Made by a program: the position numbers and the translations under genes. From NCBI RefSeq assembly GCF_014201145.1, contig NZ_JACHDP010000001.1, positions 1,984,001 through 2,048,000 on the forward strand: a DNA stretch of 64,000 nucleotides, written 5' to 3'. Below are positions 1 through 64,000 of this stretch, piece by piece. The notes below the pieces were generated by a model. That model saw only the letters and a program-made list of their open reading frames with translations, was not told the origin of the DNA and made no database searches. How positions within the stretch are numbered: position 1 is the stretch's first letter; each line of letters starts with the position of its first letter. The stretch comes from Micromonospora parathelypteridis (GTDB lineage Bacteria > Actinomycetota > Actinomycetes > Mycobacteriales > Micromonosporaceae).

Positions 1-912
1 GACCAGGACGGCGTGCACGAGATCTACCGGCAGTGGCGGCAGGTTCTGAACAGCTACCCCGGCGAGCGGGTGCTGGTCGCCGAGGCCTGGGTGGAGCCGG
101 CCGAGCGGCTCGCTCGCTACGTCCGCCCGGACGAGATGCACCAGGCCTTCAACTTCGAGTACCTGCTCGCCGCGTGGACCGCACCGGCCCAGTACGCGGT
201 GATCACCCGCTCGCTGGAGGCGACCGACTCGGTCGGCGCGCCGACCACCTGGGTGCTGTCCAACCACGACGTGGTGCGGCACGCCTCCCGGCTCGGCCTG
301 CCGATCGGCACGGTACGGCCCAACGGCATCGGCATCGGCGACCCGCAGCCGGACGCCGCGCTCGGCCTGCGCCGGGCCCGGGCGGCCACGCTGCTGATGC
401 TCGCCCTGCCCGGCTCCGCGTACCTCTACCAGGGCGAGGAGCTGGGGCTGCCCGAGCACACCACACTGCCCGACGAGGCCCGGCAGGACCCGACCTGGGC
501 ACGCAGCGGGCACACCCAGCGCGGCCGGGACGGCTGCCGGGTGCCGATCCCGTGGGAGGCCGACGCCCCGTCCTACGGCTTCGGCCCGACCGACGCGAGC
601 TGGCTGCCGCAACCCTCGCTCTGGGCGGAGTACGCGCTGGACCGCCAGCGCGACGTGCCCGGCTCGACGTACGAGCTGTACCGGGCCGCGCTCCGGTTGC
701 GCCGTGCCCACGGGCTGGGTCGGGGCACCCTGGAGTGGGTGCCCTCCGGCGACGAGGTGCTGACCTTCCGCAACGCGGGGCTGACCGTGCTGACCAACTT
801 CGGTGACGCCCCGGTTCCGGTGCCGGCGGGCGCCGAGGTGCTCGCCACCAGCGCACCCCTGGACGACGACGGCGCGGTCCCGACCGACGTGACCGTCTGG
901 CTGCGCGGCTGA
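1..912 (+). CDS. Alpha-glucosidase, GH13 family (5' end outside window)
   Basis: The last 303 residues of a GH13 exo-acting alpha-glucosidase, which releases glucose from the non-reducing end of maltose or isomaltose-type oligosaccharides in the cytoplasm. The frame is open from base 1, so the gene starts before the window and the N-terminal half of the TIM barrel is missing. Visible motifs are VLVAEAW, which carries the general-acid Glu (residues about 23-29), and LSNHD (about 86-90), which carries the conserved His-Asp of region IV. They are followed by YLYQGEELGLPE and a short C-terminal beta domain ending LRG. These motifs and the order of regions fit the oligo-1,4/1,6-glucosidase subfamily; the exact linkage preference cannot be read from this part. 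A weak hairpin follows before the convergent MFS gene. Confidence 0.9.
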   Translation, partial: DQDGVHEIYRQWRQVLNSYPGERVLVAEAWVEPAERLARYVRPDEMHQAFNFEYLLAAWTAPAQYAVITRSLEATDSVGAPTTWVLSNHDVVRHASRLGLPIGTVRPNGIGIGDPQPDAALGLRRARAATLLMLALPGSAYLYQGEELGLPEHTTLPDEARQDPTWARSGHTQRGRDGCRVPIPWEADAPSYGFGPTDASWLPQPSLWAEYALDRQRDVPGSTYELYRAALRLRRAHGLGRGTLEWVPSGDEVLTFRNAGLTVLTNFGDAPVPVPAGAEVLATSAPLDDDGAVPTDVTVWLRG

Positions 913-926
913 CCGCAGATCCGACC

Positions 927-974
927 GGCCCATCCCGTCGACCCATGCTCCCGAGCAGGCCGGCGGGGTGGGCC
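927..974. terminator. Possible bidirectional terminator between glucosidase and MFS genes
   Basis: An 11-bp stem (927-937 with 964-974, one G-U wobble) spans the gap between two convergent stop codons. The loop contains a small inner hairpin. There is no U-tract, as is common in high-GC actinomycetes. The right arm ends just before the MFS stop codon. Confidence 0.45.
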
Positions 975-976
975 TG

Positions 977-2395
977 TCAGAGGCGGTCGGCGCGGGCTTG
1001 CAGCAGGTCGTGCACGTTGTCGATGTCCGCCGGCGAGGTCCGTGAGGCGAGCCAGTACATGACGCCGGTGGGTATGAAGAAGAGCTGGAACGCGGCCAGC
1101 CCGACCGCGAAGTTCAACGGCGGCGGGAATGCCGCTCGCAATCCCTGGAACGCCACCCCGACCAGCCCGTTGCCGGCCGCGCGACCGACCCCGTTGACCA
1201 GGTTGCCCAGGCTGTAGACCGTGCCCCGGTGCTCCGGCGGGTTCACGTCGGCGATCAGCGCGAACCAGTTCGGCGAGTTGGCCGAGGTCAACGCGAGCGC
1301 GACGATCGCGGTGAGCAGGCTCAGCCCCACCGACGGCTCGGTGAACACACTGGACAGCACCGCGCCGACCACCGCGCCGCCGCTGGCGCCGTCCGGCACG
1401 TCGATGGTCACCGGAACGAAGAACAGCACCAGGTAGAACGGCAACGCCGCGAGGATGCCGACGGCGGCGACCAGGGCCCGCCCTCTCGGCGTACGCCGTT
1501 GCACCGCGTCACCGATCAGCCCGCCCACGATGGAGAGCACCCCGCCGAGCTGGAACAGCGTGGCGAAGACGCTGCCCACCACCACCGCGGTCGACGTCGA
1601 GTAGCCCTGGGCCTCGGCCCGCTCGGCGAAGAGCACCGGCAGCCACACCAGCGACCCGAACGCGGCCTGCGCGGTCAGACCCTGCAGGATCAGCCACCGG
1701 TTGGTCCGTCGGGCCAGGATGCGGGGCAGGTCGGCACGGCTGATCCGATAGTCGTACTCGGCGCCGGCGTCCAGCCTGTCGGCCAGCTCCGGCTCGCTCT
1801 GGCCCCGCCGGATGTCGTACGTGAACAGGTAGGCCAGGGTGGCGATCAGGCCGACGCCGGTCAGGGTCAGGAACGGCCGCCGCCAGTCGGTAGCCCCGAG
1901 CAGCCCACCGACGAGCGTGCCCGCCAGGGTGCCGACCCCCTGGGAGAGGCCCCAGAAGCTCATCACCAGCCCCCGCCGGGTCGGTGAGATCAGATCGGTG
2001 ACCACCGAGAAACCCACCGAGCCGACCGCGCCGAGACCGACCGCCGCGACCAACTGTGCGGCCAGGAACGTCAGGTAGCCACCCGCGAGCGCGCTGCCGC
2101 CGGTGCCCGCCGCCCAGACAAGCGTGCCCACCATGAGCAGCGGCTTGCGATTGGTCCGGTCACCGACGTACGCCCAGCCGACCGCGGCGACCGCGCTGAC
2201 CAGGAAGCTGACCGCGGTGACCAGACCGAGCAGCCGCCCCGACACGTCGAAGGCGTCGGAGATCGGGCCGTACAGCGGCGGGACCAGCCCGATCGCCACA
2301 TTGTCCAGCGAGGCGAGCAGCACGAACACCACGACGCTGTACAACCGGTGCCCCGGGCCACCGCCCCGGCCGTGCCCGCCACTGGTCACCGTCAT
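977..2395 (-). CDS. MFS transporter
   Basis: A 472-residue major facilitator with about 12 hydrophobic helices, beginning with the segment YSVVVFVLLASLDN. The loop between helices 2 and 3 has the family pattern VGDRTNRKPLLMVG (G-D-R-x-x-R/K), which identifies the MFS fold. The substrate cannot be deduced; it sits next to xylAB but is transcribed separately. I start it at the ATG at 2395 (MTVTSGGHG). The longer frame reaches back to 2470, but those 25 codons lie inside the xylB terminator hairpin at 2433-2476, so they are unlikely to be translated. No strong ribosome site precedes 2395. A sugar or drug exporter role would be guesswork. Confidence 0.85.
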   Translation of the reverse strand: MTVTSGGHGRGGGPGHRLYSVVVFVLLASLDNVAIGLVPPLYGPISDAFDVSGRLLGLVTAVSFLVSAVAAVGWAYVGDRTNRKPLLMVGTLVWAAGTGGSALAGGYLTFLAAQLVAAVGLGAVGSVGFSVVTDLISPTRRGLVMSFWGLSQGVGTLAGTLVGGLLGATDWRRPFLTLTGVGLIATLAYLFTYDIRRGQSEPELADRLDAGAEYDYRISRADLPRILARRTNRWLILQGLTAQAAFGSLVWLPVLFAERAEAQGYSTSTAVVVGSVFATLFQLGGVLSIVGGLIGDAVQRRTPRGRALVAAVGILAALPFYLVLFFVPVTIDVPDGASGGAVVGAVLSSVFTEPSVGLSLLTAIVALALTSANSPNWFALIADVNPPEHRGTVYSLGNLVNGVGRAAGNGLVGVAFQGLRAAFPPPLNFAVGLAAFQLFFIPTGVMYWLASRTSPADIDNVHDLLQARADRL

Positions 2396-2432
2396 GACGG
2401 GCAGCCAACCAGACTCCGCTGCGGAGGTTGTC

Positions 2433-2476
2433 ACGCGGGTGGGTGCCGGTCGACTTCCACCGGCACCCACCCGCGT
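2433..2476 (-). terminator. xylAB operon terminator
   Basis: A perfect 18-bp stem (2433-2450 with 2459-2476) with an 8-nt loop, starting 13 nt after the xylB stop codon. It is very GC-rich and has no U-tract. It ends the xylAB transcript and separates it from the MFS gene in the same direction. Confidence 0.8.
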
Positions 2477-2488
2477 CGATCCCGAGTC

Positions 2489-3916
2489 TCAGCGTCGGTC
2501 GAGGACCAACCCGCGAGCCGCCGCGTACCGGTCGCGCACGGCGGGGACGGGCTCGGCCGCGTACTCCTCGGTGCCCTCGACCGCCCAGGTTGGCGGCGTG
2601 GGACCGCCCAGGGCGACCCAGGCGGCCTGCCGGGCGGCGCCGTCGGCGACGTACTCCCCGGCCGGCGGAACGACGACCGGGCAGCCGAAAACCTGCGGCG
2701 CGATCCGACGCACCGCGGCCGACCGGGCTCCGCCGCCGACCAGGATGACCCGGCGGACCGTGGCACCCTGCGCGGTCAGTGCGTCCAGGCCGTCGGCGAG
2801 CGCGCAGAGCATGCCCTCCACGGCAGCCCGCGCCAGGTGCGCGGGGGTCGACGTGCGCAGGGTCAGCCCGTGCACCGCGCCGGTGGCGAGCGGCCGGTTC
2901 GGCGTCCGCTCACCCTCCAGGTAGGGCACCATGACCAGCCCGTCCGCTCCGGCTGGGGCGGAGAGGGCCAGCTCGGCCAGCTCGTCCAGGTTGACGCCGA
3001 GCATCGCGGCGGCGGCATCCAGCACCCGGGCCGCGTTGAGCGTGCAGACCAGCGGCAGGAAGCGACCGGACGCGTCGGCGAAGCCCGCCACTGCTCCGCT
3101 CTCGTCGGCGGCCGGCACGTCGGCGACGCTGAACACGGTGCCGGAGGTGCCGATCGAGACGACCACGTCACCCGGGCCGGCGCCGACGCCGAGCGCGGCG
3201 GCGGCGTTGTCCCCGGTGCCCGCGCCGAGCAGCGCGCCGCCCGGCCCACCCAGCCCGTCGGCCAGCTTTCCCGCCGACTCCCCCGGACCGAGCACCTCGG
3301 GCACCACCAACTGTCGGCCGAAGCCCCGCTCCAGCAGGTCCGGTCGGTAGTCGCCGGTGGCTGGCGACCAGTACCCGGTGCCACTGGCGTCACCCCGGTC
3401 GGTGCGCAGCGCGCCCAACCCCGGCGCGCCGGCCAGCCGCCAGGTCAGCCAGTCGTGCGGCAGGCAGACGGCGGCCACCCGGGCTGCCAGCTCCGGCTCG
3501 TGCGTGGCCAGCCACCGCAGTTTGGTGATGGTGAAGCTGGCGACCGGCACACTGCCGGCGGCCTCGGCCCAGAACCGACGCCCGACCGCGCCGCCGCCGG
3601 CCTCCTCAACGAGATCGGCGGCGGCGTCGGCGGATCGGGTGTCGTTCCACAGCAGTGCCGGGCGGACGACCCGGCCGTCCTCGTCGAGGCACACCATGCC
3701 GTGCTGCTGGCCGGCGACGGAGATCGCCGCCACGTCGGCCAACCCGCCGGCCTGGTCGACGGCGCTACGCAGCGCCTGCCACCAGGCTTCCGGATCGACC
3801 TCGGTGCCGTCCGGGTGTGGTGCCCGGCCCTGCCGGAGCAGGGCACCGGTCTCCGCGTCCCGGATGACCACCTTGGAGGACTGGGTGGACGAGTCAACGC
3901 CTGCGACCAACGGCAT
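2489..3916 (-). CDS. xylB: Xylulokinase
   Basis: A 475-residue FGGY-family carbohydrate kinase that phosphorylates D-xylulose to xylulose 5-phosphate with ATP, feeding the pentose phosphate pathway. The N-terminal phosphate loop is [15 protein letters not shown] (residues about 6-20), the substrate region contains [10 protein letters not shown], and the C-terminal ATPase half has [12 protein letters not shown] and LVGGGARS. Length and motif order are normal for XylB. It begins 9 nt after the xylA stop codon, so the two form one operon, followed by a strong terminator. Its pairing with xylose isomerase makes the assignment secure against other FGGY kinases such as glycerol kinase. Confidence 0.95.
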
Positions 3917-3925
3917 GGCGGGGCC

Positions 3926-5113
3926 TCAGCGGGCGCCGAGCAGGTGCTCGACGGCGAGCTGGTTGAGCCGGACGAAGGCGAAGCCCCGGGCGGCCACCGC
4001 GTCGACGTCGACATCCTCGAACGCGGACCGGTCGGCCAGGAACTCGTCGTAACCCTCACCCGCGCCGAGCGTCGGCGTGTTCAGGTCGCCGACCTTGCTG
4101 GCGGCGAGCGCCTCGACCACCTCGGGGTCGGCACGGAACGCCGCTGCCCGCTCCTTGAGCAGCAGGTAGGTGCTCATGTTGGCGGCCGCCGACGCCCACA
4201 CCCCGTCCATGTCCTCGGTCCGGGAGGGCTTGTAGTCGAAGTGCCGGGGGCCGTCGTAGGTCGGGCCGCCGTTCGGGCCGCCGTTCTCCAGGAGGTCCAC
4301 CAGGGCGAACGCGTTCATCAGGTCGCCGTGGCCGAAGACCAGGTCCTGGTCGTACTTGATGCCGCGCTGGCCGTTGAGGTCGAGGTGGAACAGCTTGCCC
4401 TGCCAGAGCGCCTGGGCGATGCCGTGGGCGTAGTTGAGCCCGGCCATCTGCTCGTGGCCGACCTCCGGGTTGAGGCCGACCAGCTCCGGGTGGGCCAGCT
4501 GGGAGATGAAACCGAGCGCGTGCCCGATGGTCGGCAGCAGGATGTCGCCGCGCGGCTCGTTGGGCTTGGGCTCCAGGGCGAACCGCAGGTTGTAGCCCTT
4601 GTCGATGGAGTACTGGGTGAGCAGGTCAACGGCCTCGCGGTAGCGGTCCAGGGCGGCGCGGACGTCCTTGGCGAGGTCGTACTCGGAGCCCTCGCGGCCA
4701 CCCCACATCACGAAGGTGCTGGCACCCAGCTCGGCGGCCAGGTCGACCTGACGCAGCACCTTGCGCAGCGCGTAGCGGCGGACGTCGCGGTCGTTGCTGG
4801 TGAAACCGCCGTCCTTGAAGATGGGGTGGGTGAAGAGGTTGGTGGTCACCATCGGCACCACCAGGCCGGTCTCGTCGAGGGCCTTGCGGAACCGGGCGAT
4901 GTGCTGATCGCGGGTGGCGGCGTCGGCCCCGAACGGGATCAGGTCGTCGTCGTGGAAGGTGATGCCGTACGCGCCCAGCTCGGCGAGTCGGTGCACTGCC
5001 TCGACCGCGTCGAGCTCGGGGCGGGTCGCGTCACCGAACGGATCGCGGGCCTGCCATCCGACGGTCCAGAGCCCGAAGGAGAACTTGTCGGCGGGAGTGG
5101 GACGGGGTGCCAT
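3926..5113 (-). CDS. xylA: Xylose isomerase
   Basis: A 395-residue class I xylose (glucose) isomerase that converts D-xylose to D-xylulose using two divalent metals. [11 protein letters not shown] holds the catalytic His region (about 52-62). [23 protein letters not shown] and [15 protein letters not shown] carry the metal ligands, and [17 protein letters not shown] supplies the second metal site. All expected acidic residues are present. The start ATG at 5113 has a clear GGAGG ribosome site 7-8 nt upstream. The gene is first in the xylAB operon and is divergent from the ROK regulator gene, with a 78-nt AT-rich control region between them. Confidence 0.98.
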
Positions 5114-5191
5114 GAGCGACCTCCGGGGTGGTGTTGTCCGCTATTTGTTCAGCCATTGAATTATTTGCCCGCCGTATGGCACTGTCAAGGG
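5114..5191. promoter_or_regulatory. xylA-xylR divergent control region with candidate XylR operator
   Basis: A strikingly AT-rich stretch in a very GC-rich genome. Two direct copies of TATTTG (5142-5147 and 5162-5167) lie exactly 20 bp apart. Between them is the inverted repeat TTCA-N5-TGAA (5148-5151 and 5157-5160). This arrangement suits binding of a dimeric ROK repressor that controls both genes. The site is inferred from symmetry and position only. Confidence 0.55.
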
Positions 5192-6442
5192 GTGAGCCTC
5201 ACCCACGCCCCGGCCGGCGCAGTCCGTCAGGGCAGTCTGCGCGAGCTCAACCTCGCCCTGGTGCTCGGCCGGATCGCCGCGGCCCACCGACCTCCGTCCC
5301 GAGCCGACCTCGCGACCGCGACCGGCCTGACCAGAGCCACCGTTTCCGCGGTGGTCGAGGACCTGCTCGCCGGCCGGTTGGTCAGCGAGTCCGACCCGGC
5401 ACCCCGCGCTGGCGCCGGCCGCCCGGCACGCGGGCTGGTCCTCGCCGACCAGGGGCCGGCCGGGCTCGGCCTGGAGGTCAACGTCGACTACCTGACGGTC
5501 TGCGTGGTGGACCTCGCCGGCCAGGTCCGGCATCGCACCGTGCACCGGGCCGACCTACGCCCGGTGGCCCCCGCAGACGCCCTCGCCCGACTGGTGGAGA
5601 TGGCCGGGGCGGCCCGCGACGACGCTGCCCAGCAGGGCCTCACCCTGATCGGGGCCGCGCTCGCGGTGCCCGGCCTGGTGGACGACACCGGGGTGGTCCG
5701 GCTCGCACCGAACCTCGGCTGGCGGGACGTGCCGGTGCCCGCGCTGCTCGCCGAGCATCCTCCGCTGATCGAGCAGGTGCCCGGCATCCCGGCGCTGGTG
5801 GTGGACAACGAGGCCAACCTCGCCGCACTCGGCGAGCTGCACTCCCGGCCGCCCGGCCCGTCCAGCTTCCTGCACATCTCCGGAGAGGTGGGCATCGGTG
5901 CCGGCATCGTGCTGGATGGGGCACTGTTCCGCGGCGTCCGCGGTTGGAGCGGCGAGATCGGGCACCTCCCGGTCCACCCCGAAGGCCGTCCGTGCCGCTG
6001 CGGCGGGCAGGGCTGCCTGGAGCAGTACGCCGGCCAGGAGGCGATCGTGGCCGCCGCCGGACTGGCTCGGGCGGAGCTACCCGCGGACACCGCGACGGCG
6101 CGGCTCGCCGAGCTGGCCGAGGCCGGCGACGCGGACGCGCTGCGGGCGCTGCACGACGCCGGGACGGCACTCGGCGTCGCGGTGGCCAGCGTCGTCAACC
6201 TGCTCGACCTGGACACCGTGGTGCTCGGTGGCGGTTACGCGGCGCTGGCGCCCTGGCTGTGCCCACCGGTGCTCGCCGAGATCGCCGGCCGGGTGCTCAC
6301 CGCCGCCTGGTCGCCGGTCACGGTCCGGCCGTCGACGCTCGGCGCGGAGGCCGCCGCGGTGGGTGCCGCCGGCTCGGTGGCCCGCCGAATCGTCGCGCAG
6401 CCCGCCGGCTGGCTGTCCGTCTGTGGGTCGGCGCCGGTGTGA
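5192..6442 (+). CDS. xylR: ROK-family transcriptional repressor, probable XylR
   Basis: A 416-residue ROK protein with an N-terminal winged helix-turn-helix (about residues 10-70, with SRADLATATGLTRATVSAVV). A sugar-kinase-like domain follows, with VDNEANLAALGE, SGEVGIGAGIVLDG and GEIGHLPV. The zinc site CRCGGQGCLEQY is intact. ROK repressors bind a sugar or sugar phosphate and release DNA. Its divergent position from xylA, with an AT-rich palindrome between them, points to xylose control. I start at GTG 5192; the AAGGGG before it is very close, so the exact start is uncertain. The open frame continues far upstream antisense to xylAB, but that part is a shadow. Convergent with the MarR gene, with only 11 bp between stops. 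Confidence 0.88.
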   Translation: MSLTHAPAGAVRQGSLRELNLALVLGRIAAAHRPPSRADLATATGLTRATVSAVVEDLLAGRLVSESDPAPRAGAGRPARGLVLADQGPAGLGLEVNVDYLTVCVVDLAGQVRHRTVHRADLRPVAPADALARLVEMAGAARDDAAQQGLTLIGAALAVPGLVDDTGVVRLAPNLGWRDVPVPALLAEHPPLIEQVPGIPALVVDNEANLAALGELHSRPPGPSSFLHISGEVGIGAGIVLDGALFRGVRGWSGEIGHLPVHPEGRPCRCGGQGCLEQYAGQEAIVAAAGLARAELPADTATARLAELAEAGDADALRALHDAGTALGVAVASVVNLLDLDTVVLGGGYAALAPWLCPPVLAEIAGRVLTAAWSPVTVRPSTLGAEAAAVGAAGSVARRIVAQPAGWLSVCGSAPV

Positions 6443-6453
6443 TCGACGGGTGA

Positions 6454-7116
6454 TCAGGCGGTCCGCGCCACCGGTGGGTCCCCGGCCGGCCAGTCCCGAT
6501 TGGTGCCGATCGACCGTTCCGGGCCGCCCGACGGGCCCGCCCACACCGTGCGGGTCTGCCGGTCCGGATCGACCGACCAGTCCCTCGATCGCACCGTGGG
6601 CCGGTCCGGGTCGTCCGGCCAGTCCCCCTGCCCCGACTCGCCCGCCGCCGAAGCGCTCTGCGCCTGCTGCCGGCGAGCGCTCTCGTCGAATTCCCGCATT
6701 CCGCTCAGCAGCGCGTCCCGGCCCTCTGGGCTCATCTTGGCCAGCACGGCGGCGAGCTGCGCCTGACGGTCGGCCCGCAGCTCGGCGAGGAGTCGGCGGG
6801 CCTCCGGGGTGAGGTGCAGCGCGATCTCCCGCCGGTCGAATCGGCCCGGCTCGCGCTCCAGCATGCCGGCGGCGACCAACCGGTCGCAGAGACGGCTGGC
6901 GGAGCTGAGCAGCATGTCGAGCCGGGTGGCGAGCCGACGCAGGTTGATCCCGTCGTGCTGCTCCACCACCATCACCGCCCGTAGCTGGGCACCGGAGACG
7001 CGGTTGGCCGTCCCCTCCCGGGCGGATTCCCAGATGCCCAACAGGGCAGCGGCCGCCTCGTCCAGTTCGGCAGCCATACTCTTCTCGGGGTCCGTCGGAC
7101 CGTTCATCTCGGTCAT
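6454..7116 (-). CDS. MarR-family transcriptional regulator with repetitive tail
   Basis: A 220-residue protein whose first 150 residues form a MarR-type winged helix. The recognition part is LRRLATRLDMLLSSASRLCDRLVAAG, and the wing has GRFDRREIALHLTPEGR-like spacing (EPGRFDRREIALHLTPEA). The last 65 residues are unusual: a polar, probably disordered tail containing three related DW motifs (GDWPDDPDRP, RDWSVDPDRQ, RDWPAGDPP). It is divergent from a SpoIIE-type phosphatase gene, with 58 bp between the starts, so it may control that gene. The ligand and targets are unknown. The start at 7116 is the first ATG; an internal ATG three codons later is also possible. Confidence 0.85.
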   Translation of the reverse strand: MTEMNGPTDPEKSMAAELDEAAAALLGIWESAREGTANRVSGAQLRAVMVVEQHDGINLRRLATRLDMLLSSASRLCDRLVAAGMLEREPGRFDRREIALHLTPEARRLLAELRADRQAQLAAVLAKMSPEGRDALLSGMREFDESARRQQAQSASAAGESGQGDWPDDPDRPTVRSRDWSVDPDRQTRTVWAGPSGGPERSIGTNRDWPAGDPPVARTA

Positions 7117-7174
7117 GGTGGCCCGAGACTACTCCGAGCCCACTGGTCGTCGAGCTTTCAGCAAGGGAGTGACG

Positions 7175-8305
7175 ATGAGCGAACCGGTCAATCAGGCACG
7201 ACGTGCCCTGAACGAGACACCGGCGGACCGGCTCGTCGGTGGTGTCGGGGATGTGCTCGTCCGGTCGTACGGGATCACCGACGTCGAGCTGTACCAGGTC
7301 GACTACCGGCTCTCGGAACTCCTGCCGCTCACCGAGGGTGATCCGATCACGAGCCCCGGGCACCCTGCCTGGCGCGCCTTCGACCACCAGTCGCCGACCC
7401 TCACCGACGGCACCGCCTGGTTCCCGGTCACGATGCGTGGCGAGCGTCGGGGGGTGCTGTGCCTGTCGCCCGTGCCGGACGACCGGGAGGTCCTCGCCGC
7501 GCTGGCCGAAATCTCCACCGCGCTCGCCCACGAGTTGGCGGCGGTCTCCGCCGGCACGGACGTCTACCGGGCGGCACGGCGCGCCCAGCGCCTCACCCTG
7601 GCCGCCGAGATGCAGTGGGACCTGCTCCCCGGCCGCAGCCGGATCCGACCCTCGTTCAGTCTGGCCGGGCAGTTGGAGCCGGCGTACGCGGTGCGCGGCG
7701 GCAGCTTCGACTGGTCCGACGACGGGCAGCGACTCTGGTTGTCCACCATCAACGGCAGCGGTGAGGGTGTCGCCGCCTCCCTGCTCACCTCGTTGGCCAC
7801 CCACGCGCTGCGCAACGCGCGCCGGGCCGGGCTGAGCCTGGCCGACCAGACCGCCCTTGCCGACCAGGCGCTCTACGACCTGTACCGGGGCGAGCAGCAC
7901 CTCTCCGCGTTGCTGATGGAACTGGACCTGCGTTCCGGGACGATGACCGTGGTCGACGCCGGCTCACCCCGACTGGTCCTGCTGCGCGACGGCGAGGTCA
8001 CCGAACAGCCCCTGGAGGCGCAGTTCCCGCTCGGCATGTTCGAGGCGACCGACTACCACGAGCAGAAGTTCCCGCTGGAGCGTGGCGACCGGATCTTCGT
8101 CGTCAGCGACGGGGTGCTGGAGGCCACCGGACAACACGTGCGCTACGGCGAGACGGCACTGGACCGCTTCCTACGGCGTACCGGGCCGATGGCGCCGCTG
8201 GACGCCGTCCGGTCCCTGATCGGCGACCTGCGTGCGTTCGTGGCCGGTGACCTGGTCAACGACGCCGTGGTCGTCTGCCTGGACTGGACCGGCCCGCAAC
8301 CCTGA
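7175..8305 (+). CDS. SpoIIE/PP2C-type phosphatase domain protein, atypical active site
   Basis: A 376-residue protein with an N-terminal region of about 140 residues, possibly GAF-like, followed by a SpoIIE/RsbU-type PP2C domain. Such domains remove phosphate from anti-sigma-factor antagonists in partner-switching cascades. Here the usual GGD motif reads GGS (residues 175-177, RGGSFDW). The usual D-x-x-G-x-G motif reads NGSGEG, with Asn at 193. The later aspartates VSDGV (D312) and ND (D363) are kept. Two metal-binding aspartates are therefore probably missing, so it may be a weak phosphatase or a sensor. The ATG at 7175 has AAGGGAG 5 nt upstream and is preferred over an in-frame GTG two codons earlier. 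It is divergent from the MarR gene. Confidence 0.85.
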   Translation: MSEPVNQARRALNETPADRLVGGVGDVLVRSYGITDVELYQVDYRLSELLPLTEGDPITSPGHPAWRAFDHQSPTLTDGTAWFPVTMRGERRGVLCLSPVPDDREVLAALAEISTALAHELAAVSAGTDVYRAARRAQRLTLAAEMQWDLLPGRSRIRPSFSLAGQLEPAYAVRGGSFDWSDDGQRLWLSTINGSGEGVAASLLTSLATHALRNARRAGLSLADQTALADQALYDLYRGEQHLSALLMELDLRSGTMTVVDAGSPRLVLLRDGEVTEQPLEAQFPLGMFEATDYHEQKFPLERGDRIFVVSDGVLEATGQHVRYGETALDRFLRRTGPMAPLDAVRSLIGDLRAFVAGDLVNDAVVVCLDWTGPQP

Positions 8306-8316
8306 CCGACGGTGGG

Positions 8317-9879
8317 TCAGTACGCTCCGCGGCCGTTCAGGACCGCGCCGAAGGTCTTCCACAGGATGGTGAGGTCGGCGGCGAGGGACCAGTTCTCCAC
8401 GTAGTAGAGATCGAGCCGGATGCCGTCCTCCCAGCTCAGGTCGGAGCGGCCGCTGACCTGCCACAGGCCGGTCATGCCCGGCTTGACCAGCAGCCGCCGG
8501 GCCACGTCGCCGTCGTAGCGGGCCACCTCCGAGGGCAGCGGCGGGCGAGGCCCGACCATGCTCATCTGCCCCAACAGCACGTTGACCAGCTGCGGCAACT
8601 CGTCCAGGGACCACTTGCGCAGCAGCCGGCCGACACGAGTGACCCGAGGGTCCTGGCGCATCTTGAACATCAGGCCGTCGGTCTCGTTGCGCGCGGTCAA
8701 CTCGGCGAGCAGCGCGTCGGCGTTCACCACCATGGTGCGGAACTTGAACACGCCGAACTCATGCCCACCCCGGCCGACGCGGACCTGTCGGAACAGCACC
8801 GGGCCCCGACTGTCCAGCTTGATGGCCAGGGCGATCAACGCGATCAGCGGCAGCAGCAGCGCCAGCGCCAGCGACGAGGCGGACCGGTCGACGAGGCCCT
8901 TCACCAGCTTGCGCGCACCGCGGAACTCCGGTGCCTCGACGTGGATCAGCGGCAGGCCGGCAACCGGGCGGGTGTGGATCCGCGGGCCGGCAACGTCGGT
9001 CAGCGCGGGTGCCACGACCAGATCGACGCCGGTCCCCTCCAACTGCCAGCCGAGACGGCGCAGTCGGGTCGCGGTCAGCTCGCCGGAGGCGGTCACGGCG
9101 ACAGTGTCCGCGCCGATCGCGGTGGCGGCTTCCGGGATACCTCGGAACGACCCCACCACCGGCACGTCGCCCAGTCGCTGCGCCACCGGTGCGAGCAACG
9201 CGTCCGGGATGCACGCGCCCACAACCTGGTAGCCGGCGTACGGCTCGCGGCGCAGCGTGTGCACCAGCTCCAGGACATGGGCGGTGTCGCCGACCACCAG
9301 CATTCTGCGGGACCAGCCAGCACCCACCCGGCGGGCCCGGTGCAGGCGCTTGCGGACGGCGAACCGCGCCACCTCCAGCCCGACGATGCCCACCGCGAAG
9401 GAGATGCCCAGGAAGACCCGGGAGACGCCGAGGTCGGCGATGTAGCCGATGATGGCGGTCGCACCCGCGAGTCGCAGGCTGGCGGAGCTGACCCGCCGAT
9501 ACTCGTCCGCCCCGTAGCCGATCACCCGGTCGTCGTAGCAGCCGAGCGCCTTGAGCGAGATCAGCCAGGCCAGCGCCAACGCGGGGGCAACCAGCACGTA
9601 CGGGATCTCCGAGCCGCTCGGATCGTCGTCACCGAAGCGGGTGACGTACCCGATGAGGAGCGCGATGATGAGGACGGTGGTGTCCAGCACCACCAGGACC
9701 CGAACGTAGGACCGTTCGTCGGAGCGCGCCACCAGCCCGACACGGCGGCCTTTCGGCTCAGCGGACGTGGCTGGGGTCAACAGGGTCGCCGCGGTCACCG
9801 GCCCTCCCACTCTGTACAGGATGGCCCCGGCCAACGGGTCGGACCGGAGGCGGACCGACTGTGCCGGATCATTCGCCAT
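8317..9879 (-). CDS. Polyprenyl glycosylphosphotransferase (exopolysaccharide initiation)
   Basis: A 520-residue polyisoprenyl-phosphate hexose-1-phosphate transferase of the WbaP/CpsE type. It loads the first sugar phosphate onto undecaprenyl phosphate at the inner membrane face to start an extracellular polysaccharide. The N-terminal half has several membrane helices and a Rossmann-like CoA-binding fold (MLVVGDTAHVLELV). The C-terminal catalytic domain shows VLFRQVRVGRGG, FGVFKFRTMV, WSLDELPQLVNVL, MSMVGPRPPLP and MTGLWQVSGRSD. I start at ATG 9879 (MANDPAQSV), which has GGGGCAGG just upstream. The longer frame to 9951 runs into the terminator of the previous gene. No other polysaccharide genes lie nearby, so the product is unknown. 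Confidence 0.92.
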   Translation of the reverse strand: MANDPAQSVRLRSDPLAGAILYRVGGPVTAATLLTPATSAEPKGRRVGLVARSDERSYVRVLVVLDTTVLIIALLIGYVTRFGDDDPSGSEIPYVLVAPALALAWLISLKALGCYDDRVIGYGADEYRRVSSASLRLAGATAIIGYIADLGVSRVFLGISFAVGIVGLEVARFAVRKRLHRARRVGAGWSRRMLVVGDTAHVLELVHTLRREPYAGYQVVGACIPDALLAPVAQRLGDVPVVGSFRGIPEAATAIGADTVAVTASGELTATRLRRLGWQLEGTGVDLVVAPALTDVAGPRIHTRPVAGLPLIHVEAPEFRGARKLVKGLVDRSASSLALALLLPLIALIALAIKLDSRGPVLFRQVRVGRGGHEFGVFKFRTMVVNADALLAELTARNETDGLMFKMRQDPRVTRVGRLLRKWSLDELPQLVNVLLGQMSMVGPRPPLPSEVARYDGDVARRLLVKPGMTGLWQVSGRSDLSWEDGIRLDLYYVENWSLAADLTILWKTFGAVLNGRGAY

Positions 9880-9950
9880 CCTGCCCCGATAACTATGACG
9901 GCCGATTGCTTCGGACGTATTGCCGTCACTTTTATTGAGCCTGGGAGCCA

Positions 9951-9999
9951 AAAAAGGGGCCCGCCCTACCGTCGATCCGGTAGGGCGGGCCCCCTTTTT
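9951..9999 (-). terminator. Strong intrinsic terminator after the VWA-protein gene
   Basis: A 21-bp stem (9951-9971 pairing with 9978-9999, one bulged C) flanked by A5 and T5 tracts, 15 nt past the stop codon of the VWA-protein gene. It is rho-independent in both directions by form. It overlaps the over-long 5' end of the glycosyltransferase frame, which supports the shorter start there. Confidence 0.92.
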
Positions 10000-10013
10000 G
10001 ATTGAGCGTTGAC

Positions 10014-11810
10014 TCAGCGCGGCGCCGGTGGCCGTCGCGCGATCGCGCTGAGGAAGATGCTGCCGATCTCGCTCGGGTCCTTGGTGACGAAGACATCGCC
10101 ACCGGTCACCTTCGTGATCGATTCCAGCTCGGCCTTGCTGACGCCCTCGCCGATACCGATCATGATGACCTGTACCGGCCGATCCGGGTCGGCGAGCTGC
10201 TTGAGCTTGGCGAGCAGCTGCTGCTGGTTGAGGCCGTTGTCGTCCTCGTTCTCGCCATCGGTGAACAGCACGATCGAGTTGACCCGGCCAGGTTGCCAGT
10301 TCTCCTGGACCGCCTGGTACGCGGCCAGCGTGGTGTCGTAGAGGCCGGTGTCACCACTGGAGGGCCTGACGGCGCCGAGCGCCGCCTCCAGTTGGGCCCG
10401 CTGGCCGGAGAGTGGCCCGATGGGGACCAGCTCTTTGTAGTCCCGGTTGCCGACCAGCTTGGTGGAGAAGGTCCACAGGCCGATCGACCAGGAGTCGTCG
10501 AAGAGGCCGAGGCCGCGGCGGGCCGCGTCAACGGTGACCTCCTCCCGGCTGCGGTTGTTGGCGCTGGGCACCTTCTCCTTCATCGAGCCGGAGACGTCGA
10601 CGACGGCCAGCATCCGACCGGACTGGGTGGCGATCGACCAGCTGGAGACGACCCGCTGGATGGCGGCCGGGTCGAGGCCACCCGCGGCGGTGCCACCGTT
10701 CGCCGGTGCGGTCGGCGCGCCGCCCGACGGGCTCGGCGCACCCTGCGGCGCCTTGAAGCCATCGCCCCAGTTGCCGTCCGGCGCGCGTAGCGACTGCGCC
10801 GCGAGCCGGTTGCGGAAGTTGGGGCTGGTGAGCAGCTCGAACAGCACCCGGGCCGCCGACGCCTTGCTCGGCTCGATGCCGGGCAGCACCGCGTACGGGT
10901 AGTCCAACGGCATCGGTGCCGGCTCCATGTAGAGAGCGGCGAGCGGGACCGGCGGCTGCTTGCTGTTGTAGGCGATCACGTCTTCTTCGGACAGCGCCGC
11001 CGCGCCGAGACCGCTGGCGATGGACGTCGCGTCCTTGGAGGTCGGGAAGCGGGCCAGCAGATCGTTGCGGAGCGACGAGCGCCCGGTGGCCAGTGCCCGA
11101 AGCGCACCGACGGTGCTGCGCTGGGCGTCGCCGCCGGCAGCGCTGGCGGCCGCGGTCAGCGAGAGCAGGCCGGACAGGCCGGCCGCGTCACGGGTCGGCT
11201 CGACGATCCCGGTGCGCAGCGGCGCGCTGGTGTTGTTGACCTGCTTGAGCAGGTCCGTCCAGTTGAACTTCTTGTCCGGCCAGCCCAGTCGGGCGGCGAT
11301 CGGCTCGGGCATCGCGACGACGATGGGGCTGCGTGCGATGGATGCGCCGTTGGTCGGAGCGAACGCGGTGGCGTCCTTCTTCAACCGGAGCAGCCAGGTC
11401 GAGGAGTCGGGCACCCAGACGTCCGGGCTGACGGCGGTGCCGCTGGCCTGCCCCACACCGGCCAGGACAGCTCCGTGCTTGGCCGCCACCACGGCGGCCA
11501 CGTCGACCGGGTCGGACGCGGAGACGTCGACCCGGATGCAGGTTGGGCCCACCGCCGCGCCGTCCTTGACCCACTGGGACGCGGCCGCGTCCACGGCGGG
11601 CGCGAGCTCGGAGGCGACCGCCACAGCGAGACGGATCTCCCCGGAGCAGTTGGGCTGGATCAACTCCCGATAGCCGAACCACACACCGGTCGTGGCGACG
11701 AGCACCGTCGCCGTCCCGGCGGCGGCTGCTAGATGGAGTTTCGAACGCATGCGATGGCGGCCTGCTGACACGGTGACCATCTTGCGTACTAGGTGCCGTC
11801 TCTGCCACAT
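10014..11810 (-). CDS. Solute-binding and VWA-domain surface protein
   Basis: A 598-residue exported or membrane-anchored protein. After a hydrophobic N-terminal helix (LAAAAGTATVLVATTGVW, about residues 27-44) comes a periplasmic-binding-protein-like fold of some 330 residues. Next is a Pro/Gly/Ala linker (GAPSPSGGAPTAP) and a von Willebrand A domain at the C-terminus. The VWA metal site is complete: MLAVVDVSGSMKE has the DxSxS pattern, and LFTDGENEDDNG supplies the distal Asp. Such binding-VWA fusions are widespread in actinomycetes but have no defined substrate. The start is uncertain: 11810, 11780 (MVTVSAG) and 11750 (MRSKLHL) are all ATG, and none has a good ribosome site. A strong terminator follows. 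Confidence 0.85.
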   Translation of the reverse strand: MWQRRHLVRKMVTVSAGRHRMRSKLHLAAAAGTATVLVATTGVWFGYRELIQPNCSGEIRLAVAVASELAPAVDAAASQWVKDGAAVGPTCIRVDVSASDPVDVAAVVAAKHGAVLAGVGQASGTAVSPDVWVPDSSTWLLRLKKDATAFAPTNGASIARSPIVVAMPEPIAARLGWPDKKFNWTDLLKQVNNTSAPLRTGIVEPTRDAAGLSGLLSLTAAASAAGGDAQRSTVGALRALATGRSSLRNDLLARFPTSKDATSIASGLGAAALSEEDVIAYNSKQPPVPLAALYMEPAPMPLDYPYAVLPGIEPSKASAARVLFELLTSPNFRNRLAAQSLRAPDGNWGDGFKAPQGAPSPSGGAPTAPANGGTAAGGLDPAAIQRVVSSWSIATQSGRMLAVVDVSGSMKEKVPSANNRSREEVTVDAARRGLGLFDDSWSIGLWTFSTKLVGNRDYKELVPIGPLSGQRAQLEAALGAVRPSSGDTGLYDTTLAAYQAVQENWQPGRVNSIVLFTDGENEDDNGLNQQQLLAKLKQLADPDRPVQVIMIGIGEGVSKAELESITKVTGGDVFVTKDPSEIGSIFLSAIARRPPAPR

Positions 11811-11928
11811 CCGTTCGGACTAAAGTTACGGAGGAGAAACAGTTGACCACCTTTTAGCGACGCAGAGTGATACAGCGGCCTCGTGGCGTTGCCGAATCAG
11901 TGTCGCCCTCGCATATCGACGGCGGGGT

Positions 11929-12966
11929 TCACGGCAGCACACACGTCGGGCTCGGCACCGGCACCGGCTCGCCGATCGCCTCGGGGACGCCGGTGTCCGC
12001 GTCGCGCCGGAAGACCCGCACCATGTCCGCCCGCTCATCAGCGACATAGATGTGCTGCCCGATCAGCGCGAAGTGCCGGGGCCACTCACCACCGGTGTCC
12101 ACTTCGGCCACCAGCTCAGGCAGCTCCCCGGCCAGGGTGAAGACCGCCAGGGTCCCCACCCCACGGTTGGCGACATAGAGGAACCGGCCGTCCGGGCCGA
12201 CCGCGACCTCCGAGGGCTGGACGTGACCGGTTCGCTCGCTCGCCTCGACCCGACCCCGCTGGTGCAACGCGCCGTCGTCGGTCAGCTCGTACGCGGTGAC
12301 CGAGGCGTCCAGCTCGCCGACGAGGTAGCAGCGCCGACCGTCCGGGTGACGGGCCAGGTGCCGGGGCCCGGTGCCGGGCGCCGTGCGGATCCGCGGCGCA
12401 CGGGGCACGAGTCGCCCGGTCGCGTCGTCCAGGTCGTACCGGTAGACCGAGTCGGTGCCGAGGTCCACCGCCAAGAGCGGCCCCCGGTCCGGTCCAGGGT
12501 TGACCATGTGGGCGTGCGCGTGGTCCTGCCGCTGCGGGTCGGGGCCGTGCCCCTCGTGCACCACCAGGTCGGTGCGCTCGCCGGGCACCCCCTGCGGGTC
12601 GAGCGGGAAGACCGCGACACTGCCGCTGCCGTAGTTGGCCGCCACCAGGTGACCGCCGTCGGGCAGCACCGCCAGGTGACAGGGCTCGGCGCCACCGGTC
12701 GACCGGCTGCCGAGCGGATCCAGCTCGCCGTCCGGCCCGACCCGCCAGGCGCTGATCTCCCCGTCCGTCAGCTCGTTGACCGCGTAGAGCACCGACTGGG
12801 TGGGGTGCCGCGCCAGGAAGGAGGGCGACGGCGTGGCCGCCACGGTGCCGAGTGGGGTCAGCGCCCCGGTCGTCGGGTCACGACGCGCCGCGACGATGCC
12901 GCTGCCCCGCCCACCACTCTGCGCGGTGTAACCCCCGATGTGGACGACCTCACCCTGACCACTCAC
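11929..12966 (-). CDS. Lactonase family beta-propeller protein (6-phosphogluconolactonase-like)
   Basis: A 345-residue seven-bladed beta-propeller of the YbhE/Pgl type. Its best-known members hydrolyse 6-phosphogluconolactone, although many act on other lactones. Repeated blade motifs are visible, for example LVAANYGSGSVAVFPLD, VDLGTDSVYRYDLD, YLVGELDASVTAYEL and LYVANRGVGTLAVF. The short conserved patch GHGPDPQRQDHAHAH matches the family's substrate region. I choose GTG 12966 (MSGQGEVVHIGG), which has GAGGAG 7 nt upstream; longer starts at 12987 (ATG) and 13002 (TTG) are worse placed. There are no pentose-phosphate neighbours, so the physiological substrate is open. Confidence 0.88.
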   Translation of the reverse strand: MSGQGEVVHIGGYTAQSGGRGSGIVAARRDPTTGALTPLGTVAATPSPSFLARHPTQSVLYAVNELTDGEISAWRVGPDGELDPLGSRSTGGAEPCHLAVLPDGGHLVAANYGSGSVAVFPLDPQGVPGERTDLVVHEGHGPDPQRQDHAHAHMVNPGPDRGPLLAVDLGTDSVYRYDLDDATGRLVPRAPRIRTAPGTGPRHLARHPDGRRCYLVGELDASVTAYELTDDGALHQRGRVEASERTGHVQPSEVAVGPDGRFLYVANRGVGTLAVFTLAGELPELVAEVDTGGEWPRHFALIGQHIYVADERADMVRVFRRDADTGVPEAIGEPVPVPSPTCVLP

Positions 12967-13053
12967 GTCCAACTCCTCTGCCGGCATCCTCCGCTGATCC
13001 AATCAGAGGCTGCCCGCATTGCCCGCCTGTTAACCGGCTTTCCAGCCCGGATC

Positions 13054-13656
13054 TCAGGCCGCCGGCACCGGCTCCCCACGCTGCCGGGCAACGTGCTCGA
13101 CCAGAGAGATCAACACCATTTTTCCGGACTGCCGGTCCCGGGCGTCACAGAGCACCATCGGCACGTCCGGGTCCAGGTCGAGCGCCCGGCGTACGGTCTC
13201 CAGGTTGAAACGGCGGGCGTCGTCGAAGCAGTTCACCCCCACCACGAACGGGATGCCACGCTGCTCGAAATAGTCGATGGACGGGAAACAGTCGGCCAAC
13301 CGACGGGTGTCGGCGAGCACCACCGCGCCGAGCGCGCCGAAGGCCAACTCGTCCCAGAGGAACCAGAACCGATCCTGACCCGGGGTGCCGAACAGGTAGA
13401 CCTGCAGGTCGTCGTTGATGGTGATCCGGCCGAAGTCCATCGCCACCGTGGTGGTCGACTTCCCCTCCACCCCGGAGATGTCGTCGGTGCCGATCCCGGC
13501 GCCGGTCAACACCTCCTCGGTCTGCAGCGGACGGACCTCGCTCAGGGCGCTCACCAACGTCGTCTTGCCAGCTCCGAAGCCTCCCGCGATGAGGATTTTC
13601 AGTGCCAGCGGGATGGTGGTGCTGGTGCCCACCTGGTCATAGCGCACGGAGTCCAC
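13054..13656 (-). CDS. cvnD: Conservon GTP/ATP-binding protein (CvnD)
   Basis: A 200-residue small GTPase-like protein, last of a four-gene conservon. The P-loop is GGFGAGKTTL (residues 25-34). FGTPGQDRFWF gives the switch II DxxG-like patch (TPGQ in place of DTAGQ), and VGVNCFD the base-recognition region, with C-F-D where classical GTPases have NKxD. CvnD proteins in Streptomyces bind nucleotide and act with CvnA, B and C in a membrane-linked signalling unit. I take GTG 13656 (MDSVRYDQVGTS), which overlaps the end of cvnC by 20 bp. The longer frame is only a run-on inside cvnC. Confidence 0.93.
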   Translation of the reverse strand: MDSVRYDQVGTSTTIPLALKILIAGGFGAGKTTLVSALSEVRPLQTEEVLTGAGIGTDDISGVEGKSTTTVAMDFGRITINDDLQVYLFGTPGQDRFWFLWDELAFGALGAVVLADTRRLADCFPSIDYFEQRGIPFVVGVNCFDDARRFNLETVRRALDLDPDVPMVLCDARDRQSGKMVLISLVEHVARQRGEPVPAA

Positions 13657-14029
13657 TGACCACCGCCTTGAGGATGTCGTCGTCGGGAAGGATGCCGGCG
13701 GCCGGCGGCTCGTGCACCGCGACCAGGCCCTCGGCCAGAAGGTCACCGAGCAGCACCCGGACCACACCGACCGCGAGGTCCAGCTCGGCTGCCAGCTCGG
13801 CCACCGACACCGGCCGGAGGGCCAACGAGACCAGCCGCCGATGCTCCGGGAGCAGGTGCGGATGGCTCGCCGCGTCGACGTCCGATTCAGCCAGCACGAA
13901 CGCGACCAGGTTGAAACTGTCGACGGCGGAGCGTACCCGGCCTCCGGTGAGTGTGTACGGGCGCACTACCGGGCCGGCGTCGCCGTCCAGCCACTCGTGC
14001 TGCGGCCCGGGGGGCTCAGCCCGCATCAC
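13637..14029 (-). CDS. cvnC: DUF742 protein (CvnC)
   Basis: A 130-residue DUF742 protein, third gene of the conservon. The N-terminal WLDGDAGPVVRPYTLTGGR and the winged-helix-like PVSVAELAAELDLAVGVVRVLLGDLLAEG are family hallmarks, ending in the typical SGLRAL. Its biochemical role is not known; CvnC partners CvnB and CvnD. It overlaps cvnB by 14 nt upstream and cvnD by 20 nt downstream, so all are translationally coupled. Start is ATG 14029, with a second ATG directly after. Confidence 0.93.
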   Translation of the reverse strand: MMRAEPPGPQHEWLDGDAGPVVRPYTLTGGRVRSAVDSFNLVAFVLAESDVDAASHPHLLPEHRRLVSLALRPVSVAELAAELDLAVGVVRVLLGDLLAEGLVAVHEPPAAGILPDDDILKAVVSGLRAL

Positions 14030-14438
14030 CGGTTCCCACCGACGATCGGGCCGGCGCGGCCAGGCTCTCCCCCACCCGGATGACCAGCATCGCCATCTCG
14101 TACGCGACCAACCCGATGTCCGCGTCCGCGTCGCTCACCACCGCCAGGCAGGCACCCTGACCGGCGGCGGTGACGAAGAGGTACGCCGACTCCATCTCCA
14201 CCACGGTCTGCCGGACCGGGCCGCCGGTCACGTGCCGGCTCGCGCCCCGCGCCAGGCTGGAGAAGCCGGCGGCGAGCGCACAGAGGTGCTCTGCGTCGGA
14301 GCGCTCCAACTCGGCCGAACAGCCGAGCAGCAGGCCGTCAGCGGACAGCACCACCGCCTCCCGGGCGGCCGGCACCCGTTGCACCAGCTCGTCGAGCAAC
14401 CAGTCGAGGCCGGCGCTCTGCTTCGTCGAATGCCGCAC
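14016..14438 (-). CDS. cvnB: Roadblock/LC7 domain protein (CvnB)
   Basis: A 140-residue Roadblock/LC7 protein, a fold that in bacteria such as Myxococcus (MglB) regulates small GTPases. Here it is the natural partner of the CvnD nucleotide-binding protein. Visible features are LDWLLDELVQRVPAAREAVVLSADGLLLG at the start, ALAAGFSSLARGASRH in the centre and AYLFVTAAGQGACLAVVSDADADIG near the end. It sits 12 nt after cvnA and overlaps cvnC. Size and position are standard for a conservon. Confidence 0.94.
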   Translation of the reverse strand: MRHSTKQSAGLDWLLDELVQRVPAAREAVVLSADGLLLGCSAELERSDAEHLCALAAGFSSLARGASRHVTGGPVRQTVVEMESAYLFVTAAGQGACLAVVSDADADIGLVAYEMAMLVIRVGESLAAPARSSVGTGDAG

Positions 14439-14450
14439 TAGGCGTCCCTC

Positions 14451-16856
14451 TCAGTTGCGGTCGGGGGTTTCGGGGTTCGTCGCCGGGTTGGTAGGGGCCG
14501 CCGGATCGGTGTGCTCGGCCGGTGCGGCCGGCTTCGGCGCTGCGGCCGGTGCTGCCGGTTTCGCCGGAGCCGAGGGCGCCGAGGGCGTGATGACGGTGGC
14601 GCGTCCGCGAGCCGTGCCTGCCTGCAGGGCGGCCATCACCCGACGCACCTCCTCGGGAGATCGGGGCGTCGGGGCGTCGGTGACGGTCGACCGGCGCTGG
14701 GCTGCCGGGGTGTTCCGTCGCACCCGGCGGGGCAGGCCGTCCAGCTCGTCGGCCGTGTCCTCGGGCGACACCGTGTCGCCGAGCCCGACGACCGGCGACG
14801 TGTCCGAGGTCGCTGCGCCGTTGGACGGGGCGGGCGGCGCTGCGCTGGCGGGCGAGGCCGTGGACGGACGTGTGCGGGGGCGGGGCACCGTGCCCCGGCG
14901 AGCCGTGCGGGCCAGCCGCCGGCCCGGGTCGGCCGACGCGGCAGTCACCGTGGCGGGGTCGGGGCCGGCCGGCGGCTCGGCGGTGACCAGGTCGCTGGGG
15001 ACCAGCACCACGGCGGTCACCCCACCTTCCCCGGAGGGGCGCAACCGCACCCGTACGTTGTGCCGGGCCGCCAACCGGGCCACCACGAACAGGCCGAGGC
15101 GGGCGCTCTGCGCCGGGTCGAACTCGGGCGAGCTGGCCAACCGGGTGTTGGCGGTCTCCAGCGCCGCGGCGGACATGCCCAGCCCCTGGTCGGTGATCTC
15201 CAGGACGTACCCGTTGGCCACCTGTTCCCCCGTGACGGTGACCCGGGTGTCCGGTGGGGAGAAGGCGGTGGCGTTCTCGACCAGCTCGGCGAGCAGGTGG
15301 ATGACGTCGCCGACTGCCCGGCCCAACACGCCGGCCGGCTGTGCGGCGGCGATGTCCACCCGGTCGTACGCCTCGACTTCGGAGATCGCGCCGCGGATCA
15401 GGTCCACCATCGCGACCGGGTTCCGCCAGCCGCGACCGGGCGCGGAACCGGCAAGGATGACCAGGTCCTCGGCGTGCCGGCGGAGTCGGGTTGCCAGGTG
15501 GTCGACCTGGAAGAGCTCGGCCAGCTCGTCCGGGTCCTCGGCGCGCCGCTCCATCCGGTCCAGCAGGTGCAGTTGACGGTGCACCAGGCTCTGGCTCCGT
15601 CGGGCGATGTTGAGGAAGACCTCGTTGAGCCCACGACGCAGGGTGACCTCGTCCACCGCGGCTTGGACGGCGGTGCGCTGCACCTTGGTGAAGGCGCGGC
15701 CGACCTCGCCGATCTCGTCGTGGCCGTACTCCAGTGGTGGCGCCTCCCGGGCGACGTCGACCTGCTCGCCACGACGCAGCCGGGTCACCACGTCCGGCAG
15801 ACGGTGCTCGGCCAGCTCGAGCGCGGCGGTGCGGACGCCGCTGAGCCGCCGGACCAGGGTGCGGCCGACCCGCAGCGCCACCAGCACCGAGACCACCACG
15901 GCGACGAGCCCGAGCACTCCGGCGGCGGCGAGCCGCACCAGGATGCGGACCGCCATCGGCACTGAGCGGTCGGTGAGCCCGTCGGCCTCGTCCAGCTCGA
16001 AGTCGCGCAACTGCTGTTGCACCGCGTCATGGCTGGTCTGCCAGGCCGCCGCGTCGACCGGTGGCCGGCCGGACCGGTTGGCCAGGACCAGCGCGTCCTG
16101 CATCGCGCGCAGCCGGGTGAAGGCTTCGCCCTCGGTCAACCGTTGGTACGCGACCCGGGTGGTCTCGGGCAGGTCGGCCACGGCGCTCTCGGTGAGCCAC
16201 CGTTGGTTGCCGATGGCCTGCACGAGCTGGGTGTGCTCGCCCTCGGCGAACCGTCCGGCGGCCAGCGCGCCGGCCAGCAGCGCGTCGCTCTGGCCGAGCA
16301 ACTCCCGGGAGCGGCCCAACGCGGTGAGCGCCAGTGCCTGCCGGTTGAGGTCGGGGTCGGTCAGGGTCGCCATGCCGGCGAACGCCTGGAAGGCCGCGGA
16401 GACCATGCCGCTGTAGAGGCCGATCGCGCCGGCCCGGTCCACCTTGCGGTCGTCGATGAAGTCCCGGCCGGCCGGCAGTGCCGCCAGGGCGGTGACCAAC
16501 TGGTCGACACGGGTCTCCAGCAGGTCGTCCGCGGCGTCGCGCAGGGCTTCCCCGTCGACCCGGCGACGCAGCTCGGCGACCGCCCGATCGGTGCGCTCCC
16601 GCTGCTCGGCCAGGGCGGGTAGCTCGGCCGTGCCCGCGAGCTGCACCACCGAGAGCCGGCGTTCCCGTTGCAACTCGGTGACCACGACCTCGCCGGGGCG
16701 GCCCAGGTCGTACAGCAGGGTGCGGGCGGAGAGCAGGTCCAGGGCGGGACCGAAGGTCAACGTGGTCGCGAAGATCCACAGCGCCAGGAGCGCGGTCACC
16801 GGCGCGACGACCAACGCGGTCAGCTTCGAGCGGATCGGCCAGTCACGGGTTTTCAT
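14451..16856 (-). CDS. cvnA: Conservon sensor histidine kinase-like protein (CvnA)
   Basis: An 801-residue membrane sensor heading the conservon. TM1 is at about residues 10-31. A nitrate/nitrite-sensing (NIT)-like extracellular region follows to about 300, then TM2 (about 302-325) and a HAMP-like linker. The HATPase domain has the N-box ELVENATAFS near 522 and DQGLGMS near 557. The helix before it, with RRSQSLVHRQLHLLDRME, is not a classical phospho-acceptor box, as usual for CvnA, so kinase activity is unproven. The last 170 residues are a Pro/Ala-rich disordered tail. Start ATG 16856 (MKTRDWPIRSKL) has GCGAGG 5 nt upstream; the longer frame to 17081 crosses a hairpin region and is rejected. 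cvnB starts 12 nt after its stop. Confidence 0.93.
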   Translation of the reverse strand: MKTRDWPIRSKLTALVVAPVTALLALWIFATTLTFGPALDLLSARTLLYDLGRPGEVVVTELQRERRLSVVQLAGTAELPALAEQRERTDRAVAELRRRVDGEALRDAADDLLETRVDQLVTALAALPAGRDFIDDRKVDRAGAIGLYSGMVSAAFQAFAGMATLTDPDLNRQALALTALGRSRELLGQSDALLAGALAAGRFAEGEHTQLVQAIGNQRWLTESAVADLPETTRVAYQRLTEGEAFTRLRAMQDALVLANRSGRPPVDAAAWQTSHDAVQQQLRDFELDEADGLTDRSVPMAVRILVRLAAAGVLGLVAVVVSVLVALRVGRTLVRRLSGVRTAALELAEHRLPDVVTRLRRGEQVDVAREAPPLEYGHDEIGEVGRAFTKVQRTAVQAAVDEVTLRRGLNEVFLNIARRSQSLVHRQLHLLDRMERRAEDPDELAELFQVDHLATRLRRHAEDLVILAGSAPGRGWRNPVAMVDLIRGAISEVEAYDRVDIAAAQPAGVLGRAVGDVIHLLAELVENATAFSPPDTRVTVTGEQVANGYVLEITDQGLGMSAAALETANTRLASSPEFDPAQSARLGLFVVARLAARHNVRVRLRPSGEGGVTAVVLVPSDLVTAEPPAGPDPATVTAASADPGRRLARTARRGTVPRPRTRPSTASPASAAPPAPSNGAATSDTSPVVGLGDTVSPEDTADELDGLPRRVRRNTPAAQRRSTVTDAPTPRSPEEVRRVMAALQAGTARGRATVITPSAPSAPAKPAAPAAAPKPAAPAEHTDPAAPTNPATNPETPDRN

Positions 16857-17183
16857 CAGACCTCGCCCGTACAGGGGTGGCAGGGGGTGCCGGCACCGCC
16901 GGGCAACGCGCCGGCCGGCTTCGCGCCCGACGGGAAGCCGGGCACCGGCGCGGGCGCCTTGGGCAGGATACGTAATCGAGGGCCGTTGCACTACCGCCTG
17001 TCGCGTCGACATCGACGCTGCGAGATGTGCCGAATGGGCAACGACGAGCGCCCCGCCGGCGGACCGGCGGGGCGCTCGCACTTTCTGGACTGAATCAAGT
17101 TAAACGGATCGCGAGGAAAGTACCCCGGATCGGGATTGGCGATCAGTGCGCGGAGGGAATACCAGGTGACGAAGGAGGAGCCC
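16857..17183. promoter_or_regulatory. Divergent intergenic region between cvnA and the 17.2-kb gene
   Basis: A 327-nt non-coding gap that should hold the promoters of both divergent units. The main structure is a perfect 15-bp GC-rich hairpin with a 4-nt loop (17045-17059 with 17064-17078). No convergent gene ends here, so it may be an attenuator or mRNA leader structure. I see no further convincing gene or operator. Confidence 0.6.
17045..17078. other. Perfect hairpin in a divergent promoter region
   Basis: A 15-bp stem with loop CGGA and no U-tract. It lies 106 nt before the start at 17184 and 189 nt before cvnA. It resembles a terminator but has no upstream gene to terminate on either strand. 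Confidence 0.6.
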
Positions 17184-17777
17184 ATGTCGCCCACGCAGGT
17201 AATCGTCATCGTGCTCGTCGTGCTCGTGATCGTCGCGGTGCTGGCCGTGGCCGCCCGGTCGCTCAGCCGCCGCCGCGCGTTGCGCAGCCGGTTCGGGCCG
17301 GAGTACGACCGGGTGGTGGCGGAGCAGGACAGCCGGTCCGCCGCGGAGCGCGAACTGCGCGACCGGGAACGCCGGCACGCCGAGCTCACGCTCACCCCGC
17401 TCAGCCCGGAGTCCCGGGCCCGTTACAGCGCCGCCTGGGAGGAGCTCCAGGTCCGCTTCATCGACTCGCCCGGCGAGACGGTGGGCGACGCCGACGCCCT
17501 GGTCACCCGGCTCATCGAGGAACAGGGCTACCCGACCGGGGACTTCTCCGACCAGATCGCCCACCTCTCCGTCGAGCACGCCCGCACGCTGACCAACTAC
17601 CGCGACGCGCACGACATCCACCTGCGCAACTCGCGGGGTGAGGCCAGCACCGAGGAGCTGCGGCAGGCGGTCGTGCACTACCGCGAACTCTTCGCCGACC
17701 TGCTCGGCGAGGAGCCCGCCGGCCACCGTACGCCCGAACAGCGCCACCACCCGGACCACGACGCCACGAGCCGCTGA
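17184..17777 (+). CDS. Membrane-anchored protein, unknown function (shared C-terminal domain with next gene)
   Basis: A 197-residue protein with one N-terminal membrane helix (QVIVIVLVVLVIVAVLAVAA, residues about 5-24) followed by a basic stop-transfer stretch and a soluble, probably cytoplasmic helical domain. I do not recognise a named family. The segment YSAAWEELQVRFIDSPGETV...STEELRQAVVHYRELFADLLGE is clearly related to the C-terminus of the next protein. Start ATG 17184 has an excellent AAGGAGGAG site 3 nt upstream; an earlier ATG at 17136 lacks one. The next gene begins 11 nt after its stop and its ribosome site overlaps this stop codon, so they are one operon. Confidence 0.85.
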   Translation: MSPTQVIVIVLVVLVIVAVLAVAARSLSRRRALRSRFGPEYDRVVAEQDSRSAAERELRDRERRHAELTLTPLSPESRARYSAAWEELQVRFIDSPGETVGDADALVTRLIEEQGYPTGDFSDQIAHLSVEHARTLTNYRDAHDIHLRNSRGEASTEELRQAVVHYRELFADLLGEEPAGHRTPEQRHHPDHDATSR

Positions 17778-17788
17778 GGAGGCCACCG

Positions 17789-18709
17789 ATGCGCCAGGAA
17801 GAGCAGCAGGTGAGCAACGACCATCCGGAGGCCGTCCGCTCCGCGCCCGTTCCGGTACCGCCAGCCGGTGACCGGGCCGGTCGCTCGGACGTCCCCGAGG
17901 ACGCCCTGGACGACCGGGGCACCTTCGACGACCAGACCGGCGCCGAGGAGCGGACCAACAGCACCGAACGGGACGCCGCGTACGACCCGGCCGACGACGA
18001 GCCGGCCGACGACTCCGACCCGCGCCATCGGCGGGACGACCGGTCCACCGACGAGGGTGACTTCAACGAGCCCGGGCCGCTGCCGACGACGTTCGGCGCG
18101 ACCACGGTGGCCGACGCCGTGGCCGCCTCCGCGCTGGCCAGCCCACGCCCGGAGGATCAGCCGGACCCGAGGGCCGAGCGGACGGCCCAGCCCGGCGACG
18201 GTGCCGAGGACGGCGAGCGCGAGGGCCTGCGGGCCGACCCCACGGCCGAGTTGCACCGTCGGGATGCCGCCCCGGGGACCGACCCGGACGCGGTGGCCGC
18301 CGGCGCGGCCGGTTACGGCAGCGCGACGCCGGAGATGGTCGATCCGGACGCGGACGGCGAGCCGGTCACCACCGAGGGCGACGGCACGTCGCTGGGGGCC
18401 GCCGGAACGTCGCTCCCCGCCGGGTCGACAGTCGCGGCCGAGCCGGCCACGCTCCTGGACACGGACACCGCGCAGGGCTTCCGGGATCGCTGGCGGGACG
18501 TGCAGTTGCGCTTCGTCGACGATCCGCATGCCGCCGCCGGTGAGGCGCAGTCGCTGGTGGAGGAGGCCATCCAGGCCCTCTCCTCGGCGCTGGCCGCACA
18601 GAAGAACACGCTGGGTGGGTGGCAGGACGCCGGCTCGGCCGACACCGAGCAACTGCGGATGGCGGTGCGTAACTACCGGGACTTCCTGGACCGCGTACTC
18701 GGCCGTTGA
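17789..18709 (+). CDS. Acidic low-complexity protein with domain shared with preceding gene
   Basis: A 306-residue protein whose first 215 residues are acidic, Pro/Asp/Glu/Ala-rich and probably disordered. The last 85 residues are a folded helical domain: GFRDRWRDVQLRFVDDP, then EAQSLVEEAI, then DTEQLRMAVRNYRDFLDRVLG. This domain aligns with the soluble domain of the upstream membrane protein, suggesting the two pair up. There is no membrane segment. Start ATG 17789 has GAGGAGG 6 nt upstream, overlapping the previous stop codon. Function unknown. A hairpin terminator follows at 18724. Confidence 0.85.
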   Translation: MRQEEQQVSNDHPEAVRSAPVPVPPAGDRAGRSDVPEDALDDRGTFDDQTGAEERTNSTERDAAYDPADDEPADDSDPRHRRDDRSTDEGDFNEPGPLPTTFGATTVADAVAASALASPRPEDQPDPRAERTAQPGDGAEDGEREGLRADPTAELHRRDAAPGTDPDAVAAGAAGYGSATPEMVDPDADGEPVTTEGDGTSLGAAGTSLPAGSTVAAEPATLLDTDTAQGFRDRWRDVQLRFVDDPHAAAGEAQSLVEEAIQALSSALAAQKNTLGGWQDAGSADTEQLRMAVRNYRDFLDRVLGR

Positions 18710-18723
18710 GCGACCGCACCTGA

Positions 18724-18755
18724 GGGGCGTCTCGGCCAGTCGGCCGGGGCGCCCC
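18724..18755 (+). terminator. Terminator after the two-gene unknown operon
   Basis: A 14-bp stem (18724-18737 with 18742-18755, two G-U pairs) with a 4-nt loop, 14 nt after the stop at 18709. GC-rich, without a U-tract. Confidence 0.7.
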
Positions 18756-18865
18756 GAATCCGCCCGAAACCAACTCACCCCAGGTACAGACGTGAAACCG
18801 TGCATACCGGGCAATAGGGCACGCGCTGCACATCAGCGCGAACTTTGGGACGAGAGGTGACGGGG

Positions 18866-20524
18866 ATGGACGGCGACGGTCTTCGCCTCGACATGAACGG
18901 CCTGGACTACCTGATCCTCGCGCTGTACTTCGTCACCGTCCTCGGAGTCGGCTTCGCCGCGCGACGGGCGATCCGGACCAGCGTCGACTTCTTCCTCTCC
19001 GGCCGATCCCTGCCGGCCTGGGTGACCGGCCTCGCCTTCGTCTCGGCGAACCTGGGCGCCTTGGAGATCATCGGCATGGCCGCGAACGGCGCCCAGTACG
19101 GCGTCATGACGGTCCACTACTACTGGATCGGCGCCGTGCCGGCGATGGTCTTCCTGGGCATCGTGATGATGCCCTTCTACTACGGGTCGAAGGTCCGCAG
19201 CGTGCCGGAGTACCTGCGGCTGCGGTTCAACCGCCCCACCCACCTGCTGAACGCGCTCAGCTTCGCCGTCGCCCAGGTGCTGATCGCCGGGGTGAACCTC
19301 TACGCGCTGGCCCTGGTGATGCAGGCGCTGCTCGGCTGGCCGCTCTGGACCGCCGTCGTGGTCGGCGCGGCGATCGTGCTGGCGTACATCACCATCGGTG
19401 GTCTGTCCGGGGCGATCTACAACGAGGTGCTCCAGTTCTTCGTCATCCTGGCCGGCCTCATCCCGGTGACCGTGATCGGCCTGGTCAAGGTCGGCGGGGT
19501 GAACGGCCTGATGGACTCGGTACGCGATTCCAAGCTCGGCGAGGCCGGCCTGCACGCCTGGCAGGACACCGGCAGCACCGCCAACCCGCTCGGCGCACAG
19601 TGGCTGGGCATCGTCTTCGGCCTGGGCTTCGTCCTGTCGTTCGGCTACTGGACCACGAACTTCGCCGAGGTACAGCGCGCCCTGTCAGCGAAGAACATGA
19701 GCGCCGCCCGGCGTACGCCGATCATCGCCGCGTACCCGAAGCTGTTCATTCCCCTGGTCACGGTGATCCCCGGCCTGGTGGCCCTGGTCACGGTCAAGGG
19801 TCTCGGCGCGGAGAGCGGCGACCTGCAGTACAACAACGCGATCCCGCTGCTGATGCGCGACCTGCTCCCCAACGGCGTGCTCGGGGTGGCGGTCACCGGT
19901 CTGCTCGCGTCGTTCATGGCCGGCATGGCGGCCAACGTGAGCGGCTTCAACACCGTCTTCACCTACGACATCTGGCAGGCGTACCTCCGTCCCGGGCGGT
20001 CCGACGAGTACTACCTGCGGATCGGCCGGTGGGCGACGGTCGCCGCCGTGGTGATCGGGATCGGTACCGCGTTCATCGCGGCCGGATTCAGCAACATCAT
20101 GAACTACATCCAGGCGCTCTTCTCACTGTTCAACGCGCCGCTGTTCGCCACGTTCATCATCGGCATGTTCTGGAAGCGGATGAGCGCCCTCGCCGGCTTC
20201 TGGTCGCTGCTGTTGGGCACCCTGGCGTCGCTGGCGACGTACCTGCTCTACAAGGGCGGCGTGATCGACTTCAACTCCGACCTGGAGGAGAGCTTCTGGG
20301 GCGCCGGCATCGCGTTCGTCACGGTGGCGGTGGTCGCCGCGGTCCTCACACCCCTCACCGCCGCCAAGCGCGACGAGGAACTGCGCGGGCTGGTCTACGG
20401 CATGGGCGGCGTCGACCTGAAGGGCGACGTGCTCGCCGGGGACGCCGTCTGGTACCGCTCCCCCGTGCTGCTCGGTGTGATCGCGGTCGTGCTGGCCGCC
20501 CTCTTCTACATCCCGGTCTTCTAG
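18866..20524 (+). CDS. Sodium:solute symporter (SSS family)
   Basis: A 552-residue sodium-coupled symporter with about 14 membrane helices. The N-terminal FFLSGRSLPAWVTGLAFVSANLGALEIIGMAANG is the usual SGLT/PutP-type helix 1-2 region, and the SSS signature lies around FGYWTTNFAEVQRALSAKNMSAARRTP. By resemblance to sugar-type members the substrate may be a sugar or polyol, but this cannot be fixed from sequence. I choose ATG 18866; GTG 18857, in frame, is equally possible, with GAGAGG close by. A small two-helix membrane protein begins 15 nt downstream, a common arrangement suggesting an accessory subunit. Confidence 0.9.
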   Translation: MDGDGLRLDMNGLDYLILALYFVTVLGVGFAARRAIRTSVDFFLSGRSLPAWVTGLAFVSANLGALEIIGMAANGAQYGVMTVHYYWIGAVPAMVFLGIVMMPFYYGSKVRSVPEYLRLRFNRPTHLLNALSFAVAQVLIAGVNLYALALVMQALLGWPLWTAVVVGAAIVLAYITIGGLSGAIYNEVLQFFVILAGLIPVTVIGLVKVGGVNGLMDSVRDSKLGEAGLHAWQDTGSTANPLGAQWLGIVFGLGFVLSFGYWTTNFAEVQRALSAKNMSAARRTPIIAAYPKLFIPLVTVIPGLVALVTVKGLGAESGDLQYNNAIPLLMRDLLPNGVLGVAVTGLLASFMAGMAANVSGFNTVFTYDIWQAYLRPGRSDEYYLRIGRWATVAAVVIGIGTAFIAAGFSNIMNYIQALFSLFNAPLFATFIIGMFWKRMSALAGFWSLLLGTLASLATYLLYKGGVIDFNSDLEESFWGAGIAFVTVAVVAAVLTPLTAAKRDEELRGLVYGMGGVDLKGDVLAGDAVWYRSPVLLGVIAVVLAALFYIPVF

Positions 20525-20539
20525 GAAAGGGGTCGGCAG

Positions 20540-20848
20540 ATGAGCAACGACGGCCAACCGGCGCAGGACCCGCTGATCGACGAGACGCAGGCGGAGCAGC
20601 GCCGTTCCGCCGCAGCCCGGTTGTTCGACATCCGTCGGGTGATCGGTGGCCTCTTCGTGGCGTACGGGATCATCGTGACGCTGATCGGCATCTTCGACAG
20701 CCGGGCCGAGATCGACAAGGCCCAGGGTGTTCGGATCAACCTCTGGGCCGGGTTGGTCATGCTCGTCTTCGGCCTGCTCATGCTGCTCTGGCAGTGGCGG
20801 CGCCCGGCGGAACCGCCGGCCCCCAACGAGCAGCAGCCCGGCGCCTGA
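20540..20848 (+). CDS. Small two-helix membrane protein, likely symporter partner
   Basis: A 102-residue protein with two predicted membrane helices (about residues 33-52, VIGGLFVAYGIIVTLIGIF, and 67-84, NLWAGLVMLVFGLLMLLW) and hydrophilic ends. It is 15 nt downstream of the SSS symporter gene with AAAGGGG as ribosome site, so it is co-transcribed. It may be a small subunit of the symporter, inferred from operon position only. I know no named function. Confidence 0.85.
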   Translation: MSNDGQPAQDPLIDETQAEQRRSAAARLFDIRRVIGGLFVAYGIIVTLIGIFDSRAEIDKAQGVRINLWAGLVMLVFGLLMLLWQWRRPAEPPAPNEQQPGA

Positions 20849-20930
20849 CCGTCGGACCGCGCGGCATGAGCGCGGCACGAGGGGGTACGCGAGGGAAATC
20901 AGGCACCGGGCGGACACAGGAGGCAGCACC

Positions 20931-21317
20931 ATGACCGATCGCGATCGCCAACCTCCGCTGGAGGAGAGCCCGGAGGTGGCCTCGGCGGTGGATGACGACA
21001 TCACCATCACGCAGCTGCGGACCGGAGGTGGCCCCGACCGGGACACCCCGACCTTCACCGAGCCCCGCGGCCGACCGGACGACCTCGCGCCGGACACCGA
21101 CGACTTGATCGGCGACCCGTACGCCGCCGGCACCGGGGCGACCGGGACGGGCACCGGCGCTGGCGGGGACAACATCCGCACCGGGAGCGAGCAACCCTGG
21201 GAGCCGGAGGATCTGGTGATGGCCCGCGGGCAGGACCTCACGCCGGAGAATCTGGACAAGGCCCGCCGTGACCTGGCCGAGCAGGGCCGGGCGGCGATCG
21301 AGCGCACCGTGCCCTGA
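20931..21317 (+). CDS. Small acidic soluble protein, unknown
   Basis: A 128-residue hydrophilic protein rich in Asp, Gly and Thr, with a Gly/Thr spacer (GTGATGTGTGAGG) and an ordered-looking end PEDLVMARGQDLTPENLDKARRDLAEQG. It has no membrane segment and no known domain. Start ATG 20931 has GGAGG 7-8 nt upstream. It follows the symporter pair at 82 nt and may be in the same transcript. It ends before two hairpins shared with the convergent cellulase gene. Confidence 0.75.
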   Translation: MTDRDRQPPLEESPEVASAVDDDITITQLRTGGGPDRDTPTFTEPRGRPDDLAPDTDDLIGDPYAAGTGATGTGTGAGGDNIRTGSEQPWEPEDLVMARGQDLTPENLDKARRDLAEQGRAAIERTVP

Positions 21318-21330
21318 CCGGGCCATGGGG

Positions 21331-21370
21331 GGGTCCCCGGCCCGACCGTTGACGGTCGAGCCGGGGACCC
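21331..21370. terminator. Terminator hairpin 1 between convergent genes
   Basis: A near-perfect stem of about 17-18 bp running from 21331 to 21370 with one bulge and a small loop around 21349-21352. It begins 14 nt after the stop codon at 21317. Confidence 0.75.
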
Positions 21371-21379
21371 GGGGAACCT

Positions 21380-21412
21380 GCCGCCGGCAGTGCCTCACCT
21401 ACTGCCGGCGGC
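21380..21412. terminator. Terminator hairpin 2, cellulase side
   Basis: A perfect 12-bp stem (21380-21391 with 21401-21412) and a 9-nt loop, 24 nt beyond the cellulase stop. Together with hairpin 1 it separates the two convergent transcripts. Confidence 0.75.
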
Positions 21413-21435
21413 GGGTGGGTGCGGAGGCGATCCGG

Positions 21436-23241
21436 TCAGAGCGCCGGGTACGCGTTACGCATGAGCTCCTGGAACTGGGCGGAGAACCACGCGCCGGAGA
21501 TCGGCGCGTTGGGCAGCGCACCGGTCGCGCTGTTGCCGTTGCGCGGATTGCCGCCGTACGTCGGGTCGCACATCCGGTCGAAGCCCTTGCCCTCTTCGTT
21601 GTCGATCAGCTCGCTGGAGCCGTCCGACTCACCCGGGGGCTTCACCCAGACGTAGGCGTCGATGCCGGACTCCGGGTTTGCCCGGGGCCGCTCGCCGATG
21701 CCCGCTCCGGACTGGTTGCACCAGTTGCCGGCGTGGATACGGCGGTCGATCCGGCCACCGTTGACGTACGTGTCGACGCTGGTCGTCGCGCCCGGTCCGG
21801 TGGGCCGAGCGGAACCGCCCCAGCCGTTGCGGGACGTGTCGATCAGCATGCCGATGTTGGAGTTGAAGCCGACCGAGACCAGCTTGGTACGGAAGGCCTG
21901 GGCGAACGACAACTCGTCGACGTAGAAGTTCCAGTCGATCCACTTGGCCTGGCGGACCGACTGACCGCCCACGGTGTCGGTGATCTTCACGTACGGCTCA
22001 CGCAGCGCCGAGTAGTTCGCCGTGTTGACGATGAACCCGGTGACGTTGTTGACCGTGCTGCCGGAGGCGCCCGCGGCGGTCTTCAGCAGGTCGGCGGTCG
22101 GGCCGAAGTTGGTGTCCCAACCAATCCAGCCGTGGTGCGCGGCGTCGATGTAGTTGTAGACGTTGCCGAGGGAGCCCAGCTTCGCGAGGGCGTAGCCGAC
22201 ACCGTTGACGTATGCGCCGTTGGCCTTGACCGTGTCACACATGGCCGTGCCGCCAGCCTGCCCGGAGGTGTTGGTGACCAGGTTCGGCAGCGAGTCGATC
22301 TCGATGATGTTGATGATCCGCAGGTTGCGGTACTTCGCGTCGCCCTGGATAGCGGCGATCGGGTCGATGTAGTCGGACTTGTACCTGGGCAGTTCGTCCG
22401 GGCCCAGCTCACCGTTGGAGGCGAGCGCGGCGCAGTCCCGGCCGGGCAGGTTGTAGATCACGAACTGGATGTACCCGGCACCCTGACGCAGCGCCTCGTC
22501 CAGGTGGTCCCGCACCCCGAAGGCACCGTTCGAGCTGCTGTTAGGGGTGCCGTTGATCGCCGCGATCCGGTCCAGCCAGACGGCGGTGGGGTTGCTGGAG
22601 ATGCGGCTTCCGCCCGACTCCGCGTTCGCCTTGGCCTTCCACTCCGGGTTCACGTAACCCGGAACCCCGGCGTACGGGTTGTCCACCTTCACACCCGGCG
22701 GGGGTGTGGTGGTGGGCGGTCCGGTGGTGGGCGGCGCGGTGGTCGGCGGTGCGGTGGTCGGCGGCGCGGAGGTGGGCGGCGCGGTCGTCGGCGGCGCGGT
22801 CGTCGGGGTGGTTCCGCCGTTGCAGACCACGCCGTTGAGGGTGAACGAGGTCGGCTTCGGGTTGCTGCCGCTCCACGCGCCGTTGAAGCCGATGCTCGTC
22901 GACGCGCCGGTCGCGAGGTTGCCGTTGTAGGACAGGCTGCGCGCGGTCACCTGGCTGCCGGACTGGGTGAACTCGGCCGACCAGCCCTGCTGCACCCGCT
23001 GGCTGGAGTTGGGGAAGGTCCAGCCCAACGTCCAACCGTTGACCGGGTCGCCGAGGTTCTTGATGGTGATGCTCGCGGTGAAGCCGCCGGGCCAGTCGTT
23101 GCTCGAGTAGGCGACGTCGCACTGCGTCGCGGCCTGCGCCGCGGTAACCGGGATCGTCACCAACCCGCCGGCGACCAGGACGCCCGCGCCGGCGAGCGCG
23201 AGGCCCCGGCGTGGGCCGGATAGCCTTCTCCACACATTCAT
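21436..23241 (-). CDS. Secreted GH6 cellulase (1,4-beta-cellobiohydrolase type) with CBM2
   Basis: A 601-residue secreted enzyme. A signal peptide (residues 1 to about 37, ending TAAQA) precedes a CBM2 cellulose-binding module (about 40-142, bounded by Cys41 and the Cys of GVVCNG). A PT-rich linker built of APPTT repeats follows (about 146-185), then a GH6 catalytic domain. Catalytic-region motifs are YNLPGRDCAALAS, INIIEIDSLPNLVTN, IDAAHHGWIGW, WCNQSGAGIGERP and VWVKPPGESDGSS. The extended loops fit exo-acting cellobiohydrolases better than the shorter endoglucanases. The usual EPDSLPN reads EIDSLPN here. Start ATG 23241 has AAGGAG 10 nt upstream. A CebR-like operator lies 262 bp upstream. 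Confidence 0.95.
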   Translation of the reverse strand: MNVWRRLSGPRRGLALAGAGVLVAGGLVTIPVTAAQAATQCDVAYSSNDWPGGFTASITIKNLGDPVNGWTLGWTFPNSSQRVQQGWSAEFTQSGSQVTARSLSYNGNLATGASTSIGFNGAWSGSNPKPTSFTLNGVVCNGGTTPTTAPPTTAPPTSAPPTTAPPTTAPPTTGPPTTTPPPGVKVDNPYAGVPGYVNPEWKAKANAESGGSRISSNPTAVWLDRIAAINGTPNSSSNGAFGVRDHLDEALRQGAGYIQFVIYNLPGRDCAALASNGELGPDELPRYKSDYIDPIAAIQGDAKYRNLRIINIIEIDSLPNLVTNTSGQAGGTAMCDTVKANGAYVNGVGYALAKLGSLGNVYNYIDAAHHGWIGWDTNFGPTADLLKTAAGASGSTVNNVTGFIVNTANYSALREPYVKITDTVGGQSVRQAKWIDWNFYVDELSFAQAFRTKLVSVGFNSNIGMLIDTSRNGWGGSARPTGPGATTSVDTYVNGGRIDRRIHAGNWCNQSGAGIGERPRANPESGIDAYVWVKPPGESDGSSELIDNEEGKGFDRMCDPTYGGNPRNGNSATGALPNAPISGAWFSAQFQELMRNAYPAL

Positions 23242-23837
23242 GCCACTGATCTCCTTGGGCGAGACCGGGCTCGCGTACGGCCCGGCGAGACGGCCCGGTG
23301 GGCGTCCTGCACGGACGGCCTCCGGCGCCACGGGAATCTTTGGGGGCGCCCGACCCGGACGGGCGATGGTGGTGGTGGTGGTGGTGCATCACCGGCGCAA
23401 CGGCCGGTCGATCGGCGGCGGGATGTCGCTCCGGTAACCGGGTGCCCTCGACTGCCTGCCTGCGCGGTGTGGCTCTCCGAACCGCGTTCGCCGATTCTTG
23501 CATGGGAGCGCTTCCATGGCAATGCCTCGATGCGTTGCGGCGGGGGTCACCCGTGGACCCGTTTCGGACGTTACCCCCGAGCGGCACGTTACGGGACCGC
23601 TGCCGGCGCTACCGGATGAGCGAGGCCGCCGGTCGCGGTGAGCACCGAACGTCGTGCGGCACCCGCAAGGGCCTGCGGCACCAGAGACGACGCTCGGCGC
23701 GCTGAAAGCCGCGTAGCACCCCTTCGCCTCTTACCTGACCAAAGGTCAAAACACGAATCTTTCACTTCATAAGTCATGAAACGGTCTAACGTCGGTCTTA
23801 GCTCGGTTGTCGCCGGGCTCAGGACAACAGGGATGGA
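23242..23837. promoter_or_regulatory. Divergent control region of the cellulase and the Lys/Asp-rich protein gene
   Basis: A 596-nt non-coding region. The cellulase side holds a GGT triplet run near 23370-23388 and a CebR-like palindrome at 23503-23516. The right side (23735-23837) is AT-rich and contains the inverted repeat TTCAT-N5-ATGAA at 23766-23780, a possible operator for the rightward gene. I see no gene in it. Confidence 0.7.
23503..23516. promoter_or_regulatory. CebR/CelR-like operator upstream of the cellulase
   Basis: The 14-mer TGGGAGCGCTTCCA differs at one position from the palindrome TGGGAGCGCTCCCA bound by the LacI-family cellobiose-responsive repressors CebR (Streptomyces) and CelR (Thermobifida). 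It lies upstream of the GH6 cellulase gene, where cellobiose would relieve repression. No CebR gene is in the window. Confidence 0.85.
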
Positions 23838-25094
23838 GTGACGCAGGTCATGGCTAAGAAGATGCTCGGGAAGGTCGTTGCGGGCGCCGCGCTCGGCGGC
23901 GCGTCGCTCCTGGTGTTCGCACCGGGGATCGCCTACGCCAACGGTCACGACGACGGCAAGGACCACGACGGCAAGGTCTATGCCAAGCCTCACGTGGTCA
24001 AGGCCGGCGACGAGGTCAAGCTCCTCGAGATCTGCCCGGATCGGCAGGAGCACGCGTACGTGTGGTCCAAGGTCACCGGCAAGGTCAAGCTCAAGCCGGT
24101 GGAGGAAGACCGGGGTGAGGACCGCAAGTGGGGCGAGGAGGAGGACTCCGCCGACCACGACAAGGGCAAGGACGAGCACGGCAAGGACGAGAACGGCAAG
24201 GACGAAGAGGGCAAGGACGAGCACGGCAAGGACGACAAGGGCAAGGACCACGAAGGCAAGGACGAGAACGGCAAGGACGAAGGCAGCAAGGACGACAAGG
24301 GCAAGGACGAAGGCAGCAAGGACGAGAACGGCAAGGACGACAAGTCCGGCGGCCAGGGTGGCGGCGCAGCCGCCGACGCCTACGAGGACGAGGGCAGCAA
24401 GGACAAGGACTGGAAGGGCGAGGAGCACGGCCAGGACGCGGAAGACAACCGCGACAAGAAGGACTGGGAGTCCAAGGACGAGGACAAGAAGGACTGGGAG
24501 TCCAAGGACGAGGACAAGTACGGCTCCGACGAGGGCCGGGATTCCAAGCACGAGGACGAGTACGGCTCGGACAAGGGCTGGGAGTCCAAGGACAACGGCT
24601 CCGACGAGTACGGCTCCGAGGGCCGCGACTCCAAGGACGAGGACAAGTACGGCTCGGACGAGTACGGCTCGGACAACGGCTGGGAGTCCAAGGACAACAG
24701 CTCCGACGAGTACGGCTCGGACAAGGGCTGGGAGTCGAAGGACGAAGACAAGTACGGCTCCGACGAGTACGGCTCCGACAAGAGCTGGGACTCCAAGGAC
24801 GAAGACAAGTACGGCTCGGACGAGGACCGCTGGGAGAAGGAGCGGGAGTTCGTCTACTACGGCGAGGCCAAGGTCGACAAGGACGCCAAGCCGGGTCGCT
24901 ACGAGCTCAAGGGCTCGTGCGGCGAGGGCGAGCTCGTCGTGCTGCCGCACGGCGGTGTCGACGGTGGTGACGGTGGCGCCAGCACCGGCACCGACCGTGG
25001 CCTTGCCACCGGCGGGGCGACGCTGCTCGGCGCTGCCGCGCTGGGCGGGATCGTGCTGATGCGTCGTCGGCGGACCGATGGTTCGCTCGTCTGA
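23838..25094 (+). CDS. Secreted Lys/Asp/Glu-rich repetitive surface protein, sortase-type C-terminus
   Basis: A 418-residue exported protein. It has a signal peptide (cleavage near AYA-N, about residue 37), a short folded N-terminal part with two-sided similarity to its C-terminal segment (KPHVVKAGDEVKLLEIC and AKPGRYELKGSCGEGELVVL), and between them 230 residues of low complexity. The repeats are first GKDE/GKDD units, then KDEDKYGSDEYGSDKGWES units. The end, LATGGATLLGAAALGGIVLMRRRR, looks like a cell-wall sorting signal: motif, hydrophobic helix, basic tail. LATGG stands where LPxTG or LAxTG would be. The sortase gene overlaps its 3' end. I use GTG 23838 (AGGG 5 nt upstream); ATG 23850 is an alternative. 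Confidence 0.85.
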   Translation: MTQVMAKKMLGKVVAGAALGGASLLVFAPGIAYANGHDDGKDHDGKVYAKPHVVKAGDEVKLLEICPDRQEHAYVWSKVTGKVKLKPVEEDRGEDRKWGEEEDSADHDKGKDEHGKDENGKDEEGKDEHGKDDKGKDHEGKDENGKDEGSKDDKGKDEGSKDENGKDDKSGGQGGGAAADAYEDEGSKDKDWKGEEHGQDAEDNRDKKDWESKDEDKKDWESKDEDKYGSDEGRDSKHEDEYGSDKGWESKDNGSDEYGSEGRDSKDEDKYGSDEYGSDNGWESKDNSSDEYGSDKGWESKDEDKYGSDEYGSDKSWDSKDEDKYGSDEDRWEKEREFVYYGEAKVDKDAKPGRYELKGSCGEGELVVLPHGGVDGGDGGASTGTDRGLATGGATLLGAAALGGIVLMRRRRTDGSLV

Positions 25095-25830
25095 CGTGAC
25101 GACGACACGGGCCGGCGGCCGTCACGGGAAACCGTGGCGTGCCGCCGGCGCGGCCGTCGTCGTCACCATGGCCATGATCGGTGCCGGCATGATCGGCGCC
25201 TCCCTGAAGACCACGCCCGCTCCCCGCCCGCCGCAGCCGCTGGCCCAGGCCGGCCCCGAGGTCACCGGGCCGCAGGCCACCGCCACCGACGTCCCGCCGG
25301 TCGATGGGCAGCCGCTCGATGGACAGCCGCTCGATGGGCAGCCGGCCGGTCAGGGAGATGCGCCGGCCGGACTGGCGCGCTCCGCACCGACCAGCATCGA
25401 GATCCCCCGGATCGGTGTCGACGCGACGATCATGTCGTTGGGCACCAACCCGGACGGCACCGTCCAGGTCCCCCCGCTGGATCAGGCCGACCAGGCCGGT
25501 TGGTACGAGCCGGGCGCGAGCCCCGGCGAGACCGGCAACGCGGTCATCGTCGGGCACGTGGACTCGGCGAAGCTCGGCCCGGCCGTCTTCTTCGACCTCG
25601 GCGCGCTCACCCCCGGCGACACCGTCACCGTGCGGCGGGCCGACGGTCTGGCAGCCACCTTCAAGGTCGACTCGGTGAAGTCGTACCCGAAGACGGCCTT
25701 CCCCACCGAGTTGGTGTACGGGCCCAGCGACCGGCCCAGCCTGCGGGTGGTCACCTGCGGCGGGCAGTTCGACGAGGCCGCCAAGAGCTACCCGGACAAC
25801 GTGGTCGTCTTCGCCAGCCTGGTGGGGTGA
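25078..25830 (+). CDS. srtF: Class F sortase
   Basis: A 250-residue sortase that joins secreted proteins to the cell wall. It has one N-terminal membrane helix (about 23-43), then a Pro-rich stalk with three repeats of DGQPL, and the sortase beta barrel from about 100. Catalytic His160 is in VIVGHVDS and Cys227 in VVTCGG, as in class F enzymes. After Cys227 there is no arginine to the C-terminus; the nearest is Arg223, so the position of the catalytic Arg is unclear. ATG 25078 overlaps the upstream gene by 17 bp; GTG 25096 is the alternative. The overlap suggests the upstream surface protein is its substrate. Confidence 0.9.
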   Translation: MVRSSDVTTTRAGGRHGKPWRAAGAAVVVTMAMIGAGMIGASLKTTPAPRPPQPLAQAGPEVTGPQATATDVPPVDGQPLDGQPLDGQPAGQGDAPAGLARSAPTSIEIPRIGVDATIMSLGTNPDGTVQVPPLDQADQAGWYEPGASPGETGNAVIVGHVDSAKLGPAVFFDLGALTPGDTVTVRRADGLAATFKVDSVKSYPKTAFPTELVYGPSDRPSLRVVTCGGQFDEAAKSYPDNVVVFASLVG

Positions 25831-25845
25831 CCCGCGACGAACGAA

Positions 25846-25889
25846 ACGCGGTCCGGCCGGTCGGGGTGACCCGACCGGCCGGACCGCGT
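25846..25889. terminator. Bidirectional terminator between srtF and glutamate dehydrogenase
   Basis: A perfect 20-bp stem (25846-25865 with 25870-25889), loop GTGA, centred between the two convergent stop codons at 25830 and 25904. Confidence 0.9.
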
Positions 25890-25903
25890 CCGGCGTACCT
25901 GAC

Positions 25904-28900
25904 TCAGGCGGCTGCTCCGGAGGTCCGCACCAGGGTGCGGATCTGGCGTAGCAGCACCGACAGGGCGGCGAGATCCGCCCGCGACTCGTCGAACTCCCCC
26001 ATCGCCCGCCGGGCGCGGTGGATCGAGGTCGCGTTCGACTGCTCCCACTGCTGCACCCGCTCGTGCGGCGGCAGGTCCTCCGGGGTGGAGTCGAGCACCT
26101 CCGCGGTGAGCGCGGCCAGCGCGGCGTACAGGTCGTAGCGCAGCGCCATCCGGGCCAGCGTCTGCCAGCGGTCCTCCCGCGGCAGCAGGGAGATCTTCGA
26201 CAGCAGCGAGTCCACCCGGAACAGGTCGGACAGCACGAAGTAGACCGAGGCCACCTCGCTGACGTCCCGCCCGCTGCTGTTGGCGGTCTCCACCACGTCC
26301 ATCAGGCCGAAGCTGTACATCAGCCGGGTCGCCTGCTCCGCCAGGTCACGGGGCAGCCCGCGATCGGTCATCGAGTCGATGTGCGCCGCGATGCCCTGCC
26401 GCTCGTTGCCGTAGAACAGGTCTTCCAGCCCCGGCAACAGCCGGGTGACCCCGTCGCGCAGCCGGGTGATCTCGGCCGGCACGTCGATCGGCGAGCGCCG
26501 GTTGGAGACCAGCCACCGCACCGCCCGGTCGAGAAGTCGACGGGTGTCCAGGTAGACGCTGGTCTGCAACTCGGGTGCGACCTTGTTGTCCAGCGCCTCG
26601 ACCGCGTCCCACAGCTCGCGCAGCCCGAACACCTCGCTGACCACCACGTAGGCGCGGATCACGTCCGCGGCACTGGCGGCGGTCTCCTCGACGACCCGGA
26701 AGACGAACGAGATGCCGCCCCGGTTGATCGCCTCGTTGACCAGCACCGTGGTGACGATGTCCCGGCGCAGGCGGTGCCGGCCCATCCGGTCGGCGAACCG
26801 CTCACGCATCGGTGTCGGGAAGTAGTTGACCAGGACCTCGGTCGTCCATTCCTCGTCCGCCAACCCTTCGGTGAGGATCTCCCGTTCCAGGACGATCTTC
26901 ACGTACGCGAGCAGCACCGCGAACTCCGGCGCGGTCAGGCCGGATTCGCTCCGAACCGCCAACTCCTCGTCCGGCGGCAGCGCCTCCAGCGCCCGGTCCA
27001 ACGCACCTGAGCGCTCCAACTCGTTGATCATCCGGCGGTGCACCGGGAGCAGCGAGGCGGCCTGGGCCTGGGCGTTGTTGATCGCCCGAGCCTGGTCGTA
27101 GTTGTCCCGCAGCACCAGCTCGGCGACCTCGTCGGTCATCCCGGCCAGCAGTTCGTCCCGCTCGGCGGTGGTCAACTCCCCGTCGGCCACCGCGGTGTTC
27201 AACAGGATCTTGATGTTCACCTCGTGGTCGGAGGTGTCCACCCCGGCTGCGTTGTCGATGAAGTCGGAGAAGATCCGGCCGCCGGTCAAGGCGTACTCGA
27301 TCCGGCCGAGCTGGGTCCAGCCCAGGTTGCCGCCCTCGCCCGCCACCCGGCAACGCAGGTTGCGTCCGTCCACCCGGATCGCGTCGTTGGACTTGTCGCC
27401 CACCTCGGCGTTGGTCTGCGTGGACGCCTTGACGTAGGTGCCGATGCCGCCGTTCCAGAACAGATCCACCGGTGCGGTGACGATCGCCTTCATCAGCTCC
27501 TGCGGCGACAGGTGTGCGACGTCATCGTCCAGGCCGATCGCCGCCCGGACCTGCGGCGTGATCGGGATGGACTTCGCGGTACGCGGGAAGATGCCACCGC
27601 CGGCCGAGATCAGCTCCCGGTTGTAGTCCTCCCAGGAGGATCGGGGCATGTCGAACAGCCGCCGACGCTCCGCGTACGAGGTGGCCGCTTCCGGCTCCGG
27701 GTCGAGGAAGATGTGCCGGTGGTCGAAGGCGGCCACCAGCCGGATGTGCTCGGACAGCAGCATCCCGTTGCCGAACACGTCGCCGGACATGTCACCGACG
27801 CCGACCACCGTGAAGTCCTGGGTCTGGGTGTCCAGGCCCAACTCCCGGAAGTGCCGCTTGACCGATTCCCAGGCGCCCCGCGCGGTGATGCCCATCTTCT
27901 TGTGGTCGTAGCCGGCGGAACCGCCGGAGGCGAACGCGTCGCCCAGCCAGAAGTTGTGCGCCGTGGAGATCTCGTTGGCGATGTCGGAGAACGTCGCCGT
28001 GCCCTTGTCGGCCGCCACCACCAGGTACGGGTCGTCGCCGTCGTGCCGGACCACGTCCACGGGCGGCACGATCTGCCCGCTGACGATGTTGTCGGTGACG
28101 TCCAGCATCGCGCCGACGAACTCCTGGTAGCAGGCGACCGCCTCGTCCCGGTCGCCCGGCTTCTGCTTCAGCACGAAGCCGCCCTTGGCACCCACCGGCA
28201 CGATCACGGTGTTCTTCACCATCTGCGCCTTGACCAGGCCGAGCACCTCGGTACGGAAGTCCTCCCGACGGTCGGACCAGCGCAACCCGCCCCGGGCCAC
28301 CGGCCCGAACCGCAGGTGCACACCCTCGAACCGGGGCGAGTAGACGAAGATCTCGAACTTCGGCCGGGGCGCCGGCAGATCCGGAATGGCCTGCGGGTCG
28401 AGCTTGAACGCCACGTACGCCTTCGGCCGCCCGTCGGAGCGCTTCTGGTAGAAGCTGGTCCGCAGGGTCGCCTCGATCAGCGTCAGGTACGAGCGCAGGA
28501 TCCGGTCCTGGTCGAGGCTGGCCACGTCGTCCAGCGCACCCCGGATCGTCTCCACCAGCTCACCGCTGCGCTGCTGACGCTGCTCGGCGCTGAGCTCGCC
28601 CGGCGCGAACCGGGTCTCGAACAGCTCCACCAGCAGTGCCGCGAGCTTCGGGTACGCGACGAAGGTCTGCTCCATGTAGTCCTGGGAGAAGACCGTGCCG
28701 GCCTGCCGCAGGTACTTCGCGTACGCGCGCAGCACCACCACCTGCCGCCAGGTCAACCCGCCGCGCAGCACCAGCTCGTTGAACCGGTCCACCTCGGCCT
28801 CGCCGCGCCAGGCCGCCGCGAAGGCGTTCTCCACGTGCGGGCGCACCTCGGCCAGCTCGTGGTGCCCCTCGGGCAGCATGAGGCCGAAGTCGTACAGGTA

Positions 28901-30988
28901 GACCCGACCGTCGATCCGGTCCACCTCGTACGGGTGCTCGTCGACCACCCGGACACCGAGTGAGTGCAGCACCGGCAGCACCGCGGAGAGCATCATCGGT
29001 TCGCCGTACCGGTAGACCTTGAACCGGACGTCCATCGCCTCGGCCAGGTCCGAACCGGGCACCCGGGTGCCGGGCCGAGGTGCGAGCTGCTTGCGGAACA
29101 GGTGCATCTCCAGCTGGCCGGGCTCCTCCAGCAGCTCCAGCTTCGCCAGGTCCTTCATCGCCTCGTACGGCGTGTGCCCGTCCTTGTAGCCCTCCGGGAA
29201 CGCGTCGGCGTACCGGGTGAACAGGTGCTTGGCCTGCTCGTCGCCGAGCTTGCGCTCCAGCACCAGCCGGTAGTCGTCGTCCCACAGTCGCGTCGCGTCG
29301 GCCAGTTCCTCGGCCAACAGGTCGGCGTCGATCTCGCCCGGCGGCCGGGTCGGGTCGGTGCGGACGATGAAGTGCACCCGAGCCAGCATCGACTCGGTGA
29401 CGCGGGTGGTGTAGTCCACCCCGACACCGTTCAGCTCACGCAGCAGGATGTCCTGCATACGCAGCCGGTTCTGGGTGGTGAACCGGTCCCGGGGGAGGTA
29501 GATCAGGCAGGAGATGAACCGTCCGTAGGCGTCCCGACGCAGGAAGACCCGCAGTTGCCGACGGCCGGCCATCCGCAGCACACCGATCACCGCGTGGTAG
29601 AGGTCGTCGGTCTTGATCTGGAACAGCTCGTCGCGTGGGTAGGTCTCCAGGATCTGGATCAGATCCTTGCCGGAGTGGCTGCGCCGACTGAGCCCGGAGC
29701 GGTCCAGCACCTCGGCCACCTTGCGGCGTACCACCGGCAGCTCGCGGACGCTGGTCCGGTAGGCGGCCGTGGAGAACAGGCCCAGGAAGCGCCGCTCGCC
29801 GATCACCTCGCCGAGCTCGTTGAAGATCTTGAAGCCGATGTAGTCCAGGTACGCCGAGCGGTGCACGGTGGCACGCGAGTTGGCCTTGGTGATGATGAGC
29901 AGGCGCTTCTCCAGCACCTTCTCGTGCGCCTCGGGGGTCATCGACGCCAGCGGCCGGGCGTCCGGCGCATCAGAGCGCAGGATGCCCAGACCGGTGCCGA
30001 GCACCGCCTCCAACGCCTTGCCGTCGACCGGGTCGGCGGCGTCGCCCCCAGGGGCGTCCACCAACCGGTACTCGCGGTAACCGAGGAAGGTGAAGTGGTC
30101 GTGTGCGAGCCACCGCAGCAGCTCCACCGAGTCGGTGATGTCCTTTTCCGGCACTGGTGGGCGGTTTTCCGAGGTACGGGCCGAGGCCAGCTCGTCGGCG
30201 AGCGCGAGGGAACGCTGACGCATCTTCGGCCAGTCCTCCACCGCCTCCCGCACATCGGTGAGCACCCGCTGCAACTCACGGCGCAGGCGGTCCCGCTCGG
30301 CCGCGTCCCGGACCGGGTCGATCTCGATCCGCATCCAGCTCTCGATGATGTCGCCGGCGATCGCGTCGTCCGGCTCCACGTCCGCGGAGACCTCGGTGAG
30401 CCGGCCCAACGGCTCACGCCGGACCACCACCAGCGGGTGGACCAGCAGGTGCACGTCCAGGTGGTACGAGTTGAGCAGCGCGGTCACCGAGTCGACCAGG
30501 AACGGCATGTCGTCGGTGACGATCTCGACGACCGTGTGGTGCTGGTCGGCGTGCGGCTCGTGGATCCGCAGCTTCAACTCGCCAGGCACCCGCTGCTGGG
30601 CGAGGTCCCGGTGCGCCCGGGCCGCGTCGAGCATCTCCTCTGCCGTGAAGCCGACCAGCTCCTCGTCCGGGGCGAACCGCCAGAAACGGCCGACAAGTGT
30701 CGCCGCGTCGTGGTCGTCCCCGGCGAGCGCGACAGCCTGGGCCACCAGGCGCTCCGCGTTGGGAACGGGTTCGTCGAGCTCGGCGTCCTCCACGTCGTCG
30801 GCCAACGCCTCGGTGGGCAGACCCAGATCGTAGATTGTGTCGATGCTCGACCCGGTCAGCCCGGTGACTCCCGTGTCGAGTCGGCCGTAGCCGTCCCCGT
30901 CGGTCGCCGAATCGAAGCTGTCGTCATCCCGGCCGGAGTCATCCTGCCGGAGGTCGGGTTCCGGTTTGATCGCCGGACGCCGGTCCAT
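25904..30988 (-). CDS. NAD-specific glutamate dehydrogenase, large (180-kDa) type
   Basis: A 1694-residue catabolic NAD-dependent glutamate dehydrogenase of the very large class known from Streptomyces, Mycobacterium and Pseudomonas. It deaminates glutamate to 2-oxoglutarate. The N-terminal half holds regulatory ACT-like and helical regions. The catalytic core includes GGLRWSDRREDFRTEVLGLV and the lysine motif VGAKGGFVLKQKPGDRDE. The NAD-binding part is VGVGDMSGDVFGNGMLLSEHIRL, and an extended C-terminal helical region ends SGAAA. Length is standard for the class. I choose ATG 30988 (MDRRPAIKPEP) with GAGGGGAG 8 nt upstream; GTG 30997 is in frame but too close to it. It is divergent from the PBP gene across 288 nt with no other clear feature. 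Confidence 0.95.
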   Translation of the reverse strand: MDRRPAIKPEPDLRQDDSGRDDDSFDSATDGDGYGRLDTGVTGLTGSSIDTIYDLGLPTEALADDVEDAELDEPVPNAERLVAQAVALAGDDHDAATLVGRFWRFAPDEELVGFTAEEMLDAARAHRDLAQQRVPGELKLRIHEPHADQHHTVVEIVTDDMPFLVDSVTALLNSYHLDVHLLVHPLVVVRREPLGRLTEVSADVEPDDAIAGDIIESWMRIEIDPVRDAAERDRLRRELQRVLTDVREAVEDWPKMRQRSLALADELASARTSENRPPVPEKDITDSVELLRWLAHDHFTFLGYREYRLVDAPGGDAADPVDGKALEAVLGTGLGILRSDAPDARPLASMTPEAHEKVLEKRLLIITKANSRATVHRSAYLDYIGFKIFNELGEVIGERRFLGLFSTAAYRTSVRELPVVRRKVAEVLDRSGLSRRSHSGKDLIQILETYPRDELFQIKTDDLYHAVIGVLRMAGRRQLRVFLRRDAYGRFISCLIYLPRDRFTTQNRLRMQDILLRELNGVGVDYTTRVTESMLARVHFIVRTDPTRPPGEIDADLLAEELADATRLWDDDYRLVLERKLGDEQAKHLFTRYADAFPEGYKDGHTPYEAMKDLAKLELLEEPGQLEMHLFRKQLAPRPGTRVPGSDLAEAMDVRFKVYRYGEPMMLSAVLPVLHSLGVRVVDEHPYEVDRIDGRVYLYDFGLMLPEGHHELAEVRPHVENAFAAAWRGEAEVDRFNELVLRGGLTWRQVVVLRAYAKYLRQAGTVFSQDYMEQTFVAYPKLAALLVELFETRFAPGELSAEQRQQRSGELVETIRGALDDVASLDQDRILRSYLTLIEATLRTSFYQKRSDGRPKAYVAFKLDPQAIPDLPAPRPKFEIFVYSPRFEGVHLRFGPVARGGLRWSDRREDFRTEVLGLVKAQMVKNTVIVPVGAKGGFVLKQKPGDRDEAVACYQEFVGAMLDVTDNIVSGQIVPPVDVVRHDGDDPYLVVAADKGTATFSDIANEISTAHNFWLGDAFASGGSAGYDHKKMGITARGAWESVKRHFRELGLDTQTQDFTVVGVGDMSGDVFGNGMLLSEHIRLVAAFDHRHIFLDPEPEAATSYAERRRLFDMPRSSWEDYNRELISAGGGIFPRTAKSIPITPQVRAAIGLDDDVAHLSPQELMKAIVTAPVDLFWNGGIGTYVKASTQTNAEVGDKSNDAIRVDGRNLRCRVAGEGGNLGWTQLGRIEYALTGGRIFSDFIDNAAGVDTSDHEVNIKILLNTAVADGELTTAERDELLAGMTDEVAELVLRDNYDQARAINNAQAQAASLLPVHRRMINELERSGALDRALEALPPDEELAVRSESGLTAPEFAVLLAYVKIVLEREILTEGLADEEWTTEVLVNYFPTPMRERFADRMGRHRLRRDIVTTVLVNEAINRGGISFVFRVVEETAASAADVIRAYVVVSEVFGLRELWDAVEALDNKVAPELQTSVYLDTRRLLDRAVRWLVSNRRSPIDVPAEITRLRDGVTRLLPGLEDLFYGNERQGIAAHIDSMTDRGLPRDLAEQATRLMYSFGLMDVVETANSSGRDVSEVASVYFVLSDLFRVDSLLSKISLLPREDRWQTLARMALRYDLYAALAALTAEVLDSTPEDLPPHERVQQWEQSNATSIHRARRAMGEFDESRADLAALSVLLRQIRTLVRTSGAAA

Positions 30989-31276
30989 CGGTGCCACTCC
31001 CCTCGACCCACCGCGTTGTGGGTCACTCTGCCGCTCAGCCTAGGCCTGCCGTTCTGCGCCTTCGTCGGCGGACCACTGGCCAGACGTCCGGATCGGGACT
31101 TTGTCCTTTCACCCGTTGCGGGTACGAGGTTGGCCGGCTGCGGGATACCCCGCCACGGGATGTTCATCACACTGGCCCGGCCCGTCTTTAGGCGCGCCCG
31201 CACACCTGGGGGACGTTCAGGACGGCGTCGGCGTACTACCGTGCGAGGGCACTCCGAGATCGGAAGGACCAGCTCC

Positions 31277-33241
31277 ATGCCCTTGTCGTACCCCCGGCCC
31301 CACCGGCCGAACCCCGTCCGCCGTGTGGCCGCCGCCTTCACCGCGGCCCTGCTCACGGCTGGCGTTCTGGCCGGCTGCTCGGGTGACGACGGGCCGCAGA
31401 GCACCGTCGACGCCTTCCTCGCCGGCTGGCGCAGCGGCGATCTCCAGGCGGTCGGTCTGATCGACCCGACCGGCGCCAAGCTGCCGTCGGCCGACGTGGC
31501 CCGCGAGATCAAGGAACTTTCCGGTGAGTTCGCGGCCACCCCGCCCACGCTGACGAGTCGCGGCGAGCCGAAGGTCACCAAGGACATCGCGACCGCGCCG
31601 ATCCGGGTGGAGTGGAAACTGCCCGGTGAGGCCCGCTGGGCGTACGACCGGGAGGTGCGGCTCGCCCACGGCGACGACGACCAGTGGCAGGTGATCTGGG
31701 AGCCCCGGGTGATGCACGAGCAGCTCACCAAGGGAGACCGGTTGGCGCTGCGCCGCGACGCCGGCACCCGGGCCGGGGTGCTGGACGCCGCCGGGCAGCC
31801 GCTCGTGACCCCCCGCCCGGTGGTCCGGGTCGGCGTGCAGCCGAACGGCGTCACCGACTTGAAGAAGCTGGTCAAGGACCTCGACGCGGCGTTCAAGGCG
31901 ATCCGCCCGGCGCTGGTCCCCGCCGTCGACCTGGCCGACCTTCCCGAGCGGGTCGCCAAGGCCGAGCCGGGTGCCTTCGTCGAGGTGGTGTCGCTCCGCG
32001 AGGAGGCGTACCTCCAGATCAAGCCCCGGATCTACGACCTGCCCGGCACCAAGTTCCAGTCCGACAAGATCGACCTGGCGCCGACCCGCGAGTTCGCCCG
32101 GGCGTTGCTCGGCACCGTCGACCCGGCGCAGGCCGACGACATCGCCGCGCACCCCGACCGGTACGTCGTCGGCGACATGGTCGGGCACGGCGGCCTGCAG
32201 GGCCGCTACGACGAGCGCCTGCGTGGCGGCACCGGGCTCACCGTGGTGGTCGAGCGTCTCGCCGAGGGCGGCAAGCTGGAGCCCACCGGCACCGAGTTGT
32301 TCCGCCGGGAGGCGCAGCCCGGGCAGGCGTTGAAGACCACGTTGGATGTCGCGATCCAGAACGCGGCCGACGGGGCGCTGCGTGCGGAGCCGCGCCGAGC
32401 CGCGCTGGTCGCGGTGCGGATCAGCGACAGCGCGGTGCTCGCTGCGGCGAACGGCCCCGGGCCGGCCGGGGAGAATCTGGCCTTCGCCGCCCAGGTGCCT
32501 CCGGGCTCCACGTTCAAGATGGTCAGCACACTGGGCCTGCTGGACCGGGGGGCGATCACCCTGGACGGGCCGGTGGCGTGCCCGAAGACCTTCACCGTCG
32601 ATGGCCGGTCCTTCAAGAACTCGGACAACTTCGAGCTCGGCTCGGTGCCGTTCCGCACCGACTTCGCCAAGTCCTGCAACACCGCGTTCGCGTCGCTGGC
32701 ACCGAAGCTGGGCGGCGACGGGCTGGCCGCCGCCGGTCGCGCACTGGGCCTGGAAGGTCAATGGGACCTCGGCGTCGACGCCTTCACCGGCAAGGTGTCA
32801 GCGAACGGCAGCCAGGCCGAGCAGGCAGCCGCCTCGTTCGGGCAGGGCACCACACTGGTCAGCCCGCTCGCCATGGCCGGCGCCACCGCAGCCGTCGCCC
32901 GAGGCCGGTTCGAGCAGCCGAAGCTGCTGACCGACCCGGCGCCGGCCAAGCCGGCCCCGGCGGGCGAGCAGCTCAAGCCAGAGTCGGTCGCGGCGCTGCG
33001 CACCATGATGCGCGAGGTGGTCACCAGCGGCACCGGCAGCGCGCTCAAGGATGTGCCAGGCGAGGTGTACGGCAAGACCGGCACCGCCGAGTACGACGAC
33101 AACCCCGCCCACACCCACGCCTGGTTCGTCGGCTGGCGGGGCGACGTGGCGTTCGCCGTGTTCGTGGAGAAGGGCGGCGCCAGCACGGCCTCAGCCGTCC
33201 CGATCGCCGAGCGCTTCCTCCGCGCCCTCCCCACCACCTGA
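31277..33241 (+). CDS. Penicillin-binding protein, lipoprotein transpeptidase with MecA-like N-terminus
   Basis: A 654-residue class B-type D,D-transpeptidase anchored as a lipoprotein and cross-linking peptidoglycan outside the membrane. The signal peptide ends at the lipobox LAGC (Cys about 37). An NTF2-like MecA N-terminal domain (STVDAFLAGWRSGDL) and a dimerisation domain follow. The transpeptidase motifs are complete: SxxK at Ser411 (GSTFK), SxN at Ser466 (SCN) and KTG at Lys600 (KTGT). Start ATG 31277 has GGAAGGA 8 nt upstream. The MecA-like N-domain is common in actinomycete PBPs and does not itself imply beta-lactam resistance. A hairpin terminator follows at 33268. Confidence 0.94.
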   Translation: MPLSYPRPHRPNPVRRVAAAFTAALLTAGVLAGCSGDDGPQSTVDAFLAGWRSGDLQAVGLIDPTGAKLPSADVAREIKELSGEFAATPPTLTSRGEPKVTKDIATAPIRVEWKLPGEARWAYDREVRLAHGDDDQWQVIWEPRVMHEQLTKGDRLALRRDAGTRAGVLDAAGQPLVTPRPVVRVGVQPNGVTDLKKLVKDLDAAFKAIRPALVPAVDLADLPERVAKAEPGAFVEVVSLREEAYLQIKPRIYDLPGTKFQSDKIDLAPTREFARALLGTVDPAQADDIAAHPDRYVVGDMVGHGGLQGRYDERLRGGTGLTVVVERLAEGGKLEPTGTELFRREAQPGQALKTTLDVAIQNAADGALRAEPRRAALVAVRISDSAVLAAANGPGPAGENLAFAAQVPPGSTFKMVSTLGLLDRGAITLDGPVACPKTFTVDGRSFKNSDNFELGSVPFRTDFAKSCNTAFASLAPKLGGDGLAAAGRALGLEGQWDLGVDAFTGKVSANGSQAEQAAASFGQGTTLVSPLAMAGATAAVARGRFEQPKLLTDPAPAKPAPAGEQLKPESVAALRTMMREVVTSGTGSALKDVPGEVYGKTGTAEYDDNPAHTHAWFVGWRGDVAFAVFVEKGGASTASAVPIAERFLRALPTT

Positions 33242-33267
33242 CCGACCTGGCACCACGAGCCGCGAGG

Positions 33268-33303
33268 ACCCAGACCCGGCCGGCGTCAGCGCCGGGTCTG
33301 GGT
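33268..33303 (+). terminator. Terminator after the PBP gene
   Basis: A perfect 13-bp stem (33268-33280 with 33291-33303) with a 10-nt loop, 27 nt after the stop. No U-tract. Confidence 0.75.
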
Positions 33304-33311
33304 CTGGGTCG

Positions 33312-33599
33312 GTGATCCACACCAGATCGGGACTGCTGACCTCCACCAGATCGCCGACATGGCGGCATCCGCGCGCGTGATCCACACCAGATCGGGACTG
33401 CTGACCTCCACCAGATCGCCGACATGGCGGCATCCGCGCGCGTGATCCACACCAGATCGCCGACATGGCGGCATCGGCGCGAGTGATCCACACCAGATCG
33501 CCAATATGGCGGCATCCAAGCGGCTGATCCACACCAGATCGCCGACCTGGCGGCATCCAAGCCGCCAGACACCCCCACATCGCCGATACGGTGTCGATC
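33312..33599. repeat. Tandemly expanded copy of a dispersed palindromic element
   Basis: Five left-arm units begin at 33312, 33377, 33442, 33483 and 33524. The first two are 65 bp and identical; the last three are 41 bp. All contain GATCCACACCAGATCG and most of the core ATCGCCGACATGGCGGCATC. The fifth arm (33526-33558) faces an inverted arm at 33567-33599, giving the same palindrome as at 41.8 and 58.4 kb. Confidence 0.9.
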
Positions 33600-33704
33600 A
33601 AGCGCCTCGCGAGGCGGCCCGGGTCCGAGGCCGCCCAGGTCTGAGGTCGCGCAGGTCCGAGGCCACGGGGTCTGAGGTCGCGCGGGTCCGAGGCGGCCCG
33701 GCCC

Positions 33705-33779
33705 AAGACGGCCCGGCCCAAGACGGCCCGGCCCAAGACGGCCCGGCCCAAGACGGCCCGGCCCGAGACGGCCCGGCCC
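33705..33779. repeat. Five 15-bp tandem repeats
   Basis: Units AAGACGGCCCGGCCC at 33705, 33720, 33735 and 33750 are identical; the fifth, at 33765, differs by one base. The array lies 46 bp past the arginase-family stop codon. Confidence 0.9.
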
Positions 33780-33825
33780 GAGGTCCGACGCGACGCGGTC
33801 TGAGGTCGCGCGGGTCCGGGGTGGC

Positions 33826-35439
33826 TCAGGCGGTGTCGGCGTTGGGGTGGTCGGCGTCGGGCGTGGTCGGCGTCGACCGCCGCAGCAGGCCGGGGCCGGC
33901 CGACGCGGGCGGGCCCACCGGTTCGCGCTCGACCGCAGCCGCGACGCCGGCCGGCCCGGGGTGCACCGGCCCGAGGATGCCGAGTGGATCCGACTTCGCG
34001 GGGGCCACGCCGCCGAGGGACAGCCGGCTCGCCACGTCGACGTCGCCAGTCGGCTCCGCCGATCGCAGACCCGACTGATCCGCCGCAGGCCCGCCGAACT
34101 GCTCGCCGGGATGCTCGACCGGCCGCACGCCGGAAGGCCCACCGACCTGCTCGACCGACCGACCGCCGGAAGGCTCGACCGACCGACCGCCGGAAGGCCC
34201 GCCGAACTGGTCGACCAACCGACCGACGGAAGACCCGCCGGAGGGTTCGGCCGACCGCACGCCGAGAGACCCGACGGAAGGCTCGGCCGACCGCACGCCG
34301 GAAGAGCCACCGAACTGCTCGACCAACCGACCGCCGGCGAGCTCGGCGTCGGCGGGCGGGCCGGCATCGACGGAGAAGTCGGTCGAGGCGGCCTCGACGT
34401 ACTGCGACTTGTCGGCGGGCGCGGTTCGCGGACCGTTGGGTCGCTCGGTGGCGGCCGCGGTCCGGCCGTTACCGCGCCTCGGGTTGGGGGCCGGTCGGGC
34501 CGACAGCAGGCGGGGCGGCACCGCTTCCGGGGCGGTGACCGGGGCCAGGCCGGCGACCACGGTGTTGACGATCTCGGCCGCGTACGAACCGTCCGGGTCG
34601 TAGTCGGGGTCGAAGACGGTCAGCTCCACGCCGAGGCAGTGCGGGGTGTCGACCAGGCCGGCGAGCAGGATCTCCAGCTCGGCGAAGGCGATCCCACCTG
34701 GGTCGGGGGCGTCCACGGCGGGCATCACCGCGGGGTCGAGCACGTCCACGTCGATGTGCACCCAGTAGCCCGCGCAGTCGGCGAGCTGCTCATGCGCCCA
34801 CTGGGCCGTCCGGGCGGCGCCTTCGGCACGAAGCGCGGGCACCGGCCGGGTGGTGATCCCGGCGGCCTGCAGGTCGAGCCGGTACTCGTCCTGCGCGCGG
34901 ATGCCGAGCACCACCACGTCGATGTCGCGGAAGTAGGGTCGGCGCCCCTCCAGCGCGGCCAGGTCGGCCTGCCCACGCCCGGTGACGAGGGCCAGGTCCT
35001 CACCGGCGGCCGCGCCGACGTAGGAGGCGTTGCCGGGGTGCCGGAAGTCGGAGTGCCCGTCGACGAAGACCAACCCGATGCGCCCGCCGACGGCCTCACC
35101 GAGGCGGTGCATGGCCAGCGCCGAGCCGAGCAGCACGGAGCAGTCGCCGCCCAGCACCACCGGGAACTCGCCCCGGTCGATGATCGAGCCGATCCGCTCG
35201 GCGAGGGCCAGCGAGTAGTCGGCGATCTCCCGGGCGTGGCACACCCCGTCGCCGGGACGCCAGTCGCCCGGGTCGTACCGGGCGGGGGTGACGCAGCCGG
35301 CGTCGCGGGCGCGCAGCCGGGCCAGCAGGTCGTGGTCGCGCAGCGCACCGGGCGCCTTGGCGCAGCCGGGGACCGACGTGGGCGTCGGCGGCCGCAGACC
35401 GAGATTTGTCGGCGCGTCGAGGACGGCGATCCGGCGCAT
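33826..35439 (-). CDS. Arginase/agmatinase-family hydrolase with long repetitive C-terminal tail
   Basis: A 537-residue protein. Residues 1-305 are a ureohydrolase domain that would hydrolyse a guanidino group using two Mn ions. Metal motifs are VDGHSDF (Asp127, His129, Asp131) and HIDVDVLDP, both intact. The first motif reads GGDCS, with Cys100 where arginases have His (GGDHS). Residues about 310-537 form a Pro/Gly/Ser-rich tail with repeats such as GRSVEPSGG and VEQFGGPSGVR, far beyond the usual 300-residue length. Start is taken at the second of two ATGs (35439), 6 nt after GGGAG. The substrate is not known; other family members use arginine, agmatine, guanidinobutyrate or formiminoglutamate. 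Confidence 0.85.
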   Translation of the reverse strand: MRRIAVLDAPTNLGLRPPTPTSVPGCAKAPGALRDHDLLARLRARDAGCVTPARYDPGDWRPGDGVCHAREIADYSLALAERIGSIIDRGEFPVVLGGDCSVLLGSALAMHRLGEAVGGRIGLVFVDGHSDFRHPGNASYVGAAAGEDLALVTGRGQADLAALEGRRPYFRDIDVVVLGIRAQDEYRLDLQAAGITTRPVPALRAEGAARTAQWAHEQLADCAGYWVHIDVDVLDPAVMPAVDAPDPGGIAFAELEILLAGLVDTPHCLGVELTVFDPDYDPDGSYAAEIVNTVVAGLAPVTAPEAVPPRLLSARPAPNPRRGNGRTAAATERPNGPRTAPADKSQYVEAASTDFSVDAGPPADAELAGGRLVEQFGGSSGVRSAEPSVGSLGVRSAEPSGGSSVGRLVDQFGGPSGGRSVEPSGGRSVEQVGGPSGVRPVEHPGEQFGGPAADQSGLRSAEPTGDVDVASRLSLGGVAPAKSDPLGILGPVHPGPAGVAAAVEREPVGPPASAGPGLLRRSTPTTPDADHPNADTA

Positions 35440-35508
35440 CATGAGCTCCCGTCCTCGATGGTCGGGCGGGCCGGCCGGAACGCCGGCCCGCGCTGGCGTG
35501 CTACGAAC

Positions 35509-36432
35509 TCAGAACAGGGCGCTGGCCAGTGCCCGGCGCGCCGAGGCGACCGCCGGATCATCCGGGCCGGCGATGGAGAAGAGCGAAACCAGGTGCTGGC
35601 GGACCGTCTCGCGGTCCTCTCCGGCGGTGCGCCGGACCAGACCGACGAGTCGGGCGTACGCCTGCTCGGCCAGGCCGCTGAGCACCTCGATGTCGGCGGC
35701 CAGCAGTTGGGCGGCCACGTCGTCGGGGGCGCTCTCGGCGGCGGCCAGCGCGGCGGCCGGGTCCGCGCCGGCAACCCGGCGAGCCACGCCGACCTGGGCC
35801 AGCCCCGCCGTGGCCGCGGCGTCCGCCGGGGCGTCGGCCAGAATCTTCCGGTACGCCTGCTCGGCGGCGTCCAGGTCGCCGCTCATCAGCGCGTCGTCGG
35901 CCTCGTCGAGGCGGGGATCCTCCGGCTCGGCGACGGCAACACCGCCGGCCTTGAGCACAGCCTGGATCCACTGCCGCAGCTGCGCCTCGGGCACCACTCC
36001 GGAGAAGGCGTCGACCGGCTGACCGCCGACGACCGCGTAGACCATGGGAATGCCCTGGACCCGGAACATCTGGGCGATTCGCGGATTTTCCTGCACGTCG
36101 ACCCGTGCCAGCACCCAGGTGCCACCACCCTCGGCGTTCAGCCGCTCCAGGACCGGGGCGAACTCGTCGCTCTCCGGGAAGCCGGCCGCGCCGAAGAAGA
36201 CGATGACGGGCATGGCCATCGACCGTTCGAGCACCTCGGACTGGATGGTCGCCTCGGTGACGTCGACGATGGCGGTGTCACCGCCGGCGGTGGGTGCGCC
36301 GGGGGTGCCGTTGGACGGGCCACCCTGCGGGGGTGTGCCGGGGCGGGTACTGGCTGGTGCGGGGCCACGCAGCGTGCTGAGGTCGACCGCGCCGCGGGTG
36401 AAGATCGACGAGGTGATCCGTGGGTCGCTCAT
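35509..36432 (-). CDS. CnoX-like thioredoxin-fold/TPR co-chaperone lacking cysteines
   Basis: A 307-residue protein with a disordered N-terminus of about 50 residues. A thioredoxin fold (about 52-165) carries VIVFFGAAGFPESDEFAPVLE where redox thioredoxins have WCxxC. A TPR-like helical domain extends from about 175 to the end. There is no cysteine anywhere, so it cannot be a redox enzyme. The architecture matches CnoX (YbbN), which in Escherichia coli protects clients and works with GroEL. The ATG at 36432 is the first in frame; the ribosome site is weak. It lies 69 bp upstream of the arginase-family gene in the same direction. Confidence 0.88.
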   Translation of the reverse strand: MSDPRITSSIFTRGAVDLSTLRGPAPASTRPGTPPQGGPSNGTPGAPTAGGDTAIVDVTEATIQSEVLERSMAMPVIVFFGAAGFPESDEFAPVLERLNAEGGGTWVLARVDVQENPRIAQMFRVQGIPMVYAVVGGQPVDAFSGVVPEAQLRQWIQAVLKAGGVAVAEPEDPRLDEADDALMSGDLDAAEQAYRKILADAPADAAATAGLAQVGVARRVAGADPAAALAAAESAPDDVAAQLLAADIEVLSGLAEQAYARLVGLVRRTAGEDRETVRQHLVSLFSIAGPDDPAVASARRALASALF

Positions 36433-36530
36433 GGTTACCTAGTCTCGCACGTCAGCCCGCGATCTCAGGTCACCCGCAACCCCGACGTTGCAACTCTCAC
36501 CCCGCCATCCCAGCCCCACCCCAGACCCCA

Positions 36531-36625
36531 CCCCGCACCCCCGCGATCTTGCACTTTCTGCCGCCGAAACGCGGCATTCGCGCCGTCTGTCGGGACAGCA
36601 AATGCAAGATCGCGGGGATGCGGGG
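36531..36625. repeat. Long imperfect inverted repeat, terminator-like
   Basis: Arms of 23 nt (36531-36553 and 36603-36625, one mismatch) contain GCGATCTTGCA and its complement, separated by 49 nt, with C-rich and G-rich flanks that can extend the stem. It lies 30 nt past the icmA stop and may end that transcript. I believe similar GCGATCTTGCA palindromes are common between genes in Micromonosporaceae. Confidence 0.75.
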
Positions 36626-36654
36626 CGGGGGTGGGGCGGGGCCGGGGGGGTGGG

Positions 36655-38343
36655 TTAGAAGCGGGCTGGTTCGCGGTAGGTGCCCCACTCGGCGCGGAGG
36701 GCGTCGCAGATCTCGCCGAGGGTGGCTTCGGCGCGGACGGCGTCGAGCATGGCGGGGATCATGTTCTCGTCGGTACGGCTGGCCTCGACCATCCGGGTCA
36801 CCGCCGCGCGAACCGCGGCCTCGTCCCGGGCGCCCTTGCGCTCGGCGAGCACCCGGCGCTGCTCCAGCTCCACCTCATGCGAGATGCGCAGGATCTCCAG
36901 CTCCTTGGCGACCGTACCGGTGTGGCAGTTGACGCCGACGATCTTCTTGTCGCCCTTCTCGAGGGCCTGCTGGTAGACGAAGGCCGACTCGGCGATGTGC
37001 CCGGTGAACCAGCCGTCCTCGATGCCGCGCAGGATGCCCGAGGTCATCGGGCCGATCTGGTGCGGTCCGTCCCCGCCGAGCTGCCGGATCCGGGCGAAGA
37101 TCTCCTCGGCCTCGGCCTCGATCTTGTCGGTCAGCGCCTCGACGTACCAGGAGCCGCCGAGCGGGTCGGCCACGTTGACCACGCCGGTCTCCTCCATCAG
37201 CACCTGCTGCGTACGCAGGGCGATCTCGGCGGACTCGTCGGTGGGCAGCGCCAGGGTCTCGTCCAGCGCGTTGGTGTGCAGCGAGTTCGTGCCGCCGAGC
37301 ACCGCCGCGAGGGCCTCGACGGCGGTGCGTACGACGTTGTTGACCGGCTGCTGCGCGGTCAGCGACACCCCGGCGGTCTGCGTGTGGAACCGCAGCCAGA
37401 GGGCCTTCTCGCTGGTCGCGCCGTAGACGTCGCGCAGCCAACGGGCCCAGATCCGACGGGCGGCGCGGAACTTGGCGATCTCCTCGAAGAAGTCGAGGTG
37501 CGAGTCGAAGAAGAAGCTCAGCCCCGGCGCGAAGACGTTCACGTCCAGCCCGCGGGAGAGGCCCAGCTCGACGTACCCGAACCCGTCGGCCAGGGTGTAC
37601 GCCAACTCCTGCGCGGCGGTCGAGCCGGCCTCGCGGATGTGGTAGCCGGAGACCGACAGCGGCTTGTAGCGCGGGATCTCGGCGGCGCAGTATTCCATCA
37701 GGTCGCCGATCAGGCGCAGGTGCGGCTCCGGGTCGAAGAGCCACTCCTTCTGTGCGATGTACTCCTTGAAGATGTCGGTCTGCAGCGTGCCGTCCAGCTT
37801 GGACAGGTCGGCGCCCTGCCGTTCGGCGGCGACCAGGTACATGCAGAACACCGGCACGGCCGGGCCGGAGATGGTCATCGAGGTGGTGACGTCGGCCAGG
37901 TCGATGCCGTCGAAGAGCGCCTGCATGTCGGTGGCGGTGTCGATGGCGACGCCGCAGTGGCCGACCTCGCCGAGCGCCTGCGGGTCGTCCGAGTCGCGGC
38001 CCATCAGCGTCGGCATGTCGAACGCGACCGAGAGGCCACCGCCGCCGGCGCCGAGGATCATCTTGTAGCGCTCGTTGGTCTGCTGAGCGTTGCCGAAGCC
38101 GGCGAACTGCCGGATCGTCCAGGTCCGCCCGCGGTAACCGGTCGGATACAACCCCCGGGTGTACGGGTACTCGCCCGGCCACCCGATCCGCTCGAAGCCC
38201 GGGTACGCGCTGCCCTCGGGCGGTCCGTAGACCGGCTCCACCGGCATCCCGGAGAGCGTGGTGAAGTCCGCGTCCCGCTTGCGCGCGGCGTCGTACCGGG
38301 CCTGCCAGCGCGCCCGTCCGGCGTCGATTTCGTCGGCGTCCAT
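36655..38343 (-). CDS. icmA: Isobutyryl-CoA mutase large subunit
   Basis: A 562-residue catalytic subunit of a B12-dependent acyl-CoA mutase lacking its own cobalamin-binding domain. It interconverts isobutyryl-CoA and n-butyryl-CoA, linking valine breakdown to C4 precursors. The two specificity residues decide the call. TIRQF gives Phe80 and KEYIAQKEW gives Gln198, the pair described for isobutyryl-CoA mutase, where methylmalonyl-CoA mutase has Tyr and Arg. With the start at ATG 38343 (AGGAGGAG upstream) both positions match IcmA numbering exactly, which supports that start over 38373. The small B12-binding subunit (IcmB) is not in the window. A shared 16-bp operator lies 55 bp upstream. The 2-hydroxyisobutyryl-CoA mutase is the nearest alternative. 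Confidence 0.93.
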
Positions 38344-38397
38344 GAGCAGGGCTCCTCCTCGGGTCCTCGACATGCACGTCGAGTGTAGAGCCCTTAC

Positions 38398-38413
38398 CTG
38401 AACGATCGCTAAG
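38398..38413. promoter_or_regulatory. Candidate acyl-CoA regulon operator, icmA
   Basis: CTGAACGATCGCTAAG; reverse complement CTTAGCGATCGTTCAG is the best copy of the shared motif. It lies 55 bp upstream of the icmA ATG. Confidence 0.75.
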
Positions 38414-38439
38414 TCAGGCTCTACCCGTGGGTAACCAGG

Positions 38440-38850
38440 TCAGGCCGTCGGAGCCGCAGGCCCACCCATCGCCACGTCGTCGACCCGGATGTTGACCTCG
38501 TCGACCCGCAGTCCGTACGCCTCGACCGCCTCGGTGACCCGGGCACGCACCTGGCTGGTGATCTCCGGCACCGGCTGACCGGCCTGGATCACCAGCACCA
38601 GGTTGACCACGGCGGCGTCCCCGGTCACGTGGGCCGAGCAGCCCCGCCGGGCGTCGCCCACCTGATCCAGCCCGACCCGGTCGAGAACCGAGTTGAAGAA
38701 CCGGGCCACGTCCCCGCCCAGCTCGGCCACGCCGGGAACCGCGCGGGCCGCCGCGACGGCAATCTTCTCGATCACCTCGTCGGAGACCTGCGTCGTCCCG
38801 CCGGCCGCCACCGATGCCGTGGTCAGCTCCTGCGTCGCCTCGTGGTCCAT
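38440..38850 (-). CDS. Asp23/Gls24 family envelope stress protein
   Basis: A 136-residue protein of the Asp23 (DUF322) family, small soluble or membrane-associated proteins linked to alkaline or cell-envelope stress. Typical are VSDEVIEKIAVAAARAVPGVAELGG near residue 22, VNLVLVIQAGQPVPEITSQVRARVTEAVEAYG and the closing VNIRVDDV. Start ATG 38850 has GGGGAG 5 nt upstream; a longer frame to 39267 runs antisense into meaB and is rejected. It sits alone between icmA and meaB, and a functional link to them is not evident. Confidence 0.93.
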   Translation of the reverse strand: MDHEATQELTTASVAAGGTTQVSDEVIEKIAVAAARAVPGVAELGGDVARFFNSVLDRVGLDQVGDARRGCSAHVTGDAAVVNLVLVIQAGQPVPEITSQVRARVTEAVEAYGLRVDEVNIRVDDVAMGGPAAPTA

Positions 38851-38956
38851 AGCCACTCCCCTGCTCCTCGCGCCGGCACACCGCCCGGACCCCACCGCCG
38901 TGGGGCGGTGCGAGCCTACAAGGACGAGGTGTCGTCGGGGTGTCCCCGGTGGACGG

Positions 38957-39961
38957 TCAACGGGCGAGCTGGGCCAGCAGTTCGTCCGCCGCCGTGTACG
39001 GGTCGAGGGCGCCCTCGGCGACCTTGGTGGCGAGCGTGGCCAACTCCGTACCGTCGCGCAGTGAGCCGATCCGGGCGCGCAGGGTGCCGAGCGCGATCGC
39101 CTCGATCTCGGCGGCGGCCCGCGCCTCCTGGCGGCGGCGCAGCTCGCCGTGCTCGACCAGCCAGCCCCGGTGCTTGTCGATCGCGGCGGCGATGTCGTCG
39201 ATGCCCTCGCCGCGCGCGGCGACCGAGCGGACCACCTGCGGTCGCCACTGCCCCGGGCCGCGCTCACCGAGGGCGATCATGCCCTGGATGTCGCGGACCG
39301 TGGCGTCGACGCCGTCCCGGTCAGCCTTGTTGATCACGAACACGTCGGCGATCTCCAGAATGCCGGCCTTGACCGCCTGGATCGCGTCACCCATGCCGGG
39401 GGCGAGCAACACGAGCGTGGTGTCGGCGAGCGAGGCGACCTCCACCTCGGCCTGCCCGACACCGACGGTCTCCACCAGCACCACGTCACAGCCGGCGCCT
39501 TCCAGCACCCGGACCGCCTGTGGCGTCGCCGCGGCCAACCCACCGAGGTGCCCGCGGCTGGACATGGACCGGATGTAGACGCCCGGATCGGTGGCGTGGT
39601 CCTGCATCCGCACCCGGTCGCCGAGGATCGCACCACCGGTGAACGGGCTGGACGGGTCGACCGCCAGCACGCCGACCCGGTGCCCCTGCGCCCGCAGCGC
39701 CCGGACCAGCTCGTTGGTGGTGGTCGACTTGCCCACCCCGGGCGAACCGGTCAGCCCCACGACCTGGGCCTGCCCGGCGTACGGCGCCAGCGCGGCGGCG
39801 ATCGCCGGCAGCAGCGCGTCGCCGTTCTCCACCAACGTGATCAGCCGGGCCACCGCGCGGGGGTCACCCGCGCGAGCCCGCTCGACCAGCAGCGGTACGT
39901 CCCGACTGCGGCGCACCGACGTGGTGCCCGCTGGCGGGACGTGCTCAGCCGCTTCGCTCAC
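38957..39961 (-). CDS. meaB: MeaB-type GTPase, acyl-CoA mutase chaperone
   Basis: A 334-residue G3E GTPase (ArgK/MeaB family) that protects and reloads B12-dependent mutases with intact cofactor. Walker A is [14 protein letters not shown] (about 83-96), the switch region includes [20 protein letters not shown], and the base-recognition motif is NKAD in [14 protein letters not shown] 39961 overlaps the thiolase stop as GTGA, so translation is coupled. Clients in this window are the isobutyryl-CoA and ethylmalonyl-CoA mutases; which is served is not determined by sequence. Confidence 0.95.
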
Positions 39962-41157
39962 TGCGCCTTCTCGACCTTGCCCGGAACGTGGATGATCAGC
40001 GCGTCGCCCTGGCCACCGCCACCGCAGAGCGCCGCCGCGCCGGTGCCGCCGCCGCGCCGCTTCAGCTCCAGGGCGAGGGTGAGTACGAGACGCGCCCCGG
40101 ACATGCCGATCGGGTGTCCGAGCGCGATCGCGCCACCGTTGACGTTGACCTTGTCCGGGCTGATGCCGAGGTCACGGGTGGACTGCACGCCGACCTGGGC
40201 GAACGCCTCGTTGATCTCAATGAGGTCCAGGTCCGCGACGCTCAGACCGCCCTTCTTCAGGGCGTGGTTGATCGCGTTGGACGGCTGCGAGTGCAGGGAG
40301 TTGTCCGGGCCCGCCACGTTGCCGTGCGCGCCGATCTCGGCCAGCCAGGTCAGCCCCAGCTCCTGGGCCTTGGACTTGCTCATCACCAGCACCGCGGCGG
40401 CGCCGTCGGAGATCGGCGACGAACTGCCGGCGGTGATGGTGCCGTCGGGGGTGAAGGCGGGGCGCAGCTTGGCGAGCGACTCGACGGTGGTGTCCGGGCG
40501 GATGCCCTCGTCCTCGCTGATCACCAGCGGGTCACCCTTGCGCTGCGGGATCACCACCGGGGTGATCTCGTCGGCGAAGTGGCCGTTCTTCTGCGCGGCG
40601 GCGGCCCGCTGGTGGCTGGCCGCGGCGAAGGTGTCCTGCTCCGTACGGGAGATACCGTGCTTGGTGCCGAGCCGCTCGGTCGACTCGCCCATCGAGCAGC
40701 AGTCCCAGGCGTCGCTGAGCCCGTCGTGCGCCATGTGGTCCTTGACCACCACGTCGCCGTACTTGTAGCCGGTGCGCTGGCCCATCAGCAGGTGCGGGGC
40801 GTTGGTCATCGACTCCATGCCGCCGGCCACCACGATGTCGAACTCGCCGGCGCGGATCAGCTGGTCGGCCAGGGCGATCGCGTCCAGACCGGAGAGGCAG
40901 ACCTTGTTGATGGTCAACGCCGGCACGGACATCGGCACGCCGGCCTCGACGGCCGCCTGCCGCGCCGGGATCTGACCGGTGCCGGCCTGCAGCACCTGCC
41001 CCATGATCACGTACTGGACCTGATCCGGGCTGACCCCGGCACGCTCCAGCGCCGCCTTGATGGCGATCCCGCCGAGCTTCGTGGCCGGAAGGTCCTTGAG
41101 GTTACCCAGCAGGCGCCCCATCGGGGTCCGCGCGCCGCTGACGATCACCGAAGCCAT
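39958..41157 (-). CDS. Acetyl-CoA C-acetyltransferase (thiolase)
   Basis: A 399-residue biosynthetic-type thiolase that condenses two acetyl-CoA to acetoacetyl-CoA, or does the reverse. The acyl-carrying Cys87 is in INKVCLSGL, the catalytic His in [10 protein letters not shown] and the second Cys in [15 protein letters not shown] is also present. Start ATG 41157 has GGAGG 6-7 nt upstream. It is coupled to meaB and divergent from the methylmalonyl-CoA epimerase gene. In the ethylmalonyl-CoA pathway it catalyses the first step, and its neighbours fit that role. Confidence 0.95.
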
Positions 41158-41189
41158 GCCTGCCTCCGAGGGGGTGCCGAGCTGTACGC

Positions 41190-41205
41190 CTTAACGAGTG
41201 TTCGG
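41190..41205. promoter_or_regulatory. Candidate acyl-CoA regulon operator, thiolase/epimerase
   Basis: CTTAACGAGTGTTCGG, the weakest of the six copies. It sits in the 61-bp gap between the divergent thiolase and epimerase starts and could control both. Confidence 0.6.
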
Positions 41206-41218
41206 TCAGACTAGCGCC

Positions 41219-41692
41219 ATGGCTGAGAACTCCCCCGCCGAGCCCGGTGCGGACTACGTCACAGACATCGGGCTTCGCAAGATTGACCACGTCGGAATCG
41301 CCGTGGCCGACCTGGACGCCGCGATCGACTTCTACCAGCGGACGTTCGGGATGCGCTGCGTACACGTCGAGACCAACGCCGAGCAGGGCGTCCGGGAAGC
41401 GATGCTGGCCGTCGGGCCGACCACCGAGGGCGGTTGCGTGCAACTGCTCGCACCGCTCACCCCGGAGTCGACGATCGCCAAGTTCCTGGACCGCAACGGG
41501 CCGGGCGTGCAGCAGGTCGCGTACACCGTGGTGGACATCGACGCGGCCTGCGCGGCGCTGCGCGCGCGGGGCATGCGCCTGCTCTACGACGCGCCGCGGC
41601 GCGGCACTGCGGACTCGCGCATCAACTTCGTGCACCCGAAGGACGCCGGCGGCGTCCTCGTCGAGCTCGTCGAGCCCGCCGCCGACCACTGA
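41219..41692 (+). CDS. mce: Methylmalonyl-CoA (ethylmalonyl-CoA) epimerase
   Basis: A 157-residue vicinal-oxygen-chelate protein that interconverts the (R) and (S) forms of methylmalonyl-CoA; homologues also act on ethylmalonyl-CoA. The metal ligands are in KIDHVGIAVADLD (His), GGCVQLLAPL (Gln) and GVLVELVEP (Glu). Start ATG 41219 has no ribosome site and lies 13 nt after the shared operator, so it is probably leaderless. GTG 41198 is in frame but would place the start inside the operator. It sits between thiolase and ccr, as expected for the ethylmalonyl-CoA pathway. Confidence 0.94.
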   Translation: MAENSPAEPGADYVTDIGLRKIDHVGIAVADLDAAIDFYQRTFGMRCVHVETNAEQGVREAMLAVGPTTEGGCVQLLAPLTPESTIAKFLDRNGPGVQQVAYTVVDIDAACAALRARGMRLLYDAPRRGTADSRINFVHPKDAGGVLVELVEPAADH

Positions 41693-41766
41693 CCTCCCGC
41701 CCGCCTCCCGCCCGCCGGCCACTGACCCGCCGCGCACGCCGAGAGGCCGCCCGTCCGCCGCGCGGT

Positions 41767-41840
41767 GATCGACTCCAGATCGCCGATGTGGCGGTGTCCC
41801 CAAGGGTGGATGCCGCCACCTCGGCGACGCGGAGTGGATC
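41767..41840. repeat. Dispersed palindromic element, copy 2
   Basis: Two 33-nt arms (41767-41799 and 41808-41840), beginning and ending in GATC, with about six mismatches between them. The core is ATCGCCGATGTGGCGG. An 8-nt loop separates the arms. Confidence 0.88.
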
Positions 41841-41963
41841 AACCGCAGCGGCCGCCTGCCCGCCGCCCAAAACCGGCCCGCAAGCACGTCAGTGCGCGGT
41901 TGGCGGGGTGGCCGGACACCTTCACGCATCGGCCGATGCAGTTTTTCACAGAGGACTTCCCGG

Positions 41964-41979
41964 TCTAGCTACCGTTCAG
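41964..41979. promoter_or_regulatory. Candidate acyl-CoA regulon operator, ccr
   Basis: TCTAGCTACCGTTCAG, followed by TAAC. It lies 29 bp before the GTG start of ccr and so overlaps the likely core promoter. Confidence 0.72.
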
Positions 41980-42008
41980 TAACGTCCGGCCCCACAGGAG
42001 CGCGACCG

Positions 42009-43463
42009 GTGCCGGATGTGTCGAATGCCGACATGGCGGTCGTGCCCACCGGCGCCGACGATGGCAGCACCCGGGCCCGTGCGGGTGCGGATGAACCGGA
42101 GGTCACCGTGCAGGACATCCTCGAAGCGATCATGGCGGCGGAGGAATCGAACGATCCGGACCGCGAGCTCGCCGGCGTTGCCGGGCTGCCCGTTCCGGAG
42201 AGCTACCGGGGCGTGGTGGTCCGCGCCGAGGAGGCCCGGATGTTCGACGGCATGGCCACCCGGGACAAGGACCCGCGCAAGGCGCTGCACGTGCAGGAGG
42301 TGCCGACGCCGGAGTTGGCGCCGGGCGAGGCGTTGATCGCGGTGATGGCCAGCGCGATCAACTACAACACGGTGTGGACCAGCATCTTCGAGCCGCTGCC
42401 CACCTTCAAGTTCCTCCAGCGCTACGGCCGGGTCTCCGAGCTGACCCGCCGCCACGATCTGCCGTACCACGTGGTCGGCTCGGACGCGGCGGGTGTGGTG
42501 CTGCGCACCGGCCCCGGGGTGACCCGCTGGGCGCCCGGCGACGAGGTGGTCGCGCACTGCCTCTCCGTCGAGTTGGAGGACGCGGCCGGGCACGACGACA
42601 CCATGCTCGACCCGCAGCAGCGGATCTGGGGCTTCGAGACCAACTTCGGCGGGCTGGCCGAGATGGCCGTGGTCAAGGCCAACCAACTGATGCCCAAGCC
42701 GCGGCATCTGAGCTGGGAGGAGGCGGCCAGCCCTGGGCTGGTCAACTCCACCGCGTACCGGCAGCTCGTCTCGCACCACGGGGCCAACATGAAGCAGGGC
42801 GACGTGGTCCTGATCTGGGGCGCCTCCGGCGGCCTCGGCGGGTACGCCACCCAGATGGCGCTCGGCGGCGGCGCCATCCCGATCTGCGTCGTCTCCTCGC
42901 CGGAGAAGGCCGAGCTGTGCCGCAAGATGGGCGCGGAGCTGGTCATCGACCGGGCGGCCGAAGGTTTCCGCTTCTGGAAGGACGAGGAGACCCAGGACCC
43001 GGACGAGTGGCGGCGCTTCGGCGAGCGGATCCGTGAACTGACCGGTGGTGAGGACCCGGACATCGTCTTCGAGCACCCGGGGCGGGAGACGTTCGGCGCA
43101 AGTGTCTACGTGGCCCGGCGCGGTGGGACCATCGTCACCTGCGCCTCCACGAGCGGTTTCCTGCACCAGTACGACAACCGCTACCTCTGGATGCACCTCA
43201 AGCGGATCATCGGCAGCCACTTCGCCAACTACCACGAGGCGTGGCAGGCCAACCGCCTGGTCTCGCTCGGCAAGGTGCACCCCACGGTGTCCCGCACCTA
43301 CTCGCTGGAGCAGACCGGTCAGGCCGCGTACGAGGTGCACCGCAACGCCCACCAGGGCAAGGTCGGGGTGCGCTGCCTCGCACCCACCGACGGGCTGGGC
43401 GTACGCGACGGGGAGTTGCGGGCCCAGCACGAGGACGCGATCAACCGCTTCCGGGGGCACTGA
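42009..43463 (+). CDS. ccr: Crotonyl-CoA carboxylase/reductase
   Basis: A 484-residue zinc-less MDR enzyme that reductively carboxylates crotonyl-CoA to ethylmalonyl-CoA with NADPH and CO2, the key step of the ethylmalonyl-CoA pathway and a source of extender units. Strong family blocks are TRDKDPRKALHV, NYNTVWTSIFEPLPTF, HDLPYHVVGSDAAGVVLRTG, IWGFETNFGGLAEMA and GASGGLGGYATQMA (nucleotide site), then FEHPGRETFG and IIGSHFANYHEAW. The usual protein starts near VTVQDILEAI. GTG 42009, with AGGAG 9 nt upstream, adds about 35 extra residues, so a later start is possible. The 3' end shows a short tandem duplication including the stop codon. Confidence 0.97.
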   Translation: MPDVSNADMAVVPTGADDGSTRARAGADEPEVTVQDILEAIMAAEESNDPDRELAGVAGLPVPESYRGVVVRAEEARMFDGMATRDKDPRKALHVQEVPTPELAPGEALIAVMASAINYNTVWTSIFEPLPTFKFLQRYGRVSELTRRHDLPYHVVGSDAAGVVLRTGPGVTRWAPGDEVVAHCLSVELEDAAGHDDTMLDPQQRIWGFETNFGGLAEMAVVKANQLMPKPRHLSWEEAASPGLVNSTAYRQLVSHHGANMKQGDVVLIWGASGGLGGYATQMALGGGAIPICVVSSPEKAELCRKMGAELVIDRAAEGFRFWKDEETQDPDEWRRFGERIRELTGGEDPDIVFEHPGRETFGASVYVARRGGTIVTCASTSGFLHQYDNRYLWMHLKRIIGSHFANYHEAWQANRLVSLGKVHPTVSRTYSLEQTGQAAYEVHRNAHQGKVGVRCLAPTDGLGVRDGELRAQHEDAINRFRGH

Positions 43464-43509
43464 CCGGCAGCGCCGGTACGGCGAGCACTGACCGGCAGCG
43501 CCGGTACGG
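43457..43509 (+). repeat. Tandem duplication spanning the ccr stop codon
   Basis: A 25-nt sequence starting GCACTGACCGGCAGCGCCGG occurs at 43457-43481 and again at 43485-43509 (period 28). The first copy contains the TGA of ccr. Confidence 0.85.
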
Positions 43510-43804
43510 GGGCACTGCCCCGGCAGTCGGCCGGACGGATGAACGCTCGATGGCCAATGCGGTGATCGGACATTGTTCTTCCGCTCCCATTAGCGGAAAA
43601 CCCACCCGGAACGAACAAAGGGCCTCGGGGTAACCCCGGGGCCCTTTTCCGCGTCACGCTGCGTGGCGTCCGACCCGCCCGGGACCTGCCAAGATCGCCG
43701 ATTGGTCCGGCCCTGCGGATCGCGGCAGTTGACCATGTAAAGAGGGCACGAAAGCTTCGCACCGCTCTTGCGAAGCACCCTGGGGCGTCTGCCAGTATGT
43801 CCCA
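43464..43804. other. Intergenic region between ccr and the first coiled-coil gene
   Basis: A 341-nt gap. It begins with the duplicated ccr end, holds the ccr terminator at 43617-43647, and its last 150 nt should carry the promoter of the 43805 gene. No gene or further clear operator is seen. Confidence 0.7.
43617..43647 (+). terminator. ccr terminator
   Basis: A 14-bp stem (43617-43630 with 43634-43647, one wobble) with loop TAA, then TTTT. It is a good intrinsic terminator, 154 nt after the stop codon. Confidence 0.85.
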
Positions 43805-45067
43805 ATGCCCCAGCAGCAGTCCTCCCCTCTCGCGTTCTTCGATAACGCGAACTCGCAGCCAGACTTCACCGTCGGCCTGCGCGGTTACAACACTCACCAG
43901 GTCGATGACTTCCTCGGCCGGATGACCGCCGCGCTGACCCAGTCCGAGCAGGCCCGTGCCGAGGCCGAGCAGCGGATGAACGACGCCCAGCGTCGACTCC
44001 GCCAAGCCGAACAGCGCATGAGTGCGCTGGAGCAGAAGCTCACCGACACGAACAAGCAGCTCGAAGAGAACAGCCGACCCACCCTCTCCGGGCTCGGCAC
44101 CCGCGTCGAGCAGATCCTCCGGCTCGCCGAGGAGCAGGCCAACGATCACCGCAACGAGGCGAAGCGCGAGTCGGAGGGCATCCTCTCCGCCGCCCGCCTC
44201 GAGGCCCGCGAGATCACCGACAAGGCACGTGCCGAGGCCGCGGCCATGAAGGCCAGCGCCGAGCGCGAGGCGGGCAACCTGCGCACCGCCGCCGAGCGCG
44301 AGGCCGCCGAGGTTCGGGTGCAGGCCCGCCGTGAGGCTGACACGCTGCGCGCGGACGCCGACCGCGAGACCAAGCAGCTGCGTACCGTCACCGCGCACGA
44401 GGTGGCCGAGCTGAAGTCGACCGTCGAGCGGGAGGTCGCCACCCTCCGGGCCACCGCCGAGCGGGAGATCACCCAGCAGCGGGCGAAGGCCGCCCGCGAG
44501 GCTGAGGAGAAGCGCGCCGAGGCGACCAAGCTGCTGACCGATGCGCGGGACAAGCGCGACAAGGACCTCCAGGCTCTGGAGCTCCAGTTGGCCGAGCGGC
44601 GGGAGAAGTCCGAGCGCGAGGAGTCCGAGCGGCACGCCGCCCAGGTCGCGCAGACCCAGAAGATGGTCAGCGAGGCCGAGCAGCGTGCCCGGGCCGCGCA
44701 GGAGCGGGCCAAGGAGATCGAGCAGCGCGCCGAGGCTCGGCGGGTCGAGTCGGAGCGCAACGCCGCCGAGACGGTGGACAAGGCCAAGGCGCACTCCGAG
44801 AAGACCCTCAACGAGGCCAAGGCCGAGTCGCAGCGTCTGCTCACCGAGGCCCGCACCGAGGCGGAGCTGACCACGCAGGCCGCCCGCCGCGAGGTCGAGG
44901 ACCTCACCCGGCAGAAGGACGCGGTCACCTCGCAGCTGGGCCAGATGCTCTCCGGGCTCGCCGGCATCGTTCCGGGGATGCCGGCCGCGGCCGCCCCGGC
45001 GGCCAAGCCGGAGGCCAAGAAGGCCGATGGCGGTCAGGAGCGGGTGCCCGCGGAGACCGCTGGCTGA
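43805..45067 (+). CDS. DivIVA-type coiled-coil polarity protein 1
   Basis: A 420-residue coiled-coil protein. Residues about 20-55 (FTVGLRGYNTHQVDDFLGRM) match the membrane-binding start of DivIVA/Wag31-like proteins. From 60 to 390 it is an almost unbroken heptad-rich helix with EAEQR, AEREA and AREAEEKRAEA patterns, followed by a short Ala/Pro tail. In filamentous actinomycetes such proteins (Scy and FilP type) gather at hyphal tips and organise growth. No good ribosome site precedes ATG 43805, which may be leaderless. A related gene follows 176 nt downstream after a terminator hairpin. Confidence 0.85.
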   Translation: MPQQQSSPLAFFDNANSQPDFTVGLRGYNTHQVDDFLGRMTAALTQSEQARAEAEQRMNDAQRRLRQAEQRMSALEQKLTDTNKQLEENSRPTLSGLGTRVEQILRLAEEQANDHRNEAKRESEGILSAARLEAREITDKARAEAAAMKASAEREAGNLRTAAEREAAEVRVQARREADTLRADADRETKQLRTVTAHEVAELKSTVEREVATLRATAEREITQQRAKAAREAEEKRAEATKLLTDARDKRDKDLQALELQLAERREKSEREESERHAAQVAQTQKMVSEAEQRARAAQERAKEIEQRAEARRVESERNAAETVDKAKAHSEKTLNEAKAESQRLLTEARTEAELTTQAARREVEDLTRQKDAVTSQLGQMLSGLAGIVPGMPAAAAPAAKPEAKKADGGQERVPAETAG

Positions 45068-45092
45068 CGCGAGGCGTCAGATCGGGGCATCG

Positions 45093-45136
45093 ACGGCGCG
45101 AGGTGACACCGGGTGACCGGTGCAACCTCGCGCCGT
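45093..45136 (+). terminator. Terminator between the two coiled-coil genes
   Basis: A perfect 12-bp outer stem (45093-45104 with 45125-45136) enclosing a second small hairpin (CACCGG/CCGGTG). It begins 26 nt after the first gene's stop. Confidence 0.8.
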
Positions 45137-45243
45137 GTGCGTTTCCCAGCCCGTGGTATGCCGGAAAAAATCCAAGTGAAGTAGCTCGCACAAGGCGCGT
45201 CCGTATCGCCCCAGCAGGGCCTGTTGCGTGTGAGGATGGGGGC

Positions 45244-47292
45244 ATGTCGCACGGCGAGGAACTGTTCGCTCTCGGCGGGGACGTGACGACGGAGCCAAGC
45301 TTCGAGTCCGCTCTGCGGGGGTACGAGAAAAAACAGGTTGATCGGTATGTCGCGCGTGCCGAGCACGAGATCGCGACCCTCACCAACGAACGGGAACAGG
45401 CGTATACACAGATCCACAAGCTCGCCGGTCAGGTCGAGGTGCTCCAGCGCGACCTGACTCTGGTGCGCAAGCAGATGAACGTGGTCGACCGGGCCTCGTT
45501 CCGGCACCTCGGCCCCCTGGTCGACTCGATCGTCACGCAGTCCGAAGAGCTGGCCGAGCAGATCCTGTCCGATGCGAATGTGGAGATCGAGGCGCGCCGC
45601 GCCGCGGCCGAACACATCATCGAGGAGGCCCGCGAGCAGGCCGCGCGGGCACTGAAGGACTTCGAGATCGCCCTCGCCGCGCGGCGGTCCGAGGAGGAGC
45701 GGCACAGCGCCGCCCGGCGGGCCGAGGCGGAAGCCACGCTGCGGTCGGCCAAGGACGAGTCCGCGCAGCTGCGCAAGACGGCGCAGGACGCGCTGGCGAA
45801 GGCCCAGCAGGAGGCCACCCAGCTGCGGGACACCGCCAAGGAGATTCACACGCGGGCCCAGCAGGAGTCGACCAAGCTGCGCGAGACGGCCCGCGAGACA
45901 TTGGCCAACGCCCGCCAGGAAGCCAGCGACCTGCGCGAGGCCGCCAAGGAGGTGCACGCCAAGGCCCTGCAGGAGGCCAAGCGGCTCACCGATACCGCGA
46001 CCGAGGCCGGCCGCGCCACCCACGCGAAGGCCCAGCAGGAGGCCAAGCAGATCATCGACGACGCGTCGATGGCCGGGCGGGCCACCCGCGCGAAGGCGCA
46101 GCAGGAGGCCGAGCGGCTGACCACGCAGGCCTCCGAGGCGGCCAAACGCGGCCGCGCCGAGACCGAGGCGTACGTGCAGCGGATGCGCGCCGAGACCGAG
46201 GCTTACGTGCAGCACACCCGGGCACAGACCCAGCAGGAGCTGGGCGCGTGGCGGGCCGGGGTGGAGCAGGAGGTCAACTCGCGTCGGGAGGCGGCCGACC
46301 GGGAGCTGGCGCAGCGGCGGGCCACGTCCGAACAGGAGTTCGCCAAGCGCCGCGATGAGCTGGACAAGCAGCACAAGTCCCGCCAGCAGGAGCTGGAGAC
46401 CGGCTTCACCAGCCGTCAGCAGGAGTTGGAGACGGGATTCACCAGCCGTCAGCAGGAACTGGAGACCGGGTTCACCACTCGCCGCGACGAGTTGGAGACC
46501 GAGTACACGGGCCGCAAGAACGAGCTGGAGACCGACTACTCCACGCGCAAGAACGAGATCGAGCAGGGCGCGGCCGGGGTTCGCCAGGCGGCTGAGCAGG
46601 ACGCGGCGGCTCTGCGCCAGCGATCCGAGTCGGAGGCCGCCGAGCTGCTGAGCCGGGCCGAAACCGAGGCCGGCGACAAGCGCCGCGAGGCCGACGAGCA
46701 TGTCGCGGCCTCCCGTCGGCAGTTCGAGGAGTACGCGGCCACGACCCAGCAGCACCTGGCCACCACTCAGCAGCACCTGGCGGCCACCCAGCAGGAGTCG
46801 GCGGCGGGCCGGCAGCAGCTCGCCCAGGTGATGCTGGAGATCGCTCAGGCCCAGCAGCAGCTTGCGGACCTGCGGCAGGAGACCTGGAAGTCCCGGCAGG
46901 AGTCCGACGAGCTTCAGCGGCAGATGACCGAGCTGCGGTTGCAGAGCGTCGCCGGCCCGATCGACGGCCCGACCGCCCCGACCGATGGCGACGGGGTGAG
47001 CGGGAGCACGGCCGAACCCGCCGACGCCAAGCAGCCGGTGACCGCCAGCGCGGAGGAGGCCGGGCAGTCGACGACACGGCCGGTTGCCGAGCCGGTGACC
47101 ACGGTGGACGGTGGGACGGCGAGCGCCGGGGTGGAGGGCGAGCCGACAGTGGCCGCCGTTCCGGGCGAGGGTGGCCGAGGCGCCACGCCCACCAAGATCA
47201 CTAGCACCGGCGAGAACGGCAAGCGCCCCACCAAGCCGACCACTGACGAGCGCAGCGCCAAGCCCAGCAAGGTCACCATCGAGAAGGACTGA
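45244..47292 (+). CDS. DivIVA-type coiled-coil polarity protein 2 (Scy-like)
   Basis: A 682-residue coiled-coil protein starting with a DivIVA-like segment (FESALRGYEKKQVDRYVARAE, about 20-40). A long helix follows to about 560, then a disordered Thr/Pro/Gly-rich tail. Residues 379-440 are six 11-residue repeats (SRQQELETGFT type), a hendecad pattern that shifts the coiled coil locally. Further stretches repeat QQEAKQ/QQEATQ units. Size and make-up resemble Streptomyces Scy, a scaffold at hyphal tips, but Scy is much longer, so the link is by type only. Start ATG 45244 has GGATGGGGGC upstream. It may act with the neighbour at 43805. Confidence 0.85.
   Translation: MSHGEELFALGGDVTTEPSFESALRGYEKKQVDRYVARAEHEIATLTNEREQAYTQIHKLAGQVEVLQRDLTLVRKQMNVVDRASFRHLGPLVDSIVTQSEELAEQILSDANVEIEARRAAAEHIIEEAREQAARALKDFEIALAARRSEEERHSAARRAEAEATLRSAKDESAQLRKTAQDALAKAQQEATQLRDTAKEIHTRAQQESTKLRETARETLANARQEASDLREAAKEVHAKALQEAKRLTDTATEAGRATHAKAQQEAKQIIDDASMAGRATRAKAQQEAERLTTQASEAAKRGRAETEAYVQRMRAETEAYVQHTRAQTQQELGAWRAGVEQEVNSRREAADRELAQRRATSEQEFAKRRDELDKQHKSRQQELETGFTSRQQELETGFTSRQQELETGFTTRRDELETEYTGRKNELETDYSTRKNEIEQGAAGVRQAAEQDAAALRQRSESEAAELLSRAETEAGDKRREADEHVAASRRQFEEYAATTQQHLATTQQHLAATQQESAAGRQQLAQVMLEIAQAQQQLADLRQETWKSRQESDELQRQMTELRLQSVAGPIDGPTAPTDGDGVSGSTAEPADAKQPVTASAEEAGQSTTRPVAEPVTTVDGGTASAGVEGEPTVAAVPGEGGRGATPTKITSTGENGKRPTKPTTDERSAKPSKVTIEKD
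46378..46560 (+). repeat. 33-bp coding tandem repeats (hendecads)
   Basis: Units of 33 bp start at 46378, 46411, 46444, 46477, 46510 and 46543. The first three encode nearly identical SRQQELETGFT; later ones are diverged but keep ELET spacing. Confidence 0.85.
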
Positions 47293-47398
47293 CGCCGTCG
47301 GGGCGCTCCGATCGCGGTCCGGATCACGCGTGGTCGAGCGCGTACGGTGGAGTTGTGGGCTGAGCGTCCGGCCACGCGGCCCTGCCCTGACGAGTGAC

Positions 47399-47432
47399 AT
47401 ACCTGTGAGTCATATTGATGACTCACAGGTAT
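47399..47432. promoter_or_regulatory. Perfect 15-bp palindrome over a promoter, upstream of AI-2E family gene
   Basis: Arms 47399-47413 and 47418-47432 (ATACCTGTGAGTCAT and complement) with loop ATTG. A -10-like TATAAC starts at 47430, so the palindrome would cover the -35 to -10 region. It is more likely an operator than a terminator. Confidence 0.7.
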
Positions 47433-47488
47433 AACAGGTTTCGGGGGATGTGCCGGGGGCCGACCCCAAGCAGACCCGGGAGGTTCTG

Positions 47489-48673
47489 GTGCCGCAGCAC
47501 AGCCCGTCGGGCGACGACCCGGACGTGACTCGCAATCCCCCACCGGCCGCGCCGGCCGAGGTGCCGCCTCCGGTGCCGGTCCCCGCTCCGGGGATCGACC
47601 CGGACGAGCCGCCGGCGGTCCCGTCCGGCAAGTTCGGCACGCCGGGGCGGCCGCTGCGCCGCAGCAGCTTCCTGATCGGTTTCACCGGCGCCCTGGGTGT
47701 GCTGCTGGCGTACACCCTCTATCAGGGGATTCGCAACGCCGGCGGCATCCTGGTGTTGGTGGTGATCGCGCTCTTCCTCGCGGTCGGCCTCAACCCGGCG
47801 GTGGTGCGGCTACGCCGCTGGGGCGTGCCGCACGGCCTGGCGGTGGCGGCGGTCGCGTTGACCGTGGTGCTGCTGCTCTGCGGCGGCGTGGTGGCGCTGG
47901 TCCCGCCGATCGTCACGCAGTCGGGGCAGTTCATCGAGCAGTTGCCCAGCTACGTCGAGGAGTTGCGCCGCAATCCGACGGTCAATGACCTGGTGGAGCG
48001 CTACGACGTGGTGGAGCGGGTGCAGAACGCGGCCAACGCCGACACGATCGGCCGGGCGCTCGGTGGTGTACTGGGCGGCGCCCAACTGATCTTCGGCACG
48101 GTGTTCCGGGCGCTGACCGTGCTGGTGCTGACCATCTACTTCCTGGCGTACTTCAACCGGCTGCGCGCCCTGGGCTACTCGCTCGTGCCCCGGTCGCGCC
48201 GGGAGCGGGTGCAACTGATCGGCGATGAGATCCTGGCCAAAGTCGGCGCCTACATGGTCGGCGCGCTGAGCATCGCGGTGCTGGCCGGCGCGACGACCTT
48301 CGTCTTCGCGCTGATCGTCGGGCTGCCGTACCCGTTCGCGCTCGCCGTGGTTGTCGCGGTGACCGACCTGATTCCGCAGATCGGCGCCACCCTGGGTGCG
48401 GTGATCGTGAGTCTGGTCGGCTTCGCCGACAACCTGCCCACCGGCATCGCCTGCGCGGTCTTCTTCCTCATCTACCAGCAGGTGGAGAACTATCTGATCT
48501 ACCCGAAGGTGATGCGGCGCTCGGTGGAGGTCAACGAGGTGGCCGCCCTGCTGGCCGCGCTGCTCGGGGTGGCCCTGCTGGGCGTGGTGGGCGCGCTGAT
48601 CGCCATCCCCACGGTGGCCGCACTGCAACTGATCCTGCGCGAGGTGGTGCTGCCGCGCCAGGAGATCCGCTGA
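47489..48673 (+). CDS. AI-2E family transporter
   Basis: A 394-residue membrane protein of the AI-2E (PF01594) family with about eight helices. Members include the E. coli TqsA exporter, but most have unknown substrates, and some act as Na+/H+ antiporters. A Pro-rich cytoplasmic N-terminus of about 55 residues precedes the first helix. Family patches are VIALFLAVGLNPAVVRL, YFLAYFNRLRALGYSLVPRSRRERV, VVAVTDLIPQIGATLGAV and YQQVENYLIYPKVM. I choose GTG 47489, with GGGAGG 5 nt upstream, over GTG 47450. A perfect palindrome 57 bp upstream suggests tight control. Confidence 0.9.
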   Translation: MPQHSPSGDDPDVTRNPPPAAPAEVPPPVPVPAPGIDPDEPPAVPSGKFGTPGRPLRRSSFLIGFTGALGVLLAYTLYQGIRNAGGILVLVVIALFLAVGLNPAVVRLRRWGVPHGLAVAAVALTVVLLLCGGVVALVPPIVTQSGQFIEQLPSYVEELRRNPTVNDLVERYDVVERVQNAANADTIGRALGGVLGGAQLIFGTVFRALTVLVLTIYFLAYFNRLRALGYSLVPRSRRERVQLIGDEILAKVGAYMVGALSIAVLAGATTFVFALIVGLPYPFALAVVVAVTDLIPQIGATLGAVIVSLVGFADNLPTGIACAVFFLIYQQVENYLIYPKVMRRSVEVNEVAALLAALLGVALLGVVGALIAIPTVAALQLILREVVLPRQEIR

Positions 48674-48692
48674 CCCGCGGCCCGCGGGTCAG
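48670..48692. terminator. Palindrome containing the stop codons of two convergent genes
   Basis: CTGACCCGCGG (48670-48680) pairs with 48682-48692. The TGA of the AI-2E gene and the TGA of the opposite hydrolase both lie within the palindrome. Confidence 0.75.
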
Positions 48693-49498
48693 TCGGCCTT
48701 GTTCGCCAACGGGCCCGGGACGGGCGTGTCGGCGAACGAGGCCACCGTCCGGTCGGCGTACGCGCTGACGTCGCCGGCCTCCATCGGGCCGTCCCAGGTC
48801 GTCGGCAGCGGCACCTCGACGGCCGGATTGACCCGCCGGACGATCTCGTCGAGCACCGTCTCCGCGTCACCCACCCAGAGGTGCTTGGCACCCGGCACCC
48901 CGACCACCTCGGCCTGCGGCACCGCGGCGAACCGCTCCCGCGCCTCGGTCGGACGCAGGTAGTCGTCGAACTCCGGCACCAGCGCCGTCAACGGCCGCCC
49001 GGAACCGGCCCAGGTGTCCAGGTCCGCAGGGGCCGAGAAACGCAACGGCGGGGAGAGCAGGATCGCCCCGGCGACCGCCGGGTCACAGCCGTACTTCAGG
49101 GCCAGGTCGGTGCCGAACGACCAGCCGACGAGCCAGATGCTGGGCAGCTCGGCGAACTCCGCGTACTCGATGGCGGCGGCCACGTCGTACCGCTCCCCCA
49201 CCGCGCCGTCGAACGTTCCCTCGCTGGTGCCGCGCAGGCTGCTGGTGCCCCGGGTGTTGAACCGCAGCACGGCCAGGTCGGCCAGCGCCGGCAGCCGCCA
49301 GGCCGCCTTACGGAAGACGTGGCTGTCCATCATTCCGCCGTGCGTGGGCAGCGGGTGCAGGCAGACCAGGGTGGCCACCGGCGGCCGGTCGGCCGGCAGG
49401 GCCAGCTCGCCGACCAGCCGCAGACCGTCGGCGGTGTGCAGCTCGATGTCCTCCCGGCGGCCGGGGAGGATCGACGACGCGCGGATCGCTGTGCTCAC
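48689..49498 (-). CDS. Alpha/beta hydrolase
   Basis: A 269-residue serine hydrolase. The nucleophile elbow is VGWSFGTDLAL (GxSxG) near residue 125 and the catalytic His is in GAKHLWVGD. It resembles the actinobacterial X-Pro-peptidase/dienelactone-type hydrolases used on hydrophobic esters, but no substrate can be named. I take GTG 49498 (MSTAIRASSILPGRRED) as start, without a ribosome site, perhaps leaderless; the longer frame to 49543 is less likely. Convergent with the AI-2E gene, with a shared palindrome over both stops. Confidence 0.82.
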   Translation of the reverse strand: MSTAIRASSILPGRREDIELHTADGLRLVGELALPADRPPVATLVCLHPLPTHGGMMDSHVFRKAAWRLPALADLAVLRFNTRGTSSLRGTSEGTFDGAVGERYDVAAAIEYAEFAELPSIWLVGWSFGTDLALKYGCDPAVAGAILLSPPLRFSAPADLDTWAGSGRPLTALVPEFDDYLRPTEARERFAAVPQAEVVGVPGAKHLWVGDAETVLDEIVRRVNPAVEVPLPTTWDGPMEAGDVSAYADRTVASFADTPVPGPLANKAD

Positions 49499-49624
49499 CG
49501 CACAAGTCTGTCGCGAACTCACCGCCGCCGCCCGCCCAGGCACGAACAGGGTGATCCAGGTCGCTAAGCCGTGGCGCGGGGGCGCCCGGGCGGATCGTCG
49601 AGCCGAGGCGCTCCGGTCGGGAGC

Positions 49625-49948
49625 TCAGTAGCGCGGAGTGCCCCGGCCGCGCTGCACCGCCGGGCCGCGCCGGTCCCGGGCTCGCCAACAGCCGCTGTGC
49701 CAGTGCCGCCGGTCGGTCAGGTCACCCAGGCCGTCCGCCGGCCAGGCCACCAGGTGCGCCACCCCGGGCCGGATCTCCTGGTCACAGCCGGGGCAGCGGT
49801 ACGTCTTGACCGACGCGCCCGCGCCGATCCCGCGTACCTGCCAGGCGCCGTCGGTCCACTGCTGCACCGAGGCGACACCCTGCCGGACCCGGTCGTCGTC
49901 CAGGTTGGCGTTGTCGTCCCGGCGAGGGCGATTGCGACGGGGGCTCAC
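49625..49948 (-). CDS. Small conserved actinobacterial zinc-site protein
   Basis: A 107-residue basic protein with a CPGC pair (YRCPGCDQEI) and a downstream HWHSGCW, together a likely four-ligand zinc site. It is a conserved actinobacterial protein often labelled ATP/GTP-binding, for which I see no nucleotide motif. The start MSPRRNRPRRDD (GTG 49948) agrees with relatives I recall; GTG 49954 and TTG 49957 are just upstream. Function unknown, perhaps nucleic-acid or ribosome related given the basic, Arg-rich ends. Confidence 0.82.
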   Translation of the reverse strand: MSPRRNRPRRDDNANLDDDRVRQGVASVQQWTDGAWQVRGIGAGASVKTYRCPGCDQEIRPGVAHLVAWPADGLGDLTDRRHWHSGCWRARDRRGPAVQRGRGTPRY

Positions 49949-49993
49949 AGTCACCAAGCGTACGGTCCGTCGAGGCGGACGGCCCGAGGGCGG

Positions 49994-51055
49994 TCACCAG
50001 GTCGTGGGCTGGTCCAGGTGCTCGGCGACCTGCGCCCCGCCCAGCACGACTGCCGCGTCGTCCTCGGTGTACCCCTGGACCGGCCAGCCGAAGTCGGCGG
50101 TCAAGTGTGCCTTGGGGAAGCCGAGCAGCTCGAACTTCCCACTCTGGGAATCGATCAGGGCCAGTTTGCCGCCGATCGTCCGGTTTCCCCCGGTGCGACT
50201 GTCGGTGATGCTGGTCGCGTACTGCAGTTCGACCTGAATGCCGCCGGGGGTCGGGCCGGAGACCACCATCTGCACCCCGAACGCCGCCGGGAACGGTGCC
50301 ACCGTCACCTCGCACCTGCTGATCTGGGTGCCCGCCGGCAGCGCGGTGAGCCGCAGCGGGCCTCCGCAGCGGTGCGCCTGGTCGAGCCGCAGCGCGGCGG
50401 CCACGTCGAACAGGTCCCGCTCATCCGCACCGTTGACGCTGGCCCGCGCGTACACCCCGGGTGCGGGTTGCCAGTGCCGCAGCCAGACCATGACGCCGTA
50501 GGGCCCCTCGGCGTGCGACACCGATCCGTCGAAGACGCCGTCCTTGACCAGCTCCGGCACCAGCGCCGGCAGGCCCTGGGCGCGCCTGGGCAGCGCGTCG
50601 GCGGACGCGGCCAACTCCAGGGTGACGGTGCGTCCACCGACGTCGAGCCGTGCCATCTCCACGCCGCTCTGCACCGACCAGGAGAGGTAGCGGGGCCCGT
50701 CCGGGGCGAACCCGAAGTGCAGCACGTCGGGGTCGGCGCCGACCCGGTCGGGCCGGGCGGCCGCACCCGGTACGCCGTCGGCCCGGGGCGGCAGCACGCG
50801 CACCACGGGGTCAGCCGGCAGGCCCGGCCCGGGCAGTACGACGCCCGGACCGGATTCGGGCAGTTTCACCGGACCGATGGCCGCGCCCGCGCCGAGCACC
50901 GCCACCACCCCGAGCACGATGCCAGCGACGGTGCGTCGACGACGGATCCGGGCGCGGCCCTGGGACACCGCGACAGTCAGCAGCCGGTCGGTGTCCACGC
51001 TGCCCTCGGCGCGCTCGCGCAGCGTCTGATCGATCCGCTGGTCGAGGTCGTTCAC
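49994..51055 (-). CDS. Membrane protein encoded with an ECF sigma factor (likely anti-sigma)
   Basis: A 353-residue protein with a short cytoplasmic N-terminus (NDLDQRIDQTLRERAEG), one membrane helix (about 38-58, TVAGIVLGVVAVLGAGAAIG) and a large extracellular domain with no family I recognise. Position and topology suit an anti-sigma factor for the gene upstream. The usual zinc anti-sigma motif (HxxxCxxC) is absent. Start GTG 51055 overlaps the sigma stop as GTGA, so the two are translationally coupled. The longer frame to 51421 lies inside the sigma gene and is rejected. Confidence 0.82.
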   Translation of the reverse strand: MNDLDQRIDQTLRERAEGSVDTDRLLTVAVSQGRARIRRRRTVAGIVLGVVAVLGAGAAIGPVKLPESGPGVVLPGPGLPADPVVRVLPPRADGVPGAAARPDRVGADPDVLHFGFAPDGPRYLSWSVQSGVEMARLDVGGRTVTLELAASADALPRRAQGLPALVPELVKDGVFDGSVSHAEGPYGVMVWLRHWQPAPGVYARASVNGADERDLFDVAAALRLDQAHRCGGPLRLTALPAGTQISRCEVTVAPFPAAFGVQMVVSGPTPGGIQVELQYATSITDSRTGGNRTIGGKLALIDSQSGKFELLGFPKAHLTADFGWPVQGYTEDDAAVVLGGAQVAEHLDQPTTW

Positions 51056-51546
51056 GGTCGGCTCCCGTTCGTGGCCGGGGCACCGCAGCGCTCCCGGAGG
51101 TTGGCGAGCGCCCGCATCGCGTGAGTGCGGACGGTGACCGGCGAGCAGTCCAGGATCTGGGCGATCGTCGCGTCGTCGAGGTCCTCGTAGTAGCGCAGCA
51201 CCAGCACCGCCCGCTGGCGGTCGGGCAGGCCGAGGATCAGGCGCCACATCTCGTCCCGGTCGGCCGCTTCGCCGCCGAGGTCGCCGCGGTGCGCCCGTTC
51301 GGCGAAGGTGTCGACGACCAGCTCGCGGCTCGATCGGCGGCGCCACCAGGAGTTGTTGGCGTTGACCAGCATCCGGCGCACGTACACGTCGGGCCGGTCG
51401 GCGCGGGCGATCTTGCGCCACTGCACGTACGCCTGGGACAGCACCTCCTGGGTGAGGTCCTCGGCCCGGTGCTCGTCACCGGTCAGCAACCGGGCGAGCC
51501 GGACCAGCGCCGGGCCCCGGCTGCTGACGTACTCCTCGAAGGTCAC
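51052..51546 (-). CDS. ECF sigma factor, SigE-like actinobacterial family
   Basis: A 164-residue extracytoplasmic-function sigma factor. Region 2 is FEEYVSSRGPALVRLARLLTGDEHRAEDLTQEVLSQAY with the -10-recognising YVRRMLVNANNSWWRR. Region 4 is GLPDRQRAVLVLRYYEDLDDATIAQILDCSPVTVRTHAMRAL. The two regions are joined by a short linker with no extra domains. The SigE label here means the actinomycete SigE-family, which reads many small regulons. Start GTG 51546 has GCAGG close by. The downstream coupled membrane protein is its probable partner. Target promoters are unknown. Confidence 0.92.
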   Translation of the reverse strand: MTFEEYVSSRGPALVRLARLLTGDEHRAEDLTQEVLSQAYVQWRKIARADRPDVYVRRMLVNANNSWWRRRSSRELVVDTFAERAHRGDLGGEAADRDEMWRLILGLPDRQRAVLVLRYYEDLDDATIAQILDCSPVTVRTHAMRALANLRERCGAPATNGSRP

Positions 51547-51586
51547 ACCCTGCAGACGCAGTGGGCACCCTCCGGCGTTGACCCGG

Positions 51587-53377
51587 TCAGCGGTGCGAGT
51601 GGTCGCGGAAGCCGCGGCGGGTCTTGCGGCCCAGGTAGCCGGCGGTGACCAGGTGCTCCAGCAGCGGCGCGGGCGCGAAGCCCGGCTCGCGCAACTCCAG
51701 GTACAGCTCGCGCTGAATCGCCAGCGCGACGTCCAGCCCGACGACGTCGAGCAACTCGAAGGGGCCCATCGGGTAGCCGCAGCCCAGCTTCATCGCGTGG
51801 TCGATGTCGTCGGCCGTGGAGTAGCTGGCCTCCAGCATCTTGACCGCGTCGTTGAGGTACGGGAAGAGCAGCGCGTTCACGATGAACCCGGACCGGTCGC
51901 CGCAGACCACGGCGGTCTTGCCGAGCGCGGCGCAGACCGCACGGGCGGTGGCGGTGGCCTCCGGGGAGGTGCGGATGGTGCGGACCACCTCGACCAGCGG
52001 CATGACCGGCGCCGGGTTGAAGAAGTGCAGCCCCACCACGTCGGCCGGCCGGTGGGTGGCCATCGCCACGTCGATCACCGGCAGCGAGGAGGTCGTGGTG
52101 GCCAGCACCACGCCCGGCTTGCAGATCTCGTCGAGGCTCGCGAAGAGCGCCTTCTTCACGCTCAATTCCTCGACCACGGCCTCGACCACGAGGTCGACGT
52201 CGGCGAGGTGGTCGAGCGTGGCCGACCAGCTGATCCGGCCCAGCGCCGCGTCCCGGTCGGCCTCGGTGAGCTTGCCGCGCACCACGCCCTTGTTGAGCGA
52301 GGTCTTGACCGCCTCGCAGACCGTCGCGGACTTCTCCATGCCCCGGGTCACCGAGACGACCTCGTAGCCGGCCTTCGCGAAGACCTCGATGATCCCGGTG
52401 GCCATCGTCCCGGAGCCCACCACGCCGACCTTGGCGATGGCGCGCGCGCCGTCGCCGAGCCCGGCCTCCGTCGTCAGCGGCGTCGCCTCGTCCGGTACGA
52501 CCACCGGCGAGCCGGGCCGCTCGTAGGTGTAGAAGCCCCGTCCGGACTTCCGACCGAGCAGACCCGCCGTCACCATCTGCTTGAGCAGCGGCACCGGGGC
52601 GTGCCTGCGGTCCCGCCCGCCGCGCCGGTACATGGTGTCCAGAATCTCGTACGCGGTGTCCAGACCGATCAGATCCATCAGTGCCAGTGGGCCCATCGGC
52701 AGGCCGCAACCGAGCTTCATCGCGGCGTCGATGTCCTCCCGGGTCGCGTAGTGCGACTCGAACATGCCGACCGCGTGGTTGAGGTAGCCGAAGAGCAACG
52801 CGTTGGCGATGAAGCCGGCCCGGTCGTTGATGGTGACGTCGACCTTGCCGAGCCGGGCGCAGAGCGCCTCGACGTCGGCGACCACCTCGGGTGCGGTGAC
52901 GACCGTGCGGACCACCTCGACCAGCTTCATCACGGGAGCCGGGTTGAAGAAGTGGATGCCGATCACCTGGTTGGGCCGGGTGGTGGCCACCGAGATCTCG
53001 GTGACGCTCAGCGACGAGGTGTTGGTGGCGAGGATGGTCTCCGGCCGGCAGATGCGGTCCAACTCGGCGAAGATCCGCTGTTTGAGGTCCAGGTGCTCGG
53101 GCACCGCCTCGATGACCAGATCGACGGAGTGCAGCGCGTCCAGCCCGGCCGCGAAGTGCACCCGCTCGTGCAGGGCGTCGCGGTCGGCCGCGGCGAGTTT
53201 GCCCTTCGCGACCGCCCGGTCGGTGGAGCGGGTGAGGGTGGCCCGACCGCGCTCCAGCGCCGGCTCGGAGATCTCGACCGCCACCACGTCGATGCCGTTG
53301 CGGGCGAAGACCTCGACGATGCCGGCACCCATGGTGCCCAGCCCCACCACACCCACGGTGCTGAACTCGCGCGCCAC
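51587..53377 (-). CDS. 3-hydroxyacyl-CoA dehydrogenase, tandem duplicate
   Basis: A 596-residue protein made of two full 3-hydroxybutyryl-CoA dehydrogenase modules of about 290 residues each, where most members have one. Module 1 has GLGTMG (12-17), module 2 GSGTMA near 315. Both keep HFFNPAPVM with the catalytic His, the NTSSL or TTSSL motif, and the C-terminal MKLGCG(L/Y)PMGP. The enzyme oxidises 3-hydroxyacyl-CoA with NAD(P) or reduces acetoacetyl-CoA. GTG 53377 has GGGAGG 6 nt upstream and lies 32 bp from a copy of the acyl-CoA operator. It is distinct from the single-module hbd at 62.7 kb. Confidence 0.93.
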   Translation of the reverse strand: MAREFSTVGVVGLGTMGAGIVEVFARNGIDVVAVEISEPALERGRATLTRSTDRAVAKGKLAAADRDALHERVHFAAGLDALHSVDLVIEAVPEHLDLKQRIFAELDRICRPETILATNTSSLSVTEISVATTRPNQVIGIHFFNPAPVMKLVEVVRTVVTAPEVVADVEALCARLGKVDVTINDRAGFIANALLFGYLNHAVGMFESHYATREDIDAAMKLGCGLPMGPLALMDLIGLDTAYEILDTMYRRGGRDRRHAPVPLLKQMVTAGLLGRKSGRGFYTYERPGSPVVVPDEATPLTTEAGLGDGARAIAKVGVVGSGTMATGIIEVFAKAGYEVVSVTRGMEKSATVCEAVKTSLNKGVVRGKLTEADRDAALGRISWSATLDHLADVDLVVEAVVEELSVKKALFASLDEICKPGVVLATTTSSLPVIDVAMATHRPADVVGLHFFNPAPVMPLVEVVRTIRTSPEATATARAVCAALGKTAVVCGDRSGFIVNALLFPYLNDAVKMLEASYSTADDIDHAMKLGCGYPMGPFELLDVVGLDVALAIQRELYLELREPGFAPAPLLEHLVTAGYLGRKTRRGFRDHSHR

Positions 53378-53408
53378 GACCGGCCTCCCCAGACACTCCG
53401 CCCGGCCC

Positions 53409-53424
53409 CTGAACGGCCGATTAG
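53409..53424. promoter_or_regulatory. Candidate acyl-CoA regulon operator, tandem dehydrogenase
   Basis: CTGAACGGCCGATTAG; reverse complement CTAATCGGCCGTTCAG. It lies 32 bp upstream of the GTG start and is centred on a perfect GGCC. Confidence 0.72.
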
Positions 53425-53503
53425 GTTATGCGCGCGAGTCTGCCACGTGACGTTCGGTTGTCGAGACGCCGTGGCTAATTTCACCCACGACGACGCAGGG
53501 CCG

Positions 53504-53557
53504 CTAGGCGGCGGGCGACGCGGGAGGTGCTAGGCGGCGGGCGACGCGGGGGTGCTA
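53504..53557 (-). repeat. Tandem duplication at the 3' end of the hydrolase gene
   Basis: The sequence CTAGGCGGCGGGC occurs at 53504, 53530 and 53555, the last holding the real stop codon (TAG on the minus strand). The copies are 26 and 25 bp apart. Confidence 0.85.
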
Positions 53558-54628
53558 GGCGGCGGGCACGGTGGTCAGTGCCAGCAGCTCCGCGACGAAC
53601 TCCGCCGGGCGCTCCAGGTGCGGGCTGTGACCGCAGCCGGGCAGCACCACCTCGTGGTACGCGCCGCCGGCCGCCGCGTACCTCTCCAGCACCGCGCGGG
53701 TCTGGCCGATCATCGGCTGCGGTGGGCAGGACTCCTCGCCGGGCCAGCCGGGAACGAGACCGAGGGAACCCAGGTACGCCAGGTCGAACAGCGAGGTGTC
53801 CGAGACGATGACGTCGGCGTCGCCGCGTACCCAGGTGACCGGAGGTTTGTCGGCGACGGCCACCAGCTCGTCGGCGAGCCGGAAGTGGGTCGGCGCAAGG
53901 GCGTTGAGCACCCCGCGCTCGCCCGGCGCGGTGCCCGGCCAGTTCTCCGAGGGCACCGCCGTGCCCGGGTAGTTGTCGTCCCCGGTGGCGGTGGAGAGCA
54001 CAGTGTCCAGCAGCAGATCCTCGTCGGTGCCCAGCGAGGCGGGATCGGCCACATAGGTGGCTCGCAGGACGGCGCGCGGGCTGGCCGGGGCGTCCGCGCT
54101 CCGATCGCCGGCCGCGAGCCGGGCGACGAAGTCCGGGTTCGCCGTGCCGGCGCCGGTGCCGGCGAAGTCGGGGGTGGTCGGCGTGCCGGTCAGGTCGCGG
54201 GTGCCACCGAAGCCGTACGGGGAGACCGGTGCCGCGAGCAGCACCGCGTTCACCCGGTGCGGGTGGTCGACCAGCAGTTGCATCGCCACTCCGCCGCCGA
54301 GGGAGTGCCCGACCACCACCGGGCGGGCGTTGCTGACGCCGAAGAGCGTCGGGTCGTCCAGCAGGGCGGCCACGTCGTCGGCGAAGTCCCGCAGGCCCCG
54401 CCTGGCGTCGACCGGTGCCGTCGCGGAGTCGCCGTACCCCCGCAGATCGGGGGCGACCACCCGCAGCGTCGGCGGCAGGCGCCGGATCAGCGGCTCCCAG
54501 AACGGCGCGGACGAGCAGTTGCCGTGGATCAGCAGCACCGGGGTGCCGTCCGGCGGGCCGGCCACCCGTACCGCCTGGGTGATGCCGTTCGCCGTCACGG
54601 TCCGCTGCTCGGTTTCCATCCGCGGCAT
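53555..54628 (-). CDS. Alpha/beta hydrolase
   Basis: A 357-residue alpha/beta hydrolase with LLIHGNCSSAPFWEPL (oxyanion region), VVVGHSLGGGVAMQLL (nucleophile Ser) and GCGHSPHLERP (catalytic His). The acidic residue is probably in RGDADVIVSD. It resembles epoxide-hydrolase and esterase-type members; the substrate is unknown. The start is uncertain: ATG 54628 and ATG 54619 are both close to residue 1 of the conserved part, and the longer frame to 54685 has no ribosome site. The 3' end shows tandem duplication of the terminal codons and stop. Confidence 0.8.
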   Translation of the reverse strand: MPRMETEQRTVTANGITQAVRVAGPPDGTPVLLIHGNCSSAPFWEPLIRRLPPTLRVVAPDLRGYGDSATAPVDARRGLRDFADDVAALLDDPTLFGVSNARPVVVGHSLGGGVAMQLLVDHPHRVNAVLLAAPVSPYGFGGTRDLTGTPTTPDFAGTGAGTANPDFVARLAAGDRSADAPASPRAVLRATYVADPASLGTDEDLLLDTVLSTATGDDNYPGTAVPSENWPGTAPGERGVLNALAPTHFRLADELVAVADKPPVTWVRGDADVIVSDTSLFDLAYLGSLGLVPGWPGEESCPPQPMIGQTRAVLERYAAAGGAYHEVVLPGCGHSPHLERPAEFVAELLALTTVPAA

Positions 54629-54773
54629 GCTGCCACGCCCGCCTCCGCCGGTCCAGGTGTCCGACAGCCATCCCGGGCGCGGCACAGGTGTGGGCCACGC
54701 CCGGGTCGGCGTGCGGTCAGGTGCCGGAAGCGCCCTTGTCGTCGCGAGGCGATGACACGGACCCCTCCGACAC

Positions 54774-55190
54774 TCAGCGGCGGGCGCCCGGAGGCACGGC
54801 CAACGGCAGCGGAAGTGTCGGTCGGACGTCCCGCCGGGGCGGGCCGAAGCTGAGCCCCACCGGATCGGTGTGCGCCACCCCTGGGTCGAACAGGCGCAGC
54901 TCGGTGCGGCCGAGCCGGATCACGTCACCGTCGGAGAGACGTTCCAACTCGGTGATTCGGCGATCGTTGAGCCAGGTGCCGTTGGTCGAGCCGAGGTCCC
55001 GCAGCGACGGGCCCTCGGGGGCCAGCCACACCTCCGCGTGGCGACGGCTCAGATGCGGGTCACCGATGACAACGTGGCCGGTCGGTGCCCGGCCGATCAC
55101 TTGCGGTTCGACTCGCAGTCGAAAACTCGCCCCGCGCATCGGCCCGCCCGCGACGGTCAACAGCGGTAAAAGCTCCGGATGTTCCTCCAT
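54774..55190 (-). CDS. FHA domain protein
   Basis: A 138-residue protein with a forkhead-associated domain that binds phosphothreonine. The core patches are VIGRAPTGHVVIGDPHLSRRHAEV and LRDLGSTNGTWLNDRRI, with the binding Arg, Ser, and Asn-Gly all present. It probably takes part in Ser/Thr kinase signalling, although no kinase gene is here. The last 25 residues are disordered. ATG 55190 (MEEHPELLPLL) is preferred; GTG 55208 is in frame. The gap of 256 nt to the next gene is divergent and shows no clear operator. Confidence 0.9.
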   Translation of the reverse strand: MEEHPELLPLLTVAGGPMRGASFRLRVEPQVIGRAPTGHVVIGDPHLSRRHAEVWLAPEGPSLRDLGSTNGTWLNDRRITELERLSDGDVIRLGRTELRLFDPGVAHTDPVGLSFGPPRRDVRPTLPLPLAVPPGARR

Positions 55191-55446
55191 GGACAGTCTG
55201 CCCTCCACCCCACACCGTTACTCCGCGCGTCAGCCTGCCACCAGACGGTAATCATCAGTACCGACCGCGCGGTCAGCTCCTCGTGACCTCCCGACCATCC
55301 ACGGTTCGACGATTCGGACGGGCTACCTCTGTCATCGATGCCCTGAGCTGCACTGATCAACGATCGAGCGAGGCCACGTGACGCCGGTCCCGCCACCCGG
55401 GATCGAGGACCTACCGGTGAGTAATCCTCGGGTCTAGACTTCCGCC

Positions 55447-56943
55447 ATGACGGCTGTGCATGTCCCGGGTCTCCCGGTCATCGAGGCGGGTCGGTTGATC
55501 TCCACGAGCCCGGCCACCGGCGCTGAGGCAGGCCGCTTTCCGGTCGCCACCGACGCCGACGTGCGGGGGGCCGTCGACCGCGCCCGCGCCTCCGGCGAGT
55601 GGTGGGCCGGTCTCGGCTTCACCGGCCGCCGCGAACGGATGCTGCAGTGGCGCGCCCTGCTCGCCAAGCGGATCGAGCAGTTGGCCGAGGTGGTGCACGT
55701 CGAGGGCGGCAAGCCGATCGCCGACGCCATCGTCGAGATCGTCACCGCGATCGAGCACGTCGACTGGGCCGCCCGCAACGCCAGCCGCGTGCTCGGCCCG
55801 CGTCGGGTGCGGTCCCGGCTCATCCTCGCCGAGTTCTCCGGGCACCTCGAATACCAGCCGCACGGCGTGGTCGGCGTGATCGGGCCGTGGAACTATCCGG
55901 TCTTCACGCCGATCGGTTCCGCCGCGTACGCGCTGGCCGCCGGTAACGGCGTGGTGCTCAAGCCGAGCGAATACACGCCCGCCGCCGGCCAGTGGCTGGT
56001 GGACAGCTTCGCCGAGGTGGTGCCCGAGCAGCCGGTGTTCACCGCCGTGCACGGCCTGGGCGACGTTGGCGCCGCCCTGTGCCGCTCCGGGGTCGACAAG
56101 GTGGCCTTCACCGGCTCGACCGCCACCGCCAGGAAGGTGATGGCCGCCTGCGCCGAGACACTGACCCCGGTGCTGATCGAGGGCGGCGGCAAGGACGCGA
56201 TGATCGTCGACAGCGACGCCGACCTGGACGCCGCCGCCGAGGCGTGCGTCTGGGGCGGCATGACCAACGCGGGCCAGACCTGCATCGGCATCGAGCGGGT
56301 GTACGCCGTCGATTCGGTCTTCGACACCTTCGTCGACAAGGTGGTGGCCCGCGCCGGTCAGCTGACCGTCGGTGCGGAGGGCAGTGACATCGGCCCGATC
56401 ACCATGCCCCGACAACTCGACGTGATCCGCGGGCACATCGACGCCGCAATCGCCTCCGGCGGGCGTGCCGTGCTCGGCGGCCCGAGCGCGGTGCAGCCGC
56501 CGTACGTCCATCCGACCGTGCTCGTGGACGTCCCGGAGGAGTCTGCCGCCGTCCGGGAGGAGACCTTCGGTCCCACGCTGACCATCAGCCGGGTCCGTGA
56601 CGCCGACGAGGCCATCACCCGCGCCAACGCTCTGCCGTACGGCTTGGGCGGTTCGGTCTTCGGCCGACGACGCGCGGTGTCCATCGCGCGGCGGCTGCGC
56701 TCCGGCATGGCCTCCATCAACTCCACCCTGACCTTCGCCGGCATGTCCACTCTGCCGTTCGGCGGGGTGGGCGACTCCGGCTTCGGGCGGATCCACGGCG
56801 AGGACGGGCTACGCGAGTTCGGCCGCGCCAAGGCGATCACCCGTCGTCGCGCCCGCTCGCTGCTGCCGTCGATGACCTTCGAGCGGACCCCGACCGACGT
56901 GGCCCGGCTCGTCAAGGCAATCAAGGTGATGTACGGGAGGTAG
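55447..56943 (+). CDS. NAD(P)-dependent aldehyde dehydrogenase
   Basis: A 498-residue aldehyde dehydrogenase that oxidises an aldehyde to its acid. Catalytic Cys279 is in NAGQTCIG and the general base Glu245 in LIEGGGKDAMIV, with the cofactor motif VAFTGSTATAR and the substrate-pocket WNYP. EGGGKDAMIV and the C-terminal FAGMSTLPFGGVGDSGFGRIHG are typical of the actinomycete class related to long-chain or aromatic aldehyde enzymes. The substrate is not fixed. ATG 55447 has only a weak site upstream. It is convergent with nucS, with 12 bp between stops. Confidence 0.94.
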   Translation: MTAVHVPGLPVIEAGRLISTSPATGAEAGRFPVATDADVRGAVDRARASGEWWAGLGFTGRRERMLQWRALLAKRIEQLAEVVHVEGGKPIADAIVEIVTAIEHVDWAARNASRVLGPRRVRSRLILAEFSGHLEYQPHGVVGVIGPWNYPVFTPIGSAAYALAAGNGVVLKPSEYTPAAGQWLVDSFAEVVPEQPVFTAVHGLGDVGAALCRSGVDKVAFTGSTATARKVMAACAETLTPVLIEGGGKDAMIVDSDADLDAAAEACVWGGMTNAGQTCIGIERVYAVDSVFDTFVDKVVARAGQLTVGAEGSDIGPITMPRQLDVIRGHIDAAIASGGRAVLGGPSAVQPPYVHPTVLVDVPEESAAVREETFGPTLTISRVRDADEAITRANALPYGLGGSVFGRRRAVSIARRLRSGMASINSTLTFAGMSTLPFGGVGDSGFGRIHGEDGLREFGRAKAITRRRARSLLPSMTFERTPTDVARLVKAIKVMYGR

Positions 56944-56955
56944 CAAGCGGGCCGA

Positions 56956-57615
56956 TCAGAAGAGCGTCAGCTCGTCCTTCTCGATGCCCCGCAGCTTGTC
57001 GTAGTCCACGACCACGCACCGGATGCCCCGGTCGGTGGCGAGCACCCGCGCCTGCGGCTTGATCTCCTGAGCGGCGAAGACCCCGGCAACGGGGCTGAGT
57101 AGCGGGTCGCGGTTCATCAACTCGAGATAGCGGGTCAACTGCTCCACCCCGTCGATGTCGCCACGCCGCTTGACCTCGATGGCGACCGCGGCGGAGTTGG
57201 CGTCCCGGCAGAGCAGGTCGACCGGGCCGATCGCCGTCATGTACTCGCGGCGGACCAGCGTGAACCCCTCACCCAACACACCAGGGTTGGCGGCCAACAA
57301 CTCCTGCAGGTGCGCCTCCACCCCGTCCTTGCGCAGGCCCGGATCCACACCCAACTCGTACGAGGTGTCCTGGAAGATCTCCTCCAGGGTGATCCGTAGC
57401 TCCTCGCCAGCCTTGTTGACCACCCGCCACACACCGGGGGCCTCCTCCAGCCGACACGGCGGGCTCATCCAGTTCAACGGCTTGTACGCCCGGTCGTCGG
57501 CGTGAATGGACACCGACCCGTCCGCCTTCACCATCAGCAACCGGGTGGCCAGCGGCAGGTGAGCCGAGAGCCGTCCGACATAGTCCACCGAGCACTTCGC
57601 AATGACCAACCGCAC
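56956..57615 (-). CDS. nucS: Mismatch-specific endonuclease NucS
   Basis: A 219-residue nuclease that cleaves mismatched DNA in the non-canonical repair pathway of Actinobacteria, which lack MutS/MutL. The start [16 protein letters not shown], the PD-(D/E)xK-type active site ([10 protein letters not shown] and VAIEVKRRG) and the last residues ELTLF, a beta-clamp-binding tail, are all characteristic. GTG 57615 fixes the start; a longer frame to 57660 is excluded by family length. Single-copy core gene. Confidence 0.97.
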
Positions 57616-57686
57616 CCGACGAGGGTAGCCGAGCACCCGCCGGTCGCCACCGAGCGGCACTGGCGCGTCGATGCGATGCTGAGACC

Positions 57687-58304
57687 GTGTTCGAAGTCCT
57701 CACCGGCACCGGTCTCGCCGCCTCGGCGGGCCTGAACGCCTACATACCCCTGCTCATCCTCGGTCTACTCAGCCGCTACTCCGACCTGATCGACCTTCCG
57801 AGCGGCTGGAACTGGCTCGGCAACGGCTGGGTCATCGTCATCCTGGCCGTACTGCTCGCCGTGGAGGTGGTGGCGGACAAGGTGCCCGTGGTCGACCACT
57901 TCAACGACGTGGTGCAGACCGTGGTCCGGCCCACCGCCGGCGGTCTGGCCTTCGGCGCCGGGTCCTCGTCGGAGACGGTGACGGTCAGTGACCCGGGGAG
58001 CTTCTTCTCGTCGCACCAGTGGGTGCCGGTCGTCACCGGCGTTCTGCTGGCACTGGGTGTGCACCTGCTCAAGTCGGCGGCACGCCCCGTCATCAACGCG
58101 ACCACCGCCGGGTTCGGCGCCCCGGTCGCCAGCACCGCCGAGGACGCCACCAGCGTGGTGGTCTCCGTGGTCGCGATCATCCTGCCGGTGCTGGTTCTCG
58201 TCTTCCTGCTCGGTCTGGTGGTCTTCATCTTCTGGTTCGTTCGGCGACGCTCCGAACGTCGCCGGGAACGCGAAGCGGCACGCGCCGCGGGCTTCCGCGT
58301 CTGA
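57687..58304 (+). CDS. DUF4126 family membrane protein
   Basis: A 205-residue membrane protein of the DUF4126 family with about five helices: [61 protein letters not shown] and the C-terminal [24 protein letters not shown]. It ends with a basic cytoplasmic tail ([11 protein letters not shown]). [12 protein letters not shown] is conserved in the family. Function unknown. Start GTG 57687 is divergent from nucS across 71 bp, with no clear ribosome site. Confidence 0.85.
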
Positions 58305-58354
58305 GCCCTGGTGCCCGGCGCGCGGGGTCCGACGCTTCGACCGCCCGCGAGCAC

Positions 58355-58428
58355 GATCGACTTCATATCGCCGATGTGGGGGCATCCCGGCGAACCGATG
58401 CCCCCACATCGCCGACGCTGTGTCGATC
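58355..58428. repeat. Dispersed palindromic element, copy 3
   Basis: Arms 58355-58387 and 58396-58428, bounded by GATC, with a perfectly complementary 19-nt core containing TCGCCGATGTGGGGGCATC. It lies in the 227-nt gap between the DUF4126 and DUF1540 genes. Confidence 0.9.
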
Positions 58429-58531
58429 AGCGGCCGCAAACGCCAGTGCAAGCGCGCGGGGCGGGCGCATTCCGGGTTCCCGGGGGGCGATAAAAGCCTA
58501 GGATCGGGTCAAAAGCCTAGAGGAGGTTGGC

Positions 58532-58828
58532 ATGACTGCAGCGTTGGAGATGCCCCGAGTCCAGGAATGCGTGGTCTCCGCGTGCGCGTACAACCAGTCG
58601 GGTGACTGCCACGCCTTCGCGATCACGATCGGCAGCATGGATCACGCCCACTGCCACACCTTCGTCGAATCGCCCATCCGGGGTGGGGTGGACGGGCTGG
58701 TCGCCCAGGTGGGCGCCTGCCAGCGCTCCGACTGTCGGCACAACGAGCAGTTGGAGTGCCACGCGTCGTCCATCAAGGTCGGCCCGGACAACGATCTGGC
58801 CGACTGCATGACCTACGCCGGCCGCTGA
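58532..58828 (+). CDS. Double DUF1540 cysteine-rich protein
   Basis: A 98-residue protein with two DUF1540-type motifs, each with four cysteines. The first has Cys13, 18, 26 and 41; the second has Cys63, 68, 76 and 92 (spacing C-x4-C-x7-C-x14/15-C). These probably bind a metal, zinc or iron-sulphur. Start ATG 58532 has GAGGAGG 5 nt upstream. Function unknown; such proteins are common in actinomycetes. It is convergent with the ethylmalonyl-CoA mutase gene. Confidence 0.9.
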   Translation: MTAALEMPRVQECVVSACAYNQSGDCHAFAITIGSMDHAHCHTFVESPIRGGVDGLVAQVGACQRSDCRHNEQLECHASSIKVGPDNDLADCMTYAGR

Positions 58829-58844
58829 CCCACCGGAAGCGGGT

Positions 58845-60851
58845 TCAGGGCAGGTCGTTGGCGCTCCGGATGACCGTCACCAGGTCGTCGATGATGCCGG
58901 TGAGGGCGAAGTCCTTCGGGGTGAAGACCCGGGCCACCCCGGCCGCCCTGAGCGTGTCCGCGTCACCGGCGGGGATGATGCCTCCCACGACCACCGGCAG
59001 GTCCGCCCGGCCGGCGGCCCGCAGCCCGTCGAGCACGGCGGGCACGGCGGCCAGGTGCGAACCGGAGAGCACCGACAGCCCGACCAGGTCGACGTCCTCC
59101 TCCACGGCGGCGGCGACGATCTGCCCAGCGGTCAGCCGGATGCCCTGGTAGACGACCTCGAATCCGGCGTCGCGGGCGCGTACCGCGATCTGCTCCGCGC
59201 CGTTGGAGTGCCCGTCCAGGCCAGGTTTGCCGACCAACAGCCGCAGCCGGCCGCTGCCCAGCTCGCGGGCGGTGGCGGCGACCCGCTCGCGGACGGCGGC
59301 GAGGCCCGGGTCGCCGCCGCTGCCGGTGGCGCCGGCCAGGCCGGTCGGTGCCCGGTACTCGCCGAAGACCTGGCGCAGCGCGCCGGCCCACTCGCCGGTG
59401 GTCACCCCGGCCCGGACGCACTCCAGGGTGGCCGCCATCAGGTTGGTGGTGGTCGCGGCGTCCGCGCGCAGCCGGGCCAGTGCCGCGTCGACGGCGGCCG
59501 CGTCCCGGTCGGCACGCCACCGGTGTACGCCGTCAGCGGCGGCGGCCTCGACCGCGGGATCGACCTGCTCGACAGCCTTCGCACCGGTGGCGGTCAGCGG
59601 AGAGGGTTCGGTCTCGGGGTACCGGTTGACGCCGACCACCACGTCGGCGCCGGACTCCATCCGACGGCGGCGCTCGGCCAGCGAGCCGACGAGGGCACTC
59701 TTGAGATACCCGCTCTCCACGGCGGCGACCACACCGCCCAGCTCCAGCACCTTGTCCAGCTCGACCCGGGCACCGGTGACGATCTCGTCGACCAGCGCGG
59801 TCATCACGTGCGAGCCGTCGAAGAGGTCCGGATATTCGAGCAGATCCGACTCGTACGCGAGGACCTGCTGCATCCGCAGCGACCACTGCTGATCCCAGGG
59901 GCGAGGCAGGCCGAGCGCCTCGTTCCAGGCCGGCAGTTGCACCGCGCGGGCCCGGGCGTCGCGGGACATCGTCACGCCGAGCATCTCCAGCACGATGCGC
60001 TGGATGTTGTTCTCCGGCTGCGCCTCGGTGAGGCCGAGCGAGTTGACCTGCACGCCGTAGCGGAACCGTCGTTGCTTGGCCTCGGTGACCGCGTACCGGT
60101 CCCGGGTGATCTCGTCCCAGAGCACGCCGAACGCGCGCATCTTGGCGATCTCCTCGACGAAGCGCACACCCGCGTTGACGAAGAACGAGATCCGCTGCAC
60201 CACGTCACCCATCCGCTCGGCCGGCACCTGGCCGGAGTCGCGGACCGCGTCGAGCACAGCGACGGCGGTGGCCAGCGCGAAGCCGACCTCCTGCACGGGC
60301 GTGGCACCGGCCTCCTGGAGGTGGTACGAGCAGATGTTGACCGGGTTCCACCGGGGCATCTCGCGCAGCGTGTACGCCACGACGTCCGCGGTGAGCCGCA
60401 GCGACGCCGCCGGCGGGAAGATGTACGTCCCCCGGGACAGGTACTCCTTGACGATGTCGTTCTGGGTGGTGCCGGCGCAGCGGGCCAGCTCGGCGCCCTG
60501 CTCCAGCCCGACGGTGCCGTAGAGGGCCAGCAGCCACATCGCCGGCGCGTTGATGGTCATCGAGGTGTTCATCTCGGCGAGCGGGAGGCCGTCGAAGAGC
60601 GCCCGCATGTCGCCGAGGTGCGCCACCGGCACGCCGACTCGGCCGACCTCACCGGTGGCCAGCTCGTGGTCCGGGTCGTACCCGGTCTGGGTGGGCAGGT
60701 CGAAGGCGACCGAGAGGCCGGTCTGCCCCTTTGCCAGGTTGCGCCGGAAGAGGGCGTTGGTCGCGGTGGCCGACGAGTGGCCGGCGTAGGTGCGCATCAC
60801 CCACGGGCGGTCCCGCTCGGGCAGACGCCCCGAAGATGCCGTCTCATCCAT
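58845..60851 (-). CDS. ecm: Ethylmalonyl-CoA mutase (MeaA type)
   Basis: A 668-residue B12-dependent mutase with both domains: an N-terminal TIM barrel and a C-terminal cobalamin-binding domain (DxHxxG in LDGHSNGAEQIAVRARDAGFEV, near residue 546). It converts ethylmalonyl-CoA to methylsuccinyl-CoA, following Ccr and the epimerase. RPWVMRTYAGHSSAT and KGQTGLSVAFDLPTQTGYDPDHELATGEVG match MeaA/Ecm rather than methylmalonyl-CoA mutase. It also has KEYLSRGTYIFPP, with Arg where IcmA has Gln. Start ATG 60851 lacks a ribosome site and follows a -10-like TAACTT by 10 nt, so it is probably leaderless; the shared operator covers that -10. Confidence 0.92.
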   Translation of the reverse strand: MDETASSGRLPERDRPWVMRTYAGHSSATATNALFRRNLAKGQTGLSVAFDLPTQTGYDPDHELATGEVGRVGVPVAHLGDMRALFDGLPLAEMNTSMTINAPAMWLLALYGTVGLEQGAELARCAGTTQNDIVKEYLSRGTYIFPPAASLRLTADVVAYTLREMPRWNPVNICSYHLQEAGATPVQEVGFALATAVAVLDAVRDSGQVPAERMGDVVQRISFFVNAGVRFVEEIAKMRAFGVLWDEITRDRYAVTEAKQRRFRYGVQVNSLGLTEAQPENNIQRIVLEMLGVTMSRDARARAVQLPAWNEALGLPRPWDQQWSLRMQQVLAYESDLLEYPDLFDGSHVMTALVDEIVTGARVELDKVLELGGVVAAVESGYLKSALVGSLAERRRRMESGADVVVGVNRYPETEPSPLTATGAKAVEQVDPAVEAAAADGVHRWRADRDAAAVDAALARLRADAATTTNLMAATLECVRAGVTTGEWAGALRQVFGEYRAPTGLAGATGSGGDPGLAAVRERVAATARELGSGRLRLLVGKPGLDGHSNGAEQIAVRARDAGFEVVYQGIRLTAGQIVAAAVEEDVDLVGLSVLSGSHLAAVPAVLDGLRAAGRADLPVVVGGIIPAGDADTLRAAGVARVFTPKDFALTGIIDDLVTVIRSANDLP

Positions 60852-60860
60852 GGCTGGAGC

Positions 60861-60876
60861 TTAAGTTACCGTTCAG
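60861..60876. promoter_or_regulatory. Candidate acyl-CoA regulon operator, ecm
   Basis: TTAAGTTACCGTTCAG, 9 bp upstream of the ecm start, overlapping the likely -10. The flanks extend the dyad (GTTAC-N6-GTAAA). Confidence 0.72.
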
Positions 60877-61002
60877 TAAAACGGGCTGTGGAAAACCACA
60901 CAGGTCCATGTCGGGGACGTCTGGGCGCGAAGCGCTCGCAGTGTTGCGCACCGCCACACCCCGGGCACCAGCTCGGCCGGGTCAGGACGCACACTGGACG
61001 GC

Positions 61003-61854
61003 ATGGATGACGAGCTGGCCATCTCCGTCCGAGGGCTGCGCAAGGCGTACGGCGACAACGTCGCGGTGGCGGGCGTGGATCTCGACGTCCACCGCGGCGA
61101 GGTGTTCGCGCTGCTCGGCCCGAACGGCGCCGGCAAGACCACCACGGTGGAGATCCTGGAGGGTTACCGACGCCGGGACGCCGGCGAGGTCACCGTGCTC
61201 GGCACGGACCCGGCCCATCCTGCCGCCGACTGGCGCTCCCGCGTCGGCATCGTGCTCCAGGGCACCGGCGAGTTCGACGAGTTGACCGTGGCCGAGGTGC
61301 TCCGACACTTCTCCGGCTTCTACCCCGACGCGGACGACCCGGACAAGGTGATCGAGCGGGTCGGGCTGGCCGGCAAGGCGAAGGCCCGTACGCACACCCT
61401 CTCCGGCGGGCAGAAGCGCCGCCTGGACGTGGCACTGGGCATCATCGGGCGCCCCGAGCTGCTCTTCCTCGACGAGCCGACCACCGGCTTCGACCCGGAG
61501 GCCCGCCGCGAGTTCTGGGAGCTGATCCGCGACCTCGCCGCCGCCGGCACCACCATCGTGCTGACCACCCACTACCTGGACGAGGCCGAGGCACTCGCCG
61601 ACCGGGTCGGTGTGATCGCCGGAGGCCGGCTGGTCGAGGTGGCCGCCCCGAATCGGCTGGGCAATCGGCAGGAGGCGCTCGCGACGGTCTCCTGGCGTAC
61701 CCCGGACGGGACGCTGGAGAGTGCGCAGAGCGCGACGCCGACGGCCCTGGTGGCCGACCTGGCCGCGCGCTACGGCGGCGAGGTCCCCGGGCTCACCGTG
61801 ACCCGGCCGACCCTGGAGGACGTCTACCTCACCATGATCGGACACGCACGATGA
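61003..61854 (+). CDS. ABC transporter ATP-binding protein (DrrA-like)
   Basis: A 283-residue ABC ATPase of the DrrA/CcmA exporter type. Walker A is GPNGAGKTTTVE, the Q-loop GIVLQGTGEFDE, the signature LSGGQKRRLDV, Walker B LLFLDEPTTGFD, and the switch His LTTHYLDEA. The C-terminal 60 residues form the DrrA-type tail (RPTLEDVYLTMIGHA). It powers the permease encoded next, overlapping as ATGA (61851-61854). Substrate unknown, perhaps a drug or lipid. The ribosome site before ATG 61003 is weak. Confidence 0.95.
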   Translation: MDDELAISVRGLRKAYGDNVAVAGVDLDVHRGEVFALLGPNGAGKTTTVEILEGYRRRDAGEVTVLGTDPAHPAADWRSRVGIVLQGTGEFDELTVAEVLRHFSGFYPDADDPDKVIERVGLAGKAKARTHTLSGGQKRRLDVALGIIGRPELLFLDEPTTGFDPEARREFWELIRDLAAAGTTIVLTTHYLDEAEALADRVGVIAGGRLVEVAAPNRLGNRQEALATVSWRTPDGTLESAQSATPTALVADLAARYGGEVPGLTVTRPTLEDVYLTMIGHAR

Positions 61855-62696
61855 CGACCACGACGAAGCCCGCGACGCCGGTCGCCGCGAGCCGCGGCCG
61901 CCGGCCGGCAGCAGGCACGCTCGCCCTGCGCCAGGGCCGGCTGGAGATCACCCAGTTCCTGCGCAGCCGGGAGTCCGTGGTCTTCACGATGGGCTTCCCC
62001 ATCATCATGATCCTGATCTTCGCGTCGATCTTCGGCGGCACGATCGGTGGCGGGGTCAAGTTCACCCAGTACTTCATCACCGGCATGATCGCGACCGGTC
62101 TGATGACGGTGAGCTTCCAGAACCTCGGCATCTGGATCCCGATCGAACGGGACCGGGGCGTGCTCAAACGCTACCGGGGCACGCCGATGCCGAAGTGGGT
62201 CTGGTTCGCCGGCAAGGTGATCATGGTAGTGGCCATCGGCATCGCCGAGACCGCGCTGCTGCTGGCCGTCGCGGTGCCGCTGTTCGACCTCCACCTGCCG
62301 GGTACGGCCGGGAAGTGGTTCACCTTCGGCTGGGTCGCCGTGCTCGGGGTGACCGCCTGCACGCTCTGCGGCATCGCGATCTCGTCGCTGGCCCGCACCG
62401 CCCGCAGCGGCTCGGCGGTGGTCACCCCGGTCGCCCTGGTGCTCCAGTTCATCTCCGGGGTGTTCTTCGTCTTCACCGACCTGCCCACCTGGATGCAGCA
62501 GGTGGCGGCGCTGTTCCCGCTCAAGTGGATGTGCCAAGGGCTGCGGTCGGTCTTCCTGCCCGAGAGCTTCGGCGCTCAGGAGCCGGGCGGCTCGTTCGAG
62601 CTGGGCCGGGTCGCGCTGGTGCTGGGCCTGTGGTGCGTGGTCGGCCTGGTGCTCTGCCTGACCACCTTCCGATGGACCACCAAGCGCGACGGCTGA
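61851..62696 (+). CDS. ABC-2 type transporter permease
   Basis: A 281-residue membrane partner of the preceding ATPase with six hydrophobic helices of the ABC-2 type: VVFTMGFPIIMILIFASIF, YFITGMIATGLMTVSFQ, VIMVVAIGIAETALLLAVAV, WVAVLGVTACTLCGIAISSLA, VTPVALVLQFISGVFFVF and VALVLGLWCVVGLVLCLTTF. A 32-residue cytoplasmic N-terminus precedes. It is translationally coupled to the ATPase gene. Convergent with hbd across a strong hairpin. Confidence 0.94.
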   Translation: MTTTTKPATPVAASRGRRPAAGTLALRQGRLEITQFLRSRESVVFTMGFPIIMILIFASIFGGTIGGGVKFTQYFITGMIATGLMTVSFQNLGIWIPIERDRGVLKRYRGTPMPKWVWFAGKVIMVVAIGIAETALLLAVAVPLFDLHLPGTAGKWFTFGWVAVLGVTACTLCGIAISSLARTARSGSAVVTPVALVLQFISGVFFVFTDLPTWMQQVAALFPLKWMCQGLRSVFLPESFGAQEPGGSFELGRVALVLGLWCVVGLVLCLTTFRWTTKRDG

Positions 62697-62701
62697 GCGG
62701 T

Positions 62702-62729
62702 CGACCGGGGCGGACACCCGCCCCGGTCG
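62702..62729. terminator. Bidirectional terminator between ABC permease and hbd
   Basis: A perfect 12-bp stem (62702-62713 with 62718-62729), loop ACAC, between convergent stops at 62696 and 62737. Confidence 0.88.
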
Positions 62730-62736
62730 CCGTGGC

Positions 62737-63585
62737 TCAGTACGTGTAGAAGCCCTTGCCGGTCTTGCGGCCCAGGTCGCCGGCGGTGACCATCCGCTGG
62801 AGCAGCTCCGGCGGGAAGAACTTCTCGTCGGCCGTGTCGGTGTAGATGTTCTTCGAGGCGTGCAGCAGCACGTCCACGCCGGTCAGGTCGGTGGTGGCCA
62901 GCGGCCCCATCGCGTGCCCGAAGCCCAGCCGGCAGGCCGTGTCCAGGTCCTCCGCGGACACCACGCCGGACTCCACCAGCTTGACCGCCTCCATCACCAG
63001 GGCGGAGATCAGCCGGGTCGTGACGAAGCCGGCGATGTCCCGGTTGACCACCACCACCGTCTTGCCGATCTCCTCGGCGAAGGCCCGCGCGGTGTCCAGC
63101 GTGGCGTCGCTGGTCTTGTAACCACGAACCAGCTCGCAGAGCTGCATCATCGGCACCGGGGAGAAGAAGTGGGTGCCGACGACCGCCTCGGGCCGCTCGG
63201 TCACCGCGGCGATCTGGGTGACCGGGATGGCCGAGGTGTTGGTGGCGAGCACCGCGTCCGACTTGCAGATCTTGTCCAGCGCGCGGAACACCTCGTGCTT
63301 GATCTCCAGCCGCTCGAAGACCGCCTCGACCACGATGTCCGCGTCCGCCGCCGCCTCCAGCTCGGTGGTCGGGGTGATCCGGGCGAGGGTCGCCTCGACC
63401 TCGGACGCCTCGATCCGGCCCTTCTCGGCGAACTTCTCCAGTGACTTCCGGATGCCGCCGAGCCCTCGGGTGGTGGCCGCGTCGTCCAGGTCGCGCAGCG
63501 TCACCTGCCAGCCGGCCTGCGCTGCCACCTGGGCGATGCCGGAACCCATCAACCCAGCCCCGACGACCGCGAGTCGACCCGCCAT
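62737..63585 (-). CDS. hbd: 3-hydroxybutyryl-CoA dehydrogenase
   Basis: A 282-residue single-module enzyme of the Hbd/FadB2 type, reducing acetoacetyl-CoA to 3-hydroxybutyryl-CoA or the reverse, as in the ethylmalonyl-CoA pathway. NAD(P) motif is GAGLMGSG, the catalytic His is in HFFSPVPMMQL, NTSAIPVT is present, and the C-terminal domain has CRLGFGHAMGPLATTDLTG. Start ATG 63585 has GAGGGAGAAG upstream, better than the frame start at 63618. A copy of the shared operator lies 53 bp upstream. The window also holds a two-module relative at 51.6 kb. Confidence 0.95.
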   Translation of the reverse strand: MAGRLAVVGAGLMGSGIAQVAAQAGWQVTLRDLDDAATTRGLGGIRKSLEKFAEKGRIEASEVEATLARITPTTELEAAADADIVVEAVFERLEIKHEVFRALDKICKSDAVLATNTSAIPVTQIAAVTERPEAVVGTHFFSPVPMMQLCELVRGYKTSDATLDTARAFAEEIGKTVVVVNRDIAGFVTTRLISALVMEAVKLVESGVVSAEDLDTACRLGFGHAMGPLATTDLTGVDVLLHASKNIYTDTADEKFFPPELLQRMVTAGDLGRKTGKGFYTY

Positions 63586-63637
63586 CTGCTTCTCCCTCGC
63601 TGCGATTGAGTGCCTCACTGCACCCTAGTCGGCGAGC

Positions 63638-63653
63638 CTGAACGATGACTAAG
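63638..63653. promoter_or_regulatory. Candidate acyl-CoA regulon operator, hbd
   Basis: CTGAACGATGACTAAG; reverse complement CTTAGTCATCGTTCAG. It is 53 bp upstream of the hbd ATG. Confidence 0.75.
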
Positions 63654-63803
63654 CGCTCCACACGAAAGGATGTCGGGCGCCCGCGGTGGTCCTGGGGGTG
63701 GGCAGTCGGTGACGGATTCACGACTCCGCTCGGAGAACAAACTCCCTCGCGGGTGCATCGAACCCTACGACAACAACCCAGCGGAATTAGCCAGGAGTTC
63801 ATG

Positions 63804-64000
63804 ATGCGTACCACGCCCTTGGTCGGAACCCTCACCTGCCTTCTGCTCGTCGCCGCGTGCGCCTCACCGACGCACCAGAGCGGCAACGCCGCGCCGGCCG
63901 GCTCACCAGACCCCACGACCAGCGCGGCCACCACCGCGACGCCCACGTCGTCCACGCCGTCCGCGCCGTCCACGCCGTCCACGTCGTCCGCGTCGCCTTC
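63804..64000 (+). CDS. Lipoprotein, 5' end only
   Basis: The first 65 codons of a secreted lipoprotein that runs past the window end. The signal peptide MRTTPLVGTLTCLLLVAAC ends in the lipobox VAAC, with Cys about residue 19. A long Thr/Ser/Pro/Ala-rich linker then begins with repeated TPSTPST/SSAS units. Start ATG 63804 has AGGAG 6 nt upstream; ATG 63801 is adjacent. The folded part, and so its function, lies outside the window. Confidence 0.85.
   Translation, partial: MRTTPLVGTLTCLLLVAACASPTHQSGNAAPAGSPDPTTSAATTATPTSSTPSAPSTPSTSSASP

Follow-up and report, generated by a model that had tools for sequence, protein, structure and literature searches.

CcrR, the TetR-type regulator of the ccr promoter in the alphaproteobacterium Methylobacterium extorquens, is an activator. 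The closest described systems are TetR repressors. AccR of Streptomyces avermitilis recognises the operator GTTAA-N6-TTAAC, and its listed targets are accD1A1-hmgL-fadE4, echA8, echA9 and fadE2, a list in which ethylmalonyl-CoA pathway and mutase genes are not named (PMC10933834). BkaR of mycobacteria (MSMEG_4718 / Rv2506) adjoins accD1, recognises the 16-bp core palindrome GTTA(N)T(N4)A(N)TAAC and has some 10 direct targets, most of them in one operon, among them accD1 and the repressed thiolase gene MSMEG_4920 (PMC3920632). PccD and AcrT of Saccharopolyspora are likewise of the TetR type and regulate carboxylase genes for propionyl-CoA and acyl-CoA; S. erythraea PccD has been termed a BkaR homolog (PMC11596240). 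Their sites, T/ATGACGG/CTGT/CTGT/A for PccD and nttGaTc for AcrT, are both unlike the box described here (PMC10933834, PMC11596240, PMC8546615). The literature searched reported no actinobacterial regulator covering the ethylmalonyl-CoA pathway, an absence that is not firm, AccR being known via a review.

The subject of this work is a window of 64,000 nucleotides from Micromonospora parathelypteridis (GCF_014201145.1, NZ_JACHDP010000001.1, 1,984,001-2,048,000); the host family is the Micromonosporaceae. The earlier note on this DNA had claimed six box sequences upstream of acyl-CoA genes, and every one was found at its place; with the start codons chosen here, the distance to the gene that follows is about 9 to 52 bp. 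The features are given below with scores from a matrix of 18 operators taken from the repressor locus of other genomes, which is partly dependent on the window, as its sites were chosen by a scan whose matrix included window sites.

36655..38373, minus strand: icmA-type mutase large subunit (MM_CoA_mutase match; TIGR00641 over cut-off)
38398..38413, minus strand: box CTTAGCGATCGTTCAG, upstream of icmA, score 22.9
38957-39961: meaB, next after thl
39958..41157, minus strand: thl, acetyl-CoA C-acetyltransferase (thiolase; profile matches)
41190..41205, plus strand: box CTTAACGAGTGTTCGG, between the divergent thl and mce, score 16.2
41219..41692, plus strand: mce, methylmalonyl-CoA epimerase (TIGR03081 over cut-off)
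41964..41979, plus strand: box TCTAGCTACCGTTCAG, upstream of ccr, score 10.9
41968-41983: second palindrome GCTACCGTTCAGTAAC, overlapping the ccr box
42009..43463, plus strand: ccr, crotonyl-CoA carboxylase/reductase (TIGR01751 over cut-off)
51587..53377, minus strand: tandem 3-hydroxyacyl-CoA dehydrogenase, hcdh2 (two 3HCDH_N and 3HCDH matches)
53409..53424, minus strand: box CTAATCGGCCGTTCAG, upstream of hcdh2, score 16.0
58845..60851, minus strand: ecm-type mutase with B12-binding domain
60861..60876, plus strand: box TTAAGTTACCGTTCAG, between ecm and a divergent ABC transporter gene, score 7.4
62737..63585, minus strand: hbd, single 3-hydroxybutyryl-CoA dehydrogenase (profile matches)
63638..63653, minus strand: box CTTAGTCATCGTTCAG, upstream of hbd, score 11.5

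The name icmA is given by resemblance, together with the presence of a separate small subunit, icmB, elsewhere in the genome. The product of 58845..60851 closely matches the mutase encoded in ccr-ecm clusters and is on that ground putatively an ethylmalonyl-CoA mutase.

The pattern that had been proposed for these sites, CTKAR-N6-YTMAG, described them only in part: the sites are real, but just two of the six fit it without mismatch, and ccr and ecm fit it poorly. With at most two mismatches it gave 55 matches against 84.9 expected, and is by itself not commoner than chance; the exact form CTNAR-N6-YTNAG had 37 occurrences genome-wide, fewer than the 61 of the reversed control. A chance resemblance among promoters that lack a common regulator would accord with these counts, the consensus as earlier written being no rarer than chance, yet the matrices built from another locus speak against it. 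The 18-site matrix gave five matches scoring at least 10 in the 64 kb, all among the six sites, and none in the reversed window; the ecm box ranked eighth. With a stricter matrix of accD1 sites only, the icmA, thl/mce, hbd and hcdh2 boxes took ranks 1-4 in the window, ccr took rank 7, and ecm fell outside the top 12. Genome-wide, 33 places matched CTKAACGATCGTTMAG with at most three mismatches; the reversed control had 6.

Conservation was assessed as an 18-site matrix score of at least 14 in the promoters of relatives. Matches beginning after residue 30 or with a promoter running off the locus were excluded from these counts, as were matches below 60% identity for icmA, ecm, hcdh2, ccr and thl. 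The icmA box was present in 22 of 22 relatives, and the one box common to thl and mce in 25 of 27 and 24 of 27, respectively. For hbd, counted in regions adjoining ecm (11 of the 24 genomes having ecm), the box reached 14 in eight of 11 relatives and at least 10 in ten of 11; a count taken from ccr loci was discarded, as most matches there must be other dehydrogenases. The hcdh2 box was found in 5/15 relatives, the remainder scoring 8-12, and the ccr box in 5/22. The ecm box reached the threshold in 6/23 relatives, and the register of the earlier note was kept there with at most one mismatch in 17/23. The ecm box is weak in the Micromonospora window and stronger in relatives. None of 164 control promoters of relatives, taken from best matches with no identity filter, scored at least 14. 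The six window sites are real and conserved. This cross-genus conservation makes a chance origin highly improbable; it is contradicted at icmA, thl/mce, hbd and icmB, and at ccr and ecm it is conceivable only as regards the exact register.

The ccr site is ambiguous due to the overlapping and better conserved second palindrome, which was kept in 28 of 29 host-family ccr loci, compared with 24 of 29 for the register of the earlier note. Two regulators could therefore be considered, with the AccR ortholog acting at icmA, thl/mce, icmB, hbd, hcdh2 and mcd (the methylsuccinyl-CoA dehydrogenase gene), and a second repressor mainly at ccr, its TTACYSNNSRGTAA-like operator also lying at a site upstream of the icmA box; the ccr resemblance to the AccR box would then be partly a by-product of the overlap. 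Consistent with this are the conservation of GNTACNGNNCNGTAAC in 28/29 host-family ccr loci, the occurrence of GTTACCGGCCGGTAC upstream of the icmA box in relatives, and, ahead of the gene in 12 of the 51 outgroup ccr loci, forms at most one mismatch from GTTA-N8-TAAC. Nevertheless, the Hamadaea ccr promoter (L028) carries the second palindrome followed by a separate strong AccR box, CTCAACGGTCGTTCAG (21.9), and that of Catellatospora (L026) carries CTGAATCATCGTTAAG (18.5), which shows that ccr can carry both operators. Moreover, GTTAC-N6-GTAAC is likewise compatible with the published AccR/BkaR form, and no second repressor for the ccr palindrome was identified. We regard the two-regulator arrangement as possible but rather doubtful.

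The candidate reader of the box is a TetR gene outside the window (G000:C1:3239495-3240091). Immediately downstream of it come accA1-hmgL-accD1 and an acyl-CoA dehydrogenase gene, an arrangement kept in the family regions. Its best family match was NCBIfam NF050111 (SACE_7040 family transcriptional regulator), at 224 bits against a curated cut-off of 250. The repressor shares 45-46% identity with the proteins at the outgroup loci L232 and L234, which are its best matches in their genomes and whose own promoters carry published BkaR sites. Judged by sequence, this TetR gene beside accA1-hmgL-accD1 is most probably a BkaR ortholog; it is taken as an AccR ortholog by operator type and locus. Like AccR, it is a TetR regulator associated with a 16-nt palindrome with an N6 spacer, an accD1A1-hmgL operon and short-chain acyl-CoA genes; the half-sites differ, being GTTAA/TTAAC for AccR (PMC10933834) and CTKAA/TTMAG in Micromonospora.

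The same box occurs at the repressor locus. The locus operator in the host family is the 16-bp palindrome CTKAACG-WW-CGTTMAG, present in 29/29 accD1 promoters within range and in 15/40 repressor and 11/36 accA1 promoters, and the commonest 10-mer of the accD1 promoters is AACGATCGTT (26/29). A scan of 403 kb of these loci, with a matrix of 12 sites of the Micromonospora genome (six from the window) and excluding genes too near the locus edge, placed 63 of 64 matches scoring at least 16 in promoters of five locus genes, compared with three in the reversed control. Four deep host-family loci (L300-L303) had no box in the stretches examined. GTTA-N8-TAAC was found in none of the 40 repressor, 29 accD1 and 36 accA1 promoters; the operator is therefore termed a variant. 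The repressor's own promoter had no box in the three Micromonospora genomes examined, and autoregulation is thus not supported there, which differs from the autoregulated BkaR (PMC3920632).

The lack of a box before the Micromonospora AccR ortholog would also suit a different TetR repressor reading the box. The genome holds 76 TetR_N matches; TetR gene 2105462 is preceded twice by CTGACCGATCGGTCAG, which resembles the box, and at TetR gene 6824219 a weak GTGAATTAAAGTTCAG stands some 140 bp ahead of the HTH. At another TetR, 2185588, the match CTTACCGTGCGGCTAG scored too low for the matrix scan. Such a reader is unlikely given that, across the family, the box lies at the AccR locus itself, in the accD1 and repressor promoters counted above, and occupies the places where outgroup orthologs have the published-type operator.

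The outgroup set comprised the best-scoring 28 repressors among 118 genomes searched. An exact GTTA-N8-TAAC was found in the repressor's own promoter in 26 of these best-scoring 28, and an accD1-type gene was divergently adjacent in 25; the sites at L232 and L234 are the published BkaR sites. One recognition-helix residue was His in 41/41 host-family repressors and Arg or Lys in the best-scoring 28/28 of the outgroup. The host-family repressors form a clade (100/99); the helix residue changed once, along one long stem, and the tie of this change to the operator is a correlation. Outside the host family, exact GTTA-N8-TAAC at pathway genes was limited to ccr (2/51), with 0/33 at ecm, 0/17 at thl and 0/39 at hcdh2. 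In view of this near-absence, no claim of AccR control of the pathway is made for the outgroup.

Taken together, the boxes are very likely the operators of a host-family ortholog of the TetR repressor AccR/BkaR (SACE_7040 family), whose regulon includes the ethylmalonyl-CoA pathway. As part of that same explanation, and with the same high likelihood, the host-family operator would have drifted from the published GTTAN-N6-NTAAC form alongside the Arg/Lys to His change. At the level of sequence it is established that the boxes exist and are conserved and that the repressor locus carries the same one; the repressor is, on sequence grounds, most probably the ortholog. The earlier note had known of no published regulator; the class is in fact published (AccR, BkaR), and the box is a host-family variant of that operator. 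The repressor class is known, and the shifted operator and a predicted regulon taking in the ethylmalonyl-CoA pathway appear to be new.

Beyond the window, icmB and mcd had been predicted to carry the box, and both do: icmB at 22 of 30 loci scoring at least 14 (8/30 below), from 30 of the 58 genomes possessing icmB, and mcd at 10 of 25 loci (15/25 below), which include one incomplete locus and two with mcd inside a cluster. Further boxes, seen in the one Micromonospora genome, stand before mcl and mch (mesaconyl-CoA hydratase), ilvE, PPDK, carboxylase genes of the pccB and accA types and a gene for an acyl-CoA dehydrogenase. Boxes were thus found at the pathway genes ccr, ecm, mce, thl, hbd, mcl, mch and mcd; those at ccr, ecm and mcl are weak or ambiguous. 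Among the genome matches to the box that were examined, none lay in the promoter of a crotonase gene. Two candidates were rejected: malic enzyme, where the box lies past the 3' end, with a zinc-dehydrogenase-like ORF following 10 bp on, and a crotonase-like ORF near 3851544, where it lies past the 3' end within the next ORF. A single TetR-type repressor for scattered genes, as first suggested, remains the best reading, but its limitation to the ethylmalonyl-CoA pathway does not hold. The regulon is not pathway-specific, since it also takes in accD1, accA- and pccB-type genes, ilvE, icmA, icmB and PPDK, and since the repressor is present in 57/61 host-family genomes whereas a close ecm (at least 72% identity) is present in 24/61.

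We infer that the repressor dimer most likely binds the 16-bp CTKAACG-WW-CGTTMAG over or beside the core promoter and would thereby repress transcription. Release would probably be brought about by short-chain acyl-CoAs derived from branched-chain amino acids, propionate and acetate or butyrate. The predicted ethylmalonyl-CoA targets are thl, hbd, hcdh2, ecm, mce, mcd, mcl, mch and probably ccr; further putative targets are icmA and icmB (isobutyryl-CoA mutase), the carboxylase genes, ilvE, acyl-CoA dehydrogenase and pyruvate phosphate dikinase.

It may be that at the base of the family the DNA code of AccR changed (the outer half-site from G to C, the inner AACG nearly fixed, the helix Arg/Lys to His) and that the rewired repressor came to govern the entire conversion of branched-chain amino acids, acetate and propionate, via the ethylmalonyl-CoA pathway, into phosphoenolpyruvate; we hold this view tentatively, as a serious possibility a little short of an even chance. 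If true, one repressor over chromosome-scattered genes would also set the ethylmalonyl- and methylmalonyl-CoA supply for polyketides. The main finding itself offers a tidy example of joint change between a TetR repressor and its operators, with one fixed helix difference, one shifted operator and many genomes on either side. Micromonospora and its relatives are producers of medical compounds, and the gene named here is one that may govern how polyketide extender units are supplied in them.

The six box sequences reported by the earlier note, upstream of icmA, the divergent thl/mce pair, ccr, hcdh2 (the tandem 3-hydroxyacyl-CoA dehydrogenase gene), ecm and hbd, were present at their assigned positions. 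The bare consensus CTKAR-N6-YTMAG was not significant: the window held 55 matches with at most two mismatches against 84.9 expected, and exact CTNAR-N6-YTNAG occurred at 37 places of the 7.01-Mb, single-contig genome against 61 for a reversed control. With CTKAACGATCGTTMAG and at most three mismatches, we obtained 33 genome places versus 6 in the reversed control. Thirteen of these closely preceded icmA, thl/mce, hbd, icmB, accD1, mcl, mcd, mch, PPDK, ilvE, an accA-type biotin-carboxylase gene, a pccB-type carboxyltransferase gene (named by resemblance) and an acyl-CoA dehydrogenase gene. The other 20 comprised two at the tandem operator of a TetR gene, 14 within predicted ORFs or in unclear settings, and one each before zinc-dehydrogenase-like, M24-peptidase-like and kinase-like ORFs and an unidentified ORF in the vicinity of an atpD-like gene (these last four named by eye). 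The hcdh2, ccr and ecm sites exceed three mismatches to CTKAACGATCGTTMAG and thus fall outside the 33.

Mcl, Mch and Mcd showed about 80%, about 79% and 72% identity to their counterparts in Streptomyces ccr-ecm clusters; the mcl box scored low (10.7), and mcd carried CTGACCAAGCGTTCAG 80 bp upstream. The earlier note had named icmB and the methylsuccinyl-CoA dehydrogenase gene (mcd) among the genes to check for the box as a test of its reading, and both carried it: 22/30 family loci scored at least 14 and 24/30 at least 10 for icmB, with 10/25 and 14/25 for mcd. These matches favour a shared regulator. Two tandem perfect palindromes, CTGACCGATCGGTCAG, stand ahead of a TetR gene (L131:2366-2400; G000:C1:2105365-2105399) and are probably that gene's own operators, and box-like CTTAAAGAGTGTTAAC (12.4) and CCAAACGACCGTTAAG (21.8) precede the M24-peptidase-like ORF (L342:2286-2377; G000:C1:6720361).

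In the loci of relatives, the box sequences contrasted with diverged flanks.

Box sequences in relatives
icmA: CTTAGCGATCGTTCAG
thl/mce: CTTAACGATTGTTCGG
hcdh2: CCTTAGCGGCCGTTCA
ecm: CTAAGTTACCGTTCAG
ecm, three other genera: GTTACCGATCGTTAAC

We scored promoters with a matrix built on 18 operators that the repressor locus carries in other genomes of the family; this matrix is less independent than one from accD1 promoters only, since its sites were picked by a scan with a 12-site matrix. Scores of at least 14 were reached by icmA promoters in 22/22 relatives, thl in 25/27 and mce in 24/27 (one common box), ecm in 6/23, ccr in 5/22 and hcdh2 in 5/15, versus 0/164 control promoters (meaB 27, divIVA-like 28, p729 25, AI-2E 12, hypothetical 24, sigma 7, thioredoxin 19, arginase 19, gdh 3). 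The ABC gene divergent from ecm (5/25) is no control because it has its promoter in common with ecm. For hbd, 10/11 genomes scored at least 10 and 8/11 at least 14, among the 11 of 24 ecm-bearing genomes tested.

One TetR gene of the genome, outside the window (G000:C1:3239495-3240091), lies directly 5' of accA1-hmgL-accD1 and an acyl-CoA dehydrogenase gene. Its product, the candidate repressor, scored 224 bits against the NCBIfam SACE_7040 family, below the cut-off of 250, and its closest solved structures were 4g12/6yj2 (E 5.6e-40), which we take to be Rv2506. Among the best 28 repressor-match loci outside the family, drawn from 118 genomes, an accD1-type gene was divergently adjacent in 25/28, and the repressors' own promoters carried exact GTTA-N8-TAAC in 26/28, with two copies in 18. 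According to a review (PMC10933834), the Streptomyces avermitilis TetR repressor AccR binds GTTAA-N6-TTAAC, which precedes accD1A1-hmgL-fadE4 and other genes. For the mycobacterial TetR repressor BkaR, PMC3920632 gives the core GTTA(N)T(N4)A(N)TAAC, located both at accD1 and before fadA4, which is derepressed in the BkaR mutant; the sites at L232 and L234 matched, letter for letter, the BkaR sites published there for M. tuberculosis and M. smegmatis. fadA4 is annotated acetyl-CoA acetyltransferase (PMC3920632), and the window thl likewise encodes an acetyl-CoA acetyltransferase.

The repressor was present in 57/61 family genomes. We scanned 40 family regions of its locus (403 kb, threshold at least 16) with the 12-site matrix, whose sites all come from the window's genome, six being the window's own. 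The box was found in all 29 accD1 promoters in range, in 15/40 repressor, 11/36 accA1, 5/35 hmgL and 1/21 fadE promoters; only 1 of 64 matches fell outside these promoters, and the reversed control gave 3. The published form GTTA-N8-TAAC occurred in 0/105 family promoters of repressor, accD1 and accA1. Independently of any prior matrix, AACGATCGTT was the commonest 10-mer in accD1 promoters (26/29). A matrix of accD1 sites only, applied to the window, placed icmA, thl/mce, hbd and hcdh2 at ranks 1-4 and ccr at rank 7, with ecm outside the top twelve. Against this repressor as the reader of the boxes count its own promoter, which lacks the box in all three Micromonospora genomes examined, and loci L300-L303, with no box in the stretches covered.

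Aligned residue 55, presumably within the DNA-reading helix and contacting bases as in TetR structures, was His in 41/41 family repressors versus Arg (21) or Lys (7) in the 28 outgroup proteins. Residue 39 was also fixed (Met versus Ile/Val/Leu). The family repressors form one clade (support 100/99) on a long stem, and the change at residue 55 was therefore a single event rather than many.

A second palindrome, GNTACNGNNCNGTAAC, occurs in both the ccr and ecm sites, shifted four bases from the box, and a similar type (roughly TTACYSNNSRGTAA) accompanies several boxed promoters.

Second palindromes
Window ~38425-38445, upstream of the icmA box: GTTACCCACGGGTAG
L370 (mcd locus), just 3' of the mcd box: GTTACCCACGAGTAG
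Window 41968-41983, ccr: GCTACCGTTCAGTAAC

The window ccr shares 97-98% identity with ccr genes of Micromonospora. At ccr, allowing one mismatch, the second palindrome was kept in 28/29 family loci versus 24/29 for the earlier note's alignment, and a second regulator may act there. Hamadaea ccr (L028) has the two elements apart, GCTACTGGGCAGTAAC then CTCAACGGTCGTTCAG, and 12/51 ccr promoters of other families fell within one mismatch of GTTA-N8-TAAC. At ecm the earlier alignment was better kept (17/23 versus 7/23). Given this relative conservation, ecm is a likely and ccr a probable target of the repressor, as judged from sequence.

The boxes precede the start codons that we chose by about 9 to 80 bp and, by eye, overlap or flank -10/-35-like sequences, which fits the expectation that the repressor would block RNA polymerase; activation may also be compatible with the sequence. 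From the targets, short-chain acyl-CoAs would be the natural guess for the ligand. The protein family, locus and operator type are already known. In the literature searched, which covered AccR through a review, we found neither the altered operator of the family with its accompanying helix residue nor the link to the ethylmalonyl-CoA pathway and isobutyryl-CoA mutase.

The proposed restriction of the regulon to the ethylmalonyl-CoA pathway did not hold: a close ecm was found in only 24/61 and mcd in 25/61 family genomes, and the repressor is therefore not there for this pathway alone. The pathway is patchy, with ecm and mcd in nearly identical sets of genomes; within the window's genus, both are missing from one genome of three. 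In the window's genome, a box scoring 20.9 was observed 19 bp upstream of the PPDK ORF (L118:2341-2356; G000:C1:1744340), which would link the regulon to gluconeogenesis.
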